Shown: piece by piece, positions 1 to 64,000 of the stretch
Layout of the letters: the number at the start of each line of letters is the position of its first letter
Position numbering within the stretch: the stretch's first letter is position 1
Source of the DNA: Taeniopygia guttata
Taxonomy: Eukaryota; Chordata; Aves; Passeriformes; Estrildidae
DNA: 64,000 bases
Assembly (NCBI RefSeq): GCF_048771995.1
Contig: NC_133060.1
Location: 2,041,501-2,105,500 of the forward strand
Reading direction: 5' to 3'
Notes under the pieces: model-generated
Databases searched by the model: none
Seen by the model: the letters and a program-made list of their open reading frames with translations, nothing else
Told to the model about the DNA's origin: nothing
Program-made: the position numbers and the translations under genes

Positions 1-3000
1 TTTTTGGGGGGGAAATGGGGGTTTTGGGGGGAAAAAAGTGAATTTTGAGGTGGTAAAATCAGGATTTTGGGGTTAAAAAATTGTGGATTTTGGGGGGAAA
101 AAAGGGGGATTTGGGCTAAAAAATGGGAATTTTGCGGGGGGAGTCAGGGATTTTGGGGAGAAAAAATGGGGATTTGGGGAGGAAAAATGAGAATTTTGGG
201 AAAAAAATGGGGTTTTGGGGGGAAAAATGGGGATTTGGGGGGAAAATGGGGATTTGAGGGAAAATGGGTATTTTGAAATGATAAAATGGGGATTTTGGGA
301 GAAAAAATCTGAATTTTGGGGTAAAAATGGGGATTTTAGGGAAGAAAGAGGATTTTGGGTGCGAAAATGGGGATTTTGGGCAATAACTCTGGGATTTTGG
401 GGAAGAAAAGGGGATTTGGAGGGAAAAAGGAGTTTGGGGGTTTGGGGGTTCGGTGACACAGGAACGGGCGGGGGGGGGAACCTGAGTCAGGTTTGGGGTA
501 AATCTGTGGGAAAATGGGAAAAATGGGGAAAAACGGGGATTTTGGGAATCTGCGGGGGAAAAAATGGGGGTTTTGGGGGGGAAAATGGGGATTTTGGGGG
601 GAAAAATGGGGATTTTGGGTGAAAGAATGGGATTTTTGGGGGGAAAATGGGATTTTTGGGGGGGAAAATGGGATTTTTGGGGGGGAAAATGGGATTTTTG
701 GGGGGGAAAATGGGGTTTTTGGGGGGAAAAATGTGAATTTTGAGATGGTAAAATGGGGATTTTGGGGTGAAAAGAAATGGGGATTTTGGGGTGAAAATGG
801 GGATTTTGGGTGAAAAAATGGGATTTTTGGGGGAAAAATGGGATTTTTGGGGGGAAAAATGGGGATTTTGGGGGGAAAAATGAGATTTTTGGGGGAAAAA
901 ATAGGATTTTTTGGTGAAGAAATTGGGGATTTTGGGGTGAAAAAATTCTGGATTTTGGGGGAAAAAAGGGGGATTTTGGGAAAAAAAAGGGATTTTGAAA
1001 TGAAACAATGGGGATTTTGAAATTAAAAAAATGGGGACTTTGGGTTGAAAATGGGGATTTTGGGCAATAACTCTGAGATTTTGGGGGAAAAAGGGGATTT
1101 GGATTGAAAAAGGAGTTTGGGGGTTTGGGGGTTCGGTGACACAGGAACGGCCGGGGCGGGGACACCGAGCCCAGTTTGGGGTAAATCTGCCAAAAAACGG
1201 GAAAAATGGGGAAAAACGGGAATTTTGGGTGAAAAAATGGGGGTTTTGGGGGGGAAAATGGGATTTTTGGGTGAAGAAATGTGAATTTTAGGGGGAAAAT
1301 TGAGAATTTTGAAATAATAAAATGGGGATTTTGGGGTGAAGAAACTGGGGATTTTGGGAAAAAATGGGGATTTTGGGGTGAAAATGGGGATTTTGGGGAA
1401 AAAAAATAACGATTTTTTGGGGAAAAAAAGTGGATTTTGGGTTTAAAAATGGGGATTTTGGAAAAAATACAGAGTTTTTGGGAAAAAAATGGGGATTTTG
1501 GGGGAAAAATGGGGATTTTGGGAAAAAAAAGGGGGTTTTTGAGGCAAATGGGCATTTTGGGGAAAAAATGGGGATTTTGGGGTGAAAATGGGGATTTTGG
1601 GCGAAAAAATGAGAATTTTGGGCAGAAAAAAGGGGATTTGGGGGGAAAAAGGAGATTTGGATTGAAAAAGGAGTTTGGGGGTTTGGGGGTTCGGTGACAC
1701 AGGAACGGGCGGGGCGGGGACACCGAGCCCAGTTTGGGGTAAATCTGCAGGAAAATGGGAAAAATGGGGAAAAATGGGGATTTTGGGTGAAAAAATGGGA
1801 TTTTTGGGGGGAAAATGGGATTTTTTGGGTGAAGAAATTTGAATTTTAGGGGGAAAATTGAGAATTTTGAAATAATAAAATGGGAATTTTGGGGAGAAAA
1901 ATGGGATTTTGGGTGAAAAAAAGAGAATTTTGGGCAGAAAAAAGGGGATTTGGGGTGAAAATGGGGATTTGGGGGAAAAAATAACGATTTTTTGGGGAAA
2001 AAAGGGGATTTTGGGTAGAAAATGGAGATTTTTGGGGAAAAAGGAAAATTTACAGGGAGAAAATGGGATTTTGTGGGAAAAATGGGGATTTTTGGGGGGA
2101 AAAAGTGAATTTTAGGGGGAAAATTGAGAATTCTGAAATGCTAAAATGGGGATTTTGGGGTGAAAATGGGGATTTTGGGCAATAACTCTGAGATTTTTGG
2201 GGAAAAAGGGGATTTGGATTGAAAAAGGAGTTTGGGGGTTTGGGGGTTCGGTGACACAGGAACGGCCGGGGCGGGGACACCGAGCCCGCTTTGGGGTAAA
2301 TCTGCCAAAAAACGGGAAAAATGGGGAAAAACGGGGGGAAAAATGGGATTTTTGGGGGGAAATGGGGATTTTGGGGGGAAAAATGGGGATTTTGGGGTTC
2401 AGTGCCACAGGAACAGGCTGGGGGGGGAACAGGGTCCGGTTTGGGGTAAATCTGCGGGAAAATGGGAAAAATGGGGATTTTGGGTGAAAAAAATGGGGAT
2501 TTTGGGGTTCAGTGCCACAGGAACGGGCTGGGGGGAGGGAACAGGGCCCGCTTTGGGGTAAATCTGTGGGAAAACGGGAAAAATGGGGGTTTAGGGGGGA
2601 AAAATGGGATTTTTGGGGGGAAAAATGGGATTTTTGGGGGAAAAATGGGATTTTTTGGGGGAAAAATGGGTTTTTTGGGGGAAAAATGGGATTTTTGGGG
2701 GGAAAAATGGGGATTTTGGGGGGAAAAATGGGGATTTTGGGGGGAAAAATGGGATTTTTGGGGGGAAAATGGGGATTTTGGGGGGAAAAATGGGATTTTT
2801 GGGGGGGAAAATAGGATTTTTTGGTGAAGAAATTGGGGATTTTGGGGTGAAAAAATTCTGGATTTTGGGGGAAAAAAGGGGGATTTTGGGAAAAAAATGG
2901 GATTTTGAAATGAAACAATGGGGATTTTGAAATTAAAAAAATGGGGACTTTGGGGTGAAAATGGGGATTTTGGGCAATAACTCTGAGATTTTTGGGGAAA

Positions 3001-3145
3001 AAGGGGATTTGGAGGGAAAAAGGAGTTTGGGGGTTTGGGGGTTCGGTGACACAGGAACGGGCAGGGCGGGGACACCGAGCCCAGTTTGGGGTAAATCTGC
3101 CGGAAAATGGGAAAAATGGGGAAAAACGGGAATTTTGGGTGAAGA
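1..3145. repeat. G-rich tandem array containing seven exon-11-like copies
   Basis: The plus strand is built of G-runs alternating with ATTTT and AAAA runs, about 20 bp per unit. Embedded are seven copies of a 55-60 bp block with the reverse complement of a WDR46 exon start (ends at 503, 1186, 1744, 2301, 2451, 2563, 3096). A larger unit is visible: the stretch near 900-1080 recurs almost unchanged near 2815-2990. It is probably intronic or exonic WDR46 sequence. Confidence 0.8.
1690..1744 (-). CDS. WDR46: Candidate WDR46 exon 11 (best of seven tandem copies)
   Basis: After a polypyrimidine tract and TCCTGCAG the minus strand reads IYPKLGSVSPPRPFLCHR in the phase needed after exon 10. Human WDR46 continues IWAGQGKASPP, then QPYLTHR. 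Similar copies have their acceptor-side ends at 503, 1186, 2301, 2451, 2563 and 3096. The copy ending at 1744 and the one ending at 3096 (CCGGCAG) have good acceptors. No convincing donor is seen after the HR codons, so the low end is arbitrary and the functional copy may lie left of the window. Confidence 0.45.
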
Positions 3146-4282
3146 AATGTATTTTTTGTGTAGTTTTGGATATTTTTGGGGGTATTCTGGGTTTTTTTTG
3201 TGTATTTTAGAGGTATTTGTGGGGTGTTTATTGGGCATTTTTGGGGTTTTGGGATATTTTTTGGGTATTTCTGGGTGTCTTTTGGGAATTTTTTGGGTAT
3301 TTTTGGGGTATTTTGCATTTTTTGGGTATTTTTGGCGTTTTCGAATTATTTTGGGGTCTTTTTTTGTATTTTTTTTATTTTTGGGGTATTTTTTGTATTT
3401 TTGTGTGATGTTTCATATTTTTGGGGTATTTCTGGGGTGTTTTTTGGGGATTTTGGGATATTTTTGGTGTATTTATGGGGATTTTTGTGGTTTTTTGGGG
3501 GTATTTCTGTTTTTTCTGGGTATTTCTTGGGTATTTTGGGGGAATTTTTTGGGGTTTTTTGTTTGTTTGTTTTCAGAGTATTTTGGTTTTTTTTTTATTT
3601 TTTGGGGTATTTTAAGGTATTTGGGGTATTTTTTGGGTATTTCTGGGGGGTTTATTGGGAATTTTTTGGGTATTTCTGGGTGTCTTTTAGGAATTTTTGG
3701 GTATTTTTGTGTTTATTGGGAATTTTTGTGGTTTTTGGGATATTTTTGGGGTATTTCTTGGAGTTTTTTGGGAATGTTTGGGTATTTTTGTGGTTTTTGG
3801 GGTTTTTTTTTGGTATTTCGAGGGCATTTTTGGGATTTTTTAATGGTTTTTGGAGTATTTTGGTTTGGTTTTTTTGGGGGGTTATTTTAGGGTATTTTCG
3901 GGGTATTTTTGAGGTATTTCTGGGGGGTTTATTGGGAATTTTTGGGGTTTTGGGATATTTTTTGGGTATAGATTCTGGGTGTCTTTTGGGAATTTTTAGG
4001 TATTTTTGTGGTTTTTTGGGTATTTTTGTGGTTTTTTGGGGTATTTTTGTGGGGTTTTTTTGGGATATTTTGGGGGTATTTTTGTGGTTTTTTGGGTATT
4101 TTTGTGGGTTTTTGGGTATTTTTGTGGGTTTTTTGGGTATTTTTGTGGGTTTTTTTGGGGTATTTTTGTGGTTTTTTGGGATATTTTTGGGCATGTTTGT
4201 GATATTTTTGGGTATTTTGTGTTTTTTGTGTATTTGGTGTATTTTTTGGGTTATTTTGGTGCATTTGGGGTGTTTTGCTGAC
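3146..4282. repeat. T/G-rich minisatellite, WDR46 intron 10
   Basis: Repeats of TATTTTTGGGG-type units with variants such as TTTTGTGGTTTTTTGGG. No coding similarity was seen. It begins immediately at the exon 10 donor. Confidence 0.85.
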
Positions 4283-4436
4283 CTGCAGCAGGTCCCCGCA
4301 GGCGGCCGCCAGCAATCCCCTCTGGCTGAAGTCGAGGAGCGCCGCCCCCGCCGGGACCCCCCACTCCTGCAGCACCCCCAGATTCCGCAGGTCGAAAATG
4401 CGAATTTTCCGGTCCAGCCCCGACGTGGCCAGCAGC
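4283..4436 (-). CDS. WDR46: WDR46 exon 10
   Basis: Acceptor CCCTGCAG; 154 bp encoding [20 protein letters not shown] through [19 protein letters not shown]; donor GTCAGC at phase 0. It matches human MATSGLDHQLKIFDLR and LAFSQRGLLVAGMGDVVN. The acceptor edge is amplified about 12 times to its right. Confidence 0.94.
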
Positions 4437-7400
4437 CTGCAGGGGAGCCAAAATCCCACAAAATTCACCCAAAATTCACCCCAAAATCTGCCCAAAATTC
4501 ACCCCAAAATCCCGCCCATCAGCCTGCAGGGGAGCCAAAATCCCACAAAATTCACCCAAAATCTGCCCAAAATGTGCCCCAAAATAATCCTAAAATCCAC
4601 CCCAAAATCCACCCCAAAATCCCACCCATCAGCCTGCAGGGGAGCCAAAATCCCCCAAAATTCAGCCCAAATTCACCCCAAAATGTGCCCAAAATCCACC
4701 CCAAAACCCACCCCAAAATCCCACCCATCAACCTGCAGGGGAGCAAAAATCCCCCAAAATTCCCCCAAAATTCACCCCAAAATGTGCCCAAAATAATCCT
4801 AAAATCCAGCCCAAAATCCACCCCAAAATCCCACCCATCAGCCTGCAGGGGAGCAAAAATCCCCCAAAATTCACCCAAAATTCACCCCAAAATCCACCCC
4901 AAAATGGACAAAAATTCACCCCAAAATCCACCCCAAAATCCCACCCAGCAGCCTGCAGGGGAGCAAAAATCCCCCAAAATTCAGCCACAATTCACCCCAA
5001 AATGTGCCCAAAATTCACCCTAAAATCCCACCCATCAACCTGCACAGGGAGCCCAAATCCCGCAAAATTCAGCCACAATTCGGCCAAAATTCGGCCAAAA
5101 TCCGCCCCAAAATTCACCCCAAAATGGACAAAAATTCACCCCAAATTCAGCCCAAAATGTGCCCAAAATCCAGCCCAAAATCCCACCCATCAGCCTGCAG
5201 GGGAGCCAAAATCCCCCAAAATTCACCCAAAATTCACCCCAAAATCCACCCCAAAATGGACAAAAATTCACCCCAAAATCCACCCCAAAATCCCACCCAG
5301 CAGCCTGCAGGGGAGCAAAATTCCCCAAAATTCAGCCAAAATCGGGCAAAAATCTGCCCCAAAATGTGCCCAAAATTCACCCCAAAATCCCACCCAGCAG
5401 CCTGCAGGGGAGCCAAAATCCCCCAAAATCCCACCCAAAATTTGGCCAAAATACGCCCCAAAATCCACCCCAAAACCTCCCAAAATTCACCCCAAAATCC
5501 CACCCATCAGCCTGCACAGGGAGGCAAAAATCCTGCAAAAATCACCCAAAATTCACCCCAAAATCTGCCCCAAAATTCAGCCAAAATGGACAAAAATTCA
5601 CCCCAAAATCCACCCCAAAACCTCCCAAAATTCACCCCAAAATCCCACCCATCATCCTGCACAGGGAGGCAAAAATCCCCCAAAATTCAGCCAAAATCTG
5701 GCAAAATCTGCCCAAAATCCACCCCAAATTCATCCCTAAATCGGCCCAAAATCCACCCCAAAATCCCTCCCATCAGCCTGCAGGGGAGCCCAAATTCCAG
5801 AAAAATCAGCCAAAATCGGGCAAAAATCCACCCAAAATCCACCCAAAATTCACCCCAAAATCCCCCCAAATCCATGGAAATCCCCCCAAATCCACAGAAA
5901 TCCCCACAAAATCCAACAAAATCCCACCAAAATCCAATAAAATCCCACCAACATCCACCCCAAAATCCCTGCAAATCTGTGGAAATCCCACCAAATCCAT
6001 GAAAATCCAACCAAACCCAGCGAAATCCCCAAATCCACGGAAATCCCACCAAATCCACCAAAATTCCGCACAAAATCCAACAAAATCCAACAAAATCCCA
6101 CCAAAATCCATGGAAATCCACCCCAAAAGCCCCAAATCCATGGAAATCCCCCCAAAATGTCCCCAAAATCCCATCAAATCCATGGAAATGTCCTTGAAAT
6201 CCCCATTAAAAATCCCCCAAATCCATGGAAATCCCCACAACATCCAACAAAATTCCCCACAAAATTCAACAAAATCCCACCAAAATCCATCGAAATCCCC
6301 CAAAATCCCCCCAAATCTGTGGAAATCCCCCCAAAATCCAATAAAATCCCACCAAAATCCACCCCAAAATCCCTCCAAATTCATGGAAATCCAACCAAAA
6401 TCCATGGAAATGCCCCCAAAATCCCACCAAATCCATGGAAATCCAACCAAATCCACGGAAATCCAACCAAATCCATGGAAATCCAACCAAAATCCAACAA
6501 AATTCCCCACAAAATCCAACAAAATCCCACGAAAATCCTACCAAATCCATGGAAATCCCACAAAATCCAACAAAATTCCCCTCAAAATCCAACAAAATCC
6601 CACCAAAATCCCCCCCAAATCCATGGAAATCCCCCCAAAAAGCCCCAAATCCCTGGAAATCCCCCCAAATCCCCCCAAATTCATGGAAATGCCCCCAAAA
6701 TCCCACCAAATCCATGGAAATCCCACCAAATTCCAACAAAATTCCCCACAAAATCCCACCAAAATCCAACAAAATTCCCCACAAAATCCAACAAAATCCC
6801 ACCAAAATCCATCGAAATCCACCCCAAAATCCCTCCAAATCCATGAAAATCCAACCAAACCCAACGAAATCCCCAAATCCATGGAAATCCCACCAAAATC
6901 CAATAAAATTCCCCACAAAATCCAACAAAATCCCAAGAAAATCCTACCAAAATCCGTGGCAATCCCCCCAAAAGCCCCAAATCCATGGAAATGCCCCTAA
7001 AATTCCACGAAATCCATGGAAATCCAACCAAACCCAGCGAAATCCCCAAATCCCCAGAAATCCCACCAAAATCCAACAAAATTCCCCACAAAATCCAACA
7101 AAATCCCACCAAATCCCACCAAAATCCATGGAAATCCCCCCAAAAAGCCCCAAATCCATGGAAATCCCCCCAAAAAGCCCCAAATCCATGGAAATCCCCC
7201 CAAAATGTCCCCAAAATCCCATCAAATCCATGGAAATGCCCCTGAAATCCCCATCAAAAATCCACCAAATCCATGGAAATGCCCCCAAATCCATGGAAAT
7301 CCCCACAAAATCCAACAAAATCCCACCAAAATCCCTCCAAATCTGTGGAAATCCCACCAAAATCCAATAAAATCCCACCAAAATCCAACAAAATCCTACC

Positions 7401-10400
7401 AAAATCCATGGAAATCCAACCAAATCCATGGAAGTCCCCCCAAAATCCAACAAAATTCCCCACAAAATTGTACCAAAATCCATGGAAATCCAACCAAAAT
7501 CTAACAAAATTCCCCGCAAAAATCCAACAAAATCCCACCAAAATCCCGCCAAAATCCATGGAAATCCCCCCAAATCTCTGGAAATCCCCCCAAAAAGCCC
7601 CAAATCCCTGGAAATCCATGGAATCCCGTAATTCCGAACTCCCACCTGCCGGCGGCGTCGGCGGCCAGGCCGCGCACGGAGCCGCGGTGCGCCAGCAGCC
7701 GCAGCACCGGCTCCTCCGTGCTGGGCGTCCACATGGAAACCACTCCTGGGGAAAAACGGGATTTTGGGGAAAAAAATGGTGATTTTGGGAAAAAAAATGG
7801 TGATTTTGGGAAAAAAATGGGGATTTTGGGAAAAAAAATGGTGGTTTTGGGGGAAAAAAGGGGATTTGGGGGGAAAAATTGGGATTTTGGGAAAAAAAAT
7901 GGCGATTTTGGGAAAAAAAAGGGGATTTTGGGGAAAAAAATGGGGATTTTGGGGAAAAAATGGGGATTTTGGGGGGAAAAATGGGGATTTTGGGGGAAAA
8001 ATGGGGATTTTGGGAAAAAAATGGGGATTTAGGGAAAAAAAATGGGATTTTGGGGGAAAAATGGTGATTTTGGGAAAAAAAATGGTGATTTTGGGAAAAA
8101 AAAGGGGATTTTGGGGGAAAAAGGGGATTTGGGGGAAAAAATGGGGATTTTGGGAAAAAAAATGGTGATTTTGGGAAAAATGGGGATTTTGGGAAAAAAA
8201 ATGGTGATTTGGGGGGAAAAATGGGATTTTGGGGAAAAAAATGGGATTTTTGGGGAAAAAAATGGTGATTTTGGGAAAAAAAATGGGGATTTTGGGGGAA
8301 AAAAGGGGATTTTGGGGGAAAAATGGGGATTTTGGGAAAAAAAAGGGGATTTTGGGGGAAAAATGGGGATTTTGGGAAAAAAAAGGGGATTTTGGGGGAA
8401 AAATGGGGATTTTGGGAAAAAAAAGGGGATTTGGGGGGAAAAATGGGGATTTTGGGAAAAAAAGGGGGATTTTGGGAAAAAAGGGGGATTTTGGGAAAAA
8501 AAATGGTGATTTTGGGGGGAAAATGGTGATTTTGGGAAAAAAAAGGGGATTTGGGGGGAAAAATGGGGATTTTGGGAAAAAAAAGGGGATTTTGGGGGGA
8601 AAAATGGGGATTTTGGGAAAAAAGGGGATTTTGGGGGAAAAATGGGGATTTTGGGAAAAAAAATGGTGATTTTGGGGAAAAAAATGGGATTTTGGGGGAA
8701 AAAAATGTGAATTTTGGGGAAAAAAATGGTGATTTTGGGAAAAAACGGGGGATTTTGGGAAAAAAATGGTGATTTTGGGAAAAAAAGGGGGATTTTGGGA
8801 AAAAAAATGGTGATTTTGGGAAAAAATTGGGGATTTTGGGGGAAAAAAAGGGGATTTTGGGGGAAAAAAAATGGGGATTTTGAAATTAAAAAATGGGGAT
8901 TTTGGGAAAAAAAAGGGGATTTGGGGGAAAAAGGGGATTTTGGGAAAAAAATGGTGATTTTGGGAAAAAAAAGGGGATTTGGGGGAAAAAAGGGGATTTT
9001 GGGAAAAAAATGGTGATTTTGGGAAAAAAAAGGGGATTTGGGGGAAAAAAGGGGATTTTGGGAAAAAAAAGGGGATTTGGGGGGAAAAAATGGGGATTTT
9101 CGGGGAAAAAAGGGGATTTTGGGGGAAAAATGGGGATTTTGGGAAAAAAAATGGTGATTTTTGGGGAAAAAAATGGGGATTTTGGGGGAAAAATGGTGAT
9201 TTTGGGGAAAAAAATGGTGATTTTGGGGGAAAAATGGGGATTTTGGGAAAAAAATGGTGATTTTAGGAAAAAAAATGGGATTTTGGGGGAAAAATGGGGA
9301 TTTTGGGGGAAAAATGGGGATTTTGGGGAAAAAAAATGTGAATTTTGGGGAAAAAAAAAGTGAATTTTGGGGAAAAAAAAGGGGATTTGGGGGGAAAAAA
9401 TGGGGATTTTGGGCGAAAAAAGGGGGATTTTGGGGGAAAAATGGGGATTTTGGGAAAAAAAATGGTGATTTTTGGGGAAAAAAATGGGATTTTGGGAAAA
9501 AAAAATGGTGATTTTGGGGAAAAAAATGGTGATTTTGGGAAAAAAAAAGGGGATTTGGGGGAAAAAAGGGGATTTTGGGAAAAAAAAGGGGATTTGGGGG
9601 GAAAAAATGGGGATTTTCGGGGAAAAAAGGGGATTTTGGGGGAAAAATGGGGATTTTGGGAAAAAAAATGGTGATTTTTGGGGAAAAAAATGGGGATTTT
9701 GGGGGAAAAATGGTGATTTTGGGGAAAAAAATGGTGATTTTGGGGGAAAAATGGGGATTTTGGGAAAAAAATGGTGATTTTAGGAAAAAAAATGGGATTT
9801 TGGGGGAAAAATGGGGATTTTGGGGGAAAAATGGGGATTTTGGGGAAAAAAAATGTGAATTTTGGGGAAAAAAAAAGTGAATTTTGGGGAAAAAAAAGGG
9901 GATTTGGGGGGAAAAAATGGGGATTTTGGGCGAAAAAAGGGGGATTTTGGGGGAAAAATGGGGATTTTGGGAAAAAAAATGGTGATTTTTGGGGAAAAAA
10001 ATGGGATTTTGGGAAAAAAAAATGGTGATTTTGGGGAAAAAAATGGTGATTTTGGGAAAAAAAAAGGGGATTTTGGGAAAAAAAAAGGGGATTTTGGGGG
10101 AAAAATGGGGATTTTGGGGGAAAAAATGGGGATTTTGGGGGAAAAAATGGGGATTTTGGGGGAAAAAGGGGATTTTGGGAAAAAAAAGGGGATTTGGGGG
10201 GAAAAATGGCGATTTTGGGAAAAAAATGGTGATTTTGGGGGAAAAAATGGTGATTTTGGGAAAAAAAATGGTGGTTTTGGGGAAAAAAATGGCGATTTTG
10301 GGAAAAAAAAGGGGATTTTGGGAAAAATGGGGATTTTGGGGAAAAAAATGGTGATTATGGGAAAAAAAAAGGGGATTTTGGGGGAAAAAATGTGAATTTT

Positions 10401-13400
10401 GGGGAAAAAAAAGTGAATTTTGAGGGAAAAATGAGAATTTTGAAATTAAAAAATCGGGATTTCGAAATAAAAAAATGGGGATTTTGGGGTGAAAATGGGG
10501 ATTTTGGGTGAAAAATGGGGCTTTTCGGAAATAACCCTGGGATTTTGGAGGACAAAAGGGGGACTTTTGGATGAAAAAATGGGATTTTTGGGGGGAAAAA
10601 TAAGAATTTTGAAATTATAAAATAGGGATTTTGAAAAGAAGAAATGGGGATTTTGGAGTGAAAATGGGGATTTTGGGTGAAAAATGGGGATTTTGGGAGG
10701 AAAAATGGGATTTTTGGGCGGAAAAATGGGAATTTTGAAATTAAAACATGGGAATTTTGGGGTGAAAATGGGGATTTTGGGGAAGAAAGAGGATTTTGGG
10801 GGAAAAATGGGGATTTTGGGGAAAAAAAATGGGGATTTTGGGCAATAACCCTGGGATTTTGGGGGAAAATGAGAATTTTGAAATGATAAAATGGGGATTT
10901 TGAAATGAAAAAAGGGAACAAGAAAAAACATCAAAAAAAACCCCAAAAAATCCCCCCCCCCCAAAAAAAATTGGGGTTAAAAGGGCGAAAATTCAAAACA
11001 ATTTCGAGGAAACGTCCCCAAAAAGATTCGGTGGAATTTCCCCAAAATTTTCTCCCTCAGATCCAAGAGGATTTTCCTGAAATCCAAGGAAATCTCACAA
11101 ATCCAAGGGGGAAGTTCCAAATTCCCTCAGAAACCCCCAAAATCTGAAGAATTCCCCCCAAGTCCCAATGGGAACCCCCAAAATCCAATAAAATCTCCCA
11201 AATTCAACGAGGAACTCCCAAAATCCGATAAAATCTCCCAAATTCAACCAGGAACCCCAAAATCCGATAAAATATCCGTTATTTCCCATTTCCCCCCGTT
11301 ATTTCCCATTTCCTCCAGTTATTTCCCGTTTCCCCCCGTTATTTCCTGTTCCCCTTAAGTTTCTCATTGTTATTTCCCGTTTCCCCACGTTCATCCCATT
11401 TCCAGGTGATTTCCCCCCGTTTTTCCCGTTTCCTGGTGGTTTCTCCCTGTTTATTTCCCATTTCCTCCTGTTATTTCCCATTTCCTCCCGTCATTTCCCA
11501 TTTCCTCCTGTTATTTCTTATTTCCCCCCATTTTTTCCCATTTTCCGGCAGTTTCTCCCATTTTTTTCCCATTTCTCCCCTTTTTTTCCCCGTTTCCCCC
11601 CTGTTTTTACTGTTTCTGGGCAGTTCCCCCCTGTTATTTCCCGTTTCCCCCATTATTTCCCATTTCCCAGCAGTTTCTCCCCATTTCCCCCCGTTATTTC
11701 CCGTTCTCGGTCGGTAATTCCCCATTTCCCATCGGTAATTTCCCGTTCCCGGTTGGTTATTTCCCGTTTCCACTGCGTTATTCCCCATTCCCAGGCAGTT
11801 ATTTCCCATTCCCGGTTGGTTATTTCCCGTTCCCAGGCGGTTATTTCCCATTCCCGGTCGGTTATTCCCCGTTCCTGGACGGTTATTTCCCGTTCCCGGA
11901 CGGTTATTCCCTGTTTCCGGGCGGTTATTTCCCATTTCCAGGCGGTTATTTCCCATTCCTGGTTGGTTATTTCCCGTTCCCGGTCGGTTATTCCCCATTC
12001 CCGTGAGGTTATTCCCCGTTTCTGGGCGGTTATTCCCCATTTTTGGGCGGTTATCCCCCATTCCCGGTCAGTTATTCCCCATTTCCAGTCAGTTATTCCC
12101 TGTTCCTGGTCGGTAATTCCCGTTTCCCGTCGGTAATTCCCGTTCCTGGCCGGTTTCCCCCCATTATTTCCGATCGGTGATTCCCGTTCCCAGCCGGTTT
12201 CCCGTCAGTAATTCCCATTTCCCGGTAATTTCCCGGTGCTGACCGTTGGCGTGTCCGAGCAGGACGTTGGCGCTGGCGGGGCTCTGGGCCATGGCGGCCG
12301 CGCGGCCGCAGCGCAAACGGAGCGAGGACACCGCCCGGCCCTCGGACACGTCCAGGAAACGCAGCACGCCGCGATCGCTCTGCCGGGAAATAACGGGGAA
12401 TAACGGGAAATAACGGGAAATAACGGGAAATAACGGGGGAAACAGGAAACGCAGCGCCGACACCGCCCGGCCCTCGGACACGTCCAGGAAACGCAGGGTG
12501 CCGCGATCGCTCTGCCGGGAAATAACGGGGAATAACGGGGGAAACAGGAAACGGAGCGAGGACACCGCCCGGCCCTCGGACACGTCCAGGAAACGCAGCA
12601 AACCGCGATCGCTCTGCCACGAAAATGGGTCAAAATGCGTGGAAACGGGAAAAACAGCGAAGAAATGGGAAATAACGGGGTCGGAACACGCAGAAACGGG
12701 AAATAACAGGGTCAGAACACGCCAAAATGGGAAAATAACAGGAAAAAATGGAAAATAATGGAGGGGTCAGAATGTGTGGAAACGGGAAATAACGGGGTCA
12801 GAACGGGCGGAAACAGGAAAAACGGGGTCAGAATGCGCAGAAATGGGAAATAACGGGGGGAAAAACGGGGAAAAATGGGGTCAGAACGGGGGGAAATGGG
12901 AAATAACGGGGTCAGAACGGGGGGAAATGGGAAATAACGGGGGGAAACACAGGGTCAGAATGCACCGAAACGGGAAATAACGGGGTCAGAATGGGCTGGA
13001 ACGGGAAATAACGGGGGGAAACGGGGTCAGAACGTGTGAAAACAGGAAACGCAGCACGCCCCCGGCACTCTGCCGCAAAGGGAAATAACGGGGGAATAAC
13101 GGGAAATAACGGGAAATAACAGGGAATAACGGGAAATAACGGGGAATAACGGGAAATAACGGGAAATAACGGGAAATAACGGGAAATAACGGGGAATAAC
13201 GGGAAATAACGGGAAATAACGGGAAATAATGGGAAATAACGGGAAATAACGGGGGGGAAACGGGAAATAACGGGGTCAGAACGGGGGAAAACGGGAAATA
13301 ACGGGGGGGAAACGGGGAAAAACAGGGTCAGAATGCACCGAAACGGGAAATAACAGGGTCAGAAGGCGCCGAAACGGGAAATAACGGGGGGAAAAACGGG

Positions 13401-16400
13401 GTCAGAACGCGCAGAAACGGGAAAAACGGGGGGAAACGTGGAAACGGGAAAAACGGGAAAAAATGGGGGGAAAAACACGGGGTGAAACCGTGGGGAAACG
13501 GGAAAAACATGGGGTGAGACCGCGCAGAAACGGGAAAAACAGCGGGGAAACGGGAAATAACGGGAGGGAAATGGGGTGAGACCACACGGAAACGGGAAAA
13601 AAAATGGGGGAAAAATGTGGAGAAATGGGAAAAACATGGAGGGGAAACGAGCAAAATGGGGGGGAAAACATGGAGAAATGGGAAAACCAGGAAAAACGGG
13701 GGAAAACTGCAGGGAAATGGGGTGGAACAGGAAAAAATGGGGTGAAACGGGGGAGAAATGGGAAAAAATGGGGGGAAATGGGAAAACATCGGGAAAAGGG
13801 GGAAAAACGGGGGGAAAATGGGAAAAAAGGGGAGGAAATGAGGAGAAACAGGAAAAAAACGGGGGGAAACAGGAAAGAACGGGGGGAAATGAAGAAAAAT
13901 GGGGGAAACAGGAAAAAATGGGGGGAATGGGAAAAAACAGGGAGAAACAGGAAAAAATGGGGGGGAAACATCAGGAAAATGGGAAAAAAACGGGGGAAAT
14001 AGGAAAAAAAAGGGGGAAAATGGGAAAGAAAAGGGGGGAAATGGGGGAAAGTGCAGGAAAATGGGAATAAATGGAGGGGAAAATGGGGCAAAACAGGAAA
14101 AAATGGGAAAAAAATCGGGGGAAACAGCGGGGAAATGGGAAAAAATGAGTGAAAATGGGAAAAAACAGGGAAAATGGGAAAAAAGGGGGAAAATAGAGAG
14201 GAAACAGGAAAAAATGGGGTGAAATGGGGAAAAACAGGGGGGAAATGGGGGGGAAACAGGAAAAACGTGGAAATGCGGGAAAAATGGGGAGGAACAGAAA
14301 TTCCAGGAGCAGAATTCCCAGGAAATTCTGGAGCACCCAAAAAATGAGCCAGAAATGGGCAAAATCCATGGGAAAATCAGCCAAAATGGTTAAAAAGTTG
14401 CTAAAATTGGTGAATTTTGGCCAAAATCGCCCCATTTTTTCCCAAATTATGGGGTTTTTGAGCAGGAATTGGCAGGGCAGGAATTCCTGGAGCAGAATTC
14501 CCAGAAAATTCCTCCCAAAATCAGCCATAAAGGGGCAAAAATCAGCTGAAAATGGCAAATATATGACCAAAAATGGCGATTTTTGCCCAAATTTGCTCAT
14601 TTTTTCCCCAAATTTTGTGTTTTTTCCCCAGCACTGACCACAGCAGCGAGCAGGAAGTGCCAGGGCAGGAATTCCAGGTGCAGGATTCCCAGAAAATTCC
14701 TCCCAAAATCAGCCAAAAATGGGCAAAATCCATGGAAAAATAGGCCAAGATGGGTAAAAAAATGTCGATTTTTGCCCAAATTTGCTCATTTTTTCCCCAA
14801 ATTTTTGGTTTTTATCCCGGACTGACCACGGCAGCGAGCAGGAAGTGCCAGGGCAGGAATTCCAGGTGCAGAATTCCCAGGAATTCCGACAGCATCCAAA
14901 AAATGACCCAGAAATGGGCAAAATCCATGGAAACATCAGCCAAAATGGTTAAAAAGTTGCTAAAATCGGTGAATTTTGGCCAAAATCACCCCAATTTTTC
15001 CCTAGTTTTGGGGTTTTTGAGCAGGAATTTGCAGGGCAGGAATTCCAGGCGCAGAATCCCAGAAAATTCCTCTGAAAATCAGCCACAAAGGGGTAAAAAT
15101 CAGCCGAAAATGGCAAATACATGGCTAAAAATGGCGATTTTTGCCCAAATTTGCTCATTTTTTCCCCAAATTTCAGGTTTTTTTCCCCAAATTGTGTGTT
15201 TTTCCCCAGCACTGACCACGGCAGTGAGCAGGAAGTGCCAGGGCAGGAATTCCAGGTGCAGGATTCCCTGGAATTCTGGCAGCATCCAAAAAATGACCCA
15301 AAAAATGGTAACTAAAGAGACTAAAAATGGCGATTTTTGCCCAAATTTGCTCATTTTTCCCCCAAATTTCGGGTTTTTATCCCGGACTGACCACGGCAGC
15401 GAGCAGGAAGTGCCAGGGCAGGAATTCCAGGAGCAGAATCCCAGAAAATTCCTCCCAAAATCACTCAAAAACCATGGAAAAATCGGCCAAGATGGGTAAA
15501 AAAATGGCGATTTTTGCCCAAATTTGCTAATTTTTTCCCCAAATTTCGGGTTTTTATCCCAGCACTGACCACGGCAGCGAGCAGGAAGTGCCAGGGCAGG
15601 AATTCCAGGTGCAGAATTCCCAGGAATTCCGGCAGAAGCCAAAAAATGACCCAGAAATGGGCAAAATCCATGGAAAAATCAGCCAAAATGGTTAAAAAGT
15701 TGCTAAAAACGGTGAATTTTGGGAAAATCGCCCCAATTTTTCCCAAATTTTGGGGGTTTTGAGCAGGAATTGGCAGGGCAGGAATTCCAGGTGCAGAATC
15801 CCAGAAAATTCCTCCGAAAATCAGCCACAAAGGGGCAAAAATCAGCCGAAAATGGAAAATACATGGCTAAAAATGGTGATTTTTGCCCAAAATCGGCCGT
15901 TTTTTCCCCAAATTTCGGGTTTTTTCCCCAGCACTGACCACGGCAGCGAGCAGGAAGTGCCAGGGCAGGAATTCCAGGTGCAGGATTCCCTGGAATCCCG
16001 GCAGCATCCAAAAAATGACCCAGAAATGGGCAAAATCCATGGAAACATCAGCCAAAATTGGTGAATTTTGCCCAAATTTGCTCGTTTTTTCCCCAAATTT
16101 TGGGTTTTTCCTTCGACTGATCACGGCAGCCAGGAGCAAGTGCCAGGGCAGGAATTCCAGGTGCAGAATCCCAGAAAATTCCTCCGAAAATCAGCGACAA
16201 AGGGGCAAAAATCAGCCGAAAATGGCAAATATAAGGCTAAAAATGGTGATTTTTGCCCAAAATTGGCCGTTTTTTCCCCAAATTTCAGGTTTTTTTCCCC
16301 AAATTTTGTGTTTTTCCCCCGACTGACCACGGCAGCGAGCAGGAAGTGCCAGGGCAGGAATTCCAGGTGAAGAATCCCGGAAAATTCCTCCCAAAATCAC

Positions 16401-19400
16401 CCAAAATCCATGGAAAAATTAGCCAAGAAGGGTAAAAAAAAGGCGATTTTTGCCCAAATTTGCTCATTTTTCCCCCAAATTTTGTGTGTTTTCCCCAGCA
16501 CTGACCACGGCAGCGAGCAGGAAGTGCCAGGGCAGGAATTCCAGGTGCAGGATTCCCTGGAATTCCGGCAGCACGTGGATCTCCAGGCCCTGGCTGTCGT
16601 AGACGTGCAGATACCGGCGCTGCGCCACCGCCAGCAGCGCCTCGCTGTGCAGCCACCTGCAGGATTTGGGGCGAAAAAACGGGGTTTTGGGAAAAAATGG
16701 GGATTTCAGGGAAATTACGGGGGGCTGGGGGGGAGAAAAACGGGGTTTTTTGGGAGAAAATATGGGGATTTTTGGGGAAAAAATGGGGATTTTGGGGGAG
16801 AAAATGGGGATTTTCGGGGAAAAAATGGGGATTTTTTGGGAAAAATGGGGATTTTGGGGAAATTATGGGGGTCTGGGGGGAAAAACAGGGATTTTGGGGG
16901 GAAAAATGGGGATTTGGGGGAAATTACGGGGGTCTGGGGGGGGGGAAAGGGGGTTTTTTGGGGAAAAAATTGGGATTTTTGGGGGGAAAATGGGGATTTT
17001 CGGGGAAAAAATTGGGATTTTTGGGGAAAAATGGGAATTTCAGGGAAATTACGGGGGACTGGGGGGAAAAAACGGGGATTTGGGGGGAAAAATGGGGATT
17101 TTTGTAGGGAAAAATGGGGATTTTTGGGGAAAAAATGGGGATTTTGGGGAAATTACGGGGGTGTGGGGGGAAAAAATGGGGTTTTTTGGGGGAAAAAATG
17201 GGGATTTTTGGGGAAAAATGGGGATTTTTGGGGGAAAAATGGGGATTTTGGGGGGGGAAATGGGGATTTTTGGGGGAAAAATGGGGATTTTTGGGGAAAA
17301 ATGGGGATTTTTTGGGAAAAATGGGGATTTTTTGGGAAAAATGGGAATTTCAGGGAAATTACGGGGGACTGGGGGGAAAAAACGGGGATTTGGGGGGGAA
17401 AAAATGGGGTTTTTGGGGAAAAAATGGGGATTTTGGGGAAATTACGGGGGTCTGGGGGGAAAACCGGGGATTTTGGGGGGAAAAATGGGGATTTTGGGGG
17501 GAAAAATGGGGATTTTTGGGGAAAAAAATGGGGATTTTTGGGGAAATTACAGGGGTCTGGGGGGAAAAACAGGGATTTTTGGGGGGAAAAAATGGGGATT
17601 TTGGGGAAAAAATGGGATTTTTGGGGAAAAAATTGGGATTTTTGGGGGGAAAATGGGGATTTTCGGGGAAAAAATGGGGATTTTTTGGGAAAAATGGGAA
17701 TTTCAGGGAAATTACGGGGGACTGGGGGGAAAAAAACGGGGATTTTTGGGGGAAAAAATGGGATTTTTGGGGAAAAAATGGGGATTTTTGGGGAAATTAC
17801 GGGGGTCTGGGGGGAAAAACGGGGATTTTGGGGGGAAAAATGGGGATTTTGGGGGGAAAATGGGGATTTTGGGGAAAAAATGGGATTTTGGGGGGAAAAT
17901 GGGGATTTTTGGGGAAAAATGGGGATTTTTGGGGGAAAATGGGGATTTTCGGGGAAAAAAATGGGGATTTTTTGGGAAAAATGGGAATTTCAGGGAAATT
18001 ACGGGGGTCTGGGGGGAAAAAACGGGGATTTTGGGGGAAAAATGGGGATTTTGGGAAATTACGGGGGTCTGGGGGGGGGAAACGGGGATTTTGGGGGGAA
18101 AAAAATGGGGATTTTGGGGGAATTACGGGGGTCTGGGGGGAAAAAAAACAGGGATTTTGGGGGGAAAATGGGGATTTTTGGGAAAAAAAATGGGGATTTT
18201 GGGAAAATTATGGGGGTGTGGGGGGAAAAACGGGGATTTTGGGGGGAAAAATGGGGTTTTTTGGGAAAAAATGGGGATTTGGGGGAAATTACGGGGGTCT
18301 GGGGGGGAAAAACGGGGATTTTGGGGGAAAAAAATGGGGATTTTGGGGGAAAAAAATGGGGATTTTGGGGAAATTACGGGGGTCTGGGGGGAAAAAAAAT
18401 GGGGATTTTGGGGGGAAAATGGGGATTTTTGGGGGGAAAATGCAGGGATTTGGGGGGAAAAATGGGGATTTTTTTGGGGGAAAATGGGGATTTTTGGGGG
18501 GAAAATGGGGATTTTGGGGGGAAAATGGGGATTTTTGGGGAAAAAATGGGATTTTTGGGGAAAAAATGGGGATTTTTGGGGAAATTACGGGGGTCTGGGG
18601 GGAAAAATGGGGATTTTTTGGGAAAAATGGGGATTTTGGGGAAATTACGGGGGTCTGGGGGGAAAAACGGGGATTTTGGGGGGAAAAATGGGGATTTTGG
18701 GGAGAAAAATGGGGATTTTGGGGAAATTACAGGGGTCTGGGGGGAAAAAAACCAGGGATTTTGGGGGGAAAAATGGGGATTTTTGGGGGAAAAATGGGTA
18801 TTTTTGGGGGGAAAATGCAGGGATTTGGGGGGAAAAATGGGGATTTTTTGGGGGAAAATGGGGATTTTTGGGGGGAAAATGGGGATTTTGGGGGGAAAAA
18901 TGGGGATTTTTGGGGAAAAATGGGGATTTTGGGGAAATTACAGGGGTCTGGGGGGAAAAAAACCAGGGATTTTGGGGGGAAAAATGGGGATTTTTGGGGG
19001 AAAAATGGGTATTTTTGGGGGGAAAATGCAGGGATTTGGGGGGAAAAATGGGGATTTTTTGGGGGAAAATGGGGATTTTTGGGGGGAAAATGGGGATTTT
19101 GGGGGGAAAAATGGGGATTTTTGGGGAAAAATGGGGATTTTTTGGGAAAAATGGGGATTTTTTGGGAAAAATGGGAATTTCAGGGAAATTACAGGGGACT
19201 GGGGAAAAAAACGGGGATTTTGGGGAAAAATGGGGATTTTTGGGGGGAAAATGGGGTTTTTGGGGGAAAAAATGGGGTTTTTTGGGGGGAAAATGGGGAT
19301 TTTGGGGGGAAAATGGAGCCAGTCCCTCCCAGTCCCTCCCAGTGCTCCCAGTTCCCTCACAGTTCCCTCCCAGTGCTCCCAGTAACCTCCCAGTTCACTC

Positions 19401-22400
19401 CCAGTCCCTCCCAGTCCACTTCCAGTCCCTCCCAGTGCATCCCAGTGCTCCCAGTTTGCCCAGTTCCCTCCCAGTCTCCTCCAGTTCCCTCCCAGTTCTG
19501 TCCCAGTCCCTCCCAGTTTGTCCCAGTCCCTCCCAGTTTGTCCCAGTAACTCCCAGTTCCCTCCCAGTCCACTTCCAGTTCTTCCCAGTCCCTCCCAGCT
19601 CATCCCAGTCCCTCCCAGTGCTTCCAGTCCCACCTGGGGCCCCTCCCAGTTTGCCCCAGTCCATTCCCAGTTCCCTCCCAGTCCCACCTGAGGTCCTTCC
19701 CAGTCCATTCACAGTCCCCCCCAGTTTGCCCCAGTGTTCCCAGTCCCCGCCAGTGCTCCCAGTCCCTCCCAGTATCCCCAGTCCCACCTGAGGTCCCGCA
19801 CTGGTTCTCCCCAGTCCCTCCCAGTGCTCCCAGTATCCCCAGTCCACTCCCAGTCCCTCCCAGTCCCCCCCAGTTCATCCCAGTCCCTCCCAGTCTGTCC
19901 CAGTTCCCTCCCAGTGCTCCAAGTTCACTCCCAGTCCCTCCCAGTCAATTCCCAGTCCCCTCCAGTTCCCTCCCAGTTTGCCCAGTCCCACCTGAGGTCC
20001 TGTACTGGTTCTCCCCAGTCCCTCCCAGTCCCTCCCAGTGCTCCCAGTTCCCTCCCAGTATCCCCAGTCCCACCTGAGGTCCCGCACTGGTTCTCCCCAG
20101 TCCCTCCCAGTTTGCCCAGTTTGCCCAGTCCCTCCTGAGGTCCTGTACTGGTTCCCCCCAGTGCTCCCAGTCCCCCCCAGTTCATCCCAGTCCCTCCCAG
20201 TCTGTCACAGTTCTCTCCCAGCGCTCCCAGTTCCCTCCCAGTGCTCTCCCAGTACCTCCCAGTGCTCCAAGTTCACTCCCAGTCCCCTCCAGTCCCTCCC
20301 AGTTCATCCCAGTTCATCCCAGTCCCTCCCAGTCCCCCCCAGTCCCCTCCCAGTCCCTCCCAGTGTTCCCAGTCCCCCCTGAGGTCCTGTACTGGTTCTC
20401 CCCAGTGCCCCCCAGTCCCTCCCAGTTCCCTCCATTCCCTCCCAGTCCCTCCCAGTTCCCTCCAGTCCCTCCCAGTGCTCCCAGTATCCCCAGTCCCACC
20501 TGAGGTCCCGCACTGGTTCTCCCCAGTCCCTCCCAGTGTTCCCAGTCCCTCCCAGTATCCCCAGTCCCACCTGAGTCCCTCCCAGTCCCCCCCCAGTCCA
20601 TCCCAATTCCCTCCCAGTCCCTCCCAGTGCTCTCCCAGTCCCTCCCAGTGCTCTCCCAGTCCCTCCCAGTGCTCCAAGTTCCCTCCCAGTTTGCCCAGTC
20701 CACTCCCAGTCCCTCCCAGTCCCCCCCAGTTCATCCCAGTCCCTCCCAGTCTGTCCCAGTCCCTCCCAGTGCTCCAAGTTCACTCCCAGTTCCCTCCCAG
20801 TCAGTTCCCAGTCCACTCCCAGTCCCTCCCAGTCCCTCCCAGTGCTCCCAGTGCTCCCAGTCCCACCTGAGGTCCTGCACTGGTTCTCCCCAGTCCCTCC
20901 CATTCCCCTCCAGTGCTCCCAGTTCACTCCCAGTCCCTCCCAGTGTTCCCAGTCCCACCTGAGGTCCCTCCCAGTCCCTCCCAGTCCCTCCCAGTATCCC
21001 CAGTCCCACCTGATGTCCCGCACTGGTTCTCCCACGCTGAACTCGCTCAGGAGGCGCCGCTGGGCCCAGTCCAGAGCGGCCACGTGACCCCGGCGGCCTC
21101 CCAGTAACAGCTGCCTGCAAACTGGGATTACTGGGATGGACTGGGATGGACTGGGATGGACTGGGATGGGCCATGTGACCCTCCCAGTGCCAGCTGCCTG
21201 CAAACTGGGATTACTGGGATGGACTGGGAGGGACTGGGATGGGCCCTGTGACCCTCCCAGTAACAGCTGCCTGCAAACTGGGATTACTGGGATGGACTGG
21301 GATGGGCCATGTGACCCTCCCAGTACCAGCTGCCTGCAAACTGGGATTACTGGGATGGACTGGGATGGACTGGGATGGGCTGGGATGGGCTGGGATGGGC
21401 CACGTGACCCTCCCAGTAACAGCTGCCTGCAAACTGGGATTACTGGGATGGACTGGGATGGACTGGGATGGGCCATGTGACCCTCCCAGTAACAGCTGCC
21501 TGCAAACTGGGATTACTGGGATGGACTGGGATGGACTGGGATGGGCCCTGTGACCCTCCCAGTAACAGCTGCCTGCAAACTGGGATTACTGGGATGGACT
21601 GGGATGGACTGGGATGGGCCATGTGACCCTCCCAGTAACAGCTGCCTGCAAACTGGGATTACTGGGAGCACTGGGATGGACTGGGATGGGCCATGTGACC
21701 CTCCCAGTAACAGCTGCCTGCAAACTGGGATTACTGGGATGGACTGGGATGGACTGGGATTACTGGGATGGGCCATGTGACCCTCCCAGTACCAGCTGCC
21801 TGCAAACTGGGATTACTGGGACTTACTGGGATGGACTGGGATGGGCCATGTGACCCTCCCAGTACCAGCTGCCTGCAAACTGGGATTACTGGGAGCACTG
21901 GGATGGACTGGGATGGGCCATGTGACCCTCCCAGTAACAGCTGCCTGCAAACTGGGATTACTGGGATGGACTGGGATGGACTGGGATGGGCCATGTGACC
22001 CTCCCAGTACCAGCTGTCTGCAAACTGGGATTACTGGGATTACTGGGATGGACTGGGATGGACTGGGATGGGCCATGTGACCCTCCCAGTACCAGCTGCC
22101 TGCAAACTGGGATTACTGGGAGCACTGGGATGGACTGGGATGGGCCATGTGACCCTCCCAGTAACAGCTGCCTGCAAACTGGGACTTACTGGGATGGACT
22201 GGGATGGACTGGGATGGACTGGGAGGGACTGGGATGGGCCATGTGACCCTCCCAGTACCAGCTGCCTGCAAACTGGGATTACTGGGATGGACTGGGATGG
22301 ACTGGGATGGGCCATGTGACCCTCCCAGTAACAGCTGCCTGCAAACTGGGATTACTGGGATGGACTGGGATGGACTGGGATGGGCCATGTGACCCTCCCA

Positions 22401-25400
22401 GTACCAGCTGCCTGCAAACTGGGATTACTGGGATGGACTGGGATGGACTGGGATGGACTGGGATGGGCCCTGTGACCCTCCCAGTAACAGCTGCCTGCAA
22501 ACTGGGATTACTGGGATGGACTGGGATGGACTGGGATGGGCCATGTGACCCTCCCAGTACCAGCTGCCTGCAAACTGGGACTTACGGGGATGGACTGGGA
22601 GGGACTGGGAGAAACTGGGAGGGACTGGGAACACTGGGAGGGAACTGGGAGGGACTGGGAGAGACTGGGGGGAACTGGTTCGTACTGGTCCGTACTGGTT
22701 CCTGTCAGTCCGTACTGGTTTATACTGGTCTGTATCAGTCCGTACTGGTTCATACTGGTCTGTACTGGTCTATAGCAGTGCGTACTGGTCTGTAGCAGTC
22801 TGTATAAGTCTGTACTGGTTTATACTGGTCCATACTGGTCCGTACTGGTCTGTATCAGTCCATACTGGTCCATACTGGTCCGTACTGGTCCATACTGGTC
22901 CGTACTCGTTCTCACCTGCCGGTGCGGCTGTAGTCCGTACTGGTCTGTACTGGTTTCTATCAGTCCGTACTGGTTTATACTGGTCTGTATCAGTCCGTAC
23001 TGGTCTGTACTGGTCCGTACTGGTCCGTACTGGTCTGTACTGGTTTCTATCAGTCCGTACTGGTTTATACTGGTCTGTATCAGTCCGTACTGGTCTGTAC
23101 TGGTTTATACTGGTCCGTACTGGTCCGTACTGGTTCTCACCTGCCGGTGCGGCTGTAGTCCGTACTGGTCTGTACTGGTTTCTGTCAGTCTGTACTGGTT
23201 TATACTGGTCTGTATCAGTCCGTACTGGTCTGTATCAGTCTGTACTGGTCCATACTGGTCCATACTGGTCCATACTGGTTCTCACCTGCCGGTGCGGCTG
23301 TAGTCCGTACTGGTCTGTACTGGTTTATACTGGTCTGTACTGGTTTCTATCAGTCTGTACTGGTCTGTATCAGTCCATACTGGTCTGTACTGGTCTGTAT
23401 CAGTCCGTACTGGTCCATACTGGTTTATACTGGTCCATACTGGTCCATACTGGTCCGTACTGGTTCTCACCTGCTGGTGCGGCTGTAGTCCGTACTGGTC
23501 TGTACTGGTCTGTACTGGTTTCTATCAGTCCGTACTGGTCTATACTGGTCTGTATCAGTCCATACTGGTCCGTACTGGTCCATACTGGTTTATACTGGTT
23601 CTCACCTGCCGGTGCGGCTGTAGTCCGTACTGGTCTGTACTGGTCTGTATCAGTCTGTACTGGTCTGTACTGGTTTCTGTCAGTCTGTACTGGTTTATAT
23701 CAGTCCGTACTGGTCCATACTGGTCTATAGCAGTCCATACTGGTCTATACTGGTCTGTACTGGTTCTCACCTGCTGGTGCGGCTGTAGTCCGTACTGGTC
23801 TGTACTGGTCTGTATCAGTCCGTACTGGTCCATACTGGTCCATACTGGTCTATACTGGTTTATACTGGTTCTCACCTGCCGGTGCGGCTGTAGTCCGTAC
23901 TGGTCTGTACTGGTCTGTATCAGTCCGTACTGGTCTGTACTGGTCTGTATCAGTCCGTACTGGTCTGTACTGGTCTGTATCAGTCTGTACTGGTCTGTAC
24001 TGGTCTGTATCGGTCTGTACGGGTCTGTATCAGTCCGTACTGGTCTGTACTGGTCTGTATCAGTCTGTACTGGTCTGTACTGGTCTGTATCGGTCTGTAC
24101 GGGTCTGTATCAGTCTGTACTGGTCTGTACTGGTCTGTATCAGTCCGTACTGGTCTGTACTGGTCTGTATCAGTCCGTACTGGTCTGTACTGGTCTGTAT
24201 CAGTCCGTACTGGTCTGTACTGGTCTGTATCAGTCCGTACTGGTCTGTACTGGTCTGTATCAGTCCGTACTGGTCTGTACTGGTCTGTATCAGTCTGTAC
24301 TGGTCTGTACTGGTCTGTATCGGTCTGTACGGGTCTGTATCAGTCCGTACTGGTCTGTACTGGTCTGTATCAGTCTGTACTGGTCTGTACTGGTCTGTAT
24401 CGGTCTGTACGGGTCTGTATCAGTCCGTACTGGTCTGTACTGGTCTGTATCAGTCTGTACTGGTCTGTACTGGTCTGTATCGGTCTGTACAGGTCTGTAT
24501 CAGTCCGTACTGGTCTGTACTGGTCTGTATCAGTCCGTACTGGTCTGTACTGGTCTGTATCAGTCTGTACTGGTCTGTACTGGTCTGTATCAGTCCGTAC
24601 TGGTCTGTACTGGTCTGTATCAGTCCGTACTGGTCTGTACTGGTCTGTATCAGTCTGTACTGGTCTGTACTGGTCTGTATCAGTCTGTACTGGTCTGTAC
24701 TGGTCTGTATCAGTCTGTATCAGTCCATACTGGTCTATACTGGTCCATACTGGTTTATACTGGTTCTCACCTGCCGGTGCGGCTGTAGTCCGTACTGGTC
24801 TGTACTGGTCTGTATCAGTCTGTACTGGTCTGTACTGGGTTATATCAGTCTGTACTGGTCCATACTGGTCTGTATCAGTCTGTATCAGTCCGTACTGGTT
24901 TATACTGGTCCATACTGGTCTATACTGGTCCGTACTGGTTCTCACCTGCCGGTGCGGCTGTAGTCCATACTGGTTTCTATCAGTCCGTACTGGTCTATAG
25001 CAGTTTGTAGCAGTCCGTACTGGTCTGTATCAGTCCATATTGGTTTATACTGGTTTATACTGGTCCATACTGGTTTATACTGGTTCTCACCTGCCGGTGC
25101 GGCTGTAGTCCATACTGGTCTGTATCAGTCCGTACTGGTCTGTAGTGGGTTATATCAGTCCGTACTGGTCCATACTGGTCTATACTGGTTTCTATCAGTC
25201 TGTATCAGTCCATACTGGTCCGTACTGGTTCTCACCTGCCGGTGCGGCTGTAGTCCGTACTGGTCTGTACTGGTCTATACTGAGTTATATCAGTCCATAC
25301 TGGTTTATACTGGTCCGTACTGGTTTATACTGGTTTATACTGGTCCGTACTGGTTCTCACCTGCCGGTGCGGCTGTAGTCCGTACTGGTCTGTACTGGTC

Positions 25401-28400
25401 TGTATCAGTCCGTACTGGTCTGTAGTGGGTTATATCAGTCCGTACTGGTCCATACTGGTCCATACTGGTCTATACTGGTTCTCACCTGCCGGTGCGGCTG
25501 TAGTCCGTACTGGTCTGTACTGGTTTCTGTCCGTCCGTACTGGTCCATACTGGTCTGTAGCAGTCTGTACTGGTCTGTACTGGTCTGTATCAGTCCATAC
25601 TGGTCTGTATCAGTCCGTACTGGTCTATACTGGTCTATACTGGTCCGTACTGGTTCTCACCTGCCGGTGCGGCTGTAGTCCGTACTGGTCTGTACTGGTT
25701 TATACTGGTCTGTACTGGTCTGTATCAGTCTGTATCAGTCCGTACTGGTCCCTACTGGTCCGTACTGGTCTGTATCAGTCCGTACTGGTCCATACTGGTC
25801 CATACTGGTCCATACTGGTTCTCACCTGCCGTTCCGGCTGTAGTCTGTACTGGTCTGTACTGGTTTATAGCAGTCTGTACTGGTCTATAGCAGTCTGTAT
25901 CAGTCCATACTGGTCTGTACTGGTCCATACTGGTCCGTACTGGTTTATACTGGTCCGTACTGGTTCTCACCTGCCGTTCCGGCTGTAGTCCAGCCTGTAG
26001 GGCCCGAACTGCTCCAGGCGCAGCTCAAAGCGCTGAGAACAAACCCCGTCAGCTCGGGGAACGGAATTCCCGCAATTCCCAGAAATCCCTCAGAATTCCC
26101 GACATTCCCAACATTCCCCAAATTCCCAACGTTCCCAGAATTCCCGACATTCCCAGAATTCCCAGAATTCCCGGCATTCCCAGAATTCCTACATTCCCAA
26201 AATTCCCAACGTTCCCAGAATTCTCAACATTCCCAGCGTTCTCAGAATTCCCCAAATTTCCAATGTTCCCAAAATTCCCAGAATTCCCAACATTCCCAGA
26301 ATTCACCAAATTCCCAGAATTCACCAAATTCCTGACATTCCCAGGATTCCCAACGTTCACAACATTCCCAGGATTGCCGGTATTCCCAATGTTCCCAGAA
26401 TTCCCAACACTCCCAGAGTTCCCACCAATCAAAAAAATCCCAACTTTTCCCAAAAATTTACTCCCCAAACCCCATTTTCTCCCAAAATCCCCATTTTCTC
26501 CCAATTCCCATTTTCCACCCCAAAATTCCCATTTCCCCCCCAAAAATCCCATTTTCCCACCAAAATTCAGTTTTTCCCCCCAAAATCCCCATTTCCCCCC
26601 CCAAATCCCCATTTTTTCCCCCAAAAAAGCATTTTCCCCCCAAATCCCATTTTCCCCCAAAAATTCCCATTTCTCCCCCAAATTTTCATTTTTCCCTGCC
26701 CAAAATCCCATTTTTTCCCCCAAAAAGCCCATTTGTTCCCCAAAAATCCCATTTTGCCCCCCAAAATCCCCATTTTTACCCCCAAATTTAAATTTTTCTC
26801 TCCCAAAATCCATTTTTCCCCACAAAATCCCATTTCCCCCCCCCAAATCTCCATTTTTTGCCCCAAAAATCCCCATTTTCCCCCCAAAATCCCAATTTTT
26901 TCCTCCCAAAATCCCCATTTTCTCCCCAAATCTCCATTTTTTGCTCTAAAAATCCCATTTCTTCCCCCAAAATCCCATGGTTTTCCCCCAAAATCCCATT
27001 TTTCTCTCCCAAATTCCCTTTTTTCCCCCCAAAATCCCAATTTTTCTCCCAAAATCCCATTTTCCCCCCAAAATCCCATTTTGCTCTCCCAAATCCTTTT
27101 TTTCCCCCCAAAATCACATTTTTTCCCCAAATTCCAATTTTCCCCCCAGATTTCCATTTTTTGCCCCAAAAATCCCATTTCCCCCCCTAAAATCTCCATT
27201 TTTCCCCCCCAATCCCATTTCCCCCCAAAATCCCATTTTCCCCTCCCAAAATCCCATTTTTAGCCAAAAATTCCCATTTCCCCTCCAAATCATCTTTTTT
27301 TTCTCCAAAATCCCTATTTCCCCCCCAAAATCTCAATTTCCCCCACATTTTCCCTCATTTTCTCACCCAAAATCCCATTTCGCCCCCCAAAATCCTATTT
27401 TCCCCCCAAAATCCCATTTTCCCCCCAAAATCCCATTTTTCCCCCCCAAAATCCAATTTTTCCCCAGAATTCCCCTTTCCAACCCAAAATCCCATTTTTC
27501 CCTCCAAAAATCCCATTTTTTCCCCAAAAATCCCATTTTTCCCCAGAAAATCCAATTTTTTCCCTCCAAAATCCCATTTTTTCCTCCCAAATTCCGTTTT
27601 TTCCACCCAAAATCCCCATTTTACCCCAAAATCCCATTTTTTCCCCCCAAATCCCCATTTTCCCCCCCAAAATCCCATTTTTCCCCAGAATTCCCCTTTC
27701 CAACCCAAAATCCCCATTTTCTCCCCAAATCCCCATTTTTCTCTCCCAAATTCCCATTTTTCCCCCCAAAATCCCCATTTTCTCCCCCCAAAAAATCCCA
27801 TTTTTCCCCCTCAAAATCACATTTATCCCCCCAAAATCCCATTTTCCCCCCAAATCCCCCATTTTCTTCCCAAATCCCCATTTTTCCCTCCCAAATCCCA
27901 TTTTTGCCCCAAAAATGCCCATTTTTCCCCCCAAATTTCCATTTTTCTCTCCCGAATTCCCATTTTTTTTCCCCAAATCTCCATTTTCCCCTCCAAAATC
28001 TCCATTTCCCCCCCAAAATTCCCATTTTTCCCCCCAAAATCCCATTTTCCCCCCCAAATTCCCATTTCCCCCCAAACCCTCCATTTCAAGCCCAAAATCC
28101 CATTTTCCTCCCCAAATTCCATTTTCGCCCCCAAAATTTCCATTTTCGCCCCCAAAATCCCATTTTTTCCCCAGAATCCCATTTTTCGCCCCAAATTCCC
28201 ATTTTCCCCCCAAAAATCCCATTTCTCCCCCCAAAATCCCTTTATTTCCCCCCCAAATTCCCTTTTTTTCTCCAAAAAATCCCATTTCCCCCCCCAAACT
28301 CCCACTTTTTCCCCCCAAAATCTCTTTTTCCCCCAAAATCCCATTTCCCCCCCCAAAATCCCATTTCCCCCCCAAAAATCTTTTTTTTCCCCCCAAATTC

Positions 28401-31400
28401 CCATTTTCCCTCAAAAATCCTTAATTTTTCCCCCAAAATCCCCATTTCCCCCACATTCCCATTTTCCACCCCAAAATTCCCATTTTCCCCGTAAAATCTC
28501 CATTTCCCCCCAAATTCCCATTTTCCCCCCAAAATTTCCATTTTTCCCTCCCAAAATCCCATTTTTAGCCAAAAATTCCTATTTCCCCCCCAAATCATCT
28601 TTTTTTTTCTCCAAAATCCCTATTCCCCCCCAAAATCTCCATTTTCCCCACATTTTTCCTCATTTTCCCACCCAAAAATCCCATTTTCCCCCTAAAATCC
28701 CCATTTCCCCCCCAAAATTCCCATTTTCCCCCCAAACCCCATTTTGCCCCCAAAATCCCATTTTTCTCTCCCAAATTCCCTTTTTTCTCCCCAAAATCCC
28801 ATTTTTTCCCCCAAAATCCCATTTTTTTCCCCCAAAAATCCCAATTCCCCCCCCAAAATCCCTATTTCCCCCCCGAAATCCCATTTTCCCTCCCCAAATC
28901 CCCATTTTTCTCTCCCAAATCCCATTTTCCCCTTAAATCCCATTTTCCCCCCCCAAATCCCAATTTTTTCCCCACAAAATCCCCATTTCCCCCCCAAAAT
29001 CCCATTTTCCCCCCAAAATCCCATTTCCCCTCCAAAATTCCCATTTTCCCCCCCAAAAAATCCCATTTTTCCCCCCCAAATCCCATTTTCCCCAAATTTC
29101 CCCTTTTTCCCCCCAATTCCCGTCCCACCTTGCTGGCGCTGTTGATGTCGACGTTTTTCCCCCTAAAATCCCATTTTCCACCCAAATCCCATTTCCCCCC
29201 CAAAATCCCATTTTTCCCCGCAAAATCCCCAATTTTTCCCCCAAAATCCCATTTTTTTCCCCCAAAAATCCCATTTTTTCCCCAAAAATCCCATTTTTCC
29301 CCCCCAAAATCCCATTTCCCCCCCCAAAATCCCATTTTTTCCCCAAAAATCCCATTTTGCCCCCCAAAATCCCCATTTTCCCCCCAAATTTAAATTTTTC
29401 TCTCCAAAAATCCACTTTTCCCCACAAAATCCCATTTCCCCCCCACAAATCTCCATTTTTTGCCCCAAAAATCCCCATTTTCCTCCCCAAATCCCCATTT
29501 TTTCCTCCCCAAATCCCCATTTTCTCCCCAAATCTCCATTTTTTGCCCCAAAAATCCCATTTCTTCCCCCAAAATCCCATGGTTTTCCCCCAAATTCCCA
29601 TTTTCCCCCCCAAAATCCCATTTTCCCCCCCAAATTTCCATTTTTCTCTCCCAAATTCCCATTTTCCCCTCAAATCTCCATTTTTCATCCCAAAATCCCA
29701 TTCCCCTCCCCCAAAATCCCCATTTTCCCCCCCAAAAAATCCCATTTTTTCCCCCTAAAATCCCATTTTTGCTCCCCAAAATCCTCATTTTCCCCCCCAA
29801 AATCCCCATTTTTTTCCCAAAAATCCCATTTTTTCCCCAAAAATCCCATTTATGCCCCCCAAAATCCTCATTTTTCCCCCCAAATTTAAATTTTTCCCCC
29901 CCAAAATCCCATTTTTTCCCCCAAAATCCCTGTTTTTTTCACCCCCAAATCTCCATTTTTCCCAAAATCCCATTTTCCCCCCAAATTCCCATTTCCCCCC
30001 CCAAATCTCCATTTCCCCTCCCAAATCCCATTTTCCCCCCCAAAATCCCCATTTTCCCCCCCCAAAAAATCCCATTTTTTCCCCCAAAATCCCATTTTCC
30101 CCCCAAAATCCCATTTTCTCCCCCCCGAAATCCCAATTTCCCCCCCAAAATCCCCATTTTTTCCCCCAAATCCCCATTTCCCTCCCCCAAAATCCCATTT
30201 TCCCCTCCAAAAAAATCCCCATTTTCTCCCCCCCGAAATCCCATTTTTCCCCCAAAATCCCCATTTCCTCCCCAAAATCCCAATTTTTCCCCCCCAAATC
30301 CCATTTCCCCCCCAAATCCCATTCTCCCCTCCCAAATCTCCATTTTTTCCCCCCAAAATCCCATTTTTCTCTCCAAAAATCCCATTTTTTCCCTAAAAAT
30401 CCCCATTTTCCCCCAAATCTCCATTTCCCCCCCCAAATTCCAATTTTCCCCCCGCCAAATTCCCAACTTCCTTCCCCAAAATCCCCATTTTTCCCCCAAA
30501 AAATCCCATTTTCCCCCCAAAAAATCCCATTTTCTCCCACAAAAATCCCATTTTTTTCCCCCCAAAATCCCATTTTTCCCCCCCAAATCCCATTTTTGCC
30601 CCCCAAAATCCCCATTTTCCCCCCAAATCTTCATTTTTCCCCCAAATCCCCATTTTCCCTCACCAAAATCCCATTTTCCCCCCCAAATCCCATTTTTTTC
30701 CCCCAAAATTCCATTTTTTTGGCCCAAAAATCCTCAATTTTTCCCTCCCAAATCTCCATTTTTCCCAAAATCCCATTTTTCCCCCCCAAATCCCATTTTT
30801 GCCCCCCAAAATCCCATTTTTCCCCCCAAAATCCCCATTTTCCCCCCCAAATCCCATTTTCCCCCCAAAAAATCCCATTTTTTCCCCCCAAAATCCCCAT
30901 TTCCCCCCCCCAAATCTCCATTTTTTCCCCCCAAAATCCCATTTTTTCCCCCCAAAATCCCATTTTCCCTCCCAAAATCCCATTTTTCCCCCCCAAATCC
31001 CATTTTTTTCCCAAATTTCCCCTTTTCCCCCCAATTCCCGCCCCACCTTTGTGGCGCTGTTGATGTCGACGTTTTGGGCGATTTCGCTCTGCGGGATCCG
31101 CGCCGAGTCCTGCCCCGGCCCCGCCTCCAGGAACCTGCGGCACAGACCCAAATTACCCCTTTTTAGCCCCAAAATTACCTTTTGTCCACTCAAAATTCCA
31201 TTTTCTGCCCCCCAAAAATTCCATTTTTCTGCCCCCAAAAATTCCCTTTTTTCTCTCCTCAAAAGGGACTCAGGATTTTGGGATCACTCCCAGATTTTGG
31301 GATCATCCCAGGGTTCAGGATTCGGGATCATTCCCACATTTTGGGATCATCCCAGGATTTGGGATCACTCCAGGAATTCGGGATTTCGGATCATTCCAGG

Positions 31401-34400
31401 ATTTGGGATTATTCCCAGATTTTGGGATGGTTCTGGAATTCGGGATCACTCCCGGATTTTGGGATCACTCTGGAATTCGGGATCATTCCGGGATTTTGGG
31501 GTGGTTACGGAGTTCGGGATCACTCCGAGATTTTGGGATCACTCTGGAATTCGGGATCATTCCCAGATTTTGGGATCACTCCGGGATTTTGGGATCACTC
31601 CGGGATTTCGGGATCGTTCCTGGAATTCAGGATTTGGGATCATTCCGGGATTTTGGGATCACTCCAGAATTGAGGATTTGGGATCACTCCAGGATTTTGG
31701 GATGGTTCCGGAATTCAGGATCACTCCGGGATTTCGGGATGACTCCAGAATTCGGGATCACTCCGGGATTTTGGGACTGTTCCTGGAATTCAGGATTTGG
31801 GATCACTCCGGGATTTCAGGATCGTTCCAGGAATTTGTGATCATTCCGGGATTTTGGGATGGTTCCGGGATTCAGGATCACTTTTGGATTTTGGGATCAT
31901 CCCAGGATTTGGGATGGTTCCAGAATTCGGGATCATTCCCAGATTTCGGGATCATTCCGGAATTCGGGAATCTGCTCTCCCTCACCCCGGCTCCTCGGGC
32001 AGCAGCGGTTCCCATCTCGCCGCTTTTTCCGCCGCCGACTTTTCCCGAATTCCCAAATTTTTCAGGTGCCAGCGGAGCCGGGGGGCGACGGCGCGGGGCT
32101 GGGGGGGGAAAGAGGGGTCAGCACCCCAAAATTCCCAAAAATTCCACAAAATTCTCACAATTCCACCCAAATTCCCCCAAATTCCCAAAGAATTCCCCAA
32201 AATTCCACCCAAATTCCCCAAAATTCCCACAATTCACCCAAATTCCACCCAAATCCCCCCAAAATTCCAACAATTTCACCCAAATTCACCCAAGTTCCAA
32301 AACTTCCACCCAAATGCCCTTAAATTCCCCCAGAATTCCAGAAATCGCACACACATCACCCCAAATTCTAACAAATCCCCCAAAATTCCAAAATCCCGCT
32401 GAAATCACCCCAAAATTCCAAAAATTCCACCCAAATTCCCGCAAAATTCTCCCAAATCCCCCCAAACTCCACCAAAATTCCTTCAAATTGCCCCAAATTC
32501 TGTCAAATTTTCTTTAGTTCCACCCAAATTCCCTCAAATTCCACCCAAATCCCCCCCAGTTCTCTCAAGTTCCCCCCAAAATCCCCCCAGGACCTCAAAA
32601 ATCCCCTCAGGGACCCTTCCAAAATTCCCTAAACCTTCCCAGGGACCCCAAAATCCCCTCAGGGACCCAAAATACCCTCAGGGATCCCCAAAATCCCCCC
32701 AGGACCTCAAAAATCCCCTCAGAGACCCCAAAATCCCCTCATGGACCCTCAAAATCCCCTCATGAATCCCCAAAATCCCCTCATGAATCCCCTAAAATCC
32801 CCTCAGGGACCCCAAAATCCCCTCAGGACCTCCCAAATTTTCCCGTTTTTCACAAAATCCCCTCGTTTCCCTCCAAATCCCCTCAGGACCACCAAATTCC
32901 CCTCAGGACCCCCCAAATCCCCTCATTTCCCACAAAATCCCCTCAGGACCCCTCAGAATCTCCTCATTTCCCCCACAGAATCCCCTCAGAACCCCCCAAA
33001 TCCCCTCAGGACCCCCAAATCCCCTCAGGACCCCCCAAATCCCCTCAGGACCCCAAATCCCCTCAGGACCCCCCAAATCCCCTCAGGACCCCAAATCCCC
33101 TCAGAATCCCCCAAATCCCCTCAGATCTCCTCATCCCCCCCCAAATCCCCTCATTTCCCCCACAGAATCCCCTTAGGACCCCTCAAGTCCCCTCAGGACC
33201 CCCCAAATCCCCTCAGGACCCCCCAAAATTCCCTCAGGACCACCAAATCCTCTCATTTACCACAAAATCTCCTCAGGACCCCCAAATCCCCTCAGACCCT
33301 CCCCAAATCCCCTCAGGACCCCCAAATCCCCTTAGGAACCCCCAAAATCTCTTCATTTCCGTCCAGATCCCCTCAGGACCCCCCAAATCCCCTCAGGACC
33401 CCCAAAATCCCCTCAGAATTCCCCAAATCCCCTCATTTCCCTCACAGAATCCCCTCAGGACACCTCAAATCCCCTCAGGACCCCCAAATCCCCTTAGGAA
33501 CCCCCAGAATCTCTTCATTTCCGTCTAAATCCCCTCAGGACCCCCCAAACCTACTCAGGACCCTCCAAATCCCCTCAAACCCCCCCAAATCCCCTCAGAA
33601 TCTCCCAAATCCCCTCATTTCCCCCACAGAATCCCCTCAGGACCCCCAGAATCTCCTCATTCCCCCACAGAATCCCCTCAGGACCCCAAAATCCCCTCAG
33701 GACCCCCCAAATCCCCTCATTTTACCCCCCAAATCCCCTCAGAATCCCCCAAATCCCCTCAGAATCGCCCAAAATCCCCTCAGAATCCCCCAAATCCTCT
33801 CATTTCCCACAAAATCCCCTCAGGACCGCCAAATCCACTCAGACCCTCCCCAAATCCCCTCATTTCCCACAAAATCCCCTCATTTCCCTCACAGAATCCC
33901 CTCAGGACACCTCAAATCCCCTCAGACCCCCCCCAAATCCCCTCAGAATCCCCCAAATCCCCTCAGACCTTCCCCAAATCCCCTCAGACCCCCAAATCCC
34001 CTTAGGAACCCCCAAAATCTCTTCATTTCCGTCCAGATCCCCTCAGGACCCCCCAGATCCCCTCAGAATTCCCCAAATCTCCTCATTTCCCCCCCAGATC
34101 CCCTCAGGACCCCTAAGACCCTCCCCAAATCCCCTCCGGACCCCCCAAATCCCCTAATGTCCCACAAAATACCCTCATTTCCCCCACAGAATCCTCTCAG
34201 AACCCCCCAAATCCTCTCAGAATCCCCCAAATCCCCTCATTCCCCCCAGATCTCCTCAGGACCCCCAAATCCCCTCAGAATCCCCCAAATCCCCTCAGAA
34301 CCCCCAAAGTCCCCTCAGGATCCCCCAAATCTCCTCATTCACCCCCAGATCCCCTCATTCCCCACAGATCCCCTCAGATCCCCTCCCCCCCGCCCCGGTA

Positions 34401-34630
34401 CCGCTTTCTCGCCGCTGTCCCGCAGGAATCGCTTCACTCCGGCCCGCGGCACCGGCGCCGGCCCGGGGAACGGGTCCGTCCTCTGCGGAAGAAGCAGCCG
34501 TGAGCTCGGGACACCCCGAAAATCCCCCCGGGACCCCCAAAATCCGCCCCGGGCGCCCCGAATTTGGGGAATTTCCCTCCCCCCGCTTCCCCTCACTCAC
34601 CCCGGACACGCCGCCCGCCATCGCCGCCAT
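4283..34630 (-). CDS. WDR46: WDR46 (BING4), WD-repeat nucleolar protein; 3' end outside window
   Basis: Known role of the family: nucleolar WD40 scaffold of the small-subunit processome, needed for 18S rRNA maturation (yeast Utp7). Ten exons join in phase: 34601-34630, 34402-34482, 31986-32098, 31047-31134, 25971-26032, 21010-21114, 16506-16656, 12244-12379, 7646-7745 and 4283-4436. They total 1,020 bp, or 340 codons, without a stop. Every junction has AG/GT signals. Landmarks match human WDR46 as remembered: [72 protein letters not shown] and FDFSQRGLL-like LDFSQRGLL. The Lys/Arg-rich N-terminus (roughly 80-90 residues) of the human protein is missing. The C-terminal part lies left of the window; an exon-11-like array sits at 1-3145. 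The introns are almost entirely tandem repeats. Confidence 0.93.
4437..5870. repeat. Array of WDR46 exon 10 acceptor copies
   Basis: C/A-rich units of about 100 bp (AAAATCCACCCC type). Each holds CAGCCTGCAGGGGAGC or a close variant, the reverse complement of the exon 10 acceptor and its first codons. Copies start near 4518, 4627, 4727, 4837, 4948, 5033, 5188, 5298, 5396, 5505, 5650 and 5772. Confidence 0.85.
5871..7645. repeat. C/A-rich minisatellite, WDR46 intron 9
   Basis: Short units of the form AAATCCATGGAAATCCC and AAAATCCAACAAAATCCC, about 17-18 bp, up to the exon 9 donor. No exon copies were recognised. Confidence 0.85.
7646..7745 (-). CDS. WDR46: WDR46 exon 9
   Basis: Acceptor TTTTCCCCAG; 100 bp encoding [20 protein letters not shown] and [12 protein letters not shown] plus two bases; donor GTGGGA. 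It matches human [32 protein letters not shown]. It separates a C/A-rich array on its left from a G/A-rich array on its right. Confidence 0.93.
7746..10440. repeat. G/A-rich minisatellite, WDR46 intron 8
   Basis: About 20-bp units (GGGGATTTTGGGAAAAAAA with small changes) start right at the exon 9 acceptor. The plus strand is almost free of C. It contains the 517-bp duplication listed separately. Confidence 0.88.
9030..10063 (+). repeat. Direct duplication of about 517 bp within the G/A-rich array
   Basis: The stretch from about 9030 to 9546 is repeated from about 9547 to 10063 with very few differences. For example, the pattern at 9254 recurs at 9771 and that at 9345 recurs at 9862, both a shift of 517. 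The surrounding units are more diverged, so this is a recent block duplication. Confidence 0.8.
10441..11280. repeat. Diverged G-rich units and degenerate sequence, WDR46 intron 8
   Basis: Up to about 10900 the units resemble those at 1-3145, including the CAATAACCCTGGGATTTT element at about 10520 and 10840. From 10920 to 11280 the sequence is A/C-rich with weak repeats of AATCCGATAAAATCTCCCAA type. No gene was seen. Confidence 0.65.
11281..12243. repeat. C/T-rich minisatellite, WDR46 intron 8, donor side
   Basis: About 18-bp units of GGTTATTTCCCGTTCCC type run up to the exon 8 donor. No coding similarity was seen. Confidence 0.85.
12244..12379 (-). CDS. WDR46: WDR46 exon 8
   Basis: Acceptor CCCGGCAG; 136 bp beginning [20 protein letters not shown] and ending [10 protein letters not shown] plus one base; donor GTCAGC. 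It aligns with human SETGFLTYLDVSVGK and AVIHLGHSNG. It is chosen over two neighbouring partial copies because only this one continues to a donor in frame. Confidence 0.93.
12380..12613 (-). repeat. Two partial copies of WDR46 exon 8 with acceptors
   Basis: Copies ending at 12511 and 12613 encode [20 protein letters not shown] and [20 protein letters not shown], each after a usable CTG(G/T)CAG acceptor. They dissolve into GGAAATAACGG repeat before a donor. A weaker remnant lies near 13045-13075. Confidence 0.9.
12614..14292. repeat. G/A-rich minisatellites, WDR46 intron 7, acceptor side
   Basis: 12640-13420 carries GGGAAATAACGGGGTCAGAA-type units, with an almost pure GGGAAATAAC stretch at 13080-13250. 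13420-14290 changes to AAACGGGAAAAATGGGGG-type units. No gene was seen. Confidence 0.85.
14293..16505 (-). repeat. Array of WDR46 exon 7 donor-half copies, about 186-bp period
   Basis: The GAATTCC landmark within the LEFLP codons recurs at 14481, 14669, 14857, 15040, 15247, 15422, 15600, 15782, 15969, 16152 and 16358, then in the true exon at 16536. Most copies read [12 protein letters not shown] and keep the GTCAGTGCTGG donor. Those at 14481, 15040 and 15782 have lost it. Each unit also carries about 120 bp of intron. Confidence 0.9.
16506..16656 (-). CDS. WDR46: WDR46 exon 7
   Basis: Acceptor TCCTGCAG; 151 bp encoding [20 protein letters not shown] and, at its end, [15 protein letters not shown]; donor GTCAGT. 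It corresponds to the human [11 protein letters not shown] and RLEFLPFHFLLATA blocks. About 11 degenerate copies of its 3' half, most with the donor, fill 14293-16505. Confidence 0.93.
16657..19315. repeat. G-rich minisatellite, WDR46 intron 6, acceptor side
   Basis: GGGGATTTTTGGGGAAAAAT units are punctuated by GGGGAAATTACGGGGGTCTG. A block of about 212 bp is duplicated nearly exactly (about 18729 and 18941). G-runs of four or more are nearly continuous, so G-quadruplex formation is plausible. Confidence 0.88.
19316..21009 (-). repeat. Array of WDR46 exon 6 donor copies in a CCCAGT repeat
   Basis: Short TCCCTCCCAGT units contain about 11 copies of the exon 6 end with its donor. They read GEPVRDLR on the minus strand, for example near 19786, 19986, 20069, 20378, 20496 and 20862. 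Shorter remnants lie at 19626, 19682, 20566 and 20955. Confidence 0.9.
21010..21114 (-). CDS. WDR46: WDR46 exon 6
   Basis: Acceptor TTTGCAG; 105 bp beginning [20 protein letters not shown] and ending GEPVRDI plus two bases; donor GTGGGA. It holds the first WD-repeat strands. Its acceptor edge and its donor edge are each amplified in the introns on their own side. Confidence 0.94.
21115..22580 (-). repeat. Array of WDR46 exon 6 acceptor copies, about 73-bp period
   Basis: About 19 copies of the exon 6 acceptor and first codons ([10 protein letters not shown]) are separated by GGGATGGACT repeats. All keep TTTGCAG except single-base variants, for example near 22010. The period is mostly 72-76 bp. 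Confidence 0.92.
22581..25970 (-). repeat. Array of WDR46 exon 5 donor copies in a TACTGGTCTGTA repeat
   Basis: A minisatellite of CCGTACTGGTCTGTATCAGT-type units carries about 15 copies of the exon 5 end with its GTGAGAACC donor (DYSRTG), near 22910, 23146, 23279, 23463, 23599, 23764, 23868, 24763, 24940, 25084, 25227, 25353, 25479, 25653 and 25818. 23900-24720 is a purer 30-bp array without exon copies. Confidence 0.92.
25971..26032 (-). CDS. WDR46: WDR46 exon 5
   Basis: Acceptor TTCTCAG; 62 bp encoding [20 protein letters not shown] plus two bases; donor GTGAGA. It matches human [20 protein letters not shown]. The last 20 or so bases plus the donor recur about 15 times to its left, where the copies read DYSRTG rather than DYSRNG. 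Confidence 0.94.
26033..31046. repeat. C/A-rich minisatellites, WDR46 intron 4
   Basis: 26060-26440 carries ATTCCCAACATTCCCAGA-type units. From 26450 to 31040 the sequence is CCCCAAAATCCCATTTTTCC-type units of about 18-20 bp. Apart from the exon 4 fragment at 29129 there is no coding similarity. Confidence 0.88.
29129..29156 (-). repeat. Partial copy of WDR46 exon 4 with donor
   Basis: It encodes NVDINSASK followed by GTGGGACG, 1.9 kb downstream of the true exon (NVDINSATK). No acceptor or upstream exon sequence is retained. The flanking CCCCAATTCCCG also matches, so exon edge and intron were copied together. Confidence 0.9.
31047..31134 (-). CDS. WDR46: WDR46 exon 4
   Basis: Acceptor TGTGCCGCAG; 88 bp encoding [20 protein letters not shown] then NVDINSATK; donor GTGGGG. 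A truncated copy of its last 28 bp with the donor lies at 29129-29156 inside the next intron. Confidence 0.92.
31135..31985. repeat. WDR46 intron 3: GGGATCATTCC repeat
   Basis: From about 31270 to 31975 the units are about 28-30 bp, GGGATCACTCCGGGATTTTG with variants. 31135-31270 holds a few C-rich units. No exon copies were seen. Confidence 0.85.
31986..32098 (-). CDS. WDR46: WDR46 exon 3
   Basis: A run of C then AG as acceptor; 113 bp; ends in [14 protein letters not shown], which corresponds to human KAARSELLLAEEPG; donor GTGAGG after two bases of the last Gly codon. Confidence 0.88.
32099..34401. repeat. WDR46 intron 2: C/A-rich minisatellites
   Basis: 32110-32580 has ATTCCACCCAAATTCCCC-type units. 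32580-34380 has CCCCAAATCCCCTCAGGACC units of about 21 bp. No exon copies were recognised. Confidence 0.85.
34402..34482 (-). CDS. WDR46: WDR46 exon 2
   Basis: Acceptor CTTCTTCCGCAG; 27 codons beginning [16 protein letters not shown]; donor GTACCG; phase 0 at both ends. It matches the conserved [10 protein letters not shown] block of vertebrate WDR46. Confidence 0.9.
34601..34630 (-). CDS. WDR46: WDR46 exon 1 (start codon)
   Basis: Ten codons, [10 protein letters not shown], end at a strong GTGAGT donor and read in phase into exon 2. The ATG lies just inside a CpG-rich promoter. The start is chosen because it is the first ATG upstream of the splice that keeps frame. It gives a far shorter N-terminus than in mammals, so an alternative upstream exon cannot be excluded. 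Confidence 0.7.
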
Positions 34631-34910
34631 GTGCACACGCCACGCCCACTTCCCGAGGCGGAGCCAATCGGGATGAAGCGCGGGCAAAGCGTGGCCAATC
34701 AGAGCGATGCGGCGCGGGAAGAGGTTGAGGGCGGAGCCGCCATCTTGGTGTAGGGCAAGGCGGGTATTAAGTGAAGCGTGGGCGCCATCTTTGTTGTGGG
34801 CAGCGCCATCTTTGTCGAGGGCGGCACCATCTTGAGCGAGGGCGTGCAGCGCGGCCGTGGCCGCCGCCATCTTTGCTGAGGGCAAATCTCCGCCCGCCAC
34901 TTCCGGGTTT
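34631..34910 (-). promoter_or_regulatory. WDR46 promoter with CCAAT boxes and tandem YY1-like motifs
   Basis: CpG-rich sequence directly upstream of the WDR46 ATG. CCAAT boxes lie at 34664-34668 and 34694-34698. Five copies of the YY1 core (CCATCTT, plus strand) lie at about 34736-34747, 34781-34792, 34802-34813, 34824-34834 and 34863-34874, in a loose 20-40 bp tandem. An ETS-type CACTTCCGGG lies at 34898-34907. Assignment rests on motif recognition and position. Confidence 0.7.
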
Positions 34911-35539
34911 ATTTTTCCACATTTTGGGGCGTCCCAAATCCCAATTTTTTCCCCCCCAAAAAAATCCCATTTTTTTCCCCCAAAAGGCGATTCCCATTCC
35001 CAAAAAATCCATTTTTAATTCCCAAAAATCTGTTTTTAATTCCCGAAAATCCATTTTTAATTCCGAAAAGTCAAATTTAATTCAGAAAAAAAAATCACAT
35101 TTTAATTCAGAAAAAATTCATTTTGAATTTAAAAAAAATCCATTTTTCATTCCCAAAAATCCATTTTTAATTCCCGAAAATCTGTTTATAATTCCCAAAT
35201 ATCAAATTTTAATTCCCAAAAAATCATATTTAAATTCCAAAAAAATCCATTTTTAATTTAAAAAAAAAATCCATTTTTAATTTGGAAAAAATCCATTTTT
35301 AATTCCCAAAAAATTCAATTTTCATTCTGAAAAAGACCCAATTTTTAAGTCCTAAAAATTCCATTTTTAATTAAAAAAAAATTCCATTTTTTAATTTTTA
35401 AAAAAATACTAATTTTTAATTAAAAAACCCCCATTGTTTATCAGAAAAAAATCCATTTTAAATTCCGAAAAAAAATCCATTTTTAATCCTCAAAAATCCA
35501 CTACAAATTCCAAAAAATTTCATTTTTATTCCTGGAATT
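34911..35539. repeat. A/T-rich minisatellite between WDR46 and RPS18
   Basis: About 20-bp units of AATTCCCAAAAATCCATTTT type. This is the most A/T-rich part of the window. No gene was seen. Confidence 0.8.
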
Positions 35540-38500
35540 TTGTGTCTGGGCCCAAAATTCCTTTTTTTCTTGTTTTCCGTTTTTTTCCCATTTTTCCCTC
35601 AATTTTCCCCAGTTTTTTTGTCATTTTTCCCACTTTTCCCCTCAATTTTTCCCACTTCCCCCCTTCATTTTTTCCATTTTTTTCCCTCAATTTTTTTCCA
35701 TTTTCCCCTCAACTTTCCCCAGTTTTCCCCTGACATTTTCCTGCTTTTTTCCCTTTCCCCCCTCATTTTTTCCTGCTTTTTTGTCAGTATTTTTTCCTCA
35801 TTTTTTTCTCATTGTCCCCCCAGTTTTTTCCCCAATTTCCCCTTAATTTCCCTCATTTTTTTCCCAGTTTTCCCTTCAGTTTTCCTCATTTTCACCTCTT
35901 CTTTTCCCTCATTTTTCCCACTTTTTCCCTCCTTTTTTCTCTCATTTTTCACACTTTTCCCCTCATTTTTTCCACTTTTTTCCCTTATTTTCCCCTTTTT
36001 TCCCCTCATTTTTTCCCACTTTTTTCCCTTTTTTTCCCACATTTTCCCCTCATTTTTCCCACTTTTTCCCCTCATTTTTTCAAATTTTCCCATTTCCCGT
36101 TTTTCCCCCAAAAATCCACTCACACTCCAAAAACCTCCACTTTTATTCCTGGAATTCCTCCTCCCACCCAGAACTCCCAAAATTCCTTTTTTTTCCTTCC
36201 TTTTTTCCCACTTTTTTCCCCTCATTTTTCCCACTTTTCCCCTTTTTTCCCCTTTTCCCTCCTTTTCTCCCTCATTTTTTTCCACTTTTTTCCCTCATTT
36301 TCCCCCTTTTTCCCTCTTTTTCCCCACTTTTCTCCCTCATTTTTTTTTCCACATTTTTCCCTCATTTTTCCCTTTTTCCCCACTTTTTCCCTCATTTTTC
36401 CCCTTTTCCCTCATTTTTTTCCTCATTTTCCCCTTTTTTCCCTCCTTTTTTCCCACTTTTCTCCCTCATTTTTTTCCACATTTTTCCCTCATTTTCCCCT
36501 CCTTTTTCCCCACTTTTCCCCTCATTTTTCCCCTTTTCCCTCCTTTTTTCCCTCATTTTTCCCACTTTTTCCCTCATTTTCCCCACTTTTTCCCTCATTT
36601 TCCCCACTTTTTCCCTCATTTTCCCCACTTTTCCCCTTCTTTTACCCTTTTTTCCACTTCTCATTTTTCCAGTTTTCCCCTCACTTTTTTGCCTTTTTTC
36701 ACCACTTTTCCCCTCATTTTCCCCCCAAAAATCCACTCCCACTCCAAAAACCTCTTTTATTCCTGCAAGTCCCAAAATTCCTCTTTTCCTCCTGATTTTT
36801 CCCCTCTTTTTTTCCCTCATTTTTCCCACTTTTCACCTTTTTCCCACCAATTTTCCCTCATTTTCCCATTTTTCCCCAAAAATCCACTCACACACTCCAA
36901 AATCTCCTTTTTTATTCCTGGAATTCCCAAAATTCCTTTTTCCCTCCTGTTTCCCACTTTTCCCTCCTTTTTTTTTTTAACTTTTCCCCTCATTTTTCCC
37001 ACTTTTTCACTTATTTTCCCTTTTCCCCTCCTTTTTTCCCACTTTCCTCCTCATTTTTCCCCTCATCTTTCCCAATTTTCCCATTTTTTTCCTCACTCCC
37101 CCACATTTTTCCTTTTTCCCTCATTTTTTCTCACTTTTTCTCCCATTTTCCCCCTCATTCTTTCCCACTTTTCCCACCATTTTCCCACAGTTTTTCCCTC
37201 ATTTTTCCCACTTTTTCCCTTATTTTTCCCTCCTTTTTTTCCCACTTTTCCTCATTTTTTCCCACTTTTTAACCTAATTTTCCCCACTTTTCCCCCTCAT
37301 TTTCCCACTTTTTCCCTCATTTTTCCATCCTATTTTCCCACATTTCCCCCTCCTTTTTTCCCAGTTCCTCCCTCATTTTCCCACTTTTTCCCTCATTTTC
37401 CCACTTTTCCCCTTATTTTCCCACTTTTCCCCACTTTTCCCCATATTTTTCCCTCCTTTTTCCCCACTTTTTTCCTTCATTTTCCCACTTTTTCCCTTAT
37501 TTCCCTTTTTTCCCCACTTTCCTCATTTCCCCCCTCATCTTTCCTTCTTTTTCCCTTTTTCCCTTTTTTCCCCTCATTTTTCCTCTTCTCCCTTAATTTT
37601 TCCCACTTTCCCCTCATTTTTCCCGCCTTTTTTCCCACTTTTCTTCTCATTTTTTCAAATTTTCCCATTTCCCGTTTTTACCTGCAAAAAACCACTCACA
37701 AACTCCAAAAATCTCCGCTTTTCTTCCCAGAATTCCTTGTCCCGCTCAGAATTCCCAAAATTCCTCTTTTTCCCTCCTTTTTTCCCTCCTTTTTTCCACT
37801 TTCCCCCTTATTTTTCCCTCCTTTTTCCCTTATTTTTCCATCCTTTTTTCCCACTTTTCCCCCTCATTTTCCCACTTTTTTCCCTTATTTTTCCTTTTCC
37901 CCCTTTTTTTCCACTTCTTCCCATATTTTCCCTCCTTTCTTCCCCACTTTTTTCCTTCATTTTCCCAATTTTTCCCTCATTTTCCCTCCTATTTTCCCAC
38001 TTTTTCCCTTATTTTTCCCTTTTTCCCTCCTTTTTTCCACTTTTTCCCATATTTTTCCCTCCTTTTTTCCCCACTTTTTTCCCTCCTTTCTTCCCCACTC
38101 TTTTCCTTTATTTTGCCCTCATTTTTCCCTTATTTCCCCATCTCTTTTCCCTCTTTCCTCATTTTTCCCCTCATCTTTCCCAATTTTCCCATTTTTTCAT
38201 CTTTTCCCCTCATTTTTCCTTTTTCCCTCATTTTTTCTCATTTTTTTCTCCCACTTTTCCCCTCATTCTTTCCCACTTTTTCCCTTAATTTTTCCCACTT
38301 TTTCCCCTCATTTTCCCACTTTGTCCCTTATTTTTCCCACTTTTTCCCTCATTTTTCCCCTCATTTTTCCCTTTTCCCCCACTTTTTCCCTCATTGTTTT
38401 TCCCCCACTTTTCTCCCTCATTTTTTTCACTTTTTTCCCTCATTGTTTCCTTCATTTTCCCCACTTTTTCCCCTCATTTTCCCACTTTTTTCCCTTATTT

Positions 38501-39440
38501 TTTCCCACTTTTCCCCCTCATTTTCCCACTTTTTCCCTTATTTTTCCTTTTCCCCTCCTTTTTTTCCACTTTTTCCCATATTTTTCCCTCCTTTTCCCCC
38601 ACTTTTTTCCCTCCTTTCTTCCCCACTTTTTCCCTTCATTTTCCCACTTTTCCCCTTATTTTTCCCTCCTTTTTTCCCGCTTTTCCCCTTCATTCTTTCC
38701 CCCTTTTCCCCATTTTTCCTTTTTCCCTCATTTTTCCTCTTTTCCCCCCATTTTTCCCAATTTTCCCATTTTTCCTTTTCCCCTCATTTTCCCTCACTTT
38801 TCCTCCCACTTTTCCCTCTCATTCTTTCCCACTTTTCCCCACCATTTTCCCGCAGTTTTTCCCATTTTTCCCACTTTTTCCCGTATTTTTCCCTTTTCCC
38901 CTCCTTTTTTCCCTCCTTTTTTTCCCACTTTTCCTCCTCATTTTTCCCAGTTTTCCCCCTCATTTTCCTTTTCCTCCTCATTTTTCCACTTTTCCCCTCA
39001 TTTTTCCCACTTTTTCCCTTATTTTTTCCCACTTTTCCCTCCTATTTTCCCACTTCTTCCCTTATTTTTCCTTTCCCCCTCCTTTTTTTCCACTTTTTCC
39101 CATATTTTTCCCTCCTTTTCCCCCACTTTTTTCCCTTTCTTCCCCACTTTTTTCCTTCATTTTCCCACTTTTCCCCTTATTTTTCCCTCCTTTTTTCCCG
39201 CTTTTCCCCCTCATTCTTTCCCCATTTTTCCTCTTTTTCCCTCATTTTTCCTCTTTTCCCCTCATTTTTCCCAATTTTCCCATTTTTCCTTTTTCCCTCA
39301 TTTTCCCTCACTTTTCCTCCCACTTCCCCCCTCATTTTTCCCACTTTTTCCCATTTTCCCACACTTTTCCCCTCATTTTTCCCACTTTTCCCTTTATTTC
39401 CCCCAAAAATTCCACTCACGCTCTCCAAATTCTCCATATT
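35520..39440 (-). repeat. T/C-rich array with duplicated RPS18 polyadenylation region
   Basis: TTTTCCCCTCATTTTTCCCA-type pyrimidine units fill the interval. Blocks resembling the RPS18 terminal sequence recur. Minus-strand AATAAA with similar flanks lies at 35525-35530, 36142-36147, 36756-36761 and 36911-36916, and a degraded copy lies near 37690-37740. No B3GALT4 or other coding exon was found here. Confidence 0.8.
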
Positions 39441-39446
39441 TTTATT
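39441..39446 (-). terminator. RPS18 polyadenylation signal
   Basis: AATAAA on the minus strand, 32 bp downstream of the RPS18 TGA. Similar blocks are repeated further downstream. Confidence 0.85.
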
Positions 39447-39477
39447 CCCGGCATTCCCAAATTTCCTCTTTTTTCCC

Positions 39478-49180
<9,703 letters not shown>

Positions 49181-49258
49181 GGCTGCGGCCGGCGCGGGGC
49201 TCTGCCCAGAGGAAGGAGGCGGAAGCGGAAGTGACGTCACGCGGCGCGCCTCGGCAAG
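49181..49258. promoter_or_regulatory. RPS18/VPS52 bidirectional promoter
   Basis: Only 78 bp separate the two start codons. It holds two ETS cores (CGGAAG at 49220-49225 and 49226-49231), a perfect CRE palindrome TGACGTCA at 49232-49239 abutting the second, and CAAGATGGCGGC (YY1) at 49255-49266 overlapping the VPS52 ATG. The surrounding 48960-49450 is CpG-rich. Sites are recognised by eye. Confidence 0.88.
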
Positions 49259-49297
49259 ATGGCGGCGCAGGCGGAGGTAGCGCCGGCGGCGGGGGAG
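49259..49297 (+). CDS. VPS52: VPS52 exon 1 (start codon; 3' end uncertain)
   Basis: The ATG lies inside a YY1-type CAAGATGGCGGC. Two donors keep phase 0 with exon 2: after 49276 (MAAQAE, GTAGCG) or after 49297 (MAAQAEVAPAAGE, GTTTGG). Both are weak, so the end is a choice. Confidence 0.65.
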
Positions 49298-52200
49298 GTT
49301 TGGGGGATCCCGGGAGGGTTTTGGGGTTTTTTTGGGGTTTTTTGGGGTTTTTTGTGAGGATCCGGGAGGGTTCTGGGCTGGCGGAGGGGGCGCGGCGCTC
49401 AGCGAGGCCGTTGTGGCGCAGGTGGCGGCGATGGAGGCGCCGCTGGAGGCGGAGCTGGAGGAGGAGCTGGAGCTGGAGGGGGCGGAGCTTGATGGTGAGA
49501 GGGGCGGGGCCAGGGCGCGGGGGGCGGGGTCATGAAAGGGGCGTGGCCACGGAAGGGGGCGGGGCCATGGCAGGGGGCGGGGTCACGGCGGGGGGCGTGG
49601 CTTGGTTGTGAGAGGGGGCGGACCATTGATGCTTAATGAGGGACAGGTTCATTAATGCTTAATTAGGGGGCGTGGCCATGGCAGGGGATGGGCTCATTAA
49701 TGCGTAATGAGGAGCGTGGCCATGCACTAATTTGGATGTGTGGTTTGGGGGCGTGGCCACGACCATATTTGGTCATATCACGTTGGGACTAATTTACATT
49801 AATGGAGGGGGCGTGGCCTGTGGGAGGGGGCGTGGCCAGGCCGGACAAAACCATTTGTGCCATTGGGGGGGGGATATTCCCCAATATCCCCTTTTTCCCC
49901 ATTTTTCCCCCGATTTTTTCCCATTTTTCCCCCAATTTTTTCCCATTTTTCCCCACTTTTCCCCCAATTTTCCCCTTTTTTCCCCATTTTTTCCCCGTTT
50001 TTCCCATTTCTTTCCCCGTTTTCCCCAGTGCACATCCAGGAGAACCTGGAGGACGCCCTGGTGCAGGAGGCGCTGCAGACCGTGAGTGGCTCCGCCCCAA
50101 AATATCCCAAAAATACCCCAAAAAAATCCCCAAAAAATCCCCAAAAATCCCCAAATGTCCCCAAATGTCCCCAAAAACCCCAAAATTTCCGTTTCAGGGC
50201 GTGGACCTGCGGCAGTATTCCCGGCAGGTGGAACTGGAGCTGCAGGAGGTGGAGAGGGCCTCGATCCAGGACTGTATCCCCCAAAAATTGTCCCCAAAAA
50301 CTGTCCCCGAGTGTCCCCAAGTGTCCCCAAGTGTCCCCAGACTGTCCCCAATTGTCCCCAAGGGCACAATCCCCGAAAATCCCCAAATTTGGCACCAAAA
50401 TCCCCAAATTTGGCACCAAAATCCCCAAATTTGGCCCCAAATTCCCTGAGGTTGGACCCAAATTCTCTACAATTGTCCCCAAAATGTCCCCAAATCCCCA
50501 AAAATGTCCCCAAAAACCCCAAAAGTGACCCCAGGTCCTCTCAAAGTGTCCCCAAGTGTCCCCAAGGTGTCCCTGATGTCCCCAAAGTGTCACCAAACAC
50601 CCAAAAATGCCCCAAAACCGCCTCAAAATGCCCCAAAACAGCCCCAAATCCCCAAAAATTGTCCCCAAAAATTGTCCCCAAGTGTCCCCAGGATGTCCCC
50701 AAAATGTCCCCAAGTGTCTCCAATTGTCCCCAAGGGCTCAATCCCTGAAAATCCCCAAATTTGGCACCAAAATCCCCAAATTTGGCACCAAAATCCCCAA
50801 ATTTGGCACCAAAATCCCCAAATTTGGCACCAATTTCCCTGAGGTTGGACCCAAATTCTCTACAATTGTCCCCAAAATGTCCCCAGATCCCCAAAAATGT
50901 CCCCAGGAACCCCAAAAGTGACCCCAGGTCCTCTCAAAGTGTCCCCAAAGTGTCCCCAGGGTGTCCCTGATGTCCCCAAAGTGTCACCAAACACCCAAAA
51001 ATGCCCCAAAACAGCCTCAAAATGCCCCAAAGCAGCCCCAAATCCCCAAAAATTGTCCCCAAAAAATGTCCCCAAGTGTCCCCAGACTGTCCCCAATTGT
51101 CCCTGAGTGTCCCCAAGGTGTCCCCAAGGTGTCCCTGATGTCCCCAGGGTGTCCCAGGGTCCCCAAAGTGTCACCAAACACCCCAAAATGCCCCAAAACC
51201 GCCTCAAAATGCCCCAAAATGTCCCCAAATCCTCAAAAATTGTCCCCGAGGTGTCCCCAAATGTCCCCAGTGTGTCCCCAAGGGCACAATCCCCAAAAAT
51301 CCCCAAATTTGGCACCAAAATCCCCAAATTTGGCACCAAAATCCCCAAATTTGGCCCCAAATTCCCTGAGGTTGGACCCAAATTCTCTGCAATTGTCCCC
51401 AAAATGTCCCCAAATCCCCAAAAATGTCCCCAGGAACCCCAAAAGTGACCCCAGGTCCTCTCAAAGTGTCCCCAGGGTGTCCCTGATGTCCCCAAAGTGT
51501 CACCAAACACCCAAAAATGCCCCAAAACCGCTTCAAAATGCCCCAAAATGCCCCCAAATCCCCAAAAATTGTCCCAAAAAATTGTCCCCGAGTGTCCCCT
51601 GAATGTCCCCAGTGTGTCCCCAAGTGTCCCCAAGGGCGCAATCCCTGAAAATCCCCAAATTTGGCACCAAAATCCCCAAATTTGGCACCAAAATCCCCAA
51701 ATTTGGCACCAAAATCCCCAAATTTGGCACCAAAATCCCCAAATTTGGCACCAAAGTCCCTGAGGTTGGACCCAAATTCTCTGCAATTGTCCCCAAAATG
51801 TCCCCAAGTCCCCAAAAATGTCCCCAGGAACCCCAAAAGTGACCCCAGGTCCTCCCAAAGTGTCCCCAGGGTGTCCCTGATGTCCCCAAAGTGTCACCAA
51901 ACACCCAAAAATGCCCCAAAACCGCCTCAAAATGCCCCAAAATTTCCCCAAATCCCCCAAAACTGTCCCCAAAAATTGTCCCCAAGTGTCCCCAAATGTC
52001 CCCAGGGTGTCCCCGAGGTGTCCCCAAGGGCGAAATCCCCGAAAATCCCCAAATTTGGTACCAAAATCCCCAAATTCGGCACCAAAATCCCCAAATTTGG
52101 CACCAAAATCCCCAAATTTGGCACCAAAATCCCCAAATTTGGCACCAAAATCCCCAAATTCGGCACCAAAATCCCCAAATTCGGCACCAAAATCCCCAAA

Positions 52201-55200
52201 TTTGGCACCAAATTCCCTGAGGTTGGACCCAAATTCTCTGCAATTGTCCCCAAAATGTCCCCAAATCCCCAAAAATGTCCCCAGGAACCCCAAAAGTGAC
52301 CCCAGGTCCTCCCAAAGTGTCCCCAAGTGTCCCCAAGGTGTCCCTGATGTCCCCAAAGTGTCACCAAACACCCAAAAATGCCCCAAAACAGCCTCAAAAT
52401 GCCCCAAAACGTCCCCAAATCCCCAAAAATTGTCCCCAAAAATTGTCCCCAAGTGTCCCCAGTCTGTCCCCAATTGTCCCCAAGGGCGCAATCCCCGAAA
52501 ATCCCCAAATTTGGCACCAAAATCCCCAAATTTGGCACCAAATTCCCTGAGGTTGGACCCAAATTCTCTACAATTGTCCCCAAAATGTCCCCAAATCCCC
52601 AAAAATGTCCCCAGGAACCCCAAAAGTGACCCCAGGTCCTCTCAAAGTGTCCCCAAAGTGTCCCCTGGGTGTCCCCAGGGTGTCCCAGTGTCCACAAAGT
52701 GTCACCAAACACCCAAAAATGCCCCAAAACCGCCTCAAAATGCCCCAAAATTTCCCCAAATCCCCAAAAACTGTCCCCAAAAATTGTCCCCAAAAACTGT
52801 CCCCAAGTGTCCCCAAGTGTCCCCAGGGTGTCCCCAAGGTGTCCCCAAGTGTCCCTGAGTGTCCCCAAGTGTCCCCGAGTGTCCCTTGACGCCTCAGACA
52901 TCCGGGAGAGTGAGAACATCGCGGAGCTGCACAACCAGATCAGCGCCTGCGACGCCATCCTCGAGGTCAGCAATGTCCCCAAGTGTCCCCAAGTGTCCCC
53001 AGATGTCCCCAGATGTCCCCAGATGTCCCCAGGGGTCACCAAGGGTCACCAGGGGTCACCAGGGGTCACCAGGGGTCCCCAAAGTGTCACCAGGGGTCAC
53101 CAAGTGGCACCAAAATGGCACAAAATGGCACAAAAATGGTCCCAAATGGCCCCAAATGGTGCCTGAGTGGCCTCAATTGTCCCCAAAATGTCACCAGGTG
53201 TCACCAAATGGCCCCAGGTGGCACCAAGTGGCCCCAAGTGTCCCCAAAATGGCCCCAAGTGGCACCAAAATGGCCCCAAGTGGCCCCAAAATGGCCCCGA
53301 ATGTCCCCAGGTGTCACCAAATGTCCCCAGGTGTCCCCAGGTGTCACCAAATGGCCCCAAAATGGCCCCAAATGGCCCCAAACGGCACCTGAGTGGCCTC
53401 AATTGTCCCCAAAGTGTCCCCAGGTGTCCCCAAATGTCCCCAAATGTCCCCAAGGGTCACCAGGGGTCACCAGGGATCCCCAAAGTGTCCCCAGGGGTCA
53501 CCAAGTGGCACCAAAATGGCACAAAAATGGTCCAAAAATGGTCCCAAATGGCCCCAGAGTGGCCTCAATTGTCACCAAATGTCCCCAGGTGTCCCCAGGT
53601 GTCCTCAAAGTGTCCCCAAGTGTCCTCAGGTGTCACCAAATGTCACTAAAATGGCCCCAAATGGCCCCAGAGTGGCCTCAATTGTCCCCAGGTGTCCCCA
53701 GGTGTCCCCGAATGGCCCCAGGTGGCACCAATTGGCCCCAAGTGTCCCCAAAATGTCCCCAAGTGGCACCAAAATGTCACCAAGTGGCACCAAAATGGCC
53801 CCAAATGGCCCCAAACGGCACCTGAGTGGCCTCAATTGTCCCCAAAGTGTCACCAGGTGTCCCCAAATGTCCCCAAGGGTCACCAGGTGTCCCCAGGTGT
53901 CACCAAGTGTCCCCAAAGTGTCCCCAGGGGTCACCAAGTGGCACCAAAATGGCCCCAAATGTCCCCAGATGTCCCCAAATGTCCCCAAATGTCCCCAAGG
54001 GTCACCAAGTGTCCCCAAAGTGTCCCCAGGGGGCACCAAGTGGCACCAAAATGGCCCCAAATGGCACAAAAATGGTCCCAAATGGCCCCAAGTGGCACCT
54101 GAGTGGCCTCAATTGTCCCCAAAGTGTCCCCAGGTGTCACCAAATGGCCCCAAGTGGCACCAAAATGGCACCAAGTGTCCCCAGGTGTCCCCAAAATGTC
54201 CCCAAATTGTCCCCCAATGTCCCAAATTGTCCATAAATGTCCCCAATTGTCCATAAATGTCCCCAAATTGCCCATAAATGTCCCCAAACTCCCCTAAAAA
54301 AGCCACAAAATGCCAAAAAAATCCCTCCTAAAACCCCTAAAAAATGCCCTAAAATGGCCCAAAAAAGCCCCAAAACCCCAGGAAAAAAATCCAAAAAAAA
54401 TCCCCAAAAATCCCCAAGTTGTCCATAAATGTCCCCAAACTCCCCTAAAAAAGCCACAAAATGCCAAAAAAATCGCTCCTAAAATCCCTAAAAAATGCCC
54501 TGAAATTGGCCAAAAAATGCCATAAAACGGCCAAAAAAAGCCCTAAAATGGCCAAAAAAAGCCCCAAAACCCCAGGAAAAAAATCCCAAAAAAGCCCCAA
54601 AATGTCCCAAAATTGTCTCCAAATGTCCCCAAACTGTCCCCAAATGTCCCTAAAACCCCCTTAAATAAGCCACAACATCCCCTAAAAATACTCGTAAAAC
54701 CACTAAGAAAATGCCTAAAAATTCCCAAAAAAAGCCAGAAAATTGTCAAAAAAAGCCCCAGAACTGTGGGAAAAAAATCCCCAAAAAACCCAAAAAAATC
54801 CCTAAATTGTGCATAAATGTCCCCAAACTCCCCTAAAAAAGCCACAAAATGCCAAAAGAATCGCACCTAAAACCCCTAAAAAATGCCTTAAAATTGGCCA
54901 AAAAATGCCATAAAATGGCCAAAAAAAGCCCTAAAATGGCCAAAAGAAGCCCCAAAACCCCGGGAAAAAAATCCCAAAAAATCCCAAATTGTCCCTAAAT
55001 GTCCCAAATTGTCCCCAAACTGTTTGCAGCGCATGGAGGCGATGCTGGGCGCGTTCCAGAGCTCGCTGAGCTGGGAGATCCCAGCCCCAAAACGGCCCCA
55101 AATGTCCCCAAAGTGTCCCTTAAGTGCCCCTGAATGTTCCCAAATTGTGCCTAAATGTCCCCAAATTGTCCATAAATGTCCCTAAATTGTCCATAGATGT

Positions 55201-58200
55201 CCCCAAATTGTCCCATAAAAAAAGCCACAAAATGCCAAAAAAATCGCTCCTAAAACCCCTAAAAAATGCCATAAAATTGTCAAAAAAAGCCCCAAAACCC
55301 CAGGAAAAAAATGCCAAAAATTCCCAAAAAATCCCCAAATTGTCCCTAAATGTCCCCAAATTGTCTATAAATGTGCCCAAACTCCCCTAAAAAGGCCACA
55401 AAATGCCAAAAAAATTGCTCCTAAAACCCCTAAAATTGGCCAAAAAATGCCATAAAATTGCCAAAAAATGCCCTAAAATGGCCAAAAAAAGCCCCAAAAC
55501 CCCGGGAAAAAAATCCCAAAAAATCCCAAATTGTCCCTAAATGTCCCCAAATTGTCCCCAAATGTCCGCAGCGCATGGAGGTGATGCTGGGCGCGTTCCA
55601 GAGCTCGCTGAGCTGGGAGATCCCAGCCCCAAAACGGCCCCAAATGTCCCCAAAGTGTCCCCAAAGTGTCCCCAAAATGTCCCCAATGGGTCCATAAATG
55701 TCCCCAATTGTCCTTAAATGTCCCCAAATTGTCCCTAAATGTCCCCAAATTGTCCCCAAATTGTCCATAAATGTCCTCAAATTGTCCCATAAAAAAGCCA
55801 CAAAATGCCAAAAAAATCACTCCTTAAACCCCAAAAAAATGTCCTAAAATTTGCCAAAAAATGCCATAAAATGGCCAAAAAATGCCCTAAAATGACCAAA
55901 AAAAGGCCCAAAACCCCGGGAAAAAAAATCCCCAAATTGTCCCTAAATGTCCCCAAATGTTTCTAAATGTCCCCAAATTGTCCATAAATGTCCTCAAACT
56001 CCCCCAAAAAAGCCACGAAATCCCCTAAAAATCGCTCCTAAAACCCCTAAAAAATGCCCTAAAATTGCCAAAAAAAGCCCCTAAACCCTGGGGATAAAGC
56101 CCCAAATTGTCCCTAAATGTCCCCAAATGTCCATAAATGTCCCCAAATGTCCCTAAATGTCCCCAAATGTCCCTAAAACCCCTTAAATAAGCCACAACAT
56201 CCCCTAAAAATACTCGTAAAACCACTTAGAAAATGCCTAAAAATTCCCAAAAAAAGCCAGAAAATTCCCAAAAAAAGCCCTAAAATGGCCAAAAAAAGCC
56301 CCAAAACCCCAGGAAAAAAATCCCAAAAAATCCCCAAAAAATTCCAAATTGTCCCAAATTATCCCCAAATTTTCCGCAGCGCATGGAGGCGATGCTGGGC
56401 GCGTTCCAGAGCTCGCTGAGCTGGGAGATCCCAGCCCCAAAACAGCCCCAAAATTGGCCCTAAAGTGTCCCCAAATTGTCCCCAAATGTCCCCAATTGTC
56501 CCCAAAGGGTCCATAAATGTCCCCAAATTGTCCATAAATGTCGTCAAACTTCCCGAAAAAAATGACAAAATGCTAAAGAAATCACTCCTAAAACCCCTAA
56601 AAAATGCCGTAAAATGGCAAAAAAAAAGCCCTAAAATGGCCAAAAAAAGCCCCAAAACCCCAGGAAAAAATCCCAAATTGTCCCCAAATATCCCCAAATG
56701 TCCCCAAACTGTTCCCAAATATCCTCAAATCTCCATAAACAGCCCCAAAACCGCCTAAAAGTGCTCCTAAAACCCAAAAAAAATGCCTTAAAATTGGCCG
56801 AGCAATGCCAGAAAATGGCCAAAAAAAGCCCCAAAACCCCGGGAAAAAAATCCCAAAAAATCCCAAATTGTCCCTAAATGTCCCCAAATTTTCCATAAAT
56901 GTGTCCAAACTCCCCTAAAAAAGCCTCAAAATGCCAAAAAAATCACTCCTAAAACCCCCCAAAAAATGTCCTAAAATTGGCCAAAAATGCCCTAAAATGG
57001 CCAAAAAAAGCCCCAAAAGCCCGGGAAAAAATCCCAAAAAATCCCCAAAAAACCCCAAATTGTCCCTAAATGTCCCAAATTGTCCCCAAACTGTTTGCAG
57101 CGCATGGAGGCAATGCTGGGCGCGTTCCAGAGCTCGCTGAGCTCGCTGAGCGGGGAGATCCGGGCGCTGCAGGGCCAGGCCGGGGCCATGAACCTGCGGC
57201 TGCAGAACCGGCGCCGCGTCCGCGAGAGACTCGGGGGGCTGCTGGAGCAGCTGGTGGTGCCCCCCGACATGATCAGGTGGGAAATTTGGGAAAAAAATGG
57301 GATTTTGGGAAAAAAAATGGGAATTTTGGGAAAAAAAATGGGATTTTTGGAGGAAAAAATGAGATTTTTTTGGGGAAAAAATGGGATTTTTGGAGCAAAA
57401 AATGGGGTTTTGGGAGCAAAAAATGGGATTTTTTTGGGGAAAAAACCTGAAGCAAATGGGGTTTGAAATTCAGAAATGGGATTTGAGGAGAGAATTCCCA
57501 AAAAAATGGGAATTTGGGAGAAAAAAATGGGAATTTGGGGAGAAAAATGTGCTTTTTGGAGAAAAAAATGGGATTTTTGTACAGTCAGGGAGGTCCAGAG
57601 AGACTCGGGGGCTGCTGGAGCAGCTGGTGGTGACCCTGACATGATCAGGTGGGGAAATGAGAATTTTGGGAAAAAAATTGGGATTTTGGGGAAAAAAATG
57701 GGGATTTTAGGAGAAAAAATGGAATTTTTGGGAGAAAAAAAGAGATTTTGGGGGGGAAAATGGGATTTCTGGAGCAAAAAATGGGATTTTTTTGGGGGAA
57801 AAACCTGATGTAAATGGGGCTTGAAATTGAAAATGGGATTTGAGGAGAGAATTCCCAAAAAATGGGAATTTGGGAGAACAAATAGGATTTTTGGAGAAAA
57901 AAATGGGATTTTTGTACAGTCAGGGAGGTCCATGAGAGGCTCGGGGGGTTCCTGGAGCAGCTGGTGGTGACCCCGACATGATCAGGTGGGAAAAACGGGG
58001 ATTTGGGGAAAAAAATGGGATTTTTGGGAAAAAAAATGGGAATTTTGGGAGAAAAAAATGGGATTTTTGGGAGAAAAATGGGATTTTTGGAGGAAAAAAT
58101 GGGATTTTTTCTTCAGCCAGGGCTGGGGGCTGCTGGAGCAGCTGGTGGTGACCCCGACATGATCAGGTGGGGAAATGGGATTTGGGGGGAAAAACGGGGA

Positions 58201-61200
58201 TTTTGGGAAAAAAATGGGATTTTGGGGAAAAAAACTGGATTTTTGGGAGAAAAAATGAGATTTCGGGACCAAAAAATGCAGTTTTGGGAGAGGAAAATGG
58301 GATTTTTGGGGGAAAAAAACCTGAAGCAAATGGGGTTTGAAATTGAAAATGGGATTTGAGGAGAGAATTCCCAGAAAAATGGGAATTTGCGGAAAAAATG
58401 GGATTTTTGGAGAAAAAAATGGGATTTTTGTGCAGTCAGGGAGGTCCAAAGAGACTCGGGGGCTGCTGGAGCAGCTGGTGGTGACCCCGACGTGATCAGG
58501 TGGGAAAACAGCAAAAAATGGGATTTTGGGAAAAAAACTGGGGATTTGGGGAAAAAAAACGGAGATTCTGGGAGAAAAAATGGCATTTTTGGGAGAAAAA
58601 ATGGGATTTTTGGGAGCAAAAATGAGATTTTTTGGGGAAAAAATGGGGTTTTGGGAGCAAAAAATGGGATTTTTTGGGGAAAAAACCTGATGTAAATGGG
58701 GTTTGAAAGTGAAAAATGGGATTTGAGGAGAGAATTCCCAAAAAAATGGGAATTTGGGAGAAAAAAATGGGATTTTCGGAGAAAAAAATGGGATTTTTGT
58801 ACAGTCAGGGAGGTGCAAAGAGACTCGGGGGCTGCTGGAGCAGCTGGTGGTGACCCCGACATGATCAGGTGGGGAAATGGGGATTTGGGGGGAAAAACGG
58901 GGATTTGGGGAAAAAAATGGGAATTTTGGGGGAAAAATGGGATTTTTGGGAGAAAAAATGAGATTTTTAGAGAAAAAAATGGAATTTTGGGAGCAAAAAA
59001 TGGGATTTTTTGGGGAAAAAACGTGACACAAATGGGGTTTGAAATTGAAAAATGGGATTTGAGGAGAGAATTCCCAGAAAAATGGGAATTTGGGAGAAAA
59101 AAACGGGATTTTGGGGAGAAAAATGGGATTTTTGGAGAAAAAAATGGGAGTTTGGAGAAAAACATGGGAATTTGGGAGGAAAAATGGGAATTGGGGAGGA
59201 AAAAATGGGAATTTGGGAGGCAAAAATGGGAATTTGGGGAGAAAAAAATGGGAATTTGGGACAAAAAAAATGGGGTTTGGGGAAAAAAATGGAATTTTTT
59301 AACAAAAAAATGGGATTTTGGAAAAAAAACAGGATTTTGGGGCGAAAATTAAAAAAAAAATGGGATTTGGGGATGAAGGAATGGGGTGTGGGAAGGAAAA
59401 AAAATGGGATTTGGGAGAGAGAATTCCCAAAAAAATTGAGTTTGAGGAGAAAAAATGGGATTTGAGGGCCAAAATGGGATTTTGGGGGAAAAAATGGGAT
59501 TTTGGGATGGAAAAATGGGATTGTTCTGCAGGCAGGAATTTCCCTGGGATTTTGTGAGATTTCAGTGGAATTTCCATGGAATTTTATGGGATTGAAATGA
59601 GATTTTTATGGGATTTAAATGAGATTTTTATGGGATTTGATGGGACTTTCATAGGGTTTTATGGGATTTTCCTGGAATTTCCAGGGGATTTTTATGGGAT
59701 TTTTTTTGGGATTTTCATGGAATTTTATGGGATTTCCATGGAATTTTATGGGATTTCAATGGGATTTTGTGGGATTTTTATGGGATTTTCATGAAATTTC
59801 CTTGGGATTTCCATGGAATTTCAATGGGATTTAATGGGATTTTAATGGGATTTCAGTCAGATTTCTATGGGATTTTTTTGGATTTTTTTGGATTTTCATG
59901 GAATTTTATGGCATTGCAATGGAATTTCCATGGAATTTTTTGAGATTTCAATGGGATTTTATGGGATTTTAATGGAATTTCAATGGGATTTCAATGGAAT
60001 TTCCATGGAATTTCCATGGAATTTTATGGGATTTCAATGGAATTTCAATGGGATTTTAATGGGATTTCAACAGGGATTTTAATGGGGATTTTATGGAATT
60101 TTCATGGAATTTCAATGGGATTTCAATGGAATTTTATGAGATTTTCATGGAATGTCAATGGGATTTTGTGGGATTTCAATGGCATTTCAGTGGGATTTTC
60201 CCATTTTTCCATGGATTTTTTTCCATGGATTTTTCCCATTTCCCGATGTATTTTGCTGGACTTTCCCCACGATTTTGACGGATTTCAATGGAATTTTCCC
60301 ATTTTTGACCTTTTTTTCTCCAGTTTTTCCCCATTTCTCCATCCCCAGGGTGACCCTGGAGGCGTCACCGGAGTCCCGGCACGGCTGTGGGATTTCCATG
60401 GGATTTCAGTGGGTTCTGCGGGAAAATTCCCATTTTTCCATGGATTTGGATGGAAAATTACCATGTTTTGTTGGATTTTGATGGAAAATTCCCATTTTTT
60501 GATGGATTTTGATGGAAAATTCCCATTTTTCTATGGATTTTGATGGAAAATTCCCATTTTCTGATGGATTTTGATGGAAAATTCCCATTTTCTGATGGAT
60601 TTTGATGGAAAATTCCCATTTTTGATGGATTTTGATGGAAAATTCCCATTTTTCGATGGATTTTGATGGAAAATTTCCATTTTTGATGGATTCTGATGGA
60701 AAATTCCCATTTTTCAATGGATTTTGATGGAAAATTCCCATTTTCTGATGGATTTTGATGGAAAATTCCCATTTTTTGATGGAAAATTCCCATTTTTCAA
60801 TGGATTTTGATGGGAATTTTCCCATTTTTTGCCGTTTTTACCCCATTTCTCCACCCCCAGCGTGATCCTGGAGGCGCCGGTGACCTCCCCCGAGTTCCTG
60901 GAGCAGCTGCGGGAGCTGGATGGGATTTGATGGGATTTGATGGGATTTTAATGAAATTTTAATAGAATTTCTCCATTTTTTGATGGAATTTAATGGGAAT
61001 TTTCCCGTTTTTTGCTGTTTTTACCCCATTTCTCCATCCCCAGCATGATCCTGGAGGCGCCGGTGACCTCCCCCGAGTTCCTGGAGCAGCTGCGGGCGCT
61101 GGTCGGGATTTGATGGGATTTCAATGGGATTTTGATGGGATTTTGATGGAAAATCCCCATTTTTCGATGGATTTTGATCGGAATTTTCCCGTTTTTTGCC

Positions 61201-64000
61201 GTTTTTACCCCATTTTCCATGCCCAGCGTGATCCTGGAGGCCCCAGTGACCTCCCCCGAGTTCCTGGAGCAGCTGCGGGCGCTGGACGGGATTTGGTGGG
61301 ATTTGATGGGATTTTAACGGGATTTTAACGGGATTTTAACGGGATTTTAATGGAATTTCCCCATTTTTCGATGGATTTTGATGGGAATTTTCCCATTTTT
61401 TGCCGTTTTCACCCCATTTTCCATCCCCAGCGTGATCCTGGAGGCGCCGGTGACCTCCCCCGAGTTCCTGGAGCAGCTGCGGGCGCTGGTCGGGATTTGA
61501 TGGGATTTGATGGGATTTCAATGGAATTTTAATGGGATTTTGATGGAAAATTCCCATTTTTTGATGGATTTTGATGGGAATTTTCCCATTTTTTGCCGTT
61601 TTTTCCCCATTTTCCATGCCCAGCGTGATCCTGGAGGCGCCGGTGACCTCCCCCGAGTTCCTGGAGCAGCTGCGGGCGCTGGACGGGATTTGATGGGATT
61701 TGATGGGATTTCAATGGGATTTTAATGGGATTTTAATGTAATTTCCCCATTTTTTGATGGATTTTGATGGGAATTTTCCCGTTTTTTGCTGTTTTTACCC
61801 CATTTTCCATCCCCAGCGTGATCCTGGAGGCGCCGGTGACCTCCCCCGAGTTCCTGGAGCAGCTGCGGGCGCTGGACGGGATTTGATGGGATTTAATGGG
61901 ATTTTAATGGGATTTTGATGGAAAATTCCCATTTTTCGATGGATTTTGATGGGAATTTTCCCATTTTTTGCCGTTTTTACCCCATTTTCCGTCCCCAGCG
62001 TGATCCTGGAGGCGCCGGTGACCTCCCCCGAGTTCCTGGAGCAGCTGCGGGCGCTGGACGGGATTTAATGGGATTTTAATGGGATTTTAATGTAATTTCT
62101 CCATTTTTCAATGGATTTTGATGGGAATTTTCCCATTTTTTGCTGTTTTTACCCCATTTCTCCATCCCCAGCGTGATCCTGGAGGCGCCGGTGACCTCCC
62201 CCGAGTTCCTGGAGCAGCTGCGGGCGCTGGACGGGATTTGATGGGATTTGATGGGATTTCAATGGGATTTTAATGGAAAATTCCCATTTTTCGATGGATT
62301 TTGATGGGAATTTTCCCATTTTTTGCCGTTTTTACCCCATTTTCCATGCCCAGCGTGATCCTGGAGGCGCCGGTGACCTCCCCCGAGTTCCTGGAGCAGC
62401 TGCGGGCGCTGGACGGGATTTGATGGGATTTAATGGGATTTTAATGGGATTTTAATGTAATTTCTCCATTTTTCGATGGATTTTGATGGGAATTTTCCCA
62501 TTTTTTGCCGTTTTTACCCCATTTTCCATCCCCAGCGTGATCCTGGAGGCGCCGGTGACCTCCCCCGAGTTCCTGGAGCAGCTGCGGGCGCTGGACGGGA
62601 TTTGATGGGATTTAATGGGATTTTAATGGGATTTTAATGTAATTTCTCCATTTTTCGATGGATTTTGATGGGAATTTTCCCGTTTTTTGCTGTTTTTGCC
62701 CCATTTCTCCATCCCCAGCGTGATCCTGGAGGCGCCGGTGACCTCCCCCGAGTTCCTGGAGCAGCTGCGGGCGCTGGTCGGGATTTGATGGGATTTCAAT
62801 GGGATTTAATGTAATTTCTCCATTTTTTGATGGATTTTGATGGGAATTTTCCCATTTTTGATGGAATTTTCCCATTTTTTCCCGTTTTTTCCCCATTTTC
62901 CGTCCCCAGCGTGATCCTGGAGGCGCCGGTGACCTCCCCCGAGTTCCTGGAGCAGCTGCGGGCGCTGGACGGGATTTAATGGGATTTCAATGGGATTTAA
63001 TGTAATTTCTCCATTTTTTGATGGATTTTGATGGGAATTTTCCCGTTTTTTCCCGTTTTTACCCCATTTTCCATGCCCAGTGTGATCCTGGAGGCGCCGG
63101 TGACCTCCCCCGAGTTCCTGGAGCAGCTGCGGGCGCTGGACGGGATTTGATGGGATTTCAATGGGATTTTAACGGGATTTTGATGGAAAATCCCCATTTT
63201 TCGATGGATTTTGACGGGAATTTTCCCATTTTTTCCCGTTTTTACCCCAATTTTCCATCCCCAGCGTGATCCTGGAGGCGCCGGTGACCTCCCCCGAGTT
63301 CCTGGAGCAGCTGCGGGCGCTGGACGGGATTTGATGGGATTTGATGGGATTTCAATGGGATTTTAATGTAATTTCTCCATTTTTCGATGGATTTTGACGG
63401 GAATTTTCCCGTTTTTTGCCATTTTTCCCCCATTTTCCATGCCCAGCGTGATCCTGGAGGCGCCGGTGACCTCCCCCGAGTTCCTGGAGCAGCTGCGGGC
63501 GCTGGATGGGATTTCAATGGGATTTAATGAAATTTTAATGTAATTTCTCCATTTTTCAATGGATTTTGATGGGAATTTTCCCGATTTTTGCTGTTTTTAC
63601 CCCATTTCTCCATCCCCAGCGTGATCCTGGAGGCGCCGGTGACCTCCCCCGAGTTCCTGGAGCAGCTGCGGGCGCTGGACGGGATTTGATGGGATTTAAT
63701 GGGATTTTAATGGGATTTTAATGTAATTTCTCCATTTTTCGATGGATTTTAATGGGAATTTTCCCATTTTTTGCTGTTTTTACCCCAATTTTCCATGCCC
63801 AGCGTGATCCTGGAGGCGCCGGTGACCTCCCCCGAGTTCCTGGAGCAGCTGCGGGCGCTGGACGGGATTTGATGGGATTTGATGGGATTTGATGGGATTT
63901 TGATGGAAAATTCCCATTTTTTGATGGATTTTGACGGGAATTTTCCCGTTTTTTCCCGTTTTTACCCCAATTTTCCATGCCCAGCGTGATCCTGGAGGCC
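49259..64000 (+). CDS. VPS52: VPS52, GARP/EARP tethering complex subunit; 3' end outside window
   Basis: Known role: shared subunit of the GARP and EARP complexes that tether endosome-derived vesicles at the trans-Golgi network and recycling endosomes. Exons in the window: 49259-49297 (end uncertain), 49422-49494, 50029-50081, 50198-50273, 52898-52965 and 57101-57276. All join in phase, giving 161 codons. Landmarks match human VPS52: VHIQENLEDALVQEAL, RQYSRQVELELQEVE, ESENIAELHNQISACDAIL and MLGAFQSSLSSLSGEIRAL. The predicted coiled-coil N-terminal region is present. The N-terminus before VHIQ is about 37 residues versus about 58 in human. Exon 7 (SVILEAPVTSPEFLEQLRAL) is seen only as tandem truncated copies from 60861; the complete one must lie beyond 64000. 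Confidence 0.93.
49422..49494 (+). CDS. VPS52: VPS52 exon 2
   Basis: Acceptor GTGGCGCAG; 73 bp encoding VAAMEAPLEAELEEELELEG then AELD plus one base; donor GTGAGA. It is acidic like the N-terminus of human VPS52, and joins to give LDVHIQ. Confidence 0.85.
49495..50028. repeat. VPS52 intron 2: GC-box-like and T/C-rich repeats
   Basis: 49495-49620 repeats GGGGGCGTGGCC/GGGGCGGGGCCATGG, which resembles Sp1/KLF sites. 49625-49800 holds TTAATGCTTAATGAGG units. 49870-50020 is TTTTTCCCCA repeat leading to the exon 3 acceptor. Confidence 0.75.
50029..50081 (+). CDS. VPS52: VPS52 exon 3
   Basis: Acceptor TTTTCCCCAG; 53 bp; HIQENLEDALVQEALQT; donor GTGAGT. Human has VHIQANLEDELVKEALKT. Confidence 0.95.
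50198..50273 (+). CDS. VPS52: VPS52 exon 4
   Basis: Acceptor TTTCAG; 76 bp; GVDLRQYSRQVELELQEVER then ASIQD plus one base; donor GTATCC. The 116-bp intron before it is C/A-rich with no other content. Confidence 0.95.
50274..52897. repeat. VPS52 intron 4: six-copy long-unit array
   Basis: Each unit holds a run of AAATCCCCAAATTTGGCACC, the landmark CTGAGGTTGGACCCAAATTC (50446, 50839, 51366, 51760, 52217, 52547), then GTGTCACCAAACACCC and GTGTCCCC stretches. Length differences (330-527 bp) come mainly from differing numbers of the inner 20-bp unit. No exon copies were recognised. Confidence 0.88.
52898..52965 (+). CDS. VPS52: VPS52 exon 5
   Basis: Acceptor GCCTCAG; 68 bp; IRESENIAELHNQISACDAI then LE; donor GTCAGC. 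The split Tyr codon restores DYIRESEN, as in the human DYIQESEN block. Confidence 0.95.
52966..54220. repeat. VPS52 intron 5, first part: GTCACC/GTGGCCCC repeat
   Basis: GGTGTCCCCAAATGTCCCCA and AAATGGCCCCAAGTGGCACC units occur, with CCTGAGTGGCCTCAATTGTC recurring near 53163, 53391, 53550, 53668, 53820 and 54100. No gene was seen. Confidence 0.85.
54221..57100 (+). repeat. VPS52 intron 5, second part: long units with three partial exon 6 copies
   Basis: Long units of AAAAAAGCCACAAAATGCCA and AAAGCCCCAAAACCCC type. Copies of the exon 6 acceptor and first part start at 55030, 55572 and 56380. Each reads RM(E)(A/V)MLGAFQSSLSWEIPAP then runs into CCAAAACGGCCCC intron with no donor. The true exon follows at 57101. 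Confidence 0.93.
57101..57276 (+). CDS. VPS52: VPS52 exon 6
   Basis: Acceptor TGTTTGCAG; 176 bp; RMEAMLGAFQSSLSSLSGEI, then RALQGQAGAMNLRLQNRRRV and RERLGGLLEQLVVPPDMI plus two bases; donor GTGGGA. It is the only complete copy; three truncated 5' copies precede it and five truncated 3' copies follow. Confidence 0.95.
57277..59530 (+). repeat. VPS52 intron 6: G/A-rich repeat with five partial exon 6 donor copies
   Basis: GGGATTTTTGGGAGAAAAAA units carry five copies of the exon 6 end, roughly from the ETLGGLLEQLVV codons to the donor, ending at 57648, 57985, 58166, 58499 and 58868. They read GLLEQLVV then GTGACCC in place of GTGCCCCCC, which shifts frame, but all keep ATCAG/GTGGG. Confidence 0.93.
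59531..60860. repeat. VPS52 intron 6: ATGGGATTT and TGGATTTTGATGG minisatellites
   Basis: 59560-60180 has TTTATGGGATTTCAATGGAA units. 60350-60400 has a strongly diverged exon 7-like copy (GTGACCCTGGAGGCG). 60420-60830 has TGGAAAATTCCCATTTTT units of about 32 bp. Confidence 0.85.
60861..64000 (+). repeat. Tandem array of 18 truncated VPS52 exon 7 copies, about 183-bp period
   Basis: Copies start after CCCAG at 60861, 61044, 61227, 61431, 61624, 61817, 61999, 62172, 62354, 62536, 62719, 62910, 63081, 63265, 63447, 63620, 63803 and 63985 (cut by the window edge). Each keeps a good acceptor with polypyrimidine tract and reads SVILEAPVTSPEFLEQLRAL in the phase required after exon 6. Each then passes into GGGATTTGATGGG repeat and a stop with no convincing donor. 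The exon parts are nearly invariant. Confidence 0.96.

Follow-up and report, generated by a model that had tools for sequence, protein, structure and literature searches.

Why do the introns of three neighbouring genes contain tandem copies of the edges of their own exons, and does such a pattern call for a process that starts at exon-intron junctions? We addressed this question by computational analysis of 64,000 nucleotides of zebra finch (Taeniopygia guttata) DNA (NC_133060.1, positions 2,041,501 to 2,105,500, assembly GCF_048771995.1), hereafter the window. A previous reading of the letters (the sequence-only reading) had described repeat units holding an exon edge, its splice site and adjoining intron in WDR46, RPS18 and VPS52, and had attributed them to a local, junction-started process.

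Genes and repeats of the window

Exons were placed from protein matches, with borders fixed by their translation and the splice sites. The WDR46-RPS18-VPS52 block, which in birds we take to lie on a dot chromosome near the MHC, is arranged in the window as follows:

4,283-34,630, minus strand: WDR46, continuing past the left window end; ten coding exons in the window (human WDR46 solved-structure match, tblastn, splice sites)
39,478-49,188, minus strand: RPS18; six exons (RPS18 solved-structure match, splice sites)
49,256-64,000, plus strand: VPS52, continuing past the right end; first six coding exons, with exon 6 (V6) beyond the right end (Pfam Vps52_CC)

VPS52 gave no match among solved structures; it did match Pfam Vps52_CC, and the translation of the joined VPS52 exons was identical to the T. 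guttata protein P0165 at 145/145 residues. Tandem Repeats Finder assigned 93.6% of the intron sequence and 9.0% of the coding exon sequence to tandem repeats. Between WDR46 and RPS18 lies an intergenic stretch that lacks splice junctions; it was as repetitive as the introns (92.5% by the same program).

Four introns (34483-34600, 39554-39648, 49298-49421 and 50082-50197) measure only 95-124 bp among introns of up to 5 kb, and exon-edge copies were looked for at their eight edges and none was found. Three WDR46 introns (1-3030, 7758-10902 and 16662-19316) are filled by largely the same motif, about 20 bp long (GGGATTTTGGGGAAAAAATG and its variants), so some arrays look not strictly local. Motifs of the G4 type, with four runs of G or of C, occupy about 24% of the window, and one mononucleotide shuffle of the window contained zero G-type G4 motifs. 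On the coding strand, the mean purine fraction was 0.57 in the donor-side kilobase versus 0.43 in the acceptor-side kilobase (Wilcoxon p=0.007; 15 introns > 400 bp from all three genes with both ends in the window), and in several introns this strand bias flips once mid-intron.

Exon-edge copies and their position

We counted 41 edges in the window and one more for the exon to its left, 42 in all; eight of them belong to the short introns and the other 34, beside expanded introns, were eligible. Exon-edge copies were detected at 13 of these 34 edges (eight in WDR46, two in RPS18 and three in VPS52). Each copy joins 8-68 bp of exon, across the splice site, to neighbouring intron; the copies stand in tandem and number about 110 in total, summed over different scans. 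The first scan used 24-bp exon ends on both strands, with the 11-bp end of RPS18 exon 1 left out as too short; the second used intron-plus-exon edges by BLAST, and the third searched individual edges by pattern. The arrays are listed below.

440..3140, minus strand: WDR46 next exon (left of the window), acceptor edge, 7 copies (pattern; peptide edge doubled in Passerculus P0047)
4437..5830, minus strand: WDR46 exon 4,283-4,436, acceptor edge, 10 copies, 8 bp of exon (BLAST, pattern)
12380..13110, minus strand: WDR46 exon 12,244-12,379, acceptor edge, 2 copies with about 65 bp of exon and 1 short copy
14295..16505, minus strand: WDR46 exon 16,506-16,656, donor edge, 8 copies, 61-68 bp of exon
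19319..21009, minus strand: WDR46 exon 21,010-21,114, donor edge, 7 copies, 24 bp of exon
21115..22620, minus strand: WDR46 exon 21,010-21,114, acceptor edge, 17 copies, 18 bp of exon
22640..25970, minus strand: WDR46 exon 25,971-26,032, donor edge, 15 copies, about 20 bp of exon
29050..29160, minus strand: WDR46 exon 31,047-31,134, donor edge, single copy, 29 bp of exon, about 1.9 kb away
42864..43274, minus strand: RPS18 exon 3 (43,275-43,361), donor edge, 2 copies, 49 bp of exon
45390..47030, minus strand: RPS18 exon 2 (45,291-45,389), acceptor edge, 16 copies (strict pattern), 15 bp of exon
54954..57100, plus strand: VPS52 exon 5 (57,101-57,276), acceptor edge, 3 copies, 43 bp of exon
57277..58950, plus strand: VPS52 exon 5 (57,101-57,276), donor edge, 5 copies, 52-59 bp of exon
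60820..64000, plus strand: VPS52 exon 6, acceptor edge, 17 complete units and 1 cut by the window end, about 61 bp of exon each (exon sequence matches P0165)

The claim of at least ten such arrays in the three genes was therefore correct. The placement that it described, acceptor edges upstream and donor edges downstream of their exon, was also observed: every copy sits on its own edge's side of the source exon. For the WDR46 next exon and VPS52 exon 6, this side was inferred from the direction of the transcript, because both source exons lie outside the window. For the WDR46 exon outside the left end, the pattern lacked specificity (> 100 low-complexity matches, 116 on the opposite strand), and the seven copies were chosen by the exon sequence that follows the pattern. 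Tandem register was confirmed in the VPS52 exon 6 array, whose units are spaced 171-204 bp apart over 17 units.

By our own tally, the 34 eligible edges divide into 13 with exon copies, 9 with arrays that end between -7 and +2 bp from the edge, and 12 with neither, where arrays end farther away or none was found. Only one array ended between -8 and -70 bp of an edge. Of 23 long-period intronic arrays (at least 60 bp), 15 overlap an edge, and in 10 the edge lies within the unit by a strict definition.

With the settings of the published exon-stuttering screen, 23 matches of at least 42.1 bits were obtained, all 23 in the intron adjoining the source exon; at the same settings and threshold, there were 0 matches in distal introns and 0 in one mononucleotide shuffle. 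The 30 matches of at least 30 bits lay 0-9 bp from the exon border, except one VPS52 exon 5 match at 38 bp. Several weaker candidates were set aside. Fifteen matches elsewhere at the 5-edit limit were read as chance or low complexity (8 of them for the 21.1k WDR46 donor edge, and 7 of these 8 inside the previous exon's donor-flank array). Weak BLAST matches with exon bases were left uncounted, namely three at the 34.4k donor (65-68% identity), one at the VPS52 exon 1 donor (63%), two of 7-8 bp at the VPS52 exon 4 donor and another two of 4-5 bp, as were off-site BLAST matches at many edges.

Origin and turnover of the arrays

The side rule holds because a tandem duplication that ends inside an exon leaves an intact exon on that side. 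An intron-to-exon duplication would give intron, exon start, intron, exon start and the rest of the exon, with donors as the mirror image. The protein would be altered by a duplication that stays within an exon, takes in an entire exon or runs from one exon to another. Tandem duplication together with intact genes thus yields the side rule, and the rule carries no information on where duplications started.

To ask how often edges would be captured by chance, we simulated random duplications without junction preference on these exon lengths and removed gene-breaking events. Among tolerated duplications of 73-183 bp, edges were captured in 78-100% with 110-bp introns, 51-91% with 200-bp introns, 29-45% with 400-bp introns and 3-4% with 4-kb introns; the median exon part was 34-47 bp in introns of at least 200 bp. 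Compared with the 10-15 of 23 arrays counted above, these values indicate that a founding intron length of a few hundred bases is sufficient. The edge fraction fits chance for founding introns of 200-400 bp and misfits it for kilobase introns, and a junction preference is not required for the edge arrays. Short founding introns are suggested by small contigs that carry much of these genes in other birds, although these may be short-read assemblies with collapsed repeats: VPS52 occupies 6,130 bp for 505 aa in Pandion and 10,176 bp for 659 aa in Pelecanoides, and 265 aa of WDR46 lie on a 6,468 bp contig in Acanthisitta versus 26.9 kb for the equal span in zebra finch.

We consider it probable that the WDR46-RPS18-VPS52 block represents exon stuttering in a songbird, produced by chance capture of edges by tandem duplication combined with selection. 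Once-short introns would have grown by tandem duplication of pieces of mostly about 70-370 bp, and the arrays would have kept changing in size and sequence. A founding duplication that started in the intron and ended slightly inside the exon, or the reverse, would create a unit with an edge and a splice site; such an array would be constrained to that side while the exon stays whole, and selection would remove duplications that break or repeat an exon. Physically, the duplications may have come from slippage during replication or from unequal exchange, and G-rich repeats may have favoured them. The short length of the founding introns, the filtering by selection and the physical process are all inferred. 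We read array ends flush with an exon as a sign that repeats have filled the intron until they met sequence under selection; a junction process could claim them as well. Matches of 3-4 bp at breakpoints occurred in single arrays, where the chance level is high and the copies have diverged, and no microhomology signature was established; edit distances judged by eye showed no trend along the distance from the exon, barring the 26.0k array. In that array, 14 of the 15 copies share two changes that are missing from the copy nearest the WDR46 exon (25826-25850); this one copy must have arisen later than the rest or traded sequence with the exon.

The copies appear to be turned over quickly or to communicate with their exon. 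At the 16.6k WDR46 edge, 8/8 copies encode FLPW, against FLPY or FLPF in seven models from other songbirds; at VPS52 exon 5, the acceptor copies carry LGAF (3/3) and the donor copies LEQL (5/5), states absent in Lonchura, Poecile, Haemorhous and Catharus. Across these three edges, 16/16 copies thus match the zebra finch exon in amino-acid states that the other songbirds checked do not have. Some of the same edges are nevertheless amplified in songbird gene models of other families. These two observations imply fast turnover or exchange with the exon: either the same edges were struck repeatedly, or old arrays were kept alike with their own exon.

Relative to the true edge, the copies differed at 112/1962 positions of the exon part and 98/1689 of the intron part; this equal divergence is as expected of a passive unit. 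Among copies, the exon part was less variable than the intron part in 5/6 arrays, which a passive unit does not predict, with copies chosen by exon match in every compared array except VPS52 exon 6. In that one array free of such choice (17 consecutive units, 60862-63986), the exon-derived 60 bp showed 8/1020 differences, gap-free, and the rest of the unit 116/2029.

The splice dinucleotide is kept in 59/61 copies of nine arrays, so the copies are possible decoys, as the sequence-only reading had suggested. Exon repetition, which it also raised, is unlikely: each copy has a single edge, and in all three introns with both kinds the donor copies precede the acceptor copies, so that no two copies can frame a new exon. 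This order also accounts for the copies being tolerated. In another set of 61 testable copies (nine arrays), 6 stay in open frame when taken as alternative splice sites; on these grounds the copies are not expected to act as functional repeated exons, spliced without a frame break. Differences between copy and exon by codon position (1/2/3) were 24/646, 36/659 and 52/657, and differences among the copies alone were 20/821, 19/836 and 39/856, with one array giving 20 of the 39. Coding constraint on the copies was considered and set aside; the third-position excess is partly change in the true exon and was not taken as selection. Gene models P0047, P0013, P0001 and P0004 (Passerculus, Passer, Haemorhous and Cyanistes) contain repeated or read-through edge copies, and such songbird models look like annotation errors due to edge arrays.

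How, then, do other accounts of the arrays compare? If R-loops, stalled forks or breaks at exon-intron junctions started the duplications, edges would be preferred origins, and the copies at 13 of 34 eligible edges together with the 9 further arrays that end a few bases from an edge would follow directly. Random placement in kilobase introns would yield only the few per cent of edge captures simulated above, and the purine-rich donor side and pyrimidine-rich acceptor side look as if each half had grown from its own flank, in a window about a quarter of which consists of G4-type motifs. However, the exon-side ends of the units are scattered over 8-68 bp within exons, the side rule is geometrically forced, the intergenic stretch is equally repetitive, and chance gives the same pattern from short founding introns. 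We therefore regard a junction start as unlikely. What stands of the earlier proposal is that the arrays are real, local, inclusive of exon edges and present in all three genes; the side rule is no evidence for its junction-started process, and the step from pattern to junction is not supported, given an unbiased simulation that yields similar edge fraction and exon depth if the founding introns were short, and a junction-free intergenic stretch filled with repeats. Taken together, the observation was correct and striking, and nothing in the evidence demands a process that starts at junctions, although such a process keeps a small probability.

Quite unlikely, in our judgement, is that edges and intronic copies co-evolve by sequence exchange, with the arrays as a store of variants able to overwrite exon ends. 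Hints in this direction are the zebra finch states in all 16 copies of three edges and the almost uniform exon part of the VPS52 exon 6 units. Zebra-finch-only replacements at songbird-conserved sites were also more frequent in copied edges than in uncopied coding sequence of WDR46 (8/44 vs 6/137, p=0.006), and VPS52 gave 2/40 vs 1/108 (p=0.18), no clear difference. Against exchange, a single copied WDR46 exon start (12315-12379) holds 7 of the 8 WDR46 changes, and sites variable among other songbirds are no denser in copied WDR46 edges (34/78 vs 122/259). Recent birth of the arrays equally explains the zebra finch states in the copies; the hints allow exon-copy exchange and do not establish it. 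That selection has retained the copies, as regulated decoys for splicing or as alternative ends of exons, is very unlikely, although nearly all of those examined keep GT or AG, predicted Haemorhous, Passer, Cyanistes and Passerculus proteins enter or repeat edge copies, and the VPS52 exon 6 units are nearly uniform in their exon part. Few copies would leave an open frame if used, one base is missing and another substituted, relative to the exon, in all 5 donor copies of VPS52 exon 5, copies differ from the exon edge equally often in exon and intron parts, and the foreign proteins are gene models and not proven transcripts. An assembly artefact, with repeats collapsed or over-expanded, is least likely of all. 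Highly repetitive sequence is hard to assemble and our case is drawn entirely from the assembly, but substitutions distinguish the copies from each other and some of these edges are multiplied in the gene models of other songbirds. In chicken, the comparable PHF8 case is reported as checked in raw nanopore reads (Hron et al., PMC12954441).

Comparison with known systems

The arrays share with intronic minisatellites and VNTRs, of which the ABCA7 intron VNTR (PMC5954066) is reportedly an example, tandem intronic units, variable copy number and possible effects on splicing. Unlike these, the present arrays involve almost all expanded introns of three genes, and many of their units take in a real splice site together with coding bases. 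Introns can also be created when exon segments that carry splice signals are duplicated in tandem. That process likewise involves tandem duplication across coding sequence and reuse of splice signals; here, in contrast, introns that were already present become longer, none is added and the exon keeps its form.

The closest relative is exon stuttering, described on chicken dot chromosomes in early 2026 (Hron et al., Genome Biol Evol; PMC12954441). That paper reports 236 introns in 115 genes, 190 of them on dot chromosomes, which is 3.4% of the 5,572 annotated dot-chromosome introns; copies lie ≤1 base from the exon border in over 90% of cases, and exon parts measure 20-187 bp (median 36) (PMC12954441). 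Its authors leave the mechanism undecided, and in its main text 'passerine', WDR46, RPS18 and VPS52 do not occur (PMC12954441). As in chicken, a lateral exon part with its splice site is tandemly copied in the adjacent intron while the exon stays intact, and the introns are almost entirely simple repeat, in contrast to the coding exons. At the sequence level the zebra finch case is therefore exon stuttering, in that the copies occupy adjacent introns and reach the exon border, the introns are filled with repeats and the exons are intact. It differs from the chicken paper in concerning a songbird, three adjacent genes and 13 of 34 eligible edges, the chicken value of 3.4% coming from a stricter screen.

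Exon stuttering is thus known in kind, and the songbird genes, the local density and some of the tests are new here; for WDR46, RPS18 and VPS52 this holds within the open-licence PMC literature searched, in which PMC12954441 was the one paper on exon stuttering to emerge. Gene predictors already appear to convert edge copies into coding sequence in several songbird annotations. The analysis also separates two questions, edge capture with its side rule, which are matters of geometry and selection, and exon-copy exchange, which if real would matter for the evolution of these genes. An instability that was described in chicken only recently is here found in a songbird model species as well, and three adjacent genes whose expanded introns are nearly all repeat show the density that it can attain.
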